In this document: positions 1-64,000 of the stretch, piece by piece
How positions within the stretch are numbered: position 1 is the first letter of the stretch
Layout of the letters: each line of letters begins with the position of its first letter
Source of the DNA: Dysidea avara
Taxonomy: Eukaryota; Porifera; Demospongiae; Dictyoceratida; Dysideidae
Assembly (NCBI RefSeq): GCF_963678975.1
Contig: NC_089277.1
Location: 25,308,672 to 25,372,671, forward strand
DNA length: 64,000 nt
Direction: 5' to 3'
Made by a program: the position numbers and the translations under genes
Notes under the pieces: model-generated
What the model saw: only the letters and a program-made list of their open reading frames with translations
The model's database searches: none
What the model was told of the DNA's origin: nothing

Positions 1-803
1 TTAGAGTATCTCGATCTCGCATTTGCTACACGGAGTTGGCTTTCGAATCATAACTCAGTGGTTTGTAATCCGATTCTTCTGTACTACTGCAAAGACTTTC
101 TATGAAGATTATTCCAGCTATACACCGATTTTCAGCTCATTGCTCTAAGCGGTTTGCCTAGTAGGCGTGAAAACTAATACTTTTTATTCATAAAAATCGA
201 TCGCGTAATTGTGACACAGGTTGGGTTTTGTGTCATATCTCCGTGGTCTTTATCTCGATTCCTTTCAAACCACTAAAAGGCACTCCTACGATGGTTAATC
301 CATCTACATAGCAATTTTCAACTCATTCTATGAAGCGGTTTACCCTGTAGGCGTGACAACAAATCGATCTTGTTTTACGCGAATAATCGGTCATAACTCC
401 TGAACCATTCATCGGATTTGTACCACATTTGATGCTAGGATTCGCCTTTGGACTCCCTTTCTGTGTGCCAAATTTCAAGGCGATCGGAGCACGCGTTTGC
501 TTGTTATAGCAATTTTTGCAAGTGTGCGAAAAGACGAAGAAGAAGAAAAAAAAAAAACGAAGAAAAAAAAAACGAAACTTTGGCAGCTCGTATCTCGGAA
601 ATGGCTGGAGCGATTTCCTTCAAATTTGGAATGTAGACTCCCTTGGCTGGCGGGCAACTGTGTAGCAAATTTAGTTCCAATCAGATAAGTGATCACCGAG
701 ATACAAAGGTGTGAAAATGACGTTTTCGTTCTTCCTGTCAATATACTCACGGTGTGGCGCGCTGGCTTCTTGGGCCGCACGACACACTACCGTGTGTCTT
801 GAT
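1..803 (+). repeat. Dispersed repeat, copy 1 (left end cut by window)
   Basis: This stretch matches 29892-31385 almost throughout: the same opening (ctcgatctcgcatttgc at 10), the same A/G-rich run (535-575) and the same closing segment ending gtgtgtcttgat at 792-803. Copy 2 carries a 692-bp insertion absent here, so this copy shows the empty site. The short reading frames in it have no recognisable protein. It lies upstream of, and touches, the first visible deubiquitinase exon. Its superfamily was not identified; the left boundary is outside the window. Confidence 0.8.
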
Positions 804-805
804 AG

Positions 806-1588
806 TAATGGATGATGCTGAAACACACTCCAGCTTAAAGGAACACAGTACTACTACCATTGTTATTACAAATGACGAAGGAAACGAATCAAATAAAACT
901 GTTTCTGATAACCAAAGATATCCTGTTTCTGACAAAGAGAATAGTTTGGATAGTGATGGAAAGGAATTGACCGTTGCATGCATTGATGGTTCCTCTGCTA
1001 ATAATCAACCACATATAGCCAAGTCTAGTTCCTCAAAAGAAAAGAAACCTACCAATTCAAATTTTGATAAGGAAAACAAAATACATGCACCTCCTACGAG
1101 TGATCAAGATTCTTCTATTGTAGATCAGGACAAAGGATTTAATATTGCCACATCAGTCATTACAGATCCAATGAATATGGATCAAGATGTTTTCCCATCA
1201 GATCAATATACAAACTCTTATCTCACTATTGCACAACACACTGAAGACCCCAAAGAAGATTCTAGCACATACGCTGATGCCAGACAAGATCAAGATGAAA
1301 AATTAGATCATGATGTCAAACACAATCAAGCAGATGTTGATTCTAAATTTGATAACAGTCATGCTGAGTTTAATCCAGACACAGGTCACACAGAATTTGA
1401 AGTTGTTGGTAACAAAGCAAAACTGAATAAATATCTAGAACACAAATGTATGCATTTTCAGCCAAACCATCAAATAGAAATTGAGTCATCACAATTAACA
1501 GGCTTGGAATCATCTCTACAAGATTTTACTAATTTGGACATTTTAGATGATGACAACAAATTTTTTTGCAATACTTGCACTGAAAATA
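806..1588 (+). CDS. usp16/45-like: USP16/USP45-type ubiquitin hydrolase, internal exon (insert region plus start of the second half of the catalytic domain)
   Basis: This is an open exon of a ubiquitin-specific protease, a cysteine protease that removes ubiquitin from proteins such as histone H2A. Most of the exon encodes an acidic, Asp/Gln/Asn-rich, low-complexity stretch, corresponding to the long insert that USP16 and USP45 carry inside the catalytic domain. The last 50 codons contain LESSLQDFT and a CNTC knuckle, typical of the segment just before the central KRF motif. The donor GT is at 1589-1590 (aata|gtaagt) and leaves one base (phase 1), which fits the next exon exactly. The start is inferred: the frame is open upstream into the repeat, and the nearest acceptor-like AG is at 804-805. 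The catalytic Cys box and any zinc-finger UBP domain would lie upstream, outside the window. Confidence 0.72.
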
Positions 1589-2175
1589 GTAAGTACCACA
1601 ACAATAATATATAAGATTTTATGATATTACTGGAACTATATTATAATGCTTAAGCTTGTGCCTGGCATAGCATAATGCGCCAGCAAAAGCATCAAGCATT
1701 GTACCACCATAATAGGATCATTGTCAAGATTTTTAATTAAAATGCAAAATGCACTTGCCAGTAATAATGCAACTTTTCTTGCAAACAGTGTCCCCCACCT
1801 ATGATGCAAAACATGAACACAATACACAACATTGCTGCATTTCATATTATTTTTACTGTTCCTTGGCTAATTCTGTACATTTCTCTAAAATAAGATCGAG
1901 ATACTCTAATGGAGCAGTCACTCTTATACAGCAGTCAGGAAATGCTGTTGAGTTTGTAAGAATAAGTTTGAGCATAATAGGCTTGAGCTAGGCTATTTTT
2001 AAAGAATAATTGGCTCAAGTCTAATAATATTGTCTGTGCATGTATATACAAGTGACACAAACTATATGCCTTGAATTGCCTTTGCCTCATTCCCTTTAAC
2101 ATATATACAAACTGAGCATATGTATATTACAAGTTGGTATAAATTTAAGAGCATATTACTGTTCATGTCTTGTAG
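1589..2175 (+). other. Intron of the USP16/45-like gene
   Basis: The donor is gtaagt at 1589 and the acceptor is tcttgtag ending at 2175. It contains a degraded copy of the 'category-TAGGCACC' element material (1655-1735, gcataat-type words) and one copy of the dispersed ATACTCTAATRGAGCAGTCA word near 1900-1922. No coding potential is seen. Confidence 0.7.
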
Positions 2176-2378
2176 GTATTAAGACCCAGTCTGTCACAGC
2201 CACAGAAGCACTTTGTTTGGTCAGTAAACAGATTACAATCCATCATCTACCACAAATATTGATCCTACATGTGAAGAGGTTTACTATTGAATCAGATGGA
2301 GTGTTCAAAGATAGTGGACATATCTCATTTCCCTACAAACTGAATATGTCTCCATACTGCACCAGTGAATGCCTAAAG
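2176..2378 (+). CDS. usp16/45-like: USP16/USP45-type ubiquitin hydrolase, exon with the HxKRF box
   Basis: Joined in phase 1 to the preceding exon, this exon reads through ATEALCLVSKQITI, LPQILILHVKRF and FPYKLNMSPYCTSECLK. The 'P..L.LH.KRF' box is a hallmark of the USP catalytic fold, and the following 'F..L..SPYC...C' closely resembles the USP16/USP45 pattern. The acceptor is tgtag at 2171-2175. The donor GT is at 2379-2380 (aaag|gtacat), leaving a whole codon (phase 0). An apparent continuation of the frame past 2378 is intron read-through. Confidence 0.88.
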
Positions 2379-3478
2379 GTACATAATATTCCACATATAG
2401 ATATGTTGTAATAGCTACCATCATGCATATCTCTTGTTCAAAATTATTTTTATCATTGGAACCTGCTTCATTTTTAAGTTTATAATTTTTAATTTACTAG
2501 TTTGTTAATTGTTTTGCTGCAGGATATGTAGCTGTGATCTACATAATGAGGTTGTGCTTTATTTGAGTATGTCTTGATCTCACTGCTTATCACGAGTGAG
2601 ATTAAGAGGCATATTGTTTTCTACAGAAAAACTGCAGCTGATCAGTAATGGGCGTGCTCATGCAGTGCTATTCATTGTGAATATGGCAGATTGTTTAAGG
2701 GCGTTGCACAATGTGTTGTTTTATAAGTGCAGCTATCATATCTACTCTCTCTTACAATAGCGTAAGCATTTTAAATATAGTATTTTAGCATCTAATATGC
2801 TCCTCTAATGAAAATATTGATATGGAAATTAATGCATTGGTATGGTTTCCTTACATGAAGAAGGCAACCGTGTAAATGAAGATAAAAAGGAAAGGCAAAG
2901 CACAGAAGGCCGTCGCTCCCCCAGAAAAGACGTGTGGCTTGGTTATTGCAGCATGAAGTAGTGATCATGTGCTACTTTGTATAGCTTCTAGCTTAGCAAC
3001 TGTGATCAGGGAGGAAGCAGGCAAGCAAGCTGAAGAGCATTTATCTGCTTTTTAGGATACTTTTTCAATTTTAAGTGCCAAATCTGTAACCCCATTGCAA
3101 TAACATTGCCTAATGTGATACATTTTAGACTAGTGCTAAATAGAATACTGTGGTAATATCAATATTGTGATAATATTGTTTCACCAAATTTTGATGATCC
3201 AAGTATTGTTTTGTTCATATACTGCATGCGTTTTACGATAACACTGAGTCACCGCCCAGCCTTACCCTCTGAAATTTCTTGCAAGACCTGAATGGTTATA
3301 TTCAGTTGTTGTGTAGTCAATACTGGTGGGTACTGGGTACAAACATGTACACTTGTCAAATGACATAATAAATATTAATTTTACTATTCATTACTGGTAT
3401 TGTCACTATGACAACTTTACAGCAGAAAGCATTATTAGTTATAACGTATGTACATATTAAATTTTACTTTTGTTAAAG
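2379..3478 (+). other. Intron of the USP16/45-like gene
   Basis: The donor is gtacat at 2379 and the acceptor is gttaaag ending at 3478. No recognisable gene, RNA or bounded transposon was found in this 1.1 kb. Confidence 0.65.
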
Positions 3479-3781
3479 AATATGGCTGATGACAACAATG
3501 AGATCTGGTATGGACTTTATGCTGTTGTAGTTCATGATGGTTACACCCTGAAACATGGCCACTACTTTGCTTATGTGAGGAGGCGACCTTTGATAGAACC
3601 TACTAACTTGGTCCCAGAAACAAGTTGGGTGTATGATCAAAGTGCTGCAGAAGGTGAAGTCTGGTATTACACTAGTGACTTAACAGTGCACAAGTGCAAT
3701 GAAGGCTTTGAGGAAGTCAGCAGACAAGAAGCTTACATGCTGTTTTATGAGCTATTGCCTAAAACAATTGTGACAATATAA
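3479..3781 (+). CDS. usp16/45-like: USP16/USP45-type ubiquitin hydrolase, terminal exon with the His box
   Basis: This phase-0 terminal exon ends at taa 3779-3781. It encodes YGLYAVVVHDG, then GHYFAYVR, then VWYYTSDLTVHKC and QEAYMLFYE. These are the catalytic His region (GHY.AY), the 'W...D..V' segment carrying the Asp, and the closing 'AY.LFYE' motif of USPs, in the correct order. The residue pattern around the CLK|NM junction mirrors the same place in vertebrate USP16/45, supporting the splice. A possible polyadenylation signal AATAAA lies at 4243-4248. Both His- and Asp-box motifs look intact, so this end of the gene appears functional. Confidence 0.9.
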   Translation, partial: NMADDNNEIWYGLYAVVVHDGYTLKHGHYFAYVRRRPLIEPTNLVPETSWVYDQSAAEGEVWYYTSDLTVHKCNEGFEEVSRQEAYMLFYELLPKTIVTI

Positions 3782-5124
3782 ATATATAGTTACTACCGCA
3801 TGTACATGTATGTGTATCAAAGGATCATAATACAACAGATTTTTATGGATTAAGGGTTAGCTAAAATATTTGTGAAGTTTGGTATCATGTGACTCCTTTT
3901 ACATTGCTGACTAGAGCTGTGCGACAATAGTAAAACCTATTTTGATAAGTGATGAATGTTTTTTCTCGATATATATATTATCTCGATAATGATGTGACAT
4001 CATAGAACTGTTTTGTAAATGAAGTTTTACATATTATTTTGTTGATGTAAAGTGCTTGTTGTTAAGTCAGATATTAATCACTTCCCCAACTAGTTTGACA
4101 CCTTTCCATAGGTTTTCCTCCAATAGATTATGAAGATTTGCTATTAACTTGATTAGAAAAATTAGTTTTTATTTTATGATAGGCCCAGATCACTATGTTT
4201 GATTATGTATGCTATCTCAAAAATTTGACCTATTGTGCTCGTAATAAAATAAGTATGTTTGATAGGCACTGTATAGTTTATTTTTTATCTTTATAATACC
4301 CAGGGATGGCAGATAAGAGGGTGGTGGCTGTAGCTCCTGTCAGAGGGGTTTATCCCCTATATAAAGACCTCTAGCTGTCACTGAACATTAGCGCTGTTTG
4401 TATTAGCTACACCTAATAGCTCTGTTATACAAACGCTTAGCTACCTGCAATGGCCATGAATCAACATTTTGATGATCCCTAATAGAGCAGTCACCCTATT
4501 ATTAGTAATGACTGCTGAAATTTCTTTCAGGTTCAATCTTTAAAACTAATCTTCAAACCTTTCCTGGAATGGGGGGACATTCCCCAGACTTCTATATACA
4601 TGTAGTAAACTAATAATGTCTCAAGATTGAGATACCCTAATAGAATAGTCACCCAATACAACAGTTGAGCTATATTGATAGTAATCTCTTCAAACTGCTA
4701 AAATCGCTATCAGATTCAATCTTGGGGGGTCAGCTAATTTTGAAAAGTCTAGCTACACCCTTTAGCCCCCCTCTAAAATGTATGCTTTATCCACCCCTGC
4801 ATATACCAATATACGTATTCTCAAGTGCTATGTTATGCTAAAAAAAAGTTAATTTTTGTATAACTCAGTCTTCACAAGTTTGCTATTAATTTTGCTCTTT
4901 CTGAATTGACTAGCTTCTTCATATTTGGCAACCTTTCTGTCATGTCTAGAAACAAGGTGTGTGTCTGTGAGCAAGCATGTGTATGTGTAGAGGGGTGCAT
5001 TGACAGCATTATGTGTGTGAGTGTGAGTGCGTGATTTTTGATTAATTAGATTTATTTTTTACCCTCACATGTACAGTAGTCGGCAGAGCCATTCTTCCCT
5101 ACTGGACCACACATAACTACAGGG
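3782..5124. other. 3' flank of the USP gene, no further gene seen
   Basis: Contains the putative polyadenylation signal at 4243, two copies of the dispersed 'TAATAGARYAGTCA' word (4481-4495 and 4625-4652), and otherwise unassigned AT-rich sequence. Confidence 0.5.
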
Positions 5125-5129
5125 ATACA

Positions 5130-6054
5130 CAGTGGCGTAGCCAGGAAAATTTTTTTACCAAGGCAAAGTTTATCCATTGACCTAGCTAATTGAGAGGGTC
5201 TGCTTCTGACTTACAAATACTTTGGGTGGTACAGCATTTTCAGGTTGACTACTTGGTTAGATGGAAGAAACTGTTTCAGAAGACTCTGAACATTTTACTA
5301 CATGTCATAAGTAATGCTCCAGTTTAGTTAATGCTACAGAACTGCTTCAATTATTAGACTAGTTTAAGTGTATACTCAACAAAAAATATTGACTTACTCT
5401 GGGGATATTGAATAGTCAAGCCATCCCATGGACTGCAATGGAGGTCATGGTCATGCACATTATACTTATTTATTGATCTGTTGTGATATTTAAGTCAGAC
5501 GCTATCTCTTTCATGTGATGCTCAACTACATGTGCTAAGCACGTCGAGCCAGGGAGACTGGGAGCATGCTCCCTTTAGGAAATTCTGAAAATATATGCTT
5601 TGAAATGGCATGTGGAGGCTACTATTTTATTGTAACTGCTAATGCATGATATGCATGAACAATTAGTTCAATGTAATGCCATGCAGTTGACTCATTGGAA
5701 CTTTTGAAAAGTAATGTAAAGACAATTAACAAGTGTAATCAAAAGAGTGGCTATAATTTGTACTGAATGCTCTATTAGAGTATATTACGATGACTGCTAT
5801 ATTAGAGTATCTCGATCTTTTTCTACAAATTCGAGTAGCTGAAAAGTGGTCCAGCACTGGGCTCCAGCCCTGCTTAGTACTACAGCCATAGATTCTATAA
5901 TGTGTAGTACAGTAATCAGTGTTGTTTAGAGTAAGTTAACATTTGAGTAGAAAATTTGTGGTGCCAAAACTCATGATCAGGCCTGTTCAGCCTGTTGTTG
6001 AGCATTTTTACCGAGGCAACTGCCTCGGTTGCCTCAATGTTAGGTACGCCACTG
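5130..6054. mobile_element. Non-autonomous element with CAGTGGCGTAGCC termini, 5-bp TSD
   Basis: The left end is cagtggcgtagccagg at 5130 and the right end is ggtacgccactg at 6043-6054. Both sides are flanked by ataca (5125-5129 and 6055-6059), a clean 5-bp target duplication. It is 925 bp with no transposase-like reading frame. A copy of the dispersed 'ATTAGAGTATCTCGATC' word lies at about 5800-5818 inside it. Confidence 0.8.
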
Positions 6055-6984
6055 ATACAACAGAGTACAAAATCACAAGCAACCATACAAATAGGCTTGA
6101 GTCAATTATGCTTTTGAAAATAGCTTTTGAGCAGTGGTCAAAATTCCAGTCTATTAATTACACTCAAGATTATATACCCTATTATATTAAAGTGTATTAG
6201 CTTATCCTGACTGCTGTAGTAGAGTAAGTGACTGCTCTGTTAAAGTGTCTTGATCTTATTTCCGTAAACTGAATAATCAGCAAAGAAATAATAAAAGTAA
6301 TAGCATTGCACATTTTCTTGAGATGAAATGCAGTATTAAGTGTATATGCTCATGTTTTGTTGTATTTTTGGCACACGTATTGCTCATTATAACAACCTTG
6401 AAAATTATCCCATTGTGCTGGCATATAATTATGCTTGATGCTTTTAAACATGCCCGTGTATACCAATATTAATCCATAGTGAACATAGGTAAATATAATA
6501 ATAATAATAATAATAAACAATTAGCTTAAAGGTATTATAGACAATAGCAAACAAGGATATACATTGTTAAAGAAAGGTACTCATGGATAAACAAGGTTAA
6601 CCAGAGGTATACATGGGTATAAGCATGAGGGTATACATGAGTAAACAAGGGTATACCGGCATGGGTAAACATGGGGTAAATGTGTATGAGTACACAAAAG
6701 TAAGTATTAACAGAATTTAGAAGTAGTTAAAGCTGCAAGAATAATAAGCATTATGGGTAATTATTACGGTAGCTGCACATGGGTAATTAATGTGGCTAAA
6801 TGTATGAAGAACTCATGTTTACCCATGTACATGAATAACAAGGTTATATACCCATGCTCACTATTGCCTCTGCACACTTACCATTGTTTCACCGTTCCGT
6901 TATGAAATGTCAATTGCTTTGTTTGTTTCTCTGCTAGCTACCCTATGTTTACCGGGTTTTAAAAATATGCTCTGGGTCTTAAAC
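6055..6984. other. Intergenic, simple repeats only
   Basis: Holds a (TAA)n microsatellite at about 6495-6516 and a degenerate GGGTAWACATG-rich stretch at about 6580-6690. No gene is seen. Confidence 0.5.
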
Positions 6985-7190
6985 CAAGCTTTATCTCCTC
7001 ATGTTCAGTCATAAGTCAGATTTCCTATGTTAGTGGTAAAATACAAAAACTTACCTAGAGTGCACTGTTAATTCTAATGTTGAAAGTTTTCGCTGTAAGC
7101 ACCATGATAAATCTTTTGATCCATAGTCTCTATGCAAAGTAGAAACAGTCAATGCTTGACAAAATTAAGCAAACTAATACCGGCATGAGT
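6985..7190 (+). pseudogene. Decayed second exon of a sulfotransferase (array relic)
   Basis: This segment aligns base for base with the second exon of gene 1 (15967-16322). Positions 7013-7055 match the stretch encoding the SEAKLPMLVVKYENL region. After a deletion of roughly 85 bases, 7058-7130 match the stretch encoding ECTVNSNVENFHRQHHDKSFDP. The shared runs include gttaattctaatgttgaaa and ccatgataaatcttttgatc. A stop codon sits where the 'DPYSP' motif should continue, and frame is lost. No matching first exon was found upstream. It is in the same orientation as the four complete paralogs. Confidence 0.8.
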
Positions 7191-7583
7191 TAAGTATGTA
7201 TTTTGCTCAATCATTCATTTATATCCACTATAATACATCATTTTACATCCTGCAATGTTTATTAGGCAATTGACACATTGGTTGCTACTTGTTCATTGTT
7301 GGAGGCACCCTTTGATACGATGGTAGCAACTTCCATAAAAGGCTGGTCAAAAGGGGATTATGTCTTTATATTCAGTATAGCAATGTGTACATATGCATGT
7401 CATGAGTAGTACATTTCGACAAGTTCTCTATCATTTGAGTTCCAGCAACAAATCCAAGCAACATGATTAAATAGATTCAGTGCATCATATATGTAAAATT
7501 TATCGCGTTTGGAAGATGTGGCCAATTTCCTTGTTATCTACCGCAGCCTCCTAGGTGATTACATCTGGAAATGGGTCAATTCA
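7191..7583. other. Intergenic, nothing recognised
   Basis: No reading frame, bounded repeat or RNA gene could be supported here. Confidence 0.4.
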
Positions 7584-8447
7584 CAGGCCCATACGCAGGA
7601 ATTTCAAAAGGGGGTTCTAAATTGAAGCGGTAGGCGATCCCAGACGCTGAGAAAGGGTTAATATTCAATGTCCTGAGAATAGCCTCAAATTGCTTAAATG
7701 CAGAAATGCATGCACTGATTAAATGAACTTCTCACACATCATTGTGTTGACACAAATTACACTCAATATTGACCCATCGTACGCTAATACAAACAAGAGA
7801 TTAAAATATGGTTGTAGTGCATGTACACTCTAGCATTTCTAAGACTGCTCAGGGTCATTCATTTCAGCTATAAGCTAAACCTTACATTTCACCATTGTCC
7901 AAACATGGATGATAACCACAATAAGGTTAATATGAAAGCAACTGACAGACTCACACACTTGACACTTTAGAATTCATATCATTGGATGTAACAAAGCCAG
8001 GCTTACTTGTGTTATAGTTGTTATAGTTAATAGTCTATCATGCAGTCACAGTGTCCATCAAGTCTGGTGCTCATCATTGCTATTCCGGGCTCTTATTAGA
8101 AAATATTTACCAAATTACGATTGGAATTAATCGAAATAATATTAATAGTAGCTCTCAGTGCAGTATGATCAAGGATGGCTCGATGGATAGCCTTATTAAG
8201 ATACTGCATGTAAGTAGAATAATAGAAGCCTTAGCGATATAGAGAGAAAACCACTGTCTGTATTCATGCATCATTAAAGTGGTTTCTATGTACACAGATA
8301 ACCTCGAAGCCACCTGGTAGAAGCCATGGAATGCGTGTAATGAATGCTAGAACACAGATTATAGTTGAAACGATCGTTTTACAGTAAAAATAAAATTTCC
8401 AGTTTAAAATAGGGGGTTCGACCGAACCCCCCCTGGGTACGGGCCTG
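7584..8447. mobile_element. Probable element with CAGGCCCRTAC termini
   Basis: The left end caggcccatacgcagg (7584) and right end ctgggtacgggcctg (8433-8447) are inverted relatives of the termini at 23159 and 53456. The flanks (attca / cttaa) do not match, so no target duplication is evident. The right end abuts a half MITE at 8448, suggesting rearrangement or insertion into it. Confidence 0.55.
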
Positions 8448-8582
8448 CTTAAATGCTTACTAGGTGATAAAATTTTCATTGCCATAGCCTATTAGTGTAA
8501 AATGTTATAAATCAAGGAATTTTGAAAAAGTAGGAAAAAATCATATGCCCACATGCCCTGTTTTTGCAAGCCCAGTCACATT
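8448..8582. mobile_element. Truncated TGTGACCGG-family MITE (right half)
   Basis: Matches the right half of the complete element at 20242-20490, including gaaaaagtaggaaaaaatca and the terminal gcaagcccagtcaca. The left half is missing. Confidence 0.65.
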
Positions 8583-8917
8583 TATTTTTGCACTCATCTA
8601 CACTCCCTTGCTATGCCCACATGTGTTACTCTCTTGGTCACATGTGACCGAGGACTTATCTACTAGTTTACTGTATCTCAGTAATCAAATATCATAGATA
8701 GTGTATATACTATCTATGCAAATATAGAGTAGAGGCTGGTATTATGGGACAGGGGGTAATATGGGTCACATAGCTTAAAGTGGGTTAAATCCTGCAGATT
8801 CAGGAGTAAAGAGATGGTACCTATTCAGACCATCACAGATAGTGACTATAAGTCAACCACAATACTAATTAGGGAATAATAAGCTTATGTACAAGAGGGC
8901 ACTCTTACAGATTCAGA

Positions 8918-9219
8918 CAGTGGCGATTCTAGACCTGACCTACAGGAGGGGCCCAGTAGGGAACAGCATAACTATTGTTGTTTGGCTATAGTATAAAGTA
9001 GAATTTTCAGGGGGGTCTGGGGGTGCAACCCCCAAAAGCTGCAGGATTTTTGCAATTTAAAGGCTTGAAAACAGCCTAAAATTTGTTCTAAAAACATGAA
9101 AAATGTTAAAAATAACAATGCCAATCTATACAGCAACTTTTCCCCAAGATTTTTTAAAAGTTATTTTTTTAAAAGGGGGGGCCTTGGCCCCCCCTGGCCC
9201 CCCCTTAGAATCGCCTATG
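8918..9219. mobile_element. Short hAT-like MITE with 8-bp TSD, inserted in a LINE tail
   Basis: The left terminus is cagtggcgattctaga and the right terminus tagaatcgcctatg (imperfect inverted repeats). The flanks gattcaga at 8910-8917 and 9220-9227 are an exact 8-bp duplication, typical of hAT. It is 302 bp with G- and C-runs and no reading frame. Confidence 0.8.
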
Positions 9220-9227
9220 GATTCAGA

Positions 9228-9490
9228 CAGGTATCAGCCCACTTAAACATTTATTTGCACTCTTTTTTCCCTGCCACTATCAAAATATGGAACAGCCTCC
9301 CAGCTACTGCAATTGAAGCAACCAATGTAGATGACTTTCAGAAAAGGATTGTAGACTATTTTTGTATTAACCCAGCTATATAGTCTAAAATGTTGTACAT
9401 TTTGTTTTCTTGCATGTATCTGTGCTTTATACTCCCTAATGGAGGTCTGCACAGTATTAATAATAAATAAAAATAAATAAGCTCCCAGCT
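9228..9490 (+). pseudogene. LINE relic: C-terminal tail of a reverse transcriptase ORF plus 3' tail
   Basis: The + frame reads FFPATIKIWNSLPATAIEA, then DDFQKRIVDYF to a stop at 9381. 'FFP.TI..WNSLP' is the usual last conserved block of many non-LTR retrotransposon ORF2 proteins. About 80 bases on, the sequence ends in a (taaa/aata)n tail at 9459-9480, as in several LINE clades. The 302-bp MITE at 8918 interrupts its upstream part. Only the last hundred codons survive. Confidence 0.7.
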
Positions 9491-9924
9491 AAAATTTGCT
9501 ATATCATAATGGAGGACTGTCAATGATTGTTTTTGTACCACTCACTATGCAGTAAAGAGTACGAAGATTGTGAAGTGCATGTACTAAGTCAACTAATCTA
9601 CTTTGACTGTCTACAGTGTCCCTGCTACCTTTTACATATGAAATTTACAATAATCAAATACGAAATAGTCAACTTGCAAGCACAGCGTCTCATAATACCC
9701 CCATATGTCTCATAATACATACAGCTACAGTGTTCCAGAAAAACGATTAAACAGACCACCAAATGTTATGAAAATTTTTGAAATTTTAGGATAATATAGT
9801 TTATGGGCATACCTTTCCCTATTAGTATTGTGAAATACCAGGGTTACAGTTTAAGGTAATAGCAATGCTTTGAAGTTAAGTGTCTCATAACTACCACCAC
9901 TACTCTATACTTATGTAGTCTATT
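9491..9924. other. Intergenic, nothing recognised
   Basis: AT-rich sequence with no supported gene or bounded repeat. Confidence 0.4.
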
Positions 9925-9984
9925 GTGAAGTTCTATTATGTGAAGTTCTATTATGTGAAGTTCTATTATGTGAAGTTCTATTAT
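9925..9984 (+). repeat. 15-bp tandem repeat, four units
   Basis: Four exact copies of gtgaagttctattat. The last unit runs into an ATG at 9983 that is in frame with gene 1. It lies about 290 bp before the preferred start codon of gene 1, hence in the promoter or 5' leader region. Confidence 0.9.
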
Positions 9985-10273
9985 GCTACGCGTGCGGGTC
10001 GGCTACGCCAGACTAATTAGCACAGGGATGCACAGTTCTGTAAAGCATAGAATATCACTGAATCAAAAGTCTCAAAAATCTGCGGCTAGATGGCCTGGTA
10101 TTCAAGCCGGGTTTTTTTTTTGCGCCGGCGCTTATTTACAAGCATCTGCGCGAAAGCGTGATGAAACCGCATCCACTGTTCGTGAAAACAATTATCAGAG
10201 AAAATGCTATCATGTATGGTGGGAAAACGCCTTGATAGTGAAGAAATCAGCTACTATCTATGATTCGATTAGT

Positions 10274-11162
10274 ATGTCTACTAGAAGTCACAGCAAAGTA
10301 TTAATAGTATTACTGGTGGTTGTCGTGTTGGTGTGTTGTATTGGCTATGTCCCGTACGGTGAGAGCCAGCCAGAAGATGGAAATGAAGTGCCCATCTCAG
10401 AGTTCACTGACTTGAGTCGATCACACCGGAAATTACACAGTCGTAGACGAGGTCGTGGATCTCGAAGGCGTGACCATACATCACTCTCTGCTATAAATAC
10501 GGAGATAACTACATACGAGGATAGCGAGCTGCCCAAGCCTTGGCCCAAGCTTCCTTCAATGCCAGAACTGATGACAGCATTTCAAAAAGGAAAATATCCT
10601 CCGCTTAAGGATTATAACCTCTCTGATGATGAGGTCGCAATGGTAGCCCAATTATTCAACATCAAAGGATTGGATTCAAGCGTTTCACTACAGCGAGAGT
10701 TCCTGGGGTGCCCAGCAAAAAACCTTATTCGTGATACGCGTATTCGCGAGTTTGTGGATGGAAGATATATTCTTACCAAGCAATATCAAACATGTAAGGA
10801 ATTATCATTCAAGAAACAACGTGGTGTGGTTGGACTAATCAGTTTCCCAGGATCAGGTAACTCCTGGGTACGTCAACTATTGGAGACCAGTACAGGTGTA
10901 TTCACTGGGTCTGTATATTGTGACAAAAGCTATGTTCAAGCTGGAATGGTTGGTGAGGGGGTTCGTTCAGAGTTTGTTGTAGCAGTTAAATGTCACAGTT
11001 GTCATAAAAGAGCTTTTGAACGATTTTCAAAACTAATATATGTCATTAGGAGTCCTTTTGATGCAATTTTGTCTGAATTTACAAGGAAAGCTGTTCATAT
11101 TGGTGGTACATATACAAATGCTAGTTCGAAGCATGTTGCTGAACTCAGGAGTACAGGCCTTA
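10274..11162 (+). CDS. Sulfotransferase gene 1, exon 1 (WSCD-like, Golgi type II)
   Basis: Predicted membrane-bound sulfotransferase that would transfer sulfate from PAPS to a glycan in the Golgi lumen. From the ATG at 10274, residues 9-25 form a hydrophobic anchor (VLIVLLVVVVLVCCIGY) after a short basic tail. A basic/acidic stem follows. A conserved stem block around LSDDEVAMVAQLFNIKGL ends in a CPAK cysteine. Residues 190-198 are the 5'-phosphosulfate loop SFPGSGNSW, 239-241 the K-x-H (here KCH, where paralogs have KTH or KSH) and 259 onward the 3'-phosphate segment RSPFDAI. The best family match is the catalytic half of WSCD1/2. An in-frame ATG at 9983 would put 97 extra residues before the anchor; I prefer 10274 because the paralogs begin just before their anchors. 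The donor GT is at 11163 (ctta|gtaagt), phase 1. With exon 2 the protein is 414 residues. Confidence 0.88.
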
Positions 11163-11689
11163 GTAAGTGGTAGTATGTATTTATATACTTCTATATATGT
11201 AAGTGGATGTTTTAACTAGATTTTAATTTGGTGTGCATATCAGAGTTGTAAGTGGGTCAGGTCATCCAGATTAGCTGGGTCATTTGGGTAGGATTTTGTC
11301 CGTCTCATCTGCTCTATTGAATATTTGGGTCTGACCTGGATTATCATACGTACATTTAGCAAGCTCAATTTTATTGGTGGAAATACAGTTATGCAGAAAC
11401 ATGCATGGAGCCACACCCACTCATCGGGATTGCATACTACTGTCTGGAAATGCATGGAATCATATCCACTACTGGGAATGCTACTTGTACCCATAGACAG
11501 TTTGTACATGAAAAAGTGCATGAAGTGATGATAAAATAAGTTGGACGATAAATTTTTTAAAAATCATTAAATTTACAGAAGTACATGTTAGCTTATTAAT
11601 CATGTACAGACTTACTGCTACAAATTTAATATTGTGCAGATTTAGCAGTTTAGTAATGTCATTCCGATGTGTAGCTAGATCAGTCCTTT

Positions 11690-14493
11690 TCTTACAGCTT
11701 CATAATAGACGACTGTAGACTCAACAGCATCATCTTTAAGATAGTTTCTGTCTTTCCTTGCAATGTGTCCATTACCACTAAAATGTCTTTCAGATTCAGC
11801 ACTCAAAGCTGGTATCGCTAGTAGTTGCTGTGTCAAGCAACTTAAAATTAGAAAAGTATATGATTGTTGTCCCCACCACAGCAAAGTATCAAAGACTGAT
11901 CTAACAGCATCAGGTTGCTGTAAATTCACACCCATTATAGTGTCGAAACTCAGCTTTGACATCAGCCTCAAAATCTGATGTATGACCACATCTTTTAGGA
12001 TTACCAGTCCCTAAACTCAGCAAATGAATCTTACTTTGCCTTCTTGGTAGCTACATCATCTTCCCTATCAGAGTGCTCTCCTGCTGTACCATCTTCAATA
12101 TCACTACCTTCTGTGACAAGAATACCAGCATATGACATGGTATTCTCCCTAGCAGCTTGTTCAGCCTGCTCAAGCAACAGGGGCGTAGCTAGCTTTCAGG
12201 ATTGCCCGGGCACAAGGTCTGACTGTTCCCATGCAAACTATTTAGCAAGAAATGTGAGCCCATCTCTGTAGACTCTTTATTACACATTTGCTTTCGAAAC
12301 TGTTTAAAAGTGCACTACTGATATACATGTACCTATAGCTAGCTATATACTATGATACACTGCTGTTTGTGCAGCTTATTAGACTAAGATACTACTGCAT
12401 GAATAATATAAAAGCTAAAAGCTAAACAATGATGGACTAACTTAGCCTCCAGCCTCAATATCGGGCTTCTTTTTCACTCCTCTGTTTGCCTGATAGCTAC
12501 AGCGCTTTATAAGCATCATAGTACTTCATCAGTGACAACTCCAGCCCCAGCATCGACTCCTTTTTCACTCTTCTGTCTTCTCTACTTGCACCGAGGACTC
12601 GACTTGCACACACTGAGTGCTTTTGCATAACAAGCTTTAAACAATGCCGTGGATCCTCTTGAGTCCTGCCAGACGGGCACCACAAACCAACTGAGAATTG
12701 GTTTTTGTCCGTCTTTCATCAGTCTAGACCATTAGACGTCTACTTACTTAATCTCTGAGTACTTAGTGTTGTCCACCAACTGGTTTCACCAAATTGCAGC
12801 ACATGTTTGACTCTCGACCCATGTTCAAATCTTAAAATGTTATCACGTAATGCTGGGCATTACATAGAAAATTACTACATTGACGGAGGAATCATGACAA
12901 ACTCAAGTATACGCGATTTTTGATGATACTATTATGGAAAGTATTACAAGGCGCTCCAAAAAGATAGCAAGTGTGGTGTGTATTAATTACTGGCACGCCC
13001 AGGCAGCGCCGCTATCATCAGGCTTGCTACCCGGGCACCAGCAATGATTGCCTGGGCCTGTGCCCGTGCAGGCCTGGGTGTAGCTACGCCCCTGTCAAGC
13101 AAATTCTTTCGTTTCCTAGCATCCTTGACAAATGAAAATGACTTGAGGGATGGGTCAAGGTAAGATGCAGCAACATGTATGGCAGTTACGTCTGCTCATA
13201 TCTTATCATCCAAAGCTGCAACCAACTTCCTTTTCAGGATACGCCCTGCTCCTGCTGTACTATCAATGGTTGATAACTCTGACCAGTAATTGCGAAGGAT
13301 GTACTGTAGTAAGCAGGCAAAACCGATTGGAGAGTGACAATATAGGAATATTCCAGTATGCCAAACTTCAACCTTCTGCAGAATATTGAGCACCCCTTCT
13401 ACTAGTGCTATATCTATATTGACTATCAAGTCATCTCTCCTCAAAAATGGCCTTAAAGCATCAAAACTGGTATATATTAAGAAATGAAAACTTGCTTATC
13501 CAGCTATACCATGGTCTAGTCTTTCCACCAGTTTTCAAAGTAGCTGGCAAGTTATATTACAACCCACCCGATTTCTTTACAAATTTCACAAGATTATCAG
13601 CACATTCATTTAATAAGCACAATTCATTGCTCTCCTCACAAGCCTTCTCCCATCCTGAGGTTGATAATTGGTGGCATGCACAATTAACATGGCATTTGGA
13701 ATTTGTTGCAGCTACCATGTTTGCACCTTTATCATTTGTGCATGGCACATTCTCTGCATCCAGTCCAGCTTGACTTGGAATTCTATCTAAGGTTATCTGG
13801 ATGTGGTCAGCTATTTTTGTGTTGGGGGAAAAATTTGCAGGCATACATATACCATGTCTGAGATCCCATTGTTTTTTGTCTGGACCAGTTTCCTGCACCC
13901 AGAAAAAGGTTACTTCCAGATACGAGCACTGAACAACATTATCTGACCATAGATCACTAACGAATGAGACTGCACCTAATTTTGATGAGGCAGCTATCAA
14001 CTCTCTAAGAGTTTCTTGAACTTGTTTTTACAATATCACTTCTAACTGTATGACGCCCTACAATAAAATCTGAGGCAGGAACATGCCCACAGACTGCACC
14101 TAAATCTACAAATGCTTGTGCAAAATGTTTCAGAAGTTCTTGCTCAACAAACTGCAGCAGCAACAAGATTGCAGTCTGTTCACGGATCAACATTCTTGTT
14201 TGCTCCCCAACTGTCCTTCCAGTATGCTTAACAAAACCGTCCAGGGTCCTCTGGCCAAGAACTTTTTGGACAAACTGGGTGCTGCTGCTGCTGCAACTGC
14301 CATCAGAACCACTTTGAATACTACTAGAAGATGATGTACAATTCTTTATATGATCCAGCATATTCTTTGTACCCAGCGATTTTTCTTTCCCGTTTACCGA
14401 CATTTTATAATGAAGACACGATTTACACACACTACAAGTACTTCTCAATGGCAGTCCAGATCCCATGCAATACAAAACTGGTCTCAAGCACAA
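11690..14493 (-). pseudogene. hAT transposase, degraded and interrupted
   Basis: Read on the minus strand from 14493. First comes a BED-type zinc-finger region (CSVCK...MLDHIKNC) and a glutamine/leucine-rich segment to about 14005. Then comes an RNase H-like core (13557-14000) with VSDLWSDN, CTNDKGANMVAA and CACHQL, the hAT counterparts of the catalytic D regions and the CxxH motif. A further block lies at 13196-13444. Last, at about 11675-11990, is the C-terminal dimerisation block LLAIPALSAESERHFS with KDRNYL. The order is correct for hAT. It is broken by frame changes and by the 917-bp insertion, so it is not active. Introns of the original gene cannot be excluded. Confidence 0.85.
12178..13094. 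mobile_element. Nested hAT-like non-autonomous element, 8-bp TSD
   Basis: The termini caggggcgtagcta (12178) and gtagctacgcccctg (ending 13094) are inverted repeats. The flanks tcaagcaa at 12170-12177 and 13095-13102 are an exact 8-bp duplication. Inside the ends, more inverted similarity is seen (gcccgggcac near 12209; cctgggcctgtgcccg near 13051). It interrupts the coding strand of the surrounding hAT transposase, so it inserted later. It has no convincing protein of its own. Confidence 0.88.
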
Positions 14494-14809
14494 CTGCCTT
14501 TCGATTTCTTATTAACCCTGAGAAGGAATTCTCCTTTTATCATCCGTTCTAGTTCGAGGAAGCAACTCACAAACAGTTTGAGGAAGCAACTCAATGGGGG
14601 CTCAGACACAAGATTCGATCGTCGATCTTTGCCTCAACCTTCACATAGATTAGAGTCACCAGACGCCATATTTTAAGAAAATGTGATCTCTTTAATTATC
14701 CGGGTCACATCTGGATAATTTAATTTATGGATGAGACCCACTCGACCCACCAAAAAATTGACCCGACTGACCTGGATTGTCCGGGTCATCCTACCCACTT
14801 ACAACACTG

Positions 14810-15966
14810 CCATAGGAACTAATAGTTTTATGTATGGGCAATGGTCTGTCCAGGTTTTGAGTGGTCATATCTCGCTAACTCTACATTCTTTCTTTGTGGT
14901 TTAATCTTGACAGTTTTCCTTTCACTATTATATTGGATGAAATTCATCAAATTGCGATGGTATGCATAGCCAGTTTGTCTCCAACTTCATCGCTATGGTT
15001 CCCAGGCATGGCACCGTTTTTGCGGCACTATTGCTGAGGACAAAGACAATGTACAAGATTTGTTTCACCATTACATTGTATTTGTGTTTGAATTAATTCC
15101 TCCCAACCTTTATAAAATTAACTATAGGCTACTGCATATTGTAGTCTATCTAAATGAAGGCTCAGGGTAGTAGTTATTTTTGCTCTGTTCCTTTTTACTG
15201 CCATTCTTAAAACTTAAATTTCGTGCCTTCTGACAGTTGAAGATGTTATGACTCTATACAATTGCATGGCTAAGGTTGAAATCAGTGACAGTGACAATGT
15301 CTCGCTTATAATAGAAGCATATATTCTACCTTACAAAATGTTCCTTAATTTTATGTACCCTGATCACTGTTTTCATATTTGGCATTGGAAACAATACCGT
15401 TTGCAGTTGTTGCACTGTTACAAACTCTGATGATAAATCGATAACTATCTGATCATCCAGTAGTGGAGCCGGTCTGTCCAGCTGTAGGGTAGTTATAAAC
15501 GAGCATGGCACTTTGAAACTCTCACACATGTATACACTGAGGAATAAAGCTGCAAGCTATACAGTATACTTCATTATGCTGTGAGCAAATTGAGCTTATA
15601 CCTTGTGAATAGTTGCACCACCAGAGCAATTTGCATTTGATACGTGTGTGACAAAATGGTCCACATCGAGACAGAAAGTGCTGCTGACCTGCATGCCATT
15701 ACCTACTGGCCCGAATAGTAAATCCAAATGGGACCGAGATCTAATTACACAGATGTGGCTAGGTTTAATTTGCATGTGTTGAAATCTAAATTGAAAGTAA
15801 TGGGACTAAATTTGAGCTTGATGTTGAACACAAGACCCTAGCTCTGCTGGTGACGACCAGCTATAAGTACAGAATGACATGTATGGAGTAGATTTTAGAG
15901 CCATTGTTGTTTTTAAATGTAATCGCTTGCTACACCATTTTTATTAGTGACTTTGTATCATTGCAG
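14810..15966 (+). other. Remaining intron of sulfotransferase gene 1
   Basis: Nothing further recognised. The intron runs from 11163 to the acceptor cattgcag ending at 15966. Confidence 0.7.
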
Positions 15967-16322
15967 GTGAAGTTTCTGATAAGTGGCAAGAGAAAGTTAT
16001 TCAGATGAAGAATGGATGGTTACATCATATTACCACTTGTCTTCAGTCAGAAGCCAAATTGCCTATGTTAGTTGTAAAATATGAAAACTTGAAGTCAAAT
16101 TTATTTATGGAATTAAAAAGAATGTTAGACTTCCTAGAAATTCCTTATACAGATGATGATATAGAGTGCACAGTTAATTCTAATGTTGAAAATTTTCACC
16201 GCCAACACCATGATAAATCTTTTGATCCGTACTCTCCACAGCAGAAGCAATCAATACTCGACATAATTAGGGAAGCTAATGTAATACTGAATCAATTTGA
16301 TGTGAATTATGACACAGATTAA
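15967..16322 (+). CDS. Sulfotransferase gene 1, exon 2 (C-terminal)
   Basis: The first two bases complete the split Ser codon left by exon 1 (a|gt). The exon encodes KWQEKVIQMKNGWLHH, then the hallmark LVVKYENLKSN (equivalent to the 'HYEDLK' segment of WSCD and other sulfotransferases), LKRMLDFLEIPYTDDD, ECTV, and NFHRQH plus DPYSP before a stop at 16320-16322. The 'KYENLK' and 'YSP' blocks are shared with the exon-2 sequences of genes 2 and 3. Confidence 0.9.
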
Positions 16323-19215
16323 AATATATAAGTTTCATTTCTGAATCAGTAAATTAATTGCTCTATACATATTTTATACATATCAAACTTGCAGTTGGTA
16401 TATAAATGTACATTCATGCAGCATTGTTGGACACTGGGAGCAAGGAGCATATGAAGGGAGAAAAATAGCTAAAATAACAGTATAGCTAAGAGGAAAGGTA
16501 CATATTATAAACATTCCAATATAGCATGTTGAAAGTATTCTAATAGAACAGTCATGGAGACAATTATAGTAAAATACTACCTTAAAAAGAAGAGTGTTAC
16601 AAAAGCTTTAGAATACTTCAAATTATAATAGCTAATATTTTTAGTTTTCTATTTTCAATTGAGAGTTTAAATCATGTTTGATTTAATAATCTCCGCCAAT
16701 TGTCATGGATAGCAATATCTCATGACCCAAAAATTACAGTAAACATACATTGAAATCATCCACTAATTCAAAATTACAAGTTCCACTTTTGAAAAGTCCT
16801 GGTACAGTACCCTGTATGGCAGGAGAAAGGTTCAATTGTAGAAGCTATGGCTGGTCAGCTACTTGAAGTATAGCTCCACAAAGGCAGAGCCTTACAGGGA
16901 CAGGTTTGGGAAGGGATGGTCAAAATGTGGGTATGATATGATAATAATTAGGTGTACTTTTCACTGTCACTTTGCAAAGTATATACAATTCTGCTAATGG
17001 CACATAATGTAGAGATTTGCATTTTAGTAGGTCTGCGTCAAATATGCCAGCATAATAGTGCTATGTTAGCACATTAGGTGGATATTTCAAACTCCAGAAC
17101 ATATTGTAATTCCAATATATGGAATAGATTGATACTCCCTAATAGAGCAGTCAGTGGAAACTGCAATAGAGCACTCAAATGCATTGTACATAGCTCCTTA
17201 GATTGATACTCTCTAATAGAATAGTCACTTGCAATTGGTGGTGAAATACTCTTCACTGGTTAGAAATATTCATAATTATAATTGTAAGAACTGTTGCTAA
17301 CTTAGGAGCATAATGCAAGCACAATGGAACACTGATAAGCACAATATAGCCTGTCAATAGGTGAAAAGTTAGGGGAAATTCCTGAAAGCATTTTGAGCAT
17401 ATTTGACTTAGGCCTATATATTTTAGGCATGTATGTATTATAATTATTATACAGGGGAATCTCCCTTATCTGGACCTCTACTATCCTTGTAGTTCAATTT
17501 ATTGACCATGATAAAGTTTGGGTTAGATGAAAGCACAAGGAGCTGGGAGCCTAAGGGTTGCTGTTTACCTGTTTGGTTGCTTGTTTATTCTACTAATGAT
17601 AACTACCACTTGGTTGCTAGGTGATAATACATTTTTACAGTCCAGGGGAGTGACCATGAATGCTATAGTGACTTCCCCCTCTGCCCACTAAACTGCATAG
17701 CACTGATTATAACTGATAACAACATTACTATTTATGTTGTATAGCATAATTACCATAGTAGCATGTATTTCTTAGTTATGTACGTTTCTGAGATAAAGAC
17801 GGTAGTATGCACCAAACTGCCCGAATAAGAGAGGTTCCACTGTAACTGAGACAGGACTATTTAGAGTATAGGCCAATCTCTAGCAGATTGCTCGATCCCT
17901 CCATTAAAGTTTAGTAATGCTTATAATATGCTTACATATATACAAGTATGTAATTGTAACATGAGTAAAATGTTGTAATACAGAAAACTTACATACTTCC
18001 AATGCAGAGGCATCATTTTTTTAAAATTACAGACATTATATAGTCGTCTATAATTGTCCATTATGTTCATACAGAGTTGTATTGTGGGTAGCCATAGTTG
18101 CTAACATTGGCCTTTCCAGCACATGCGTACATATGAAGTCATGCAAATAATTGTTATGAATACTCTATAGCTAGCCACATCATTGAGTCTGTGTTGCCAT
18201 CTACAGTATCTATATCATGTATATTATAATCTCAGTGCTGCTTGCAATTTTTACTGGTTTCCCTATTCTGCGATATAGCTATGCCAAAAGGCACCTGTTG
18301 AGCTGAAGCTGTCGATGTTAAGCAGAGAACCGCACATTTGTGCACAAATCAAGCTGGTAGCCTTAGCTGTCATTCTGCATTAGTAAGTCAGTCAATCACT
18401 CAGTCAGTCAGCAGAAATTCCACTAGCTAAATGATATTTGGTAGGAACTTATTGGAAATGTTTTGGGTTGCACTGAAGGTACTTTTGGGTTTGGTTATAG
18501 CTAGCTATATACCTCACCAATACTATTAACAAGGTGCCATGAAGTACAGCTGGTTTTTGACACCATTTTTTGTGAGGATGTGCAAACCTCCATGATCCCT
18601 AATATAGAGTTCTACCGTACTGTATGATTACAAAATTAGTCACAATTACACAACCACCAGGAGTGGCATCTTTCACGGTCTAGCCACTTATTGTCATTTG
18701 TTGGAGCGACTCTCTGTTTGTCTGGGTGCCACAATGCTTGGACATTTTTTCAGTTTGTTGCCTGGTACTCCTTTGTGGAATTGGACTCTGCTTTATTCTC
18801 CCTGCAGTGTGTTCAATACACTGCAGGGCTTTTTGGTTAAGGCCCCTTTTTTTAGGGGTTGATTGTATGTTTGCTGGCAGTTCATGCAGTGTTTTGTACA
18901 GGTCTATGTAGGCTCTGTAGGTCAGTTCTTACTTTCTTTTTTTACATGCTAAACTATGAGATTTCACTTCTAGCTAGAGATCGGAGAGGATGAAAGTGCC
19001 ATTTACCGTAATACGGCGGGAATAAATTTAACAAGGGCAGTCCATCCAGCCCGGGAAAAGAAAAAAAAATTGAGACTACAAGCGCCTGCTAGTACTGCAG
19101 TTGGCGCTTATAATCTCTCATCTTAATACGCCAAGCGCTGCAAGAACGTGATGATCACGAGGCGCCGTGCGCACTTAGCTATGCTATGATTATAGTATTT
19201 CCTAAGTGAACCACA
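16323..19215. other. Intergenic between sulfotransferase genes 1 and 2
   Basis: Contains a repeat copy at 17085-17440 and a stretch at about 18590 recalling the inverted-repeat element at 27961. A GC-richer segment at 18990-19130 precedes gene 2. No other gene is recognised. A + frame at 18726-18911 (Cys- and hydrophobic-rich) has no recognisable family. Confidence 0.5.
17085..17440 (+). repeat. Dispersed repeat, inverted partner at 25440-25830
   Basis: Words occurring in order here (gattgatactccctaatagagcagtcagtg, broken as gatactccctaatagagca and gtcagtggaaactgcaatag; tgcattgtacatagctc; cttaggagcataatgcaagc) recur in reverse complement at 25440-25830. The repeat contains two copies of the dispersed 'ACTCTCTAATAGARYAGTCA' word. 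The exact ends are not defined. Confidence 0.65.
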
Positions 19216-20149
19216 ATGATGCGAATAGGTCGTTGTTTCAGACAATTGTTGGTAATAGCTACATTGGTGTTGCTGGTTTGTGTTTTCTTCGTGACTCGAG
19301 ACGAGACTCACCGCACCGCTGCTGCCTTAAGGCATTCGTCGTCGAACCAGTTGGCGTATTTGCGTTTCATCTACGCTGCAAATAATCAACTGAACAAGGA
19401 CTCGGTGCATACTCCGAAGCTGAATGTCACCAGCCACTCGTCAGTATCAAACAGCGATGAAATCGTCACGGTGTCGTCTGCGACGGAATTGGAGGCAAAC
19501 AGAGATCCGCGTCACCTTTTGTCAGAAACAATAGATTCACGTAAAAATAACATTGATACTTCACCCAAACGAATAGAATTATTTCCTAAACAAAGAATTG
19601 GAGTGATTTTACAAGACATGAGGCACATCAACAGGCTCTCGTCCCGTCAAAGTGCCAACATTGTGCACTACATGGGAGTAACAAATTTGAATGAAGACTC
19701 TGCATCTCATTTTCTACGATGTTCAGGATTAGCAATAATTAAAAAGCATATGTACAATAATGGATATATACATATTCCAAAGCACTATCAGACTTGCAAG
19801 AAAATGTCATTCCAAGGACATGGCCAGGTAGTTGGTTTAGTCAGTTTCCCAGGATCAGGTAACTCCTGGGTACGTCAACTATTGGAGACAAGTACAGGTG
19901 TGTATACAGGGTCTGTGTATTGTGATCATGCATACGTAGAAGCTGGGATGATCGGTGAAGGTATCCAGTCAGGAAATGTTATAGCAGTGAAGTCTCACAG
20001 TTGTATGAATACATTTAGATATGCTAAACTGATTTACATTGTGCGAAATCCTTTTGATGCAATTTTTGCAAACTTTAACAGAAGGGTAATGAGGCATTCT
20101 CAGTATTCCTCTTCATCACATGTAGCTGAAATTGGTGACATCCGATTTG
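19216..20149 (+). CDS. Sulfotransferase gene 2, exon 1 (WSCD-like, Golgi type II)
   Basis: Same family and role as gene 1. The start is ATGATG at 19216. Residues about 9-26 (RQLLVIATLVLLVCVFFV) form the anchor. The stem is long and Ser/Thr/Asn-rich with an NVT glycosylation site. The conserved stem block here is LSSRQSANIVHYMGVTNL followed by a Cys (RCSGLA). The PAPS loop SFPGSGNSW is at residues 210-218, the K-x-H (KSH) at 259-261, and RNPFDAI follows. The donor GT is at 20150 (tttg|gtaagg), phase 1, at the same protein position as in genes 1, 3 and 4. It pairs with the exon at 32220, giving an intron of about 12 kb and a protein of 427 residues. Subgroup features (HYMG, C.GLA, RRVMR, SSSHVAE) tie it to gene 3. 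Confidence 0.88.
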
Positions 20150-20241
20150 GTAAGGATTACAAGAGAATGCATGACTGTATGTTGTAATGAATTATGTATT
20201 TGTGAAAACCTGGACTGTAAAGTATAAAATCCATGAATATA

Positions 20242-20490
20242 TGTGACCGGGCCTGCGAAATAGGGCATGTGGGCATGAACTACACCCCGTCACTCTACAG
20301 GTCATATCTCAGTACTGGAACAGAATATTTGCATCCTGTAACTTGTATCATAAAACCACTTAAATGTTTAATAAGAGGTAAAAAGTTCATTGCTAGAGCA
20401 TAATGGTATAAAAAATATGAGTAATGAAATGTTGAAAAAGTAGGCAAAAATCATGTGCCCACATGCCCTATTTTCGCAGGCCCAGTCACA
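20242..20490. mobile_element. TGTGACCGG-family MITE, TA target site
   Basis: It runs from tgtgaccgggcctgcgaaat to gcaggcccagtcaca, with inverted termini of about 35 bp (extending to gggcatgtgggc / gcccacatgccc) and flanking TA on each side (20240-20241, 20491-20492). It is 249 bp with no reading frame. The TA duplication and size fit a Tc1/mariner- or pogo-type MITE. Confidence 0.85.
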
Positions 20491-20492
20491 TA

Positions 20493-22008
20493 AGCTGAAG
20501 TCATGAATGTAGTACTGATCATGACATCATTCCAGGTGTCTGTTATCAACCAAAACAGCACAATAACTAACTTGTAATCTTCGTCATTCAATATAACAAT
20601 GAACTGCCTTCATTTTCAAGTTCATGCACTGTTTAATTAACGTTACAGTATTTACAAAGACAACCTGCAAAGCGTCACTATAGATAAGTTTCATTAATGA
20701 TTTTTGGGAATGCATTAAGAGAAATGGGGGTAGTATATCAAACTATGTGACACTTTGCGTGGGCAGATCAAAGAAGTTTTTGGGTATACATATGTTACCT
20801 AGTGGTTAGGGTATTATTTTATAATACCCTGTGGTTAGGGCATTATTTTATAATGCCCTATAACTCACAAGGTAGCGGTAGAGCCCGGTTTGCTTTATAA
20901 AAGCTCAGACTGAAATCGATTATGGGAATAAAATTAATACTCACGTGACTACTATATATCACGAGTTGGAGTTTGGCCACAAGAAGCAAGGCGTTTCAGC
21001 CATTCTAAAGGTTGGGAAACATTAGTTGAAGGTAAGAATCAAGTCTTATTGCACATACACAAGCATTTCGCACATTTTTTGAATACAAACTGATCGATTG
21101 ATTGATTATAACTTTACAGTACTGCATACAAGTATAGAATAACAGATGTAAAATTAATAAAATCTTTAGGGTACAGTACTGATGGTCCGCTAGCTCAAGG
21201 CTACCAGCCATTAAAAATCTAAAATTTACTTACCGTATTACATTACTTATAAAAATTACATTACTTATACTTAAAGAGTCACATTGAAGGGGGGTGGGGT
21301 GTGTTGGAACATCTACTACATGAGCATAAAAAATGAAATGTACAAGGGTTGTCATGTCTAAAGTTTGATAAAAAATGTGACCATGGAAACTTATATTATC
21401 CTTGTTTTGTTCGTTTTAATAGATAAAGATAAGTCAATAGGGGGTAGGGCATTCCACAATCGAGGGATTCTATTGAAGAAAAATGTCTACCTGCATTATT
21501 ATTGTTTCTAACATGAATCATTTTACCACTTGAGGAGGACCTGGTATTTCCATCAGCAACAGTTATGTAGTCTGTGATATTAAAAGAGGGAGAGGGATAC
21601 TTGAGTGACTTTAGCCTAAACACTATTAATTTTTGTTAAGCTCAAAGGTGTACATTAAAGGTAGTAGGTTAAGTTGTTTGAGTCTATCAAAGTAATCAGA
21701 ACTGTAGTGGGACCATACCCACCTTACAGATAACCATGCTAGAACAAAGCTTACCACTTTTTGCCTTCAGTATAATTATGTTGTAATTAGTCTTTAAACT
21801 CCTCAATAGCATTAAAACACTTGTAATTCCCCACGATTTGCAAAAACTCAACTTTTCTGTGGTATCTCTAGGACTCGTCTGTTTGTTATAACAAACATAG
21901 CTGCGACGTTACCTGCTACCTAGACTAAGTCATATGTCCACCTGAAGCATGAGGGGCTGTGATGTGTTCCCGAAAAACGAGGGCCTATGGCCCACATGCT
22001 TCAGGTGG
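20493..22008. other. Intron of gene 2, first part
   Basis: Two perfect 29-bp hairpin-forming repeats lie at 20802-20859, and an inverted repeat begins at 21931. Otherwise nothing recognised. Confidence 0.5.
20802..20859. repeat. Two tandem 29-bp units, each a palindrome
   Basis: Each unit starts gtggttaggg and contains a self-complementary arm pair (agggtattatt/taataccct at 20808-20830; agggcattatt/taatgccct at 20837-20859). The two units differ by a compensatory pair change, so both keep pairing. Confidence 0.75.
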
Positions 22009-22487
22009 CAGTGGCGGATCTAGATGGGTTTCTGGGGTTTCGACAGAAACCCCCTTTTAAATTTAGCTCAGTGGCAGTCTAAATACATAAACATTGTTGT
22101 ACTGACAATTTGTCATAGCAAACAACTACATACCACTGTATTTTAGTAGCATGCATATGCACGCAGTTGCACTTAACTAACACCATTTATAGCTATTAAA
22201 CCCTCAGCAACACTTCACTTGCCATCTCCCACTGCATTAAAAAGATCAAGATACTCTAATAGAGCAGTCAAGTAACTACTCTAATAGAGCAATCAAAGCT
22301 ACAGCTTATAGTCACCATCTTTGCCCTATAGTTAGTTGCATTGGATTTATTGTAATTTCTAACTAAAAGTATCCTACAATCCGATCTTAGTGTGCTTCTA
22401 AAATTTCTGGAGAAATGTCGTCAGATGCCTTATTCAGCTATGCCAACTTTCAGAAACCCCATTTTAAAAATCCTAGATCCGCCACTG
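22009..22487. mobile_element. CAGTGGCGGATCTAGA element in a pre-existing inverted repeat, 5-bp TSD
   Basis: The termini cagtggcggatctaga and ctagatccgccactg are near-perfect inverted repeats. The flanks are ggtgg (22004-22008) and gatgg (22488-22492), a 5-bp duplication with one change. The insertion splits an older hairpin whose left arm is at 21931-21951 (catatgtccacctgaagc) and whose right arm continues across the insertion (catgcttcaggtgg | ggacatat). It contains two copies of the 'CTCTAATAGAGCARTCA' word (22247-22290). Confidence 0.82.
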
Positions 22488-22492
22488 GATGG

Positions 22493-23158
22493 ACATATCA
22501 AGCAGACCACTTGTGCCCATTTTGCAACTATAAAATACAAACTCCCTAGGAGGGTTATATTGTTGATATACTACCTCCTTCTCTTGTGAAAGTGGTACAT
22601 TACAGATGAAATCTTTTGTTGTTTAGAGGTCTAGCTGCACTGTTTAAGCTACACAGATCATGGCAAAGACTGCTTGCTGCTGTAGGATCAAGTCACCACC
22701 GGATTTGACAGAATACTCCCTACATTTATATTAGACTTAAAGTGTAAAATCATTTGAGGTTCTGCTCCTTGTGATCCTGTAGTTGTTTTGGGTATTTTCT
22801 GTAGACTGGCTTTGAAGTGTTCATCGCTTCACAATCACTATGTAATAAGAAAATAATTGAAATGATTGATGCACCAAAACTTGCTGATTTAATGCTTATA
22901 AATTCTTTACATTTGCCAGTCAGTAGCAAATCATACCATATACAGCTTTAAAGTCACAATTAATGTGGCAGTCGCCATTCTTCATGCTCATAAGAATTTA
23001 AAATCTGTTGTTACTGTAATTGTTGCAATGCTCAATGAAAAATAATATGGTTTTGGCTAATGAAAGTATAAGAGCACTGCTGAAAAGACACAAGAAATTT
23101 AGTGTTAATACTTTGTCATGACCACTTTATAAGAGAGTTTTCGAAGTGCCAGACCATT
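22493..23158. other. Intron of gene 2, unassigned
   Basis: No bounded element or gene recognised. Confidence 0.4.
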
Positions 23159-23962
23159 CAGGCCCGTAGCCAGGGGGGGTTCGGGGGGTTCTGAAGAACC
23201 GCCCTCTTGGAAAAAAGGTCCACAATTTCAGTAAAATGGTCCACAATTTTAGCAAAAAGGTCCACAATTTTAGTATACAAGTCCCAATTTTCAGGAGCAA
23301 AAGTTCATTAGCTACAGTTTACTAGATACTACTAATAAGAAGCTAAATTAAGTGCTCTGAGTAACTAATTCAGTGCTTGTATTAAATGCAATGCAAGATC
23401 GAGATACTCTAATAGAACAGTCAACCACTCTAATAGAACAATCACTCTAATAGAACAGTCACAATTGCATTTTCTTTTAAAAGCTATACTTAATTTACAT
23501 GTAGATTGTCTAAACCGAGCTTTCATTAAAATATAAGATTATGGTGGACAAGCCCCTCCATGCAGAGCCCACGAATAGCATCCATGCTTCAACTCCATGC
23601 AATGTGTTGTTTCTCATTCTTATTTACTGTGACATTCCAATATATTATATTTAGACACATGCATGTGCAGATGTGCATGATATAATTACAGTAGCAGTAG
23701 AGACTAGAGATATTTTTCCAGATATCATCCATACAGCTGGTCTTCAGTTTACCTATCATTTTTATTGACTGAAATGCCACTAAATTCAACCTTTTAGCAT
23801 CTATTTTCAAAAAATTTTCTGGGGGGGGCATGCCCCCAGACCCCCCTAGATTGGGTGTGCTTCGCACACCCAGTCTCAGTACCTTTATTAATCATCATGC
23901 AAGTAAAGGTCCACTTTTGGTCAAAAAGAACCCCCCTTTCAAAATCCCTGGCTACGGGCCTG
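23159..23962 (-). mobile_element. CAGGCCCGTAGCCAGG element, 5-bp TSD
   Basis: The ends caggcccgtagccagg (23159) and cctggctacgggcctg (ending 23962) are perfect inverted repeats, flanked by ccatt on both sides (23154-23158, 23963-23967). Internal sequence (repeated ggtccacaattt words, three 'CTCTAATAGAACARTCA' words at 23397-23462, and a gggggcatgccccc region) is shared in inverted orientation with 46979-47677 and 53456-54331. It is 804 bp with no transposase. Confidence 0.87.
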
Positions 23963-24211
23963 CCATTCTTAGTGGTTGACACTCATCTTTAGAAATCCAT
24001 TCATGAATGCCGTATATTGCAAACTGTTCAAGGTGGAAATGTTTCACGGATGTGGGTCCATAATTCGCTGGAAAACTTTCGCAGTTTTTGATTTTTAAAT
24101 TCCTAGCTACCAAGTGCACGTGCTTTAATTTTACCATGTAGCTACAGATTACGTGAGTTAGTAATTAACTATATGAGATTCATAGATACCTATTGCAATT
24201 CAAAGGTCATA

Positions 24212-25440
24212 ATGGCAGAACCGACAGAAGAAAGAGAATTTGAAATGAGCAGCTGTGTTCGTGGGTATCACGTTTATCAAGCTATATGGTTACCATTATC
24301 ACATTTATCAAGCTATATGGTTGCCATTCATCAGTGAACAGGAACTGTAGAAGAGAAACCACTAATCCACGAGCTAGTTACACTGTATATGGTTACCCGT
24401 ATAAAGGATGGAGCAATGGTAGGGTACGTACCTTGCTTTATATCAGCATTGTGCTTGCTGTTTATTTAATAAGGTGGTCCATTTACTGCACCGTGACTGA
24501 ATGGTGGCGTTTTTTCCCATGACCTTCTGCAAGGTGGAATGGAGATACCTTGTACAACTCGTTTCATAGAATTTAAAAAGTAAGAAGTTTCTTTTCTACC
24601 AAATGCTGTAATTTCAATTCTCTTGGCAATACCAATGATGATACCAGTTACATTATATCTATTCAGCTAGCTCATCTTCCCAATGCTAGTATCAACACAA
24701 GTTCCAGGGAGAAAGTGCTCTGTGTGGTACAGTCTGAGAAAGATGCACTCACAGATGGTTTCGGTCACAGTTCAACATCAGAGTACACAGTCAGCAGCAC
24801 TAGTAATCAGCAGTTCTTGCAATCTTTGTTGATGTTCCAAACTATCACTGTGTCACAGGAGCCATGAGATCCTATTATCAGCATGGACCATCTAGCTGGA
24901 GTTATTGACCAATCTCCAATTTGGACAATGATTGAGCACTGTGATGAAAATGACAAACTTATAATAATAAACCACTATGAGCTTACTGATAAGCATATCC
25001 AATTTGCTCAATGGTTGATCAAGCAACAATTTCCCTAAATAGGTGGTCTTTGCCTACATTGCAGCAAAATACATCACTAGGCTCCCGAACTGCAAATTCC
25101 ATTCAGATCGTCCACTGTGAGAAAAGGAAACACTGGATAATGGTTTCTACTAAGTGGTGTAAAGGTACTCAAGTAGTGGTATATGATTCCATCTTTACAA
25201 AATTGGTTATGCGAATGTTTGGGTTAAAGAGAGCCAATGACATAATAATGATGCCGATACAGAAACAAGAAGGATCATCTGATTGTGGTGTTTTAGCCAT
25301 ATCTGTCATGACTTCACTGGTATACGACAAAGATCCATGTAAAATTAAATACAAGAGATCTGACCTATGAGAGCATCTTATAGACTGCTTCACAAAAAAG
25401 AAGCTCACTAGTTCCCAAAGGAGTAAAAAGCTACTCTTAG
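24212..25440 (+). pseudogene. Degraded gene: VRGYHVY (HIRAN-like) N-terminus and Ulp1-like cysteine protease region
   Basis: From the ATG at 24212 the frame reads MAEPTEEREFEMSSCVRGYHVYQAIW. A 31-bp direct duplication (24268-24298 / 24299-24329) then shifts the frame. Later pieces in other frames still read CRRETTNPRASYTV, SIYCTVT and DLLQGGMEIPC, giving the order of a family I know from repetitive genes in sponges and molluscs. Farther on, 24883-25440 reads a helical stretch (DKHIQFAQWLIKQQF), a stop, and then, in the next frame, HWIMVS, VVVYDS and QKQEGSSDCGVLAIS. These are the His, Asp, Gln and Cys boxes of Ulp1/C48-type proteases. A stop at 25368 interrupts it again. It is probably transposon-derived and not functional. 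Confidence 0.62.
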
Positions 25441-25830
25441 GCCTGAGTCAAACATGCTCAAAATTTTTCCCAAATTGCTTGCAGGAATTTCCCAAATTTT
25501 TCACCCATTATGCTCTTCAGTGTTGCCATTATGCTTGCATTATGCTCCTAGGTTAGCAACATTTCTCACAATCATCTTTGAACATTTTAATTAGTGAATG
25601 CTCTATTAGAGTAGTATTTCACTACAAAGTGACTGTTCTATTAGAGAGTATCAATTTAAAGAGCTATGTACGATGTATTTGAGTGCTCTATTGTCATTTG
25701 CAGTTTCCACTGACTGCTGTGTTAGGGAGTATCGATCAATTTTAATAGAATTAAGCTCCACAGTTTGAAATATCCACCTAATATGCTAGCATTATGCTGG
25801 CATATTTGATGTAGGCCTAGCTACTCTCCA
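25440..25830 (-). repeat. Dispersed repeat, inverted partner of 17085-17440
   Basis: The reverse complement matches 17085-17440 in order, including the two 'TAATAGARYAGTCA' words (25592-25645 and 25712-25735) and the gcattatgctcctaggttagcaa region, split here as gcattatgctcc and taggttagcaac. Confidence 0.6.
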
Positions 25831-26059
25831 TTATGTGTGAGATGTTTAGCAATATTTTGTGACTGATAATTTGTTGATTTTGTTATTTTTGTACAATCAC
25901 ATGTTTAAATGAAAAGGTAATTAATGAAGATAGTTAATTGCAAATTGTCCACTGTAACACTACAAAATGTTCTACAATCCAAGCATATCTGTAATTCCAG
26001 CTGCTCTAAAGCCATTGCGGATTATGTCTCTATGATACCGGTATTTGTTTGCATGTATT

Positions 26060-27566
26060 GTTAAAATTCTTTCAACCAACTACCACCTAGTGGCTTCATC
26101 ACATGCAAGGGAAAAGTGATTGGCTGCAGTGGGGATCCATCATCTTGTTGGTCAAAGATTTGATCGGCATACCACTGTTGAAATTTTGATTTTATAAACT
26201 CTTTAGCAGACTTGTTATTACTTAGGTCTAGAGGCTGTAAGCGCTCCATGCAATTTGGTGAAACAAACATAATATGTGACCGGATGTGCGAAAAGGGGTC
26301 TTCCACACACATGCAATATACCAACTTTGATGATCTATAACTTCAGAGAAAAGGCTAATGGCTTGAAATTTGGTCAGCAGTGCGTACCAACATAGCTTAA
26401 TGGATAGAGAAAATTTCAGGCTTATCTACTACTTGAACACTAAGTTTTGGTCTTCCAAGTTCATAGAATTAGATGTGTGTAGAAGACCCCTTTTCGCAGA
26501 TCCGGTCACATATCAACATGGATATCCTCCAACATCTGCAGAACATCACTGGTTAGCTGCCCTTTAAAATTGTCAAGTATACAGAGGGTTCTCTGGTTGC
26601 TATAAAGTTTCAGTTCCATCCGTTTCTTTGAAAGGTGAGGACTAAGAATTTTAAAAAGTACAGGGGTGCATAATCTTTGGTAGTACTCTCATTTTCCCAG
26701 TGATTAAGTGTACATGTAACATATCAATCTGTTGGAAAAGTGGTAGAGGGAAAGCAAGCAGATGTTGTACCATGGTATATGAGTTGGGGAGGGAGAAAAC
26801 AGCCATCAAGAGTCACACTGGTTGTTTGAAGTTTGTCATCAATTCCAGCAATAGGTACTTTTTTAGCCTTGTTTTTCCATGGTCCATGATAACACAGGGA
26901 CATATTTTAATCCTGTGTGATCCCAATTCACTATCAAGGGTGGAGAAATTTCTTCCATCATCATGATACCTTTAATGCTGTACAAATGGTTTGTCTTAAG
27001 CTCTTCAAAATTCTCAATGGCAATTTTTGCTTTAGTATTGCCTTTTCTCTTTACATATTCCATGCGGACGAGCAAATAGTGGTCTCAATCTTTTGTAAAA
27101 ATAACATGCCCATGTCTCTCTGCCAGAATTCTGCTGTCCCTCCTGCTCCTGACAATTATTCTGGCGCTGGCTATTACTTTCTGCCTGTTTGCAATACCCC
27201 CTACATTCCTCAGTTCTATCAATTATGTCTGTACCTGCTTATCAATAGTATTGGCAAGCATTGACAGGTGGCCCATTTTCTTCAAAGGCAATTTTGTAAT
27301 ATTTGTATCCTTCTTCATATTTCCAGTTCTTCCAAGTATAGCTTTTTCAAGCCATGAACCGTACTTTCCTTAAGTGTATCGTCTTTAAAAATTTTTTTTG
27401 CGAAATGACAGACGATGCATGCTTGTGCTGTGCATTTTCCAATAGTAGCCCTCTGTTCATCATCTAGCTTCAAATATGCTGAACGCTTGCCGCTAGAACT
27501 CTCTATGGCTGCTGTAACTTCATCGTTCTCTGCCTTGATGATAACCAACTCTTGCTGAAAGATCAT
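26060..27566 (-). pseudogene. pogo/Tigger-like (DDE_1) transposase relic
   Basis: On the minus strand from 27566 it reads a helix-turn-helix-like region with ESTVHGLKKLYLEEL, then (about 27075-26863) KRKGNTKAKI and VNWDHTGLKYVPVLSWTM. That segment contains the first catalytic Asp in the 'NWDHTG' motif of this family. After the MITE at 26275-26510 it reads FVSPNCMERLQPLDLSNNKSAKEFIKSKF, the 'LQPLD.S.NK..K' end block of DDE_1 transposases. Frame breaks and a stop near 27230 show it is dead. It lies antisense within the 12 kb intron of sulfotransferase gene 2. Confidence 0.82.
26275..26510. mobile_element. TGTGACCGGATCTGCG MITE inside the pogo-like relic, TA target site
   Basis: The ends tgtgaccggatgtgcgaaaa and ttttcgcagatccggtcaca are inverted repeats of about 30 bp (to ggggtcttc / gaagacccc), flanked by TA on both sides (26273-26274, 26511-26512). 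It is 236 bp. It interrupts the transposase coding strand between the HVD and MFVSPNC segments, so it is younger than the transposon. It is a sister family of 20242-20490 and shares the outer TGTGACCGG. Confidence 0.87.
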
Positions 27567-27960
27567 GCAGGAAGGGGCATGTCACAAGCATCTTTCCTAT
27601 ATGGTTAAAATACTTCCACAACGCCATTCTTTTCAAATCTCACAAAGAAATTTTATAAAATTACAGCATGGTCTCATCCTGCTGCTCATGCAAAAGTTGA
27701 GCATGTGGGAAAGTCTGGACGAGACTACTATATTCCTGGTAAAAGTTTCACAGTTTTCTAACAATCTGCAAAACTTTTACACCTCGAACAATTTGCAATA
27801 TACAGTACTGTAGCATCCTAAATAAACTAATGGTACAAATAATTTTATGTATAGTGCATTGGTGCAGCTAAAGTCAATGATTTCCTGCCATTTGGTCTCA
27901 TAAACTCATTGCATACATGCTCATCATTATTAGTGGTGGTTGTCTAGCTACTTAAATCCT

Positions 27961-28500
27961 AAAATGTTTGGGCTAATTATATCCGTCAGAATAACATGGT
28001 ACTAGTTTTTGGGCAATACTTTTTTGTGGGACATCCAAACCTTTGTGATCCCTACCAGTACCGCTCTAGTAAATTATACTCACATGGGCAATTGACTAGT
28101 CCATATGTTGTGCATAACCCTTTGCAAGCATTCTCTCTAAAGTGAATAAATACATGCAGACTGCATCTCAGTACACTAAGCTTCATGATAAACATTCACT
28201 AATTCCATGAAATGATTGATCAGCATATTCAGTTAATTTTAGAGTAGAATCTTAATGGCAGCCATTGTGAAAGACAGCATGTAGCCATGGTTTTTTATAC
28301 ACAATGCATCACTTGCTTGCAAGCAGTTGTAAAAAAGATTAACAAAATAGACTTTTTAAAAGAAAAGAGCTGCCCATGTGAGTATAATTTACTAGAGCGG
28401 TACTGGCAGGGATCACAAAGGTTTGGATGTCCCACAAAAAAGTATTGCCCAAAAACTAGTGTCATGTTATTCTGAAGGATATAATTAGCCCAAACATTTT
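27961..28500. mobile_element. Inverted-repeat element with about 130-bp arms
   Basis: The left arm begins aaaatgtttgggctaattat; the right arm is its complement, ending at 28500. Complementarity continues through the tttgggcaatactttttt and ggtttggatgtccc stretches to the tactagagcggtactgg/tgcccatgtgag words near 28090 and 28375. The arms flank about 280 bp of unique sequence. No clear target duplication. Confidence 0.82.
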
Positions 28501-28532
28501 CAAAGTGACCTGAAAATGTTATGATGAGTTTC

Positions 28533-28868
28533 TATCTAATCCCCAAAACAGCCAAGGTGTAAAAAAAGAGTGCAGCCCACAGAAAGGCTATGGTGAAAAA
28601 AGATGGGAAATCCAAGGTGGCGGCCAGAATAAGAAATGGCTGTGATGGTAGGTTAATGGTAAAAAATTTAAGAACAACAATTCAGGTGAATTTGGTGCCT
28701 CTTGGTCTTGGCACAAAATTCACCTGAATTGTCATTATTAAAATTTTTACCATTAACCTACCATCACAGCCATTTCTTGGCTGCCACCTTGGATTTCACA
28801 TCTTTTTTCATCATAGCCTGTCTGAGGGTCGCACTCTTTTTTTACAGCTTGGCTGTTTTGGATTAGAT
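28533..28868. mobile_element. Foldback MITE (ATCTAATCC...GGATTAGAT) with about 140-bp arms
   Basis: Left arm atctaatccccaaaacagcc, right arm ggctgttttggattagat. The arms are complementary nearly to the centre (taggttaatggtaaaaa / tttttaccattaaccta; attcaggtgaatttggtgcc / ggcacaaaattcacctgaat). A relative lies at 61588-61791. Confidence 0.85.
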
Positions 28869-29021
28869 TTCACTTCTTTTTGTATTTGTATACCCCAAAG
28901 CTGGCCTATGGCTGGCTTTATGGCTTTTTAACCTATCATTTTTTTCTTTACCACAGGAAGAAGAACAAGATGAAGCAGATTTTAAATACTATAACTATTT
29001 CAGATTTTAGTAATGTACAAA

Positions 29022-29063
29022 TTATATATATATATATATATATATACACTGTATATATATATA
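29022..29063. repeat. (TA)n microsatellite
   Basis: Mostly uninterrupted TA dinucleotides with a short CACTG break. Confidence 0.9.
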
Positions 29064-29109
29064 ATACAAATACACACATTTATTACATGTCAATTATTTC
29101 CTATAGATA

Positions 29110-29830
29110 ACCTGTTTGCAGCTGATCTCTCTACTGGGTGACTTGAAATGTAGCTGAACTCTCTACAGGGTGACTTTGTTTGTAGCTGAACTCTCTACAA
29201 TGTGATTTGTTTCTTACTGATACAGTAGTATCTCTGCAGGGTTACTTTGTCTGGCTTATCTCTCTAAAGGGTGATTTGTTTTTGTAGCTGAACTCTCTAC
29301 AGCGTGATCCTCTAGCTTAACTCTCTACAGGATGACTTGTTTGTAGCTGAACTATCTGCAGGGTGATTTCTTTGTAGCTGAACTCTCTACATGGTGATCC
29401 TTCTAGCTGATCTCTCTACAGGATGACTTTTTCTAGCTGAACTCTCTACAGGGTGATTTGTTTGTAGCTGAACTCTCTACAAGGTAACTTCTTCTAGCTG
29501 ACCTTTCTACAGGGCGATTTGTTTGTAGCTGAATTCTCTACAAGGTGATTTGTTTACAGCTGAACTCTCTACATGGTAGTTTCTTTGTAGCTAAACTTTC
29601 TACAATGTAACTTCTTCTAGCTGAACTCTCCACAGGGTGACTTGTTTCTAGCAGATCTCTCTACAGGGTGACTTGTTTCTAGTTGAACTCTCTACAGATG
29701 ATTTGTTTGCAGCTGAACTCTCTACATGATGGCTTCTTTGTAGCTGAACTCTCTATTAGGTACCTTCTTCTAGATGATTTGACTACAGGGTAACTTGTTT
29801 GTAGCTGAATCCCCTACAGAATAACTTGCA
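29110..29830 (+). repeat. Minisatellite, about 30-bp unit, roughly 24 units
   Basis: The unit approximates TAGCTGAACTCTCTACAGGG followed by TGACTTGTTTG. Units vary in length (about 27-32 bp) and by scattered substitutions, so the array is old. It sits directly upstream of the dispersed repeat copy at 29892. Confidence 0.92.
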
Positions 29831-29891
29831 ATGCAATGAAATTGAGTAAATTGCAAACACAGTTGAATGCTGTATTAGGGTGACTGTTCTA

Positions 29892-31385
29892 TTAGAGTAT
29901 CTCGATCTCGCATTTGCTACACGTAGTTGCCTTTCGAATCACAACTCAGTGGTTTGTAATTTGATTCTTCTGTACTACTGCAAGGTAGGGTTTCCACTCA
30001 AAATAGGAAGGTGCTTCGTTTTGTTGTTTCTATAGATTTTCACACAGATTTACCTTTATGATAAAGCAAACAAGTGCTATATTGATATTGGAATGTTTGC
30101 AGCAGTCACTATCAACACAATTTGACCATATGTAAATATCCAAAAAGTGGTCACATGACCAAAAATCCCTTCATATAGGATTTCCACCGAAAAATATGAT
30201 GATGCCTTGACCTTTTCATTGTTTCTGATGATTTTCATGTATGCTGACCTTAAGATAAAATAAACAAGTGCTAATAATTATTAAACCATCTATTACTTTC
30301 AATATCAATGCACTTTTAATTGTAAACACCCAAAAGTGGTCACGTGGTCAATAATCCCATTATAGCTATAAAGGATGTGCTATAGCACTACAAGATGTAG
30401 AAGTCTTCATTATAAGGCAAGAAAATACATTAACTGTGACTTGGTCACCCTAAAATACGATGATTTGCTAATAAACTGCCCAATTTAACTATTATGATAT
30501 TTTTGGTCACGTGACCACTTTTTGCATGTTATTGTGTTAAACTTATGCTGATACCCAATGCTACAAGCAATCCAATAATAAATTAGCACTTGTTTGCTTT
30601 ATCTTAAAGGTCAGTCTGTGTGAAAATCACCAGAAACAACAAAAGGAAGCACCATCCTATTTGAGTTGGAAACCCTATGCAAGGACTTTTTATGATGATT
30701 ATTCCAGCTACATACTGATTTTCAGCTCGTTGCTCTAAACGGTTTGCCTGGTAGACACGAAAACTAATAGTTTTTTTTATTCATAAAAATCGATCGCATA
30801 ATTTTGACACAGGTTGGGTTTTGTGTCATATCTCCATGGTCTTTATCCCAATTCCTTTCAAACTACAAAAATACACTCCTACGATGGTTGCTCCATCTAC
30901 ACATCAATTTTCAACTGATTCCTCCAAGGGGTTTACCCTGTAGGCATGACAGACCTTCGACCTTATTCTACGCAACAAATCGATCATAACTCCTTGAATG
31001 TTCATCGGATTCCTACCAATGTTGGTACTGAGATTCGCCTTAATGAGCCCTTTACGTGTGCCGAATTTCAGCCCCATCCGAACACGCATTCGTGTTTTAT
31101 GGCGGATTTTGTGAAGTGTGCAAAATGAAGAAGAAAAAAACGAAGAAATTAAAACGACATTTTGTTCGTTCGTATCTTGGAAATGGCTGGAGCGACTTTC
31201 TTCAAATTTGGTATGTAGACTCCCCTAACTGGCTGGCACATCTCTAACAAATGTGGTTCTAATCGGATTAGGGATCACAGAACTACATAGGTGTCAAAAT
31301 TGCATTTTCTTTCTTCCTGTTAATATACTCACGGTGTGGCGTGCCGGCTTCTTGGGCCGTATGACACACTACCGTGTGTCTTGAT
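29892..31385 (+). repeat. Dispersed repeat, copy 2, interrupted by a MITE
   Basis: Same family as 1-803: shared start (ttagagtatctcgatctcgc), shared A/G-rich run at 31125-31150 and shared end (accgtgtgtcttgat ending 31385). The only large difference is the 692-bp insertion at 29986-30677. Its first bases are the 'ATTAGAGTATCTCGATC' word seen across the window. It lies in the intron of sulfotransferase gene 2. Confidence 0.85.
29986..30677. mobile_element. MITE with about 95-bp termini and 7-bp TSD
   Basis: The ends tagggtttcc and ggaaaccctа-type complement (ggaaacccta) open inverted repeats of about 95 bp that run to gataaagcaaacaagtgcta. The flanks tgcaagg at 29979-29985 and 30678-30684 are an exact 7-bp duplication, and copy 1 of the host repeat (positions 86-95) shows the empty site. 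A third, internal copy of the terminal sequence lies at about 30176-30283 (tttccaccgaaaaat to taaacaagtgctaat), and words like ggtcacgtgacc recur at 30150, 30335 and 30510. Confidence 0.87.
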
Positions 31386-32219
31386 GTACAAATTATGCAA
31401 AATTATTTACAACATTTTCTAATGGCTGGCTGACTTTAGTTATATAGCCATTAGTTTACAGTTGCACATGCAAAAATCTGTGACGGCAAAACAGTTATTT
31501 TGTATACTTGCACAATTTACTTCTGAAACAGAGAATTATATGGTAGTACTTTCTGCAATCACTTGACAGTGTGGTCGAATACATTACATGAATAGCATAA
31601 GGGACTGTGAGTTGCAAGCCACTCTATATATTGTGCCCCATCATTACAGATGCTGGCTGCTGTACTCCGGCAAGTCATATGAAGCAGGATCTCGTAATGA
31701 AAATAAATGACATGTCACACACAAAGTGCTATTATTACAATATATAGTATGTGCTATAATAATGGCCGATCATTGAACATTTGACTGGGTACACAACAAC
31801 TTGAACCAACTTTCTAAACACCAGAAATTGCTCTGTATAGTTTTGGTGCACAACTTAAGGTGTCACCACATGACTTTCAGGTAATTTAAAAATTCTTTAT
31901 AACAAACCAGAGTTGCAAGTCTGTTATTACACTTCATATCACTGAAGATAACTATTGAATGTGAATACATCAGTCACTAGTCATAATATGACAATACAAG
32001 AGGTGCATGACTTATTATGGTCTCTCCTTCTGCTATGCAGTGTGACGGTTATTTCCAAAGTTCCATGCATGTATCTCTATAAAATTTATGTGCCAAGAAT
32101 TTATTAATTGATTTTAATTTTGTGTAATTCCTATTTCACAGGATAAATGGTTGTTCATATGTATAATAATATATATAATTTGTATTGCTGCACTAATGAT
32201 TGTGTGCTTTTGTTGACAG
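31386..32219 (+). other. End of the intron of gene 2
   Basis: No gene seen. The acceptor is tgttgacag ending at 32219. Confidence 0.6.
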
Positions 32220-32569
32220 ATAAAGTATCTGGACAATGGAAACGAACTGTTACTGAGATGTCAAACAAGTGGTCACATCACGTACAGGAATGTCTACAAA
32301 TGCAACATGCTCCCACATTGGTGGTCAAATATGAAAATCTAAAGGCTAATTTTATCAATGAATTGAGAAAGATTTTAGATTTTATAGGATATCATTACAC
32401 AGAGGATGATTTAAAGTGCACACTTCAATCGAACACTGAACAATTCCACAGGAAACACACTACAGATGTTGATCCATATTCTCCTATACAGAAGAAGAAT
32501 ATACTTAGTCAAATTGAGATAGCGAATGGATATTTAAGTCAGTATAATATCTCTTACACTATTTCCTAA
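32220..32569 (+). CDS. Sulfotransferase gene 2, exon 2 (C-terminal)
   Basis: The first two bases complete a split Asp codon (g|at), matching phase 1 of the exon at 19216. It encodes KVSGQWKRTVTEMSNKW, LVVKYENLKAN, ELRKILDFIGYHYTEDD, KCTL, QFHRKHTTDVDPYSP and ends at taa 32567-32569. It is closest to exon 2 of gene 3 (shared SNKW, FHRKHTTD, LSQYNI). The pairing with exon 1 at 19216, 12 kb upstream, is inferred from phase, order and subgroup identity; no other candidate lies between. Confidence 0.88.
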
Positions 32570-33275
32570 CTATTAATAATGAATTTATTGTGTCTAGCTC
32601 TGAAATTTGCATGTGCATATTTTTACATATGTAAGATAACATTAGTTAGACTTATAGGATGAACGATAGTGTTCAGTAATAGCTACGTACTTGCTTATCT
32701 TACTATGCAATGATTGGTATGGCATAAGTTTCATCAGCACACTAAATTTTAACATGTTCATTAAGGGTAAACTAAACCCTCATATGCGGTATGGCAGTTG
32801 TCTGGGTTTTATATAGTTTGGTAGAAACTAGTCTCATGAACAACTTTCTAAGATCACAATCCTCTGGGATGATTATTATTATTATTATACTGGGCAGACA
32901 GCATCAGCTGATTGTGCCCAGGGGACAAGGTCTGTCCCAAACAATTACAAAAAATCAATAATTACAATAAAGCAGTATTAAGATAAGTATCTAATTGTTC
33001 CTGAAATAAATCTAGTGAGTTAGAATCAACAACATGTTGAGGGAGATCATTCCATTCTCCTATGATACTCGTTGATAAGAATTTAGAAGTACCACCATCG
33101 CCATGGAAAAGGGTAGAGCTTGGCTAACTGCCGTGAGACTAAATACACAAGCTACCAGCTTAGTGAAATCCAAGATCTCCCCTTAATTGCTGTGCATTGC
33201 TAGCCTCGAATAGCATCGAATCTTTGAGTTATCAAACATAATATAGTCATTAAAACTTAACGTTATTATCAGTGG
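32570..33275. other. Intergenic after gene 2
   Basis: A short (ATT)n run lies at about 32874-32890. Otherwise nothing recognised. Confidence 0.45.
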
Positions 33276-33655
33276 TAGGCACCAGCCTATTATGCTGGCA
33301 TAATTTTGAGCATATTAGGTGCCTGAAAGCATCAAGCATAATGCTAGCATAATAATTGTCATACTGTAAGCAAAATTGCATGTCACAGATTAAAAGGTTG
33401 ACTTACAATAAGAACAGTTGATGCCACTGATATAGCATTAAGTAGTTATCTGACACAACTGTTATTATAGTTTACAATGCAGCCAAATTCTTTTATATTT
33501 AACCAGTTGTTCATAAGCCTAAGTTTATCATTATCCATAGAAAGTAATAAAACATTGGAACTGTGGCAAAAAAAAATTGAGCACGATAAGCCAATTTTTT
33601 AACACTGCAGCATAGCACAATAGGCAGAATTAAAAGCATAATAGGCTGGTGCCTA
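33276..33655. mobile_element. TAGGCACCAGCC element, 8-bp TSD
   Basis: The ends taggcaccagcctattatgc and gcataataggctggtgccta are perfect inverted repeats. The flanks atcagtgg at 33268-33275 and 33656-33663 are an exact 8-bp duplication. The interior is rich in gcataat/attatgc words. A second complete copy is at 50566-51087. Confidence 0.92.
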
Positions 33656-33902
33656 ATCAGTGGAGGTAATTGTATGATATTAATTAATCTAGTGAAACAG
33701 ATCGAGGTATAGAATATGCTATAGTCTGGTCTCCATGCCTGCACTATATACATGCAATATCAGAAAAAACCAAGAGGTTCAACCCTTTTGTTACAAATGG
33801 CTTCTTTCAGCATAGTACTGTAACGAACACTAAAGTGGTAGCCATTACTCAAACATACTCTTTAACTTGTAGTCCTGTAACTATATATGTTTAGTTTACA
33901 AA

Positions 33903-34163
33903 TGTGACCGGGCCTGCAAAAATAGGGCATGTGGGTACATAAGAATTGCCTACTTTGTCATATTTTGATTCGTCATAACTTTCCATTCCATAACCGCTCA
34001 GCCACGAACTTTTCAACATGTATTACAATTTTATTTGGCTTTAACTTACAAGTTACAGAATAAAAATATTCCATTCCACTACTGAGATATGAGATGTTAT
34101 GTGTCAGGGTGTAGTTTGTGCCCACAAGGCCCCACATGCCCTATTTTCGCAGACCCGGTCACA
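33903..34163. mobile_element. TGTGACCGG-family MITE
   Basis: tgtgaccgggcctgcaaaaa to ttttcgcagacccggtcaca, 261 bp, with termini and interior like 20242-20490 (inverted relative to it, judging from the gtgtagtttgtgcccaca side). The flanking dinucleotides are aa/aa instead of ta/ta. Confidence 0.82.
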
Positions 34164-35640
34164 AATAATGATTTTGTGGTCTAACTTGTTGAGACTTCTA
34201 TTACAACTTTTGGATAGTGTTTTGTTATATAACCCGACACGTGTTTACATTGCATCCTACCCTCTAACTAGACATCTGTAGATTACATACCCTGTGCACA
34301 GAATATCATAGCTACTGTAGGCATGCAATAGTAGAATGTCACCTGCTCAGTTGCAATTGGTCACAGGCATGGCAGCCCAGTGACTATATTGCCACTTGGT
34401 GCAATTGATATTGCAATATCTGAGAATCAAATGCTTCCGTCACATCGATCCCTTTAGTATTGCAGTTTTGTTTTGTCTAGTGATATCAGTGTTGCCATAT
34501 TGTGAATAAAGTTCATAGATTTATGAACATTTGTCTTGTTTGTGAACCTGAAATAATCTAGCTATGAACTTTTGGAAATCTCAGTTGCTATTGATTTTAC
34601 CTTGAGTCTACCACAATTGCATACAAGTTGGTGGAGTCTGCCATTGTGAGCAGGCTGTGACTTTTTTCTGTTTTTTGCTCTTCAGTTCCCTGCCAACCCC
34701 ACAGATCCACCTATTTATAATGTGTGGGCCTTGTACATGCTGTTTTCAGAGGGTGACCATTGGATTTAGGAACTTTTTATGAACAAATTATACTGCATTA
34801 GTATGTTGGTCACTGCACAGATTAACATGGGCAGAACATAGCAACATGAGCAGGTTGTATAGTTTTCTAACCATGCAATAATGAAAAGTAAGGAGATATA
34901 TCAAAGCACATTGGCGACTTGGCATAAAGCTGGTTTCTATATAACGGCAAACCACCTGCATGTGCATCGCCTACGAATATTGCTGTGGTCTTGATGGGGG
35001 CACTTTATACAATGGAACATACCTCGCTGGTATCGCAACAACTGTGCCATAGCCACCATAAACATTGGAGGAGGTTCAACCTTCCTGGTTCTTCCGGTAC
35101 TGCATGCAGGCAGGACAATTTGTTGTTAATGGAAACAAACACCACACAAAAACTCAGGCACTGTTCAATATGAAGAAGCCAAGCATGATGCTTACAAGTA
35201 TACCATATTTTGTAGAGTGTTGCTAAAACTCCTGAGTGGTACCAAATTAAGATTGCCAGTTTTGCTAAATCTAAAAAATACAGATGTGCAGCGAACTGTT
35301 AATCCATCTCAGGTACAGACACAGGCCAACCACAGCAAGTCGCAGGCTAAAGTATAGACTCTGACTCAGGCAATAATGCAGACAGTTCGTGGCTATATGG
35401 AAACCAGCCTATACTAGTATACATGTATATATACACCATGATAGAAACATTGGCCAAGGCAAAGTTCTATGTTGTTACATCAGTGAAATATAGACATGGG
35501 CCATGATTCTCAACTACCAACTGTTCAGTTGCAGCAGCCAGCATGGCACTGTACCAGTCTAAATGGATGAATGACAGATATAAAAGCACACACCATGCTC
35601 TACGAAGAAAGGAACACGTATTGAACTGTGGTAGCGCCTT
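34164..35640. other. Intergenic, mostly unassigned
   Basis: 34365-34450 is a diverged copy of 58970-59045 (shared gcaatatctgagartcaa). No gene seen. Confidence 0.45.
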
Positions 35641-35920
35641 ATTAGCCAATTATGGTGGAATAATCTTTTGTTATTGTTATTAGTACTTTACAGTGACCAG
35701 CACTGAAGGTCTGACAGCAACATGTGCTGCAGCCTTAGGATTATCTTTTACCTAACCTAATTTCAAGGACTTAGACTTAGTGACTTATAGCTGAAAAGGT
35801 GTAACAGAAAAGGGGCCAAGGTAAGGGAAAAAATCCCTCCAACCCCAGGATTCGAACTGCAGGTCACCCAATGTCTAGTCGGGGTCTCCTACAGGAGGGA
35901 TGGATTTTCTTCCGTAAACC
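35640..35920 (-). repeat. Possible tRNA-derived SINE
   Basis: Read on the minus strand, a segment near 35846-35870 contains gcagttcgaatcctgggg, which fits an RNA polymerase III B-box (GTTCGAATCC). Downstream comes a body ending in gcagcacatgttgctgtcag and accttcagtgctggtcactg, then a (TTA/AAC)-rich tail. The body end recurs at 41620-41645 and, better, at 62587-62665, as expected for a dispersed family. A convincing A-box was not found, so the class is tentative. Confidence 0.42.
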
Positions 35921-36289
35921 TAAAGTGTTTATTGTTATTAGTGCTTTACAGTGTTTTGAGAATAATGGGCAATTCTCAAAGCATAATAGGTGAATTTTTG
36001 AAAGCATAATGCTCAATTTTTGAAGCATAATAGCCTCGTGCCTTTTTTACTTTCAATGGGTTATATGGGAACCATCAGCTCTGGCTCGGACAAACATGGA
36101 TTAATAGTTTTCAGGTGCTTCAGCAAGTGCGCATGCGCCGAATATGCGTACGAGACCACCGATTTTGAGGCGTACAAAAGTATACGTCACTGTAACCTAT
36201 AGACTCTTTCTATTACTATCTACTATTACTCCATATACTCCTCTTACTCTACTTATTATTATCTTTCCCGCAATCGTGAGAGAGGGATC

Positions 36290-36570
36290 GTTTAGCTATC
36301 CGCCCCTGGCGAATTTTTTTTTGGGGCCCACTTTGACTTAGAAAATTTTTCACATTTTGTGAACTTACTGTTTTTGTTTGTTTTACGGAAAGTCAAATTG
36401 GTTTGACCAGATATCGGACCAGATATCGGACCAGATTGAATCTCGGGTTGAATATGGCACATCAAATCTATTCCTCAAGCGATGTTTTGAACTCTACAGA
36501 CAACTACGTAGGTGAACATTTCCCTCCTCAACAAGACATGTTTTCACACCGGCAACCATGACGACTGTTA
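36290..36570 (-). repeat. Repeat family R3, copy 1
   Basis: Its reverse complement matches 40840-41065: both share gttgaggargaaatgttcac, a stretch ending ttccgtaaaac / ttccgtgaaac, gtgaaaaattttctaagtca and the aattcgcc...cccctgg end. A third partial copy lies at 45580-45680. It contains a tandem ggaccagatatc duplication at 36409-36435. Confidence 0.7.
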
Positions 36571-36753
36571 CAAGATCGATTGAAGCCTGAATGACTAAAG
36601 CTGGGAATGAAGGCTACTACTCGTAAGGTAGTGAGCACTGTGAAGCTGATGTACATGGTGTGACAGTTAAAACTGCTTTGAGACTGCACGATTGAGTGTC
36701 TCAGTTTAGTGAATGTCAGTCATTGTATCCAGCTACTCAGTAGTTGGTATTCT

Positions 36754-36792
36754 GGTGTCCAATTAGAGCAGTTTGTGCTCTAATTGGACACC
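36754..36792. repeat. Perfect 17-bp-arm hairpin
   Basis: ggtgtccaattagagca, 5-base loop, then the exact complement ending gacacc. A related gaaactgctctaatcagac word follows at 36806-36826. Confidence 0.8.
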
Positions 36793-38009
36793 TCTACATA
36801 ACCGTACTACAGTGAAACTGCTCTAATCAGACACCTCTGTAATCCCGAGTACTTCTATGGTTTAACACTGTTTGTTGCATCAGCCATGTAATAGAGGACT
36901 TGCACGTGTGAAGCAACGGTTGCTAAGTGGACATGTTTCGGGACAACTTTCTATGGCACATATTGGGTCAGAATGAAGGTAACGAGATTTATTCACTAAG
37001 CGCTGGGTATAGTGGTACTGGGAGGTGGGGCTGGTTTCAAAATATGAAGATCTTATCATTGGCTTTGTGAAATAGGTGGCTAATTAAATTTCGATACATT
37101 ACTCACCACTTCGCCTTTTTTAATGAGCTGGGTGGTATTTACAACACGATTCAACACTGATTTGCTTCATTACAGCCTGTACCAAATCCTGAGAAAGCTA
37201 TTTTCAGCCACAACACTGTCCCAAAACATGGCCGACAGCTACGGTTGCTTAGCAATTACAATGATTTACATCACGCTGCAAGTCCTATCTTGATGAATGT
37301 CACATTTATAAAGGTTTACTGTACGTATGATGGAATTGCATTTAGTGTAAAGTGTACAGCATAGTAAGATACCAGAGCAGCAATTGGCCAAAATTAGACC
37401 TTTCAATCTATGCAGTAGAAACCTTTTAAACCTCAAAGCTCACTACCAGATCTTGTAAAAGTCTTTTCAAGAATGTAGCCCTGCTAAACCTCACACCCAT
37501 GCTACACATATAGAAATCCTTTAAATATGCATGCATATATGAAGCGGGATCAGTGGTTGAAATATCTGATTTAAAAAGTAATAGTACTTTGGTATTTGGA
37601 TAGTAAAATTAGTACCCAAAATACACATATATTTTGCCATTAGAATGATGCCGTGAATGCTGTGGAATCTGATTTGTGAAATTCAGTGCATTCCACTTGC
37701 CAGAAACATTTACATGGGTATACTTCAACAAAGTATGTGGCATGTTTGTCAATGTGTATTGTTACATATATGTGGCAAGACTGAGCCAGGAATATGACTA
37801 TGCAAGTATCTGTCACACTACAACCTATTACAGTAGCAGAGAGGTGGCTGGTCTCAGCGGTGTAGATGGGAAGTTTAATCACATGGCTGAATGGTTTGGT
37901 GGTTACTACTTTAAATGATGCATCTGCAGGTATTTTGAAAATTTAATAGAATTATAGAGTCCTGAAATCCGTGTAGTATACAATGTGGCCTCTTTTGGAA
38001 TGGTGTCAA
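36793..38009. other. Intergenic, nothing recognised
   Basis: A + frame at 37676-37918 (80 codons) has no recognisable family, and neither does the overlapping minus frame. Confidence 0.4.
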
Positions 38010-38370
38010 TAATTACTTATTTATAAGGTCATAAAGTATACCTTAGCTATGTTTTGGGACCTACTTAACATGGTCACTATAATGAGGTGACTTTATTAAC
38101 GAGGCCATGAAGTACATTGTGGCTATGTTTGGGACCTACTTGAAATGGTCACTATAATGAGGTGGTCCTATTAATGAGGTCATGAAGTACACCTTAGCTA
38201 TGTTTGGGGCGAGCTTTACATGGTCACTGTAATGAGGTGGTCTTATTGATGAGATCATGAAGTACACCTTAGCTATGTTTGGGACTTGCTTGACATGGTC
38301 ACTGTAATGAGGTGGTCTTATTGATAGGATCATGAAGGTCATCTTAGCTGAGTTTGAGACCGACATTACT
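38010..38370 (+). repeat. Tandem repeat, 75-bp unit, about 4.7 units
   Basis: Units start near 38028, 38101, 38176, 38251 and 38327 (gaggtcatgaagtacacctt, then agctatgtttggga, then catggtcactataatgaggt). A more diverged array of the same unit is at 42820-43200. Confidence 0.88.
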
Positions 38371-40839
38371 CACTCAACTATATTGAAGGAAGCCACTTGG
38401 TGTTTTTGCTGTATTTGCATACTTGTCATGTCCACATAGAGGGGCAAGTCATGCAATGCTTATATGCACATCTGTGTATGCATAAAAAGAAAAATGAAGT
38501 GTGTATTAAAGAATTTTGCACACCCTACTTTATATAATGGAATAAGACAAATCACTGCATCAACTAAGAACAGCCATGCATCATCACCCATAAAATCAAG
38601 AAAGAGCTCTTGGTCTGTTAATCCTTACCATATCTGAACATGGTGAGTTTTCCCATTTTGCGCCAAATTAAGCCACAGGCTCAACTCCTGGTGGTGTCCT
38701 TCCTTTTAAGTTTCAGCCTTGGCCAACTTCTTGGAGGGACTATTGTTCAATCAATGGAAGTTTGAGGCAATAGAAGGTCTGTGTGTACATACTTGACTAT
38801 AGTAGTGATGTTTACAACTACTGCTATAGTGCACATTATAAAATGCTACACAAAACTTATTAATGTATGCATTTAATAGGTACACAGTTAATGCATGTAT
38901 TGGCATGTTTAATGGAGAATTTTGTCTAGCAATATTCATGCACTGATTAATATCTGCAAGAATCCCATATGTTCATGCAAAATGTATGAGATTTTTAGAC
39001 ATCATGTATCGAATAAAAGTGTTCAAACATTGTAACTTCACAAAGATAAAGCTGTAACCACATACTGATTTTCTTACTTTTTAAATTGTCCAGGCAGCAA
39101 GAATTTGCCACCAGATTTTCTCAAATTTGGTATAGCCTTGCATGAAAGTAGCTTTGGAAGTATATATTGCTAGAGTGGAGTCCAGATTCCAGAAACTAGT
39201 GTACTTGTCTAGATCAGTTAGCTACCATGTTGTGGGGTACAGAATCACTGGTTCACTAACTGGTCGGACTTCGTCAGAGTATTACATAGGTAAAAAATAT
39301 ATACTGTATTTTAATCTACACAAAATGTGGGTCGGTCAGGCCTGTGAAATAGCTAATTAAGTTGGTAAGGCCTAAGGCAAAACTTGGGGGCACATATACA
39401 ATAATTCAGTAGTAGTGCCAATGCATGTTGGTGAAATTGCCAGTACAATAATTCAAAATGCAACGATAGAACTTTTTGTTATGTTGAACTATCAATATTA
39501 GCTATTATTCTCAAACCAAGTTGATATGATAAACTGGAAGAAACGTTTTCTTCAACAATAATTATTTATGATCTGAATGGAATAGTGTGAAACCAAAATT
39601 CTGTATACGTAAACATACAGTGTATGTGTTTAGGATATTATGAGACCACTGTATGATGTTCAAGTATGTACGTACATACCTCTACAGAAACTTGTAAAGC
39701 TGTATCTGCTGCTTGTTCACTACATTTTTCAACCTGATACAAACAAAGCCAACGTAGGGTATTTTCAGCAGCTGATATGATCGGGTGGACCTATAATTAT
39801 TAAAAATGGTAAATTCAAAAACATTTGTATGAACTAGTTGGACAAATTTACCAGGCAATAAATTTTACTTCACAAATGAGTATATAATTTAGAACTTTCG
39901 TCTATAACCATCACAAGCTTCACTTTTGATAATATACAAATTTTATCAGAGGAGTGAGCAGCAAGCGGACAAATCCCTTTCCACATTGCTAAATTAAATG
40001 TTACTGTATGCAACTCTTCTTGTCAACACCATGCAATAACGGGTCAATGAAGGCAGTGTTGAATCCACCATTGTGCCCTTCCTTAATCAAAATAGGTAGG
40101 TGACCACAATTAGGCCATACCAAATTAATATTATATTTCATGAAGTTTTCATTCCTCTAGTAGTGACCCAGCAGTTTGATAAAAAAATTCAGACTGGTTT
40201 ATCAGAGTAAAATGGCTGCTCTATTAGAGTATCTTGTAAGGCTATTTTGATAAGCACTATCCCTCCCCATTGCTACTACACCATGCAATAGACTTCTATT
40301 TTAAAGACTTCCAATTATGCAGGTTGGCAGGCAGTCATTATTAGTTTTGATTTTATCACAGTTTCTCACATAGCTATAGCAAAAGTGAGAGGACTTCTGT
40401 TCCCATTAACCCAGTTGATGCAAATACTAGCGGAGTAAGTGATGTTAATTATCAGGACTGCTGACGGGGGGGCAACTGGGGAAATTTTCCCTGGGTCCCA
40501 GGTCCCAAAGCTACATTAACTGTAGTTATAGGGCCCCACATTCTAGATTAGCCACAGGCCCCCTAAATTTTCTTGGCGGCCCTGCTAACTAATTATTATT
40601 CCACTTCACTGACATGATTAGATATTATTTCAATCAAACAAACCAACTACTGGGGTCACAAACTTAACCAATGACATCCACGTGCAAGCCAGATAGCTAC
40701 TCATGTAGTCTCAGAGCATGCAACTAACCAACAATTGCAGCTTAAACTGTCACACCACATAGACTACTTTCAATTTCACAAGCCACTATTTGTGACACGG
40801 TTTTACGATCACTCCCAGCTAGTCTGGCCTCATGCAGTC
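38371..40839. other. Intergenic, no gene recognised
   Basis: One 'GCTCTATTAGAGTATCTTG' word at about 40217-40235 and assorted unassigned AT-rich sequence. A 72-codon + frame at 39142 has no recognisable family. Confidence 0.4.
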
Positions 40840-41160
40840 ATCCCATGGCCACGTGCCAGTGTTGCGAGAAGACATGCCATGTTGAGGAAGGAAATGTTCA
40901 CCCACGTAGCTGTCAATAGAGTTCACAATATCGTGAGGAATACACTGGCTATGTCATGCCATTCAACCAAGAAATGTGATTCCGTGAAACAAATGAAAAC
41001 GGTAAGTTCTCAAAAAGTGAAAAATTTTCTAAGTCAGCGTGGGCCCAAAAAAAAATTCGCCCGCCCCTGGCGATTTTTTTTTTTTGGACGCACTTCTGAT
41101 ACCGTTTTTCTTTGTTTTACGGAAAGCAACATTGTTTGCGGAGAAGGAAAAGGTCAGTTT
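40840..41160 (+). repeat. Repeat family R3, copy 2, fused to an inverted half
   Basis: 40840-41065 is the inverted partner of 36290-36570. From 41066 to 41150 the sequence turns back as an inverted near-copy of its own neighbour (gtttttctttgttttacgga mirrors ttccgtgaaacaaatgaaaac), meeting at the cccctggcga junction. The long + frame across it (40735-41163) is therefore repeat-derived. Confidence 0.65.
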
Positions 41161-41319
41161 TGAGCAGAGTAAGACCTCTCACAATGCACACAAATGTATA
41201 CACATGTAGCCGGCTATCTGCACACATGACTGCTAGCCCATAACTGTTATGTTTTATTTCTAAGATTTTAATTCCAAAGAGATGTCCAGTAATGTCATTA
41301 CTTAAAACATTTGGATGAT

Positions 41320-41580
41320 CATACTGAAACTATTCGCCCCTCTGTATTAAGTGTGTTGGTCGTCTTCAAAGATGTTGTGAGACGAGACCTACCTGGATGG
41401 ACATTTCTTCCCTGCCTCCCGCCTGTCATCTCACAACACTGACGAGACTCGATTGCTGAAAACTTCAAGTGAAGGCCAAGGTGAAGGCATGAAAGGATAG
41501 AAGGACACTTGTAAGAAGGTGTCACAATTAATAAACACAGTTGGGAACTGAATGTGTAGTATGTGACTATTGAGAGCTGT
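41320..41580 (-). repeat. Repeat family R4, minus copy
   Basis: The reverse complement is about 90% alike to 45300-45560, including a frame that reads IESRQCCEMTGGRQGRNVHP in both. Shared reading frames here reflect shared DNA; no protein family is recognised. Confidence 0.75.
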
Positions 41581-41898
41581 AATGGTAGACTCTGGGTATA
41601 TAAATGTTTATGTTATCTTTACAGCGACCAGAACTGAAGGTCTGCATGCATGTCAGTAATTTTACAATATGTAGCTACTTGAAAATATTGTTACTTGTGT
41701 GCTATAGGAATAGTGTTTTTTTGCTATAACATCTGTGGAGCACTACAGTGAAATTTCTTTTATTATTGGACACATCTGTTATCCAGTAGTCTAATACTGT
41801 ACTGCCCGTTCCATCAATCATCAAGGATGTACCCAGGTTTAGAATACAAGAAACAAGGATAGGTCCAGAGGATTTAGGTAAAAATGTGAGGGGCCTTA

Positions 41899-42268
41899 GG
41901 CCACTCCAAATAAATTCTCTGTTTCCTGTCCACCGCCTGCATCTACTTACTGTCAGCCCTAACTATTCCATTATTCCGTATTCTTCCATTATTTTTCGGT
42001 TATTCTTGCATACTGACAAACTCAGTAAAAGCCAGTGTCAGCAGCGCTATCAAGTCAGCACAAACTTCATGTTTGTGCTATTTTTGCAACTTAAAAAGGA
42101 AGGAACAAGCTTAAGCATGCTTTTATGCAGCTTTTATGGTTGTGCTAGGCAAATAATGACTTGAAAAGTTGCCAATTATTATAATGAAATAATAGAAATG
42201 AATCGCCCGCCCACATGTAAATATGTTTGAGTCCAGGACGGGAAACAGAGAATTTATTTGGAGTGGCC
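41899..42268. mobile_element. GGCCACTCCAAATAAATTC MITE, TTA target site (Harbinger-like)
   Basis: The ends ggccactccaaataaattct and agaatttatttggagtggcc are inverted repeats of about 33 bp (to ctgtttcctgtcc / ggacgggaaacag). TTA lies on each side (41896-41898, 42269-42271), a 3-bp duplication typical of PIF/Harbinger. It is 370 bp. A lone terminus of this kind is at about 45045-45072. Confidence 0.85.
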
Positions 42269-42819
42269 TTAACTATATACTTGCATAAGTTAGTGGTGAA
42301 TATGTAGCAGTTGGTATATTATAGTGAGTAGTGGTGGCAATATTGTTGTAATGCTGTGGCAGCTGGTCCCGACCACTGTGCATGGGCACATCCCTCAATC
42401 ATTTAACACTATATCTTGATAGTCAAGCAACCTTGATTATATGAAGGACCTAATTATATGAAATTATCAAAACGTTATGAAACATCAAGTTCAAAAAACA
42501 GGTCAAATTTTGTGTGTGAAAAAGGTACCTTTTCGCAAATCCAGTCACAATTTTAGTTCAGATTTTGCCTTAATAAAATATACAATCTTTTGAGCATCGG
42601 GTTATAGAGGTTTCACTATGCTTGTATTAGCATTTATTACACTTGTTCACAAAATTGATGTAATAACTATATTCAAACTTGACCACTACTCAGTATAAAA
42701 CAATGTTTTTTTATTATTATTACACTGCTCAAATTCGGCCACTGTTAAAGGTCTGGTGGTGTTTAGCTACGTAAAAATAGTACTTGTATTATGCATGAAG
42801 TATATAATTATACTTTAGC

Positions 42820-43200
42820 TAAGGCTTGGAACCTAATTAACATGGATGTTATATCATGAGATGATCTTTCAACAAGGTTTTAAAATATTCTATGTTTGGG
42901 ACCTACTTGAGTTGGTCACTTTAAATGAGATAGTCTTATTAATGAGCTTGTCAAGTATACCTTAGCTATGTTTGGGACCTAGCTACTCAACCTGGTCACT
43001 GTAATGAAGTGGTCTTATTAATGAGGTCATGCAGTACACCTTAGATCATGTTTGGGATGTACTTGACACTATAATGAGGTGGTCTAATTAATTAGCTATG
43101 TTTGAGACATACTTGACATCATCACTATAATGAGGTGGTCTCAATGAGGTTGTCAAGTACACCTTAGCTATGTTTGTTACTCAAGTGAGTATTACTACAA
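42820..43200 (+). repeat. Diverged 75-bp tandem array
   Basis: Same unit as 38010-38370 (gtttgggacctacttga, ggtcactataatgaggtggt, gaggtcatgcagtacacctt) in about five partial units with deletions. Confidence 0.8.
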
Positions 43201-45299
43201 GATATAAAGCATTATAAGGTATCACTGTGTATGTATGCACTTGTCGTGTTCACATACTGATTTGGCTTCCACAAACACAAAATCAAACTCATCTTTTGAA
43301 TTGCTGGCTAAATAGACCATCACATTCTGCTCTTTGTTTTACGGAACTGGTCCGGAGAGTCTGGTTTCTGCAACTTTGACACTTCTATAGCCATGGCTTT
43401 GTTGGAAATGATGTTTAGTGAGCTGGAAAACCATGAAGGACCAGTTGCATATACACAAGCCAGTACAATACTTACGCATTACTTTATATGCATACATGAG
43501 ACAACTTGGAGTGTGTGTATGAGGTCTGCAAAATAGTGTACTAGGAAAAGTAAATGCTATCACATTGTTTTAAATAGCTGCTAAAGAGTATACTACATAA
43601 CTATGTAATGTTGTACATAATAATCACTGACTCATAGGATATTCTTAACATCGATGTAGTAATTAATATATGTGACTAGATTTGTTAGCTCTCGTATGTA
43701 CATACGTATGTATGTACGTACGTACATACATGCTTGTGAAATTATCAAGTATCACATTAAAGTGTTCAATAATGATAGTTATGTCCATCTATACCTTCAA
43801 ATCAACCAGGCTGCTTGAAGACATCTTATGTTTGACAGCTTTGTACAAAGGCAGCTGAATGTATTGCTACAGTGGAGCAAGGGAAATTATGTATGGATGT
43901 AGCAATCAAGTTGCGGGATAGTATACCAGAATTACAGGTTGTGCTAACTAGTCAGATTTGGTAGATCAAATCAGATATTGCAAATCAATGTATGGGCAAG
44001 ATTTTTTTTAAATCTATAAAAGTAGTGTGGGCCAGTAAGACCTCAAGTAAGTATCAACTAATTGGTGTATGTGCAGCACGACCTCAATATCCAGCCAATC
44101 ATTAATGGTCGTTACAATGATGTTCATCTTATCTCCAAATGTGTAACTGAACTCAATGTGTATGCATACGTCTCCAATGGCTGGCTACTAGACAGTTGAT
44201 TACATTTTTTGGTCTCATCGTTACCCTTACATGTTTGATTATTGGGTGGAAAAGAGATGGACGTGGTGGTTCTTCCTTTGTTGGTGAAATAGCCAGTACA
44301 ATATATGATCGACTGATCTTGCCAATTATATTGATAGTCCATATAAATTATCAAACCAAGGCCTTCAACAATAAAATACATGTGGTCGAAAGTATAACTG
44401 TGTGATTTAAATCTAAATTTTGAGTAGTAAAGTTAAGTAGTTAGTTATTTTCTTCAACGTAAATAACAATCTTGTTCCATATATGGTCTGGTCGATGGCT
44501 GACTTGTTTTGGGTAGAAAGCCAAAATAGTTATAATTTCATGACCACAGTCAGCCTAAGCAAATTACATTCCCAGACAATACGTTACCTTTGAATTCCCA
44601 TTATGTGACCACATTGTGAAATAGGTCTTCCATATTTGATGATTCATAACTGCAGACTGGATAGCTATAGATAGCTATTGGCATGATGTTTGGTCACAGG
44701 TTAGTGTTAATTTGATCATGGATACTGCAATAAGTCTGTGGGTCAAGTCACTACCTGGTCTGGAATTTATTCCTGGTCATTCCTATAATTACTAGCTAAT
44801 TTGTGGTCATTCCAATAATTATTCAAAAGCGGATGAGACCCGCTAAACCGGGACAAAATGTAACCCAAATGATGAGGGGACTTACAATGTTGGTAAGAAT
44901 GACAGCATCAGTAACATCAAGAGTTCATATTATATATATATATATATTATGAACTCTTGGTAACATGAATTCACAAAGCAGTATTCAAGGGTGCAGTGCG
45001 ATTGTAGAACAAAATTCTTATGAGAACCAAAGATGTGTGGTAGATGGGAAACAGAATTTATTTGGAGTGCATTAAAGCTAGTGCTATAGCCTTTTCATAC
45101 CCCTGCAGTTGCAAACTTCATTCAATCACACAATACTACGGTACATAGCATAATGAAAATGATGTAAACTTTACACAGAACAAACAAACTACTGTGGTCA
45201 CAACCTGGACACATACATAATGACATTTAATTCAAGTCAGTACAAGATAGCTATAGGTAGTTTCACTCTCCGCAGAGTGTATACAGCACAAGATACAGC
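43201..45299. other. Intergenic, simple palindromes only
   Basis: A (GTAY)-type palindromic run lies at 43697-43731, and a 42-bp AT-cored palindrome at 44918-44959 (caagagttcata...tatgaactcttg). No gene recognised. Confidence 0.5.
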
Positions 45300-45690
45300 A
45301 AACAAGTTCACATACTACACATTCAGTTTCCAACTGTGTTTATTAATTGTGACATCTTCTTACAAGTGTCCTTCTATCCTTTCATGCCTTCACCTTGGCC
45401 TTCACTCGAAGTTCATTCAGCGATCGAGTCACGCCAGTGTTGTGAGATGACAGGCGGGCGGCAGGGAAGAAATGTCCATCCAGGTAGGTCTCGTCTCACA
45501 ACATCTTTGAAGACGACCAACACACTTAATACAGAGGGGCGAAGAGTTTCAGTATGACCTCAGTTTCCTTCTCCGCAAACAATGTTGCTTTCCGTAAAAC
45601 AAAGAAAAACGGTAAGTTCACAAAACATGAAAAATTTTCTATATCAAGAAGTGCGTCCAAAAAAAATATAAATCGCCAGGCTCTGTTCCA
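45300..45690 (+). repeat. Repeat family R4 plus copy, with R3-like end
   Basis: 45300-45560 is the inverted partner of 41320-41580. 45565-45690 (ccttctccgcaaacaatgtt, ggtaagttcacaaaa, gaaaaattttcta) is the inverted partner of 41066-41155 and also relates to 36290-36400. It lies about 350 bp upstream of sulfotransferase gene 3. Confidence 0.75.
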
Positions 45691-46037
45691 ATTCCACCAT
45701 AATGAGTGATTGTGGCAGTGAGTGGGTTAAATTAATCTATGGTATCATTGAATCACCTAGCAAGTTATTAAATCGGTAAACAGAAGCAGCAGCCGTGTCC
45801 GGTGCCATACATAGTTGAGCAGTATTAATTAAATGAGTCTGAAGTCCCCGCGATATCAACAATGGGCCAATGGCTGCTTCACGCATAGAAAGTCCATACA
45901 TAGCTATGTAGCCAGCTACGTACGTATACGTAACTAGTTTAAATAAATTCTATATCTAGGCCGAGGTATCCATATAATACTAGTCAGCTAGTATAGCTTA
46001 GAACGCAGTAGCTATAATACTATAGTGAACCAAGAAT

Positions 46038-46812
46038 ATGGTGCAGGAAAGTCGTATAAACTGCTTCAAATCACTGCTGTTCATTATAGCGGCAGCTTCG
46101 GTCATGTTGGGTTTTTGTACACTAGTCTATAGTGCTCCAAGAGATTTACTCGGACACAGTTTACTTTCATCGTCACGGACAAGTCATCTAGCTGAGTCAG
46201 CGGCAAACAGAGAAACAATAGTATCCAAAGACAAGAAATTATTTAATTCACAAATAATCAAACAGATTTCACAGGAGATTGATGTAGACTACATTAAAGG
46301 GCTCTCATCTAGTCAAAGTGCTGATATTTTGCGATACATGGGGATAACACATTTGAGTGGAAAATCTGCAATTCGGTTTCTACAATGCCCAGGATTAGCA
46401 ATGCTTAAACAACATGTGGACAGTAATGGAAATCTGCACATTCCGAACTATCAGACTCGCAAGAAAATGTCTTTCCAAGAACATGGCCAGGCAGTTGGTC
46501 TACTCAGTTACCCAGGATCAGGTAACTCTTGGGTACGTCAACTCTTAGAGACAAGTACTGGGGTGTATACTGGGTCTGTTTTTTGTGATTATGAGTACAT
46601 AAAAGCTGGGATGATTGGTGAAGGTGTCCGGTCAGGAAATGTTATAGCAGTAAAAACTCATTTTTGCAAGGATGTGTCTAAATTTTCCAAAGTGATTTAT
46701 ATTGTCAGAAATCCTTTTGATGCAGTCTTTGCTGATTTTAACAGGAAAGTGATGAGACGGTCTGAGCATTCTCCTTCATCTCATGTAGATGAACTCAGTA
46801 CTACCCTATTTG
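46038..46812 (+). CDS. Sulfotransferase gene 3, exon 1 (WSCD-like, Golgi type II)
   Basis: Same family as genes 1, 2 and 4, with the shortest stem. The ATG at 46038 follows the leader gtgaaccaagaat, resembling the gene 2 leader. Residues about 10-30 (KSLLFIIAAASVMLGFCTLVY) form the anchor. The stem block is LSSSQSADILRYMGITHL then QCPGLA. The PAPS loop is SYPGSGNSW at 157-165 (Tyr where the others have Phe), KTH at 206-208, then RNPFDAV. A Cys conserved in the other three (YQTCKK) is Arg141 here (cgc), and one residue is missing just before it. The donor GT is at 46813 (tttg|gtaagc), phase 1. The apparent frame beyond 46812 is intron. With exon 2 the protein is 374 residues. Confidence 0.87.
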
Positions 46813-46978
46813 GTAAGCACACATGCACATTAACTGTTATGGTAAAGTGCACATGTAAGTAGCTGGTATATGTAGCAAACCAAAAACATTGCTTGAAGCA
46901 TAGTCATGCATAATAATTATTGCCTGTGGTAAAGCCTGAGCATATTATGCTTTTGATTGATGCTCCAAAATTGTTCTG

Positions 46979-47677
46979 CAGGACCATAGCCAGACTTTTA
47001 TCTGGGTAGATTCTTTTAGAAGAAAAGGTGAAAATAGATACTAAAAGGTTGAATTTGGTGGCATTTTAGTCAATAAAAATAACACAATTTTTAGGTAGCG
47101 AACTCAAGCTCAACATCTGGCAAAGTATCTCTACTGTAGTTAGGACGTCTGTGTAATGTATTGGAATGTCACAGTGAATATGGATGAGCGCTCTCTCAGC
47201 AGGGGCAGTGGAGTAGGCCAAAGAGTGTTTTAATTAAGACATTGAAATTTACACATTGCATGGAGTTGAAGCATGGATCATGAGGGTCTGAGAGGCTTGC
47301 CCCCTAAAATTTGATGAAAGCTCAGTCTAGTTTAGATGATCTCACTATGATTTGTAAATAAATTAAGTTGTTACATATAGCTTTTAAAGAACATGTAAAT
47401 GTAACTGTTCTATTAGAGTGATTATTCTATTAGAGTGGTTGACTGCTCTATTAGAGTATATCAATCTTGAATTACAAGTACTGAATAAGGTACTTGGAGC
47501 ACTTAATTTAGCTACTTATTAGTGGTAACTGTAGCTAATGTACTTTTGCTACTGAAAATTTGAACTTGTATCCTAAAAATTATGTACTTATTTGCTGGAC
47601 CTTTTTGCTAAAATTGTGGACCTTTTCCAACAGGGCGGTTCTTCAGAACCCTCTGAACCCCCCTGGCTACAGACCTG
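46979..47677 (+). mobile_element. CAGGNCCRTAGCCAG element, 5-bp TSD, in intron of gene 3
   Basis: The ends caggaccatagccag and ctggctacagacctg are inverted repeats. The flanks ttctg (46974-46978) and ttttg (47678-47682) form a 5-bp duplication with one change. The interior matches 53456-54331 directly and 23159-23962 in inverse, including the triple 'CTRTTAGAGTG' block at 47405-47462. Confidence 0.8.
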
Positions 47678-47936
47678 TTTTGTATTATGTTCCAACTGCA
47701 GTTGTGCCCCATTATCTTATATATAGCTATCTGTATCTTAACTGCTCTATAGTAATGTATCTATGTACGGATATTTTATTAGGACATTAATTCTCAACGT
47801 GTGATGACTGTTCTATTACAGTGTCTCAATCTTAAGCCTGCAGCGATTATGCCAGCATAATTTAAGGCATAATAGGTAACCAAAGCATTGAGCATAATAC
47901 CAGCATAATAGATACAATTTGTGCATTGGTTATCAG

Positions 47937-48460
47937 CAGTGTTGGGACAGTTACTTTTTAAAAGTTACTAGTTACATATTACATATTACTTGTAACTGAA
48001 CTATTTAGTTACAGTTACATATTACCCGTAAAATAAAGTAACTATAATAATATTACATATTATATTACTTTGTGTCTACAACCTTAAGCTGTCACGTGTG
48101 AAACTACAACCTTATCATGTGACATGTGTTCGTTGTTGGGCAATGCGCAAATTTTGATTATAAGTAAGAAGCTGGTGAACAAGCTTCATTCAGTAGGCTT
48201 CATTACTTCGTTGTGGCTAGGCATTACTCAGTGGATTACTGACGAGATTAGTAACTTCGTTACTTGTAGTAATAATATTACATAATATTAGACTCGTTAC
48301 AGTAACTATATTACTTAGGTAATGCGTTACATTTGTAAGTAAAGTAACTTGAGTTATATTACCTGTTTTTATAGCGTATTTCGTTATATTACTTAGTTAC
48401 CACAAAAGTAATACTATTACATAATGTGTTACATAAGTAAATGCATTACTCCCAACACTG
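47937..48460. mobile_element. CAGTGTTGGGA element, 8-bp TSD, in intron of gene 3
   Basis: The ends cagtgttgggacagttac and gcattactcccaacactg are inverted repeats. The flanks gttatcag at 47929-47936 and 48461-48468 are an exact 8-bp duplication (hAT-like). The 524-bp interior is made almost wholly of 'GTTACTTNNNTTAC'-type words. Elements with CAGTGTTGGGAGTAAC ends are known from many animals. It is nested in gcataat-rich DNA related to the TAGGCACC family (47830-48780). Confidence 0.88.
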
Positions 48461-48468
48461 GTTATCAG

Positions 48469-49739
48469 AGGAGCAGAAACTCTACCTATTTTGCATGATG
48501 CAGAATGAGATAGTTTGCAAACACGGTAAGAATCAGTAATCAGATTTAATTTATAGCTACATTGTGAAGGAAAGATTAGTTAAAGATTGATATACTCTAA
48601 TAGAACAGTCACAGCATTGTGAATGCATAATAGAGCAGTTAAGACACAATTTTTATGATCATATTTGGAGCACAACTGGGAATAATTGGTCCAGGAGTGT
48701 AATATGGGAAATTTTGGAGCATTGCTCAAAAGCATTATGATAGGCAATTTCAAAAGCATAGGCTTAAGCCTACTCAATCCACACATCCCTTCATACTATT
48801 AGGTATAGGCTAGCTAGGAATAATATAGGCAGGATAATGATATAGGCTAGCAAAACCATCAAGCATCATGCCAGCACAATAGGACATTTTCAAGATTTCT
48901 ATTAAAATGTACACACCAAAATTACTATAAAACATGAACTCACTATGTATACATTATCACTACAAAAATTACTAATAAAACAGTGTAATTGTATTCTGTG
49001 CACTGAACAGCGTAGTATTGATTCTAACTTAGTTGAAATTTTGTTATCCAATCATTAAACGGATATCTTCTATTACACGAAGTTACACATGCACTAACAA
49101 CCCTCAGCAGTAGTGCAGCTGAATCAGCTATCCTCAGCCATTGTATGACAGCCAATCATTGGCTTCTTGATACTGATCAAATTATCGGTATAATTCTACT
49201 GGTCTCTGTAAACCTCTGATAGTGACCTCTCTTACTGTAGATTCACTGTAGCTAGTTATGTATAATTGTGATCGGATCTGCAAACCTCACATGTACAGTA
49301 AGTGCATTCGAATTCCATTTTATTCCTTTTTTTTTACTTAGACAGCCAAAGAAATGGTCAATCAAAGTTTCAACTCTAGAAGTCAAGAACTTTTGAAGTT
49401 ACAGTGCTTGCTTGCTACAGCAATATAATAATCGATTTGTAGCTACAGTGACAATACGGAAAATAAACTACAGGCACTCAACTAAACAGTCATAATTTAC
49501 GAATGCAGTCCTCTACCGAGATGCATCTTACATCATTGGGTTCTCCATGAACTAAGTTTTGTCTTCCAGATCCTTCCTATGAAAAAGGCGAAGGGGAAAA
49601 CATGAGAAAAAAGCAATAGCGAGCCGTGAGGCAGACTAACACTTATATCTTCTATCTCCTTGGGAGTACCCACATGAAACAAAGATTTTCAAACTCTTCT
49701 TGCTTTGGGGCCAGATCATAATGCTACCAAAGTTTTTGT
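48469..49739. other. Intron of gene 3, repeat remnants
   Basis: 48588-48612 carries the 'GATATACTCTAATAGAACAGTCA' word (one base off the usual form), and 48690-48880 is TAGGCACC-family-like debris. Nothing further recognised. Confidence 0.45.
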
Positions 49740-51606
49740 CATTATCACAAGTTCATCACAAAACTAATTGTCCTAAAGTGTTTCAGTCAGTGATGGTCTT
49801 TCTGGTGCTGACCATGCAGCTGTCCAGTTTTCATTCTCTGTGGATGTTGTCAAATTGTATACTGTACCTGTGATCATTCCTTGTGTACTGTAACTATAAA
49901 CGGGCTGATTTCACTTATTTTGAGTCTGTTCTCCATCATGTGCCTCGGGATACAATTGATTGTGACAATGATGATATTGTAACATCTTGGACAATGTAGA
50001 AGGATTTGTTCTTCTCCTTACTATTCCCAAGTCCAAGTGGAAACAGAGAAAAACTAAGCATTGGTTTTTCTCTGACACTATTTCCCTAATTCATCAGAAA
50101 TGGAAAGTATATATACCATGCTATGAAGTGTTATGGTTCTTCTTCAATTGTTACAAAGTATAAACATGTTAGCAATCTTGTTTGCTCTAGAAATAGATTT
50201 GACACTAAGCAAATGGTAGCATCCTTCTCTAGTTCTCAGCTATCCAACCGTAAGCAACTCTGGAGGTGGTTTAATTACGTTAAAGGGTATCATTGTCCTT
50301 TAGTTCCTCTTCAAAAAGGTAGTTTAATTACCAGTGTCCAGTGTCCAGTGATGGTACTAAAGCCAGTGCTTTTAATCAGTACTTTCAATCAGTGTTTACT
50401 AAATTAATGAGAGTATGTCAGGTTTGACTAACTACAATCTTTTCTTTTATCCAGTCATCAGTTATTCATTCTATCAGTTTTACTCTTTCACTCACAAGAA
50501 CATTTAGCTGCTCTGTTCATTGGGTATGTGGTAGCACGCAGGTGGGATTCATCTGTTTCTGCTTGTAGGCACCAGCCTATTATGCTGACATAATTTTTAG
50601 CATAATAGGCGCTTTGAAGCATCAAGCATAATGCTAGCATAATGGGTAGATTTTGCCATATAGTAAACTGTTACAAGTGAAAAATGAACCGAAAAATGAA
50701 CCGAAAAATGCACATCATGGAATAGATCAACATAGCTATTCTATCTTTAAAGTATTGTGTAGCCATACCACTACTTTCCTACATACTAAAAAGGAGAGTA
50801 TATTATGGCTGTAGCTTAATGGGCAATTCTAACAAAGCAGTCAGGTACATAAACATTTGACTTTAGAGCTATTGATCTGCCAAATAAATTATTTTCCAAT
50901 GGTTAATTTTAAACAATTGCTTTCAGGTCATCCATATACTGCACAAAAGTATAAAATTATTAGTTAAACATGGAGGTTGAGGCAAAATGTATGAGCATAA
51001 TTTTGAGCATAATAGGTTAAATTTTTGAGCGCTGCAGCATAGCATAATACTGTAGGTGAAATTAAAAGCATAATAGGCTGGTGCCTATCTGCTTGGATCA
51101 AATCACCTGATCAATGTTTAGTGGAGTTGGGATCTTTAAAGTCATGCCGTGACTACCTTTCTGTAAGCCTTCTTTATGACATTATTTATAATAAAATTGC
51201 TTTAAATTTAGCGACTTTTGCTCCTTTGCATTTTCATGTACCAGATGCCATTCATTTTGTGTTGTTCAACTGCAGACCACCATCAGTTCATCCTATTTCT
51301 CTTTTGTGGTAACACACCGTTTATCAGGAACAAGATCCCATTTAACATTCTATCCTTGCCCAATTGTGATACTTTTCATCGTACTGTTTAGAGTTTTTTT
51401 GGCGCCATGTATTTTGTGTGTACATTATTTGTGTTGCTTTTTTCTTTATGATTTCTATTATTATAATATTATTTGTGTGCTTTTGTCTTTTGTATATAGT
51501 TAGCTACAGTGGTGTATGTATATATGTAAGGTATTTGGGAAACACCCTTGTGAAAGCCTAGCCTTTTGGTACCACCCGTTCCTCTTTGGATAAAATAAAT
51601 AAATGA
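49740..51606 (+). pseudogene. 5'-truncated LINE relic with nested element
   Basis: Pieces in broken frames read SDGLSGADHAAVQFS (end of an AP-endonuclease domain), then YKRADFTYFESVL and, at 50123-50290, KCYGSSSIVTKYKHVSNLV (the linker between endonuclease and reverse transcriptase). The reverse transcriptase core is missing. After the nested element, 51121-51300 reads the closing 'LGSLKSCRDYLSVSLLYDIIYN' block. The 3' end is a (ataaa)n-like tail at 51588-51600, as in the relic at 9228. Inactive; located in the intron of gene 3. Confidence 0.7.
50566..51087. mobile_element. TAGGCACCAGCC element inside the LINE relic, 8-bp TSD
   Basis: The ends taggcaccagcctattatgc and gcataataggctggtgccta are perfect inverted repeats. 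The flanks tctgcttg at 50558-50565 and 51088-51095 are an exact 8-bp duplication. It is 522 bp, against 380 bp for the copy at 33276; the extra length is in the centre. Confidence 0.93.
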
Positions 51607-51859
51607 AGCAAGCGTTCAAAAAATTTACAGATTTTTTTCAATTCCACTCATTGCATTTATTCCATTCTACTGTAAAAAAAATGCTTGTGCTATTTGCTAT
51701 TTAAACATGTGGGATTCTTGTGCCCCAAAAAATGAGCCAGATTCAGTCACAATTTATGTGGTTAAACCTTCCTATAGAATTGTCTCTACATGTAGCTACT
51801 CCTGTATGGTAGATTTTATCAGCTCATACTAGTTAATGATTTTTTTCTTTGGTGTGCAG

Positions 51860-52209
51860 ATAAATTGTCTCATAAATGGAGCCAGGTTGTTACTGTGCAA
51901 TCAAACAAGTGGTTACTTCACATACAGGAATGTCTTCAACAACACCATACTCCCACAGTGGTAGTCAAATATGAAAATCTAAAAGCTAATTTGATGACTG
52001 AATTAAGAAGAATATTTGATTTTCTGGGATATAATTACACAGAGAATGATTTACAGTGTACAGTTCAATCGACTTCCGAAACGTTCCACAGGAAACACAC
52101 CACAGATATCGATCCATATTCCCCTGAACAGAAAAAGTTTGTTGTTAGTGTAATCCAGAAGGCTAACAAATTGTTAAGTCAGTATAATATTACTTACCCA
52201 CTTCAATAA
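51860..52209 (+). CDS. Sulfotransferase gene 3, exon 2 (C-terminal)
   Basis: The acceptor is tgtgcag ending at 51859; the first two bases complete the split Asp codon (g|at). It encodes KLSHKWSQVV, SNKWLLHIQECL, VVVKYENLKAN, ELRRIFDFLGYNYTEND, QCTV, FHRKHTTDIDPYSP and an NIT glycosylation site, with a stop at 52207-52209. It is the same length as exon 2 of gene 2 and its closest relative. Confidence 0.9.
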
Positions 52210-52373
52210 TTTAATTTTGGAATGAATATCTGTAATTATTGGTGTTCATGTATATGCATGCAAAATCAGGGGTAGATTTAGGGGTTGCTTGGGATGTTGC
52301 AGAATTTTTTTTTCCCACAGCAAGGATGGTTACATAGTATAGGCTACTATTATGTTATTGTATGTATGATCAA

Positions 52374-53163
52374 GCCTGCAAAAACAGGGCATGTGAATTC
52401 ACAAGCTACACCCCATTACATATCAGGTTATATCCTGATACTGAGATACAATAACTACATTCATAATATCAGTCACTCCGGTTGCTCCAGTTTCTGGTCC
52501 TGTTCACTTTGAAATGGGCATGCGGGTGGGTGAATTTTGTCATCATTTATAATAACTAAAATACATGAATCACTAAAATTTATTTTGTATAGGTGTTACA
52601 GTTATTCAAATAATCAAAAGTGTCAGAGTAGTAGGTGCGACCAGTGAAGCCAGAGCCTCATTACTTTTTGATTAATGCCACCAGACCCCCTCAGACTAGC
52701 TGCCAAACAATAGGACTGCACCTTGCCACTTTGACTTTTACTCTGATGTCCTGATTAAAAACAAACAAAATGCTGAATTAAAAAAAAAAACTGAATAGCT
52801 TCTAAAAACAAACTTTACAAAGCCATACTAACTATCTACGGTTATCACTTACAGTTAGCAACAATAACACATACCAGTTCAGTAAAATAAGTAAATGATC
52901 AATGTTAGTGAATACTAATGGGCATTAAATAGAGTATGCACATGCATCACATAATGACCAATGTACAGATTTATGATAGCTTTGTGTAAGCGAGGGAGGT
53001 ATGTTCATTGAAGTGGCCTTATAAAGCAGACTAAATGTTTGATGAGTGTTGAAAATTGTATGGCTATAATGTAATAGCAAAAAAATGTTATGAAGTTTGA
53101 ATAAAGCAGGCAAATTTAAGTTATGTGCCCATACACATGTCCTGTTTTTGCAGACCCGGTCAC
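52374..53163. mobile_element. Probable TGTGACCGG-family MITE split by later insertion
   Basis: The left arm (aagcctgcaaaaacagggca, then gctacaccccattac) and right arm (catgtcctgtttttgcagac, then ccggtcacc) fit the two halves of 20242-20490, but they lie 600 bp too far apart and the outer left bases are changed. The intervening insertion was not delimited. Confidence 0.45.
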
Positions 53164-53455
53164 CTGCATAACAGAAAGAGCAGTGACAGTCTCAATCTAG
53201 TACCGGTATACCGTTACTTATAATTAGTTCAATGATTATGCTTACAAACAGTGTTACTCATACAGCTGTATCTCTTCTGACTAACCTAGCAGTGCACTTT
53301 TTCTAATTAATTTCAACAACTCTCTTACTGTCATGGAACTATTATCCACTCTCTCTTAATTAGTCATGGAACTATATCACTGACAACTCTCCCACACATA
53401 TAAGTAATTTTAAGCACTGATTTTATAGTAGCTACAAGGGGAGCTAGCACTGGTT

Positions 53456-54331
53456 CAGGGCCGTAGCCAGACTTTTGTCTGGGTAGGTTCTTTTAGAAGA
53501 AAAGTGGACCTTTTTATATACATGATGCAGATTATATTATGGTTTGCATACTGAAACTAGGGGGGTCAGGGGGCATGCCCCTCCTCCCCCCAAGAATTTT
53601 TTGAAGATACTAAAAGGTTCAATTTAGTGACATTTCAGTAACAATTTTTTAGGTAAGCTCAAGATCAGCTGTGTGGATAACATCTGGAAAGATACTGTAA
53701 TTATACTGTCTCAGTATACATGCATGTGTTGGAATGTCACAGTGAATAAGAAGAATAAGAATGGGAAAGATTGAGCAATCTGTCATGATTAAGAGGGACA
53801 GTGGAGCAGAAGAGTGTCTTAAAACAATGAAATTTACACATTGCATGGAGTTGAAGCATAGATGTCATTGATGGGCTCTACATGGAGTGGCTTTCCCACC
53901 AATTTTTACATAATTTAATGAAAGCTCAAGTTTAAACAATCTCAATATGTTTTTATTAAATGCTATCCCACTAGGAACCTGTGAGAAGGCTAGAGCCTGT
54001 GAATACAGGGAGTCAGAAACATTGTAAATAAATCAAGCAGCTTTGAAAAGAAAATGTAATTGTGACTGTTCTATTAGAGTGATTGTTCTATTAGAGTGAT
54101 TGACTGCTTTATTAGAGTATCTTGATCTTGAATTGAATTTAATACAAGTACTGAATGAGCTGCTCGGAGCACTCAATTTTGCTTCTTATTAGTGGTATTT
54201 AGTAAACTATAGCTAATGGACTTGTGCTACTGAAAATTTGGACTTGTATACTAAAATTGTGGACCTTTTTACTGAAATTGTAGACATTTTTTAGAGGGTG
54301 GTTCTTCAAAACTCCCCTGGCTACAGGCCTG
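53456..54331 (+). mobile_element. CAGGGCCGTAGCCAG element, 5-bp TSD
   Basis: The ends cagggccgtagccag and ctggctacaggcctg are inverted repeats. The flanks tggtt (53451-53455) and tagtt (54332-54336) form a 5-bp duplication with one change. The interior is the same as 46979-47677 and, inverted, 23159-23962; it carries three 'TTCTATTAGAGTG'-type words at 54063-54126. Confidence 0.83.
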
Positions 54332-55227
54332 TAGTTGCTAGCATACCTTCAGCATGCCAAATTACAGTTCACTTATTTAAATGTATTGTACAATGCTGTA
54401 ATGTCTAAATAAATCAATAAATAAATTGCATTAAATAAAGAGCAATCTAAGAAAATTGCATTTTTAGTTAATTCAGCTAGCTAATTCAGCTATCTAGTTA
54501 GTAAAAATAAAATGAAAATCCGCCCTCCCGCACTGGTATTTTGAGTACAGGAGGATGAGAGACTACTAATTAAGTTTATGTGGCCTATATAAATAAATAA
54601 ATAGTTGTAAATTGATAGCAAAATTGCACAGCATGCAATTTAATTGTTGCACAATTTGTCATCTACTAGCTTAAAGCTACACCTTTTAAGTTAGGAACTT
54701 CTAGACTCTTGTTAACTCTGGCAGCATACCACTGGAGTGTTCTGGGCTCAGCTGTGTGTCTTTTGGCAATGAAGCAAAAACCAAATAATGGTGATGAAGC
54801 TATTATTAAATCCTGTTCTATTCCCATAAAAGCTTTTGCACTATAGTTGTGCTGTCAAAGGGTCTGTCACTTTTCAAAGGGGTAGCTATATTGTGAGATA
54901 TTGAAGTCACAGTGATTTTTTGAAATCAGTAATTTCATGTAATTTCCATGATTTCACCATGGTTGACTCTCAGGAGCCTCATAATTAAACTGGACAGTTA
55001 ATGAGTTATATTGTCAAACAATATCACTATTTGGAAATGGAGAAATTAAGCATAGGATATCAAAATAGGCAGGTTTGCATAGCAGTGTATCATCTAGTGA
55101 GAAGACTCTAAGCTATATTAAGGAATTTAAGTTATTAGTCATCACGCCAATTTCATGTTATCCATCAGCATAGCGAATATTGTCAGACTAGAGATTAAGC
55201 CATGCAGATGTGTGAATTAAATGGTCA

Positions 55228-55470
55228 TCAGGAGTGAGATTTCGATGGATTACAGACTATGCCTTAACTTAACCTGCCACATCAGTGTGACAGCATGCAA
55301 GTTACAGATATTGAAAAAAGGTTGTATATAGTTGTATCGGGGCCTCATGATCAGTTAGCAGAGGTGAGATTCTGATGGCTTGTAGACTATACTTTAACTT
55401 AACCTGTCACATTAGTGTGACAAAACTTCAAGCATGCAAGTATACATACGTTATAGGCATTGAACAAAGG
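55228..55470 (+). repeat. Two-copy tandem duplication, about 120 bp
   Basis: gagtgagatttcgatggatt ... acttaacctgccacatcagt ... ttgaaaaaaggttg recurs as gaggtgagattctgatggct ... acttaacctgtcacattagt ... ttgaacaaaggttg. Confidence 0.8.
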
Positions 55471-57463
55471 TTGCAATGCATAAGAAAGGACAAAGGCATG
55501 CCAGCACTGGTAAAGTGGCTAATGTTGATGTATATAATAAACCATGTTACAATCAGTTACTACATGCCAGCCATGTTGGATCACATGACTTTATTTTGTA
55601 ACTATTTTAATTTAAGCCAACATCCTAATAGAACACCCACCGAAACACCTCCTTAGGAAGCTCCCAACCACAAAAGAAGTCTTAGAAGTTACTTTGGAAG
55701 AGGTATAGATCCACTTGTAAATATGAAGTCAAAAGTATTCTTATCTTAAATCTTGAAATATGCCACTTTGTTCATCTTATTGTTTTCCACAAGCCTACAA
55801 AAAATCTGGGCACTCTTTGAATATAAAAAAAAACTACATAGCCTTCCTTTCTATGTCTTTCTTCGTACGTCCATGACCTAATTTAAATGCATATTACAAC
55901 GAATCAAATTTGCTTCTAGCAGACTCACTTTGCCATTGAGTAAAACCTTATTCACTGCACAAGGAACCCCTATTATGTTAATAATATGTGTTAGTAAGTA
56001 TGTTCATTTATAAACCCTGTATCATCACCTATATTTTAACAGCAGTATATTGAGTTCATACCAGAGCAACAATGTTGTTGCAAACTTATTGTGACAGAGG
56101 TGCACATGTGTGCACATGTACCAGAAGCCTTACCCAAATGAACATTGCTGACCACAGCACGCTATATACTTGTTTTTTTAAAAACAATCTTTATTCTCCA
56201 TAAGACCCATATTTGAATTTTTAAAATACACTAGTAAAACAATACTAGGTATATACAGACATGGTAATAACTAGCTGAATGTTCTCCTGCAGCAAATTGT
56301 ACATTTATACAGGGGTAATCTGTACTATTGTTACCATGTATATGATGAGTACTTTGCACCCACGAGTAGCACCGTGTCCTACTTTTTCAGATACTGTATA
56401 TACAGTATACTTATCTGCAATGCAGTTAAAAAACTTTATCTGCTGAATATAAAAGTTAAGTGCATGGACCTATGTTAGTTGAAGTCAGTTACAGCTAATT
56501 AGTCAAATACCTTACAGTGCATGGACCAAGTGCATTATTATGTTGGACCTATGTTAGAGTGCCTATGTTAGAGTACCTATCTTGTCAAAGACATTAGTGC
56601 TTTAGAGATGGTTCAAAGAAAATCAGCATGATGCATTACAGATTGGTAAAGTGGAATAAGTGTTGTATCTAAATCATCTTCAGTGTTAACCATTTTCATA
56701 GTAAAGGCACGAATGCTGTGCCATGCATGGTTCCTGTATTTGTTATCTTTAAACTTATGTACAGTTGTCAATGTTCACATTTTCCATCACATCTGATAGT
56801 ACTACAGCAGCTTATCCATTGAGCATAGTTCCAAATTGTAATGTTAAATGAATTGATCATGTATTTGAAGTACAGGCCTTGGAGTAGATACATGATACCT
56901 TCAATGGTGATGTTGGAAGTGTTCACAAATTTTACTCCTCCAGTGTAGTTACGGTAACCATGTGTACAGAGGGATCATTGTATCCCACAATTGTAACATT
57001 TTCCACACCTTTTATCGATACAAGTGAAGATAGCCACACATTAACTTTGTTGCTATGTTGATGACGACATTATCATTGAGATTGACCTGAGCATGTGATC
57101 ATGAGTTTCCAGTGGTACACCAGGTAAGCACGCATCTCCTCAGTGAGCCTGAAGCAGATGTAATGCAGTCTTCATCATCAACCTTCTGTTTGCCGGCGTT
57201 GCATAAAGAGTAGAACTACAGTAACATTACAACTGCAAAACTTCTGTATAGCAGCAAATGCAACATCGCAGCAGTGATGCACGCCAATAACAATGCCACC
57301 TCTATGTCACTCTATAGCTAGCTGCTTTTAAAGGAAGCTGATACTACACTTAGTTAACAAACCTGACAGGTAGTAAATTAATAGCCCATTATTAAAGTTT
57401 GCAGCTCTTTTTAGCTTCATGTATAGCTTTACAGTGGTGCCTAGGCTCTAAAGTATTTTGATA

Positions 57464-57790
57464 TCACTGTCGATTAGCTGCTAATGAATCCTTATACTTA
57501 GGTGTAGCAATTAGTGATATGGTTTTTTCAGAGGCTTTCTTGAACCACTCTATTAATTGATCTTTAGTGCTGGGACCACTAATGAAGTTAATATGCAGTA
57601 ATCTAAATTTTTTGATATGGCTTCCAGAAATGACACGTAGAACTTCATGTCCAAGGTGTTTAGTATAAGTGTCCAGGAATGAAATTAGCATATTGTGGAA
57701 CCATTGGATGTTGTGGAAGCCCAAAACAATTATATTGAAGCCATTCAGAAAATGAGCAAGAAAACGATGATAACTGACAATTATAAGCAT
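57464..57790 (-). other. Unrecognised open frame, 108 codons
   Basis: The minus-strand frame starts with hydrophobic residues and ends in a charged STKDQLIEWFKKASEKT segment. I do not recognise it. It is longer than most chance frames nearby but has no visible splice partner, promoter or paralog in the window. It may be chance, a transposon remnant or an exon. Confidence 0.2.
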
Positions 57791-59044
57791 CCACTACTCA
57801 CAGTACCAAGCAGATTGTATAATGTTCCAAGATATAGAGCTGTAAAGTAAGGTTTTATGAAATAATGCTTTCCATGGTTGAGTTTCTACTTGTAGAAGTG
57901 ATTAATGAAGCTTAGAAATAGATGATTGTTTGTCAATGACATGAAATACGAAGGCTAGCCTACGTACAATCACCTAGACGGACTGACAAGCAAACACCAA
58001 GTTTAGCAAGCCAGTAAACACTATTCAGATGAGCCTGATGCTTGTTCTTGTGTTTTTCTGTAAATATAGAAACAAGTATCCATCTAGCTGTTTGCATGCT
58101 TACAATTTCAATTTCAGCAGCTTGTGACTGTAGCCAACCATATTTGCATGTAAAGCCCTGAAGGTTCTGGATTGCTCTCCTCTGCACTTTTAAATGTGTT
58201 TTGATCCAGAGAAGAGCGATTTAAGAAGATTAATAGATCTGCTTAACATTACTGGCTCTGTATGCACAGCATGACTATATATAAGTCACAGGATTGTAGT
58301 TACAATGGTATTTGTTCAGAATTATCATACAGCTGTCATAGTTAGATCAGAGGTGTACTTATTCTTAAAGTATGTCAGAGATATAACTGCGTATGCAAAA
58401 AGTAAACCGACTGTGCACATTTTAAGTGGGATAAAATTTAAATGAGATAAAATTTTAAATGCACCAGTATACTACAAGCCAAATATAAGTATTACCATGC
58501 ACATGCATGATCTTAGGACCTTGTATCATGTACTTACCAAAGCATATGTAGAGTCTAGTCCTGCAGCATATGATGTGGATGTATATTTACAAGTCTGGTA
58601 AACTCTAAAATTGCACCAAAAGGATTTTCTTACAACATAAATCATTTTTGAGAATCTTGAATGCACACAATGATAAGTCTTCGTATAACATGGAGGAGGG
58701 AATTATTATGGTAACTTGCCAGATGGCATATAGTTAGTGGCTAACAGCAAATTAATGTACAAACAGCATAGCTAGAATATAAGGATGGGCTCCTTCACCC
58801 CATTGTGATTTTCTACTGTTGGGGAATTTGAATAGGTGCTGCAGCCACAACTACGTGGTTGGAATCTCTGCTTTCTGCACAAAGAGACCAGAGTTACGGT
58901 AGTGTTGGATGCTCCACCAGCTTTTACTCAGTCTCAGGTCATGATGTGCTGTGACCTGCTTGGTCTCAGTTGTCATGGTAACCTAGTGACCCATATTGGT
59001 GCACTTGATCTTGCAATATCTGAGAGTCAAGTATTTCCATCACT

Positions 59045-59634
59045 TTAGGTCACCAATAATTGTAGATTCCTTGTTTCCTGTCACCCGCCCACATGGTAAT
59101 TATAGAGCCGCATGCAAATTATTATTGCATTTGATAGTCATGTGAACTAATTATTTTTGTTTGTAAGTGCTAGTGTGAGCACATGGTGTATTATTGGAAC
59201 GGTAGTGAGTTTCTGATGTTGTTTAGTGCCAAAAAGCATGGATAACTACATAGTTTGTACCCATTCCAACCTTGGGCCAGATTACAAGCAGCAAATCTCT
59301 TCAAGTAGCCATTGGTGAACAAGATACATTAATGAACAGGAGCTCCACTCATCTGACAATCTGTTATTAAGGAGTGTGGAACATATGAATATATTTACCT
59401 TAACACTCAGTCATTCTGTGCCTCCCTCTATCATGAAATACTGCATTCACGTGATCTGTAATCAAATAATTAAAATATGGTGCGGCTACCTAAAATTTGA
59501 TGCAGGCTGTGATAGGAAATATTGAAGGAATAAATCTATTATAATAATGATGGCCTAATAAATAATAGCCACCCGCCCGCATGGTATTTTTTTCCTGACT
59601 AGGATGGGAAACAAGTAATTTACAATTGTTGGCC
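59045..59634. mobile_element. Probable element related to the TTA-flanked MITE
   Basis: The left end ttgtagattccttgtttcct with cacccgcccacatggta and the right end ccacccgcccgcatggta ... gggaaacaagtaatttacaa are inverted partners, resembling in layout the element at 41899-42268 (tail 'CCGCCCACATG' and 'GGGAAACA'). The exact ends and target duplication were not resolved. Confidence 0.5.
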
Positions 59635-59739
59635 TTATGATTAGTTTTCAGTTGTCAAGTGCTCTACGAGTGTAGTGGCACCCTCGTAAAATCAGCTAAG
59701 CAAATATTAGCCAGACCACTTTTATGTGTGTATGTGCGT

Positions 59740-60350
59740 GTGTGGGGGGGACCCACTTTTAAAAAGGTAGTCCGGCTGACTACGCAAGACTAAACAAATG
59801 CAGCAACTGCTGATTATTACTGTACGAAGTGCAGTGCACCGCCTCGACCCAAGCACAGACGGCCGGGGATGAGACTACAGTACTGCTAATGGCTTCGGGG
59901 AGGCAGTTGTGAGAGAACATTTCTTGATGTCAAGGTTTTCAACCCTATGCCCCCAGTAATTGTTCTGCAACTCATAGGGGGATTTATAGACGACATGAAA
60001 GCATGAAGAAACAAACTAATAGCTATGAAGCAAGGATACGAGAGACAGAACATGCTACATTCACACTTTTGTTTTTCTGCCACAGGAGGGATGGCTGATG
60101 AATCTTGTGCATTCTACAAACGCTTGGCATCCTTGTTATGTGAGAAGTGGTCCGACACATATGCCGCTGTAATGGGGTGGCTTCGTTGCTGCCTGTCATT
60201 CTCATTGTTACGCTCTGCCATCAGACACATGTGTAAGTGGCTCCCGCTCTTCTGCTGGAAGTTTCGTCGACGAACTCATTTAGGTTCAGGCAGAAATTGG
60301 ACTGATTTCCTTAGTTTTGTAACTGTTTGTGTAAATTTTGTAATATAAAG
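59740..60350 (+). pseudogene. Non-LTR retrotransposon ORF tail, adjacent to gene 4
   Basis: Frame pieces read GGSCERTFLDVKVFNP (about 59900-59945), then, after a missing base, YAPSN, and from 60090 ATGGMADESCAFYKRLASLL, KWSDTYAAVMGWLRCCLSFSLLRSAI. I recognise 'CERTFLDV.VFNP.APSN' and 'GWLR..LSF.LLRSAI.C' from the 3' part of reverse-transcriptase-like ORFs common in invertebrate and fish retrotransposons. Frame breaks show it is dead. Its end is 140 bp before the start codon of sulfotransferase gene 4, so it forms that gene's upstream region. Confidence 0.65.
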
Positions 60351-60488
60351 TCGGTTGAAAAAAAGAAAAGAAAAGAAGAAAAGTTCGCTAAGTAAGTTAC
60401 TATAGTACGCAAACACAAAAGAAATTTTCGTTTTGATTTTCCGTTCCAGTTCGTGTTCGTGTTCCAGTTCCATTTTTTTTTGCCACTG

Positions 60489-61239
60489 ATGAACAGGGTT
60501 GTGAAACTAGTCCTAGTGGCATCAGTTATCTTGTCATTGGTTTACTACGTGATCAACTACCCGGTGTCAGTGCGTAGTGTTGAATACGGTCAAGAGTCAC
60601 AGGAAGATCCACGGAAAATTCGCGGTGGTGTAACGGAACTCCCTGAAACAACGGCGGAGCTGCAATATAATTTGGTGCGACTTATGCAGAATGGGTCCTG
60701 GCCTATGCATTATATCAAACAACTTTCTAATAGTAAAGTTGTAGAGGTAGCCAGGCTTTTTAATGTAACAGGCTTGTGTCCATACTGTGATTCACTACAA
60801 CGTCAATTCTTTCACTGTCCAGCTAAACATATTATCAGTAATCATCGTTTTGTACAGGGGAAAGGTGTAATCACAAAGCACTACCAAACTTGTAAGAAAA
60901 TGGCCTTCAAGAAACAGAGTGGTGTGGTTGGTTTAGTCAGTTTCCCAGGATCAGGAAACTCCTGGGTACGTCAACTGTTAGAGACAAGTACAGGTGTGTA
61001 TACAGGGTCTGTGTATTGTGACCAAAGTTACATTGATGCTGGAATGCTTGGCGAAGGAATTAGGTCAAGATATGTTATAGCTGTGAAGACTCATCATTGT
61101 GCACATTCAGGATTCTCAAAAGTGATTTATGTTGTAAGAAATCCTTTTGGTGCAATTTTAGCTGAGTTTACCAGACTTGTGAATAAGCATTCTAATGCAT
61201 CCACATCACATGTTGCAGGACTTGGTGCTAAACACTTTA
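60489..61239 (+). CDS. Sulfotransferase gene 4, exon 1 (WSCD-like, Golgi type II; exon 2 outside window)
   Basis: Same family and predicted PAPS-dependent Golgi role. The ATG at 60489 immediately precedes the anchor (VKLVLVASVILSLVYYVI, about residues 4-22). A GTG farther upstream in frame is not a plausible start. The stem is short with NGS and NVT glycosylation sites. The stem block is LSNSKVVEVARLFNVTGL, then CPYC and HCPAK. The PAPS loop SFPGSGNSW is at 151-159, KTH at 200-202 and RNPFGAI from 217; Gly221 replaces the Asp found in the other three. The donor GT is at 61240 (ttta|gtaagt), phase 1; sequence beyond it is intron. Subgroup features (LFN, CPAK, KKQ.GVVGL, AEFTR) tie it to gene 1. 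No 'KYENLK' exon occurs before position 64000. Confidence 0.85.
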
Positions 61240-61587
61240 GTAAGTGCGTGATGTGTAGTCCTAAGATCATATCTATGGAAATGCTTGTGGATTTACAATT
61301 GTTGATGTGTATTGTTATTTAACTATTTGCATATAGCTATGTCTGAAACACCTTTAGCTACTGTAGGATTTTGAGGTTGCCTATTACAAAGCATACAGCT
61401 AACCCTGATAATCGTTAATTTTTGAGAATGAAAATTTCATGGACCGTGAAATCCATGAAAATTATGTCCCTCAAAAATTTGTACATATACGGTGAACTTC
61501 TTACATAATATGGTGATCACATGATAGTGTGTCATGTGGCCAAGGAAAACCATTACATGCAGGTGTGTGACTGGCAAGTAGTCTATT

Positions 61588-61791
61588 GTGAAAAAGGTGT
61601 GATAACAAATGTGGTGGCCAAGAAATGGCTGCAATGATATTATGTCAATTGATTTGAAATTAAGTAACAGTATAATATCATTGCAGCCATTTCTTGGCCA
61701 CCATGTTTGATATCGCATCTTTTTCAAGCTTTGGAAGGCCACATCCTTTTTTCACACCTGGGCTGTTTTGGATTAGATTCAAAAGTTGATC
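61588..61791. mobile_element. Foldback MITE related to 28533-28868
   Basis: gtggccaagaaatggctgca and tgcagccatttcttggccac are perfect inverted arms around a 50-bp centre. The right end gggctgttttggattagatt matches the right end at 28868. The left end is shortened. Confidence 0.75.
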
Positions 61792-62240
61792 TGACCATGG
61801 TCTGACAATGGATATGCAAACCAAGCTATGTCTTTCCTGGAATCTTGATACTCTAAGATTACACTTAATGGTTACATATGTTGAAAAAAACCTTCAACAA
61901 CCTTTATGAGAGTAAGGAAGGGCAGTTGTGTAGAAGTTTGTGTGTGCACACAATGTCTAGAGGGCCCTGGGGGGGAGGGGGGCATGCTCCCCGAGATAAT
62001 TTTGTACCTATTTTAGTCTTTTATTCTAGTGCATTCTGTACCTAAGAATGACCAGAAGTAATCAATGTTTCTCATGTTCATTTCTCAGCTACTATACATT
62101 TACTGTGCCTAAAATTTAGGGGGAGGTGAAGTTTATTAATTCCTTAAATGAAGTTAATGGCTTGTTGTATTACAGATTGTGACTGCTCTATTAGAGTGTC
62201 TAGATCTTGTTTCTGTATTGTGTCAGTAATGAGCAAAGAA

Positions 62241-62477
62241 TCTGACCGGGCATGCAAAAATAAGGCACGTGGGCACAAACTACATCCCGTCACTCAACAG
62301 GTCACACATTTCAGTAGTAGAATAGGGTATTTGTATTCTGAAACTTGCATCATACATCATAAAGTTAATTAATGTTTAGTAAGGGCAGAAAATTGTTAAA
62401 TGGCATGAAAAGTGAAAGTTTGACAAAGGAGGCAAATTTTGTGTGCCTGCAGGCCCTATTTATGCAGGCCAGTCACA
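62241..62477. mobile_element. TGTGACCGG-family MITE, diverged
   Basis: tctgaccgggcatgcaaaaa to gcaggccagtcaca, with the interior aactacatcccgtcactc aligned to aactacaccccgtcactc of 20242-20490. It is the most decayed of the nearly full-length copies; TA flanks are not visible. Confidence 0.75.
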
Positions 62478-64000
62478 TTTTAAGTGTTGTATGTGTTAAA
62501 TTTCTTTTTGACATGTGCAAATTACTCATTTTAATTAATTTGTGTAGTATCTCTCTTAAGCTGGCATAATGCTTGATATTAATATTACAGCTTTACAGTG
62601 TCTAGCATTGAAGGTCTGACAGCAACTTGTGCTGCAGCCTTTGAGTTACCTAACCTAACAAACAGGACTGGTAAACTTTGTCACTACATGGCACTTTTGG
62701 TTACAGCACTCGCAGTGTAATAAATTATGCCAGCATGATCAACCAAACTTATTTGCTAAGCCTTAATTTTGTACCATGCAGTATACTGTACAGATAATAT
62801 TCAAGTTGTGTGTGTACACCTCTACCAATGCAGACATTACCATGGCCATGTGTAGTAAAAAGCTATGATAGTGCATGAAGAAGGTTTTGTGTAGAGGGAG
62901 TGCAATTCAAGTGTCAAGGAGTTACCGTATACCTGGAACTTTTTGCGGTGTATATATATTTCACGGTTATGTCCTTAGTCAGTATTTTCACATTTACATT
63001 TCATGGATGCCTCTTAGCACATTTTAAGTTTCATGGATTACCGTTGCTCAATTTGAAAACTTTTGTTCTAAACTGCACAGCTATGAAGGGTCTGTATTGA
63101 TATTTACCATACAGATTGCTAAAGTGCATCTGAACCAAATAGCACAGTAGCGGCAATCTCTGTATGATGCATACCGGTAGTCTATAGTCTTGTAGTAGGT
63201 CATGAGCCACACCCACTTTAAAATCGGGAATGTGTGATACTGTTTGTAAGCATATGTGGAGTCCACATATGCCTACAACACTACCAGGAGTCACACTAAT
63301 TTATTAGTAAGGTGAGTTGAAGTTTGTGGGACACGCATAAATTTCACATGATAAAATTTCACGGTAGCTTTACTAACCGTGAAAACTGTGAAAATTATGT
63401 ACTGCGAAAATTTCCGGATATTAAATTCTGCATAATGGCATAGCTTTTAAAAACAGTTCACTTTTTGAGAAATGCGACTGCTCTATTAACATAGTTGAGT
63501 GTTCTATTAGAGTATTTTTATCATATTTATTAGAGAAACTGGTTGACTATCCTTGATGGGTTAAGTATGGGTGTCCTAGGCATGTAAATGCCTGATGGCT
63601 GACTCTGGTCTCCAATCAGTTGTGGCACACTTATGAAGACCACTGTCAACATAAAATGGTATACTTTATTTTTCTCACTTGTACAGTGAGAATAAGATTC
63701 ATAATATTCTAATAAAAGAAAATCAAATCAGGAAACGTATCCTTACTAAAACAATATCTGTCAATAAAATTGCTATTCAGTGGGTTGATAATTTTATTTC
63801 GTCGTGTTAATTATTTTTCAGGCTTTATATAAATAGTTACCACCGCTAATAGTGCTGAAATCATAACACAATAATTACTGTAGGTAAATTGTAAGGGTAA
63901 GCCTTGTTTAGAATGCTATTATAATTGGTCATGCTTGCTTGAACAGATGTTGACCACTTGTTAATCATGCTGCAAGGAACTTTTATATTGAAGCAATAAA

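Follow-up and report, generated by a model that had tools for sequence, protein, structure and literature searches.

A tandem cluster of sulfotransferase-like genes

The window, a 64,000-nucleotide stretch of the Dysidea avara genome (C6:25308672-25372671), contains four paralogous genes, A to D, all on the forward strand and located where the original prediction had placed them (Table 1). Each gene is interrupted at the same position by an intron, for which a phase-1 donor had likewise been foreseen; the donors of all four genes are in phase 1, with the exon ending in G or A and the intron beginning with GTAAG. In A, B and C the reading frame continues across the acceptor to the stop, yielding spliced products of 414, 427 and 374 amino acids, respectively. 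Pairwise protein identity among A-D ranged from 40 to 59%, reaching 59% between B and C and 54% between A and D, with the remaining pairs at 40-47%. The 31-base unit of the tandem arrays listed in Table 1 was absent from all genome and viral contigs searched.

Table 1 Features of the window and its immediate flank. Positions are those of the window unless a contig is named.
Feature	Position	Strand	Remarks
Ubiquitin-specific protease exons	2100-3778		UCH, PF00443, E 5e-9 and 7e-13; upstream of the cluster
Dead exon-2 fragment, A-D family	7003..7162	+	3 stops in aligned part; C6:25315708-25315833
Gene A exon 1	10274..11162	+	anchor, stem block, SFPGSGNSW, VKCH, RSPF, phase-1 donor
Stem block of A	10619..10828	+	approximate limits
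Gene A exon 2	15967..16322	+	C-terminal half of sulfotransferase domain, up to stop
Gene B exon 1	19216..20149	+	in-frame stop starting 9 bases 5' of ATG
Stem block of B	19636..19827	+	approximate limits
Ulp1-like protease fragment	24993-25367		PF02902, E 0.016, below cut-off; perhaps transposon-derived
Tandem arrays	29231-29809 and 38016-38361		units of ~31/61/92 and 75 bases
Gene B exon 2	32220..32569	+
Gene C exon 1	46038..46812	+	SYPGSGNSW; Arg in place of QTC Cys
Stem block of C	46302..46490	+	approximate limits
Gene C exon 2	51860..52209	+
Exon-1-like fragment, A-D family	58544..58681	-	E 1.6e-6
Gene D exon 1	60489..61239	+	phase-1 donor
Stem block of D	60723..60923	+	approximate limits
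Gene D exon-2 match	C6:25376382-25376711 (= window 67711-68040)		outside window, ~6.5 kb downstream of exon 1

All four N termini carry a hydrophobic anchor, with best 19-residue Kyte-Doolittle means of 2.4-3.1 within the first 31 residues, and a type II orientation is predicted from this hydropathy. Downstream of the anchor, the PAPS loop reads SFPGSGNSW in A, B and D and SYPGSGNSW in C, the K-x-H motif reads VKCH in A, VKSH in B and VKTH in both C and D, and an R-[NS]-PF segment was found in every gene. Hydropathy and alignment confirmed these elements, which had been attributed to each gene beforehand. To place these motifs within the wider family described below, we aligned 44 exon-1 sequences, the window genes included, which remained from 47 pieces after the removal of three that were broken or partial. 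The Pro, both Gly and the Trp of the PAPS loop, the K and H of K-x-H, and the R of the 3' segment were present in all 44 rows, and the P of R-N-P was kept in 41. The 5'-PSB and 3'-PB PAPS motifs of WSCD1/2 are therefore represented in the A-D family by this alignment.

The sulfotransferase assignment also held in profile searches. Sulfotransfer_1 (PF00685) scored 49.4 bits in A, 45.8 in B and 52.1 in C against the 22-bit cut-off of Pfam, values so far above it that chance is excluded for these three proteins. Exon 1 of gene D alone gave no Sulfotransfer match in Pfam, and its exon 2 scored 28.8 bits for Sulfotransfer_1, above the cut-off, in the genome search.

A family of about 45 genes across the genome

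We searched the genome assembly (550.8 Mb, 108 contigs), in which 15 chromosome-sized contigs, C1-C15, of 14.2-65.1 Mb each together make up 549.7 Mb and the other 93 share approximately 1.1 Mb. Exon 1 of D as the query returned 46 matches and exon 2 of A returned 51, counts that are lower bounds, as they are for any large family in this search. An exon-1 match was paired when the family match that followed it on its strand, at most 60 kb away, was an exon-2 match. This applied to 45 of the 46 exon-1 matches, at a median gap of 4.8 kb; 15 pairs lie on C4, nine on C6, eight on C5 and 13 on seven further contigs. This count of at least 45 exon pairs with one layout upholds the proposed lineage expansion. 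The four-gene cluster as originally described is present in the window but proved an undercount, with six pairs across approximately 128 kb of C6 and about 45 genome-wide. Two pairs of this C6 cluster lie upstream of the window; their likeness to A is 83-84% for exon 1 and 87% for exon 2. Stops fell within two of the 46 exon-1 matches and within 15 of the 51 exon-2 matches, where they may simply be the natural end. A second, broken copy of the PAPS-loop region was observed upstream of a family gene on C12 (positions 137-232 of L014).

In a tree of the 44 rows, rooted at the midpoint only, 35 rows (34 with NSW and one with NAW) formed a single clade (100/99) that includes window genes A-D, and nine rows with NTW or STW lay apart. 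Human WSCD1, as a provisional reference sequence not drawn from a database, joined one of these nine, L043 (84/80), on a very long branch that makes its placement untrustworthy. Nor did likeness to this WSCD1 reference split the paralogs: NTW-type rows ranked first and second and A-like rows third to fifth, leaving the groups unseparated.

For the catalytic part of the window genes, dN was 0.20-0.37 and dS 0.55-1.81, from which dN/dS values of 0.21-0.40 were derived. Across paralog groups, with pairs of dS >=2 left out, the median dN/dS of the stem was 0.29-0.53 and that of the exon-1 catalytic part 0.26-0.42. Of the two parts, the stem was the faster in both larger groups and the slower in both smaller ones. 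Individual C4 pairs reached a dN/dS of up to 2.31 in the catalytic part. Positive selection was rejected on the group medians, which are below 1 in each of the four groups, and judged from these ratios, the genes of the family look constrained. We also considered prokaryotic or viral relatives. A peptide pattern was matched by 62 stretches of viral contigs and by 67 of genome contigs, none of which was a relative by tblastn, and relatives of this kind were discarded.

Two further gene families were recorded during the genome search. Cathepsin-type C1 peptidase stretches are clustered at C3:16.42-16.44 Mb, and three cathepsin loci (two on C3, one on C1) carry an active-site Cys, not the Ser of the silicatein active site. 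Homeodomain matches numbered 34, a total more in line with the counts typical of sponges than with those of cnidarians, and three of them lie close together at C10:28.445-28.457 Mb, possibly an NK-type cluster, although this name is a guess.

Relation of the catalytic part to WSCD1/2 and cytosolic sulfotransferases

In vertebrates, WSCD1 and WSCD2 (also named sialate:O-sulfotransferase 1 and 2) are described as sialate O-sulfotransferases with a type II topology in the Golgi; such proteins are reported in animals ranging from echinoderms to vertebrates, and the mouse enzymes put sulfate on the sialic acid of glycans (PMC9304399). We compared A-D with provisional reference sequences of WSCD1 and SULT1A1 that were not drawn from a database, SULT1A1 being the sole other family compared. 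The C-terminus of the human WSCD1 reference aligned with A (E 3e-28), B (E 2e-25) and C (E 9e-28) at 30-31% identity across 222-224 positions, and with exon 1 of D at 44% identity across 91 positions (E 4e-18). The SULT1A1 reference gave E values of 0.6 for A, 5e-8 for B, 1e-9 for C and 3.5 for exon 1 of D. Of 200 shuffled versions of the WSCD1 reference, a single one came up within the limit of E<=10, against D at E 8.9. The better E values for WSCD1 agree with the WSCD-like catalytic part named in the original prediction, and the closeness of this part to WSCD1 over SULT1A1 is supported at the level of these provisional references.

Shared with WSCD1/2 are the type II anchor, predicted in A-D, the C-terminal PAPS-dependent domain, the PG-x-GN-[ST]-W loop, K-T-H and R-N-P. 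In contrast to WSCD1/2, the A-D family has no WSC domains that we could find and instead a stem block in which one Cys is conserved, comprises about 45 genes as opposed to two in vertebrates, and resides in a genome with no sign of sialic-acid synthesis in searches for NeuB, CMAS and GT29. Cytosolic SULTs (PF00685) belong to the same superfamily by profile score; however, their PAPS loop reads PKSGT where A-D have PGSGN, and A-D possess an anchor and a stem, neither of which is known from cytosolic SULTs. None of the four window proteins takes the soluble, anchor-free form typical of a cytosolic SULT, as the hydrophobic anchor is present in all of them.

These features bear on whether A-D could be small-molecule sulfotransferases, acting in detoxification or on natural products and expanded alongside the chemistry of the animal. 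The likeness of B and C to the provisional SULT1A1 reference would fit such a role, as would the weak PDB sequence matches of A, the best being StaL (E 0.007) and SULT1B1 (E 0.026), and a PF00685 expansion in the coral Acropora tenuis has been interpreted as detoxification (PMC12314368). Nevertheless, an anchor and stem in all four proteins suit luminal glycan or protein substrates, and we regard a small-molecule role as unlikely. The coral expansion resembles the sponge family in having arisen by tandem duplication in a non-bilaterian animal and differs from it in its detoxification reading; the main text of that study contains no word beginning with WSC (PMC12314368).

The stem block and the absence of WSC domains

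The WSC profile (PF01822) matched none of the four window proteins in Pfam and had 0 matches genome-wide, in a search in which the control genomes were equally without a match. WSC domains in missed upstream exons were considered and judged unlikely. Anchor, stem and PAPS loop of A-D are encoded in a single exon with one uninterrupted frame, and gene B has a stop just 5' of its ATG with no AG between the two; because of this single open frame from anchor to PAPS loop and the upstream stop of B, we rejected upstream WSC exons, and the proposed lack of WSC domains was retained.

Within the stem block, L116, S117, L133, F143 and C146 (A numbering) are identical across A-D. The stem Cys occurs in all 44 exon-1 rows, doubtfully in L036, where most of the stem is missing, and the QTC Cys just before the catalytic part occurs in 40 of the 44. 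A disulfide between the two was not supported, given that the four rows without the QTC Cys retain the stem Cys. No Pfam match over the cut-off fell on the stem block in A-D; a TackOD1 match overlapping the stem of D (E 0.015) was below it. The stem had been put forward as a block shared by the four genes and possibly as a new domain. It is indeed common to A-D, but it is not peculiar to them, since it is spread across the family of about 45 genes. Furthermore, an AlphaFold2 model of the stem, with the four window rows as input, had a pLDDT of 47 and a pTM of 0.36, too low for the stem to be called a new domain, and the block may simply lead into the catalytic domain from its N-terminal side.

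Sialic acid, fucose and the likely acceptor

We next asked which glycan-related genes accompany the family. NeuB and CMAS had 0 genome matches in an exon-by-exon profile search in which short exons can be missed and the controls were prokaryotic; GT29 likewise had 0 matches in an exon-by-exon search with the same weakness for short exons, in which no control gave a match. ATP-sulfurylase was found as four exon pieces and GT10 fucosyltransferase as 20 stretches, and it is from these two positives alone that the ability of the search to pick up multi-exon or glycan genes here can be judged. Nine of the GT10 stretches are clustered at C5:14.80-15.17 Mb, with the rest on C13, C3, C7, C1 and C4. 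GT10 is a second expanded glycan-enzyme family here. Sulfotransfer_1 stretches numbered 74 genome-wide, 48 of them without overlap to WSCD-like exon-2 matches, and the relevant glycan sulfation could fall to these 48, which lie outside the A-D family. Some of the 48 are clustered, at C11:26.42-26.52 Mb, C7:14.39-14.44 Mb and elsewhere.

As no sialic-acid synthesis was found in the genome, A-D probably act on sugars other than those of their vertebrate relatives, and sialic acid appears an unlikely acceptor in this genome. If A-D were instead sialate O-sulfotransferases like vertebrate WSCD1/2, the sialic acid would be self-made or taken from food or symbionts. The catalytic likeness to the provisional WSCD1 reference and the sialate activity of the mouse enzymes (PMC9304399) are in keeping with this, and GT29 sequences are reported for two sponges, Amphimedon and Oscarella (PMC5811610), which means that GT29 need not be missing from sponges. 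Yet NeuB, CMAS and GT29 went unmatched where a like search found ATP-sulfurylase and GT10, and about 45 genes far exceed the two of vertebrates; a sialate-directed function is thus improbable.

Predicted function of the A-D family

That A-D are sulfotransferases of proteins (e.g. of tyrosine) or of glycosaminoglycan-like chains is very improbable: protein and glycosaminoglycan sulfotransferases do share a type II Golgi architecture, but the Pfam profiles that pass are Sulfotransfer_1 (A, B and C) and Sulfotransfer_3 (B and C), with Sulfotransfer_2 found for A alone and below the cut-off. We favor, with a probability of roughly 0.7, the reading that A-D belong to a lineage-expanded, WSC-less, WSCD-like branch of predicted type II Golgi glycan O-sulfotransferases whose acceptors are non-sialic, fucose-containing acidic glycans. 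Each product would be a type II Golgi membrane enzyme with its C-terminal domain in the lumen, where this domain would transfer sulfate from PAPS to a hydroxyl of a glycan sugar. The stem block would hold the catalytic domain off the membrane, and PAPS could be supplied via the ATP-sulfurylase present in four exon pieces. The acceptor would most likely be the fucose-containing acidic glycans of surface and matrix, not sialic acid.

Sponge glyconectins are described as containing fucose and sulfated hexoses (PMC7828597), and a 2021 paper named the isolation of glyconectin sulfotransferases as a future task (PMC8271808). The product class predicted for A-D, sulfated and fucose-containing sponge glycans, is alike to that of glyconectin sulfation as these sources present it (PMC8271808, PMC7828597), whereas a role of A-D in sulfating the glyconectin glycan itself is putative. 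A bolder and rather unlikely extension is that the family of about 45 genes produces a combinatorial pattern of sulfation on fucose-rich sponge glycans, and that its members include the sulfotransferases for the self-binding glyconectin-type epitopes of sponge cell recognition; if so, tandem gene turnover would make the recognition glycan differ from one species or lineage to another.

The chemistry of PAPS-dependent sulfation in the Golgi is already known, and the description of the locus as an undescribed system was accordingly too strong. A literature search of titles and abstract openings, covering few subscription journals, had no sponge WSCD-like family among the matches listed, and the word sulfotransferase is absent from the Terpios hoshinota genome paper (PMC12465263). 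A 2019 review considered it probable that, glycosaminoglycan enzymes aside, no glycan-modifying sulfotransferase of an invertebrate had been characterised (PMC6994554). The A-D family provides concrete, clonable candidates for such enzymes. Collectively, our analysis suggests that a WSCD-type catalytic domain exists apart from WSC domains and from sialic acid, and the sialate activity of vertebrates may therefore be a later specialisation.
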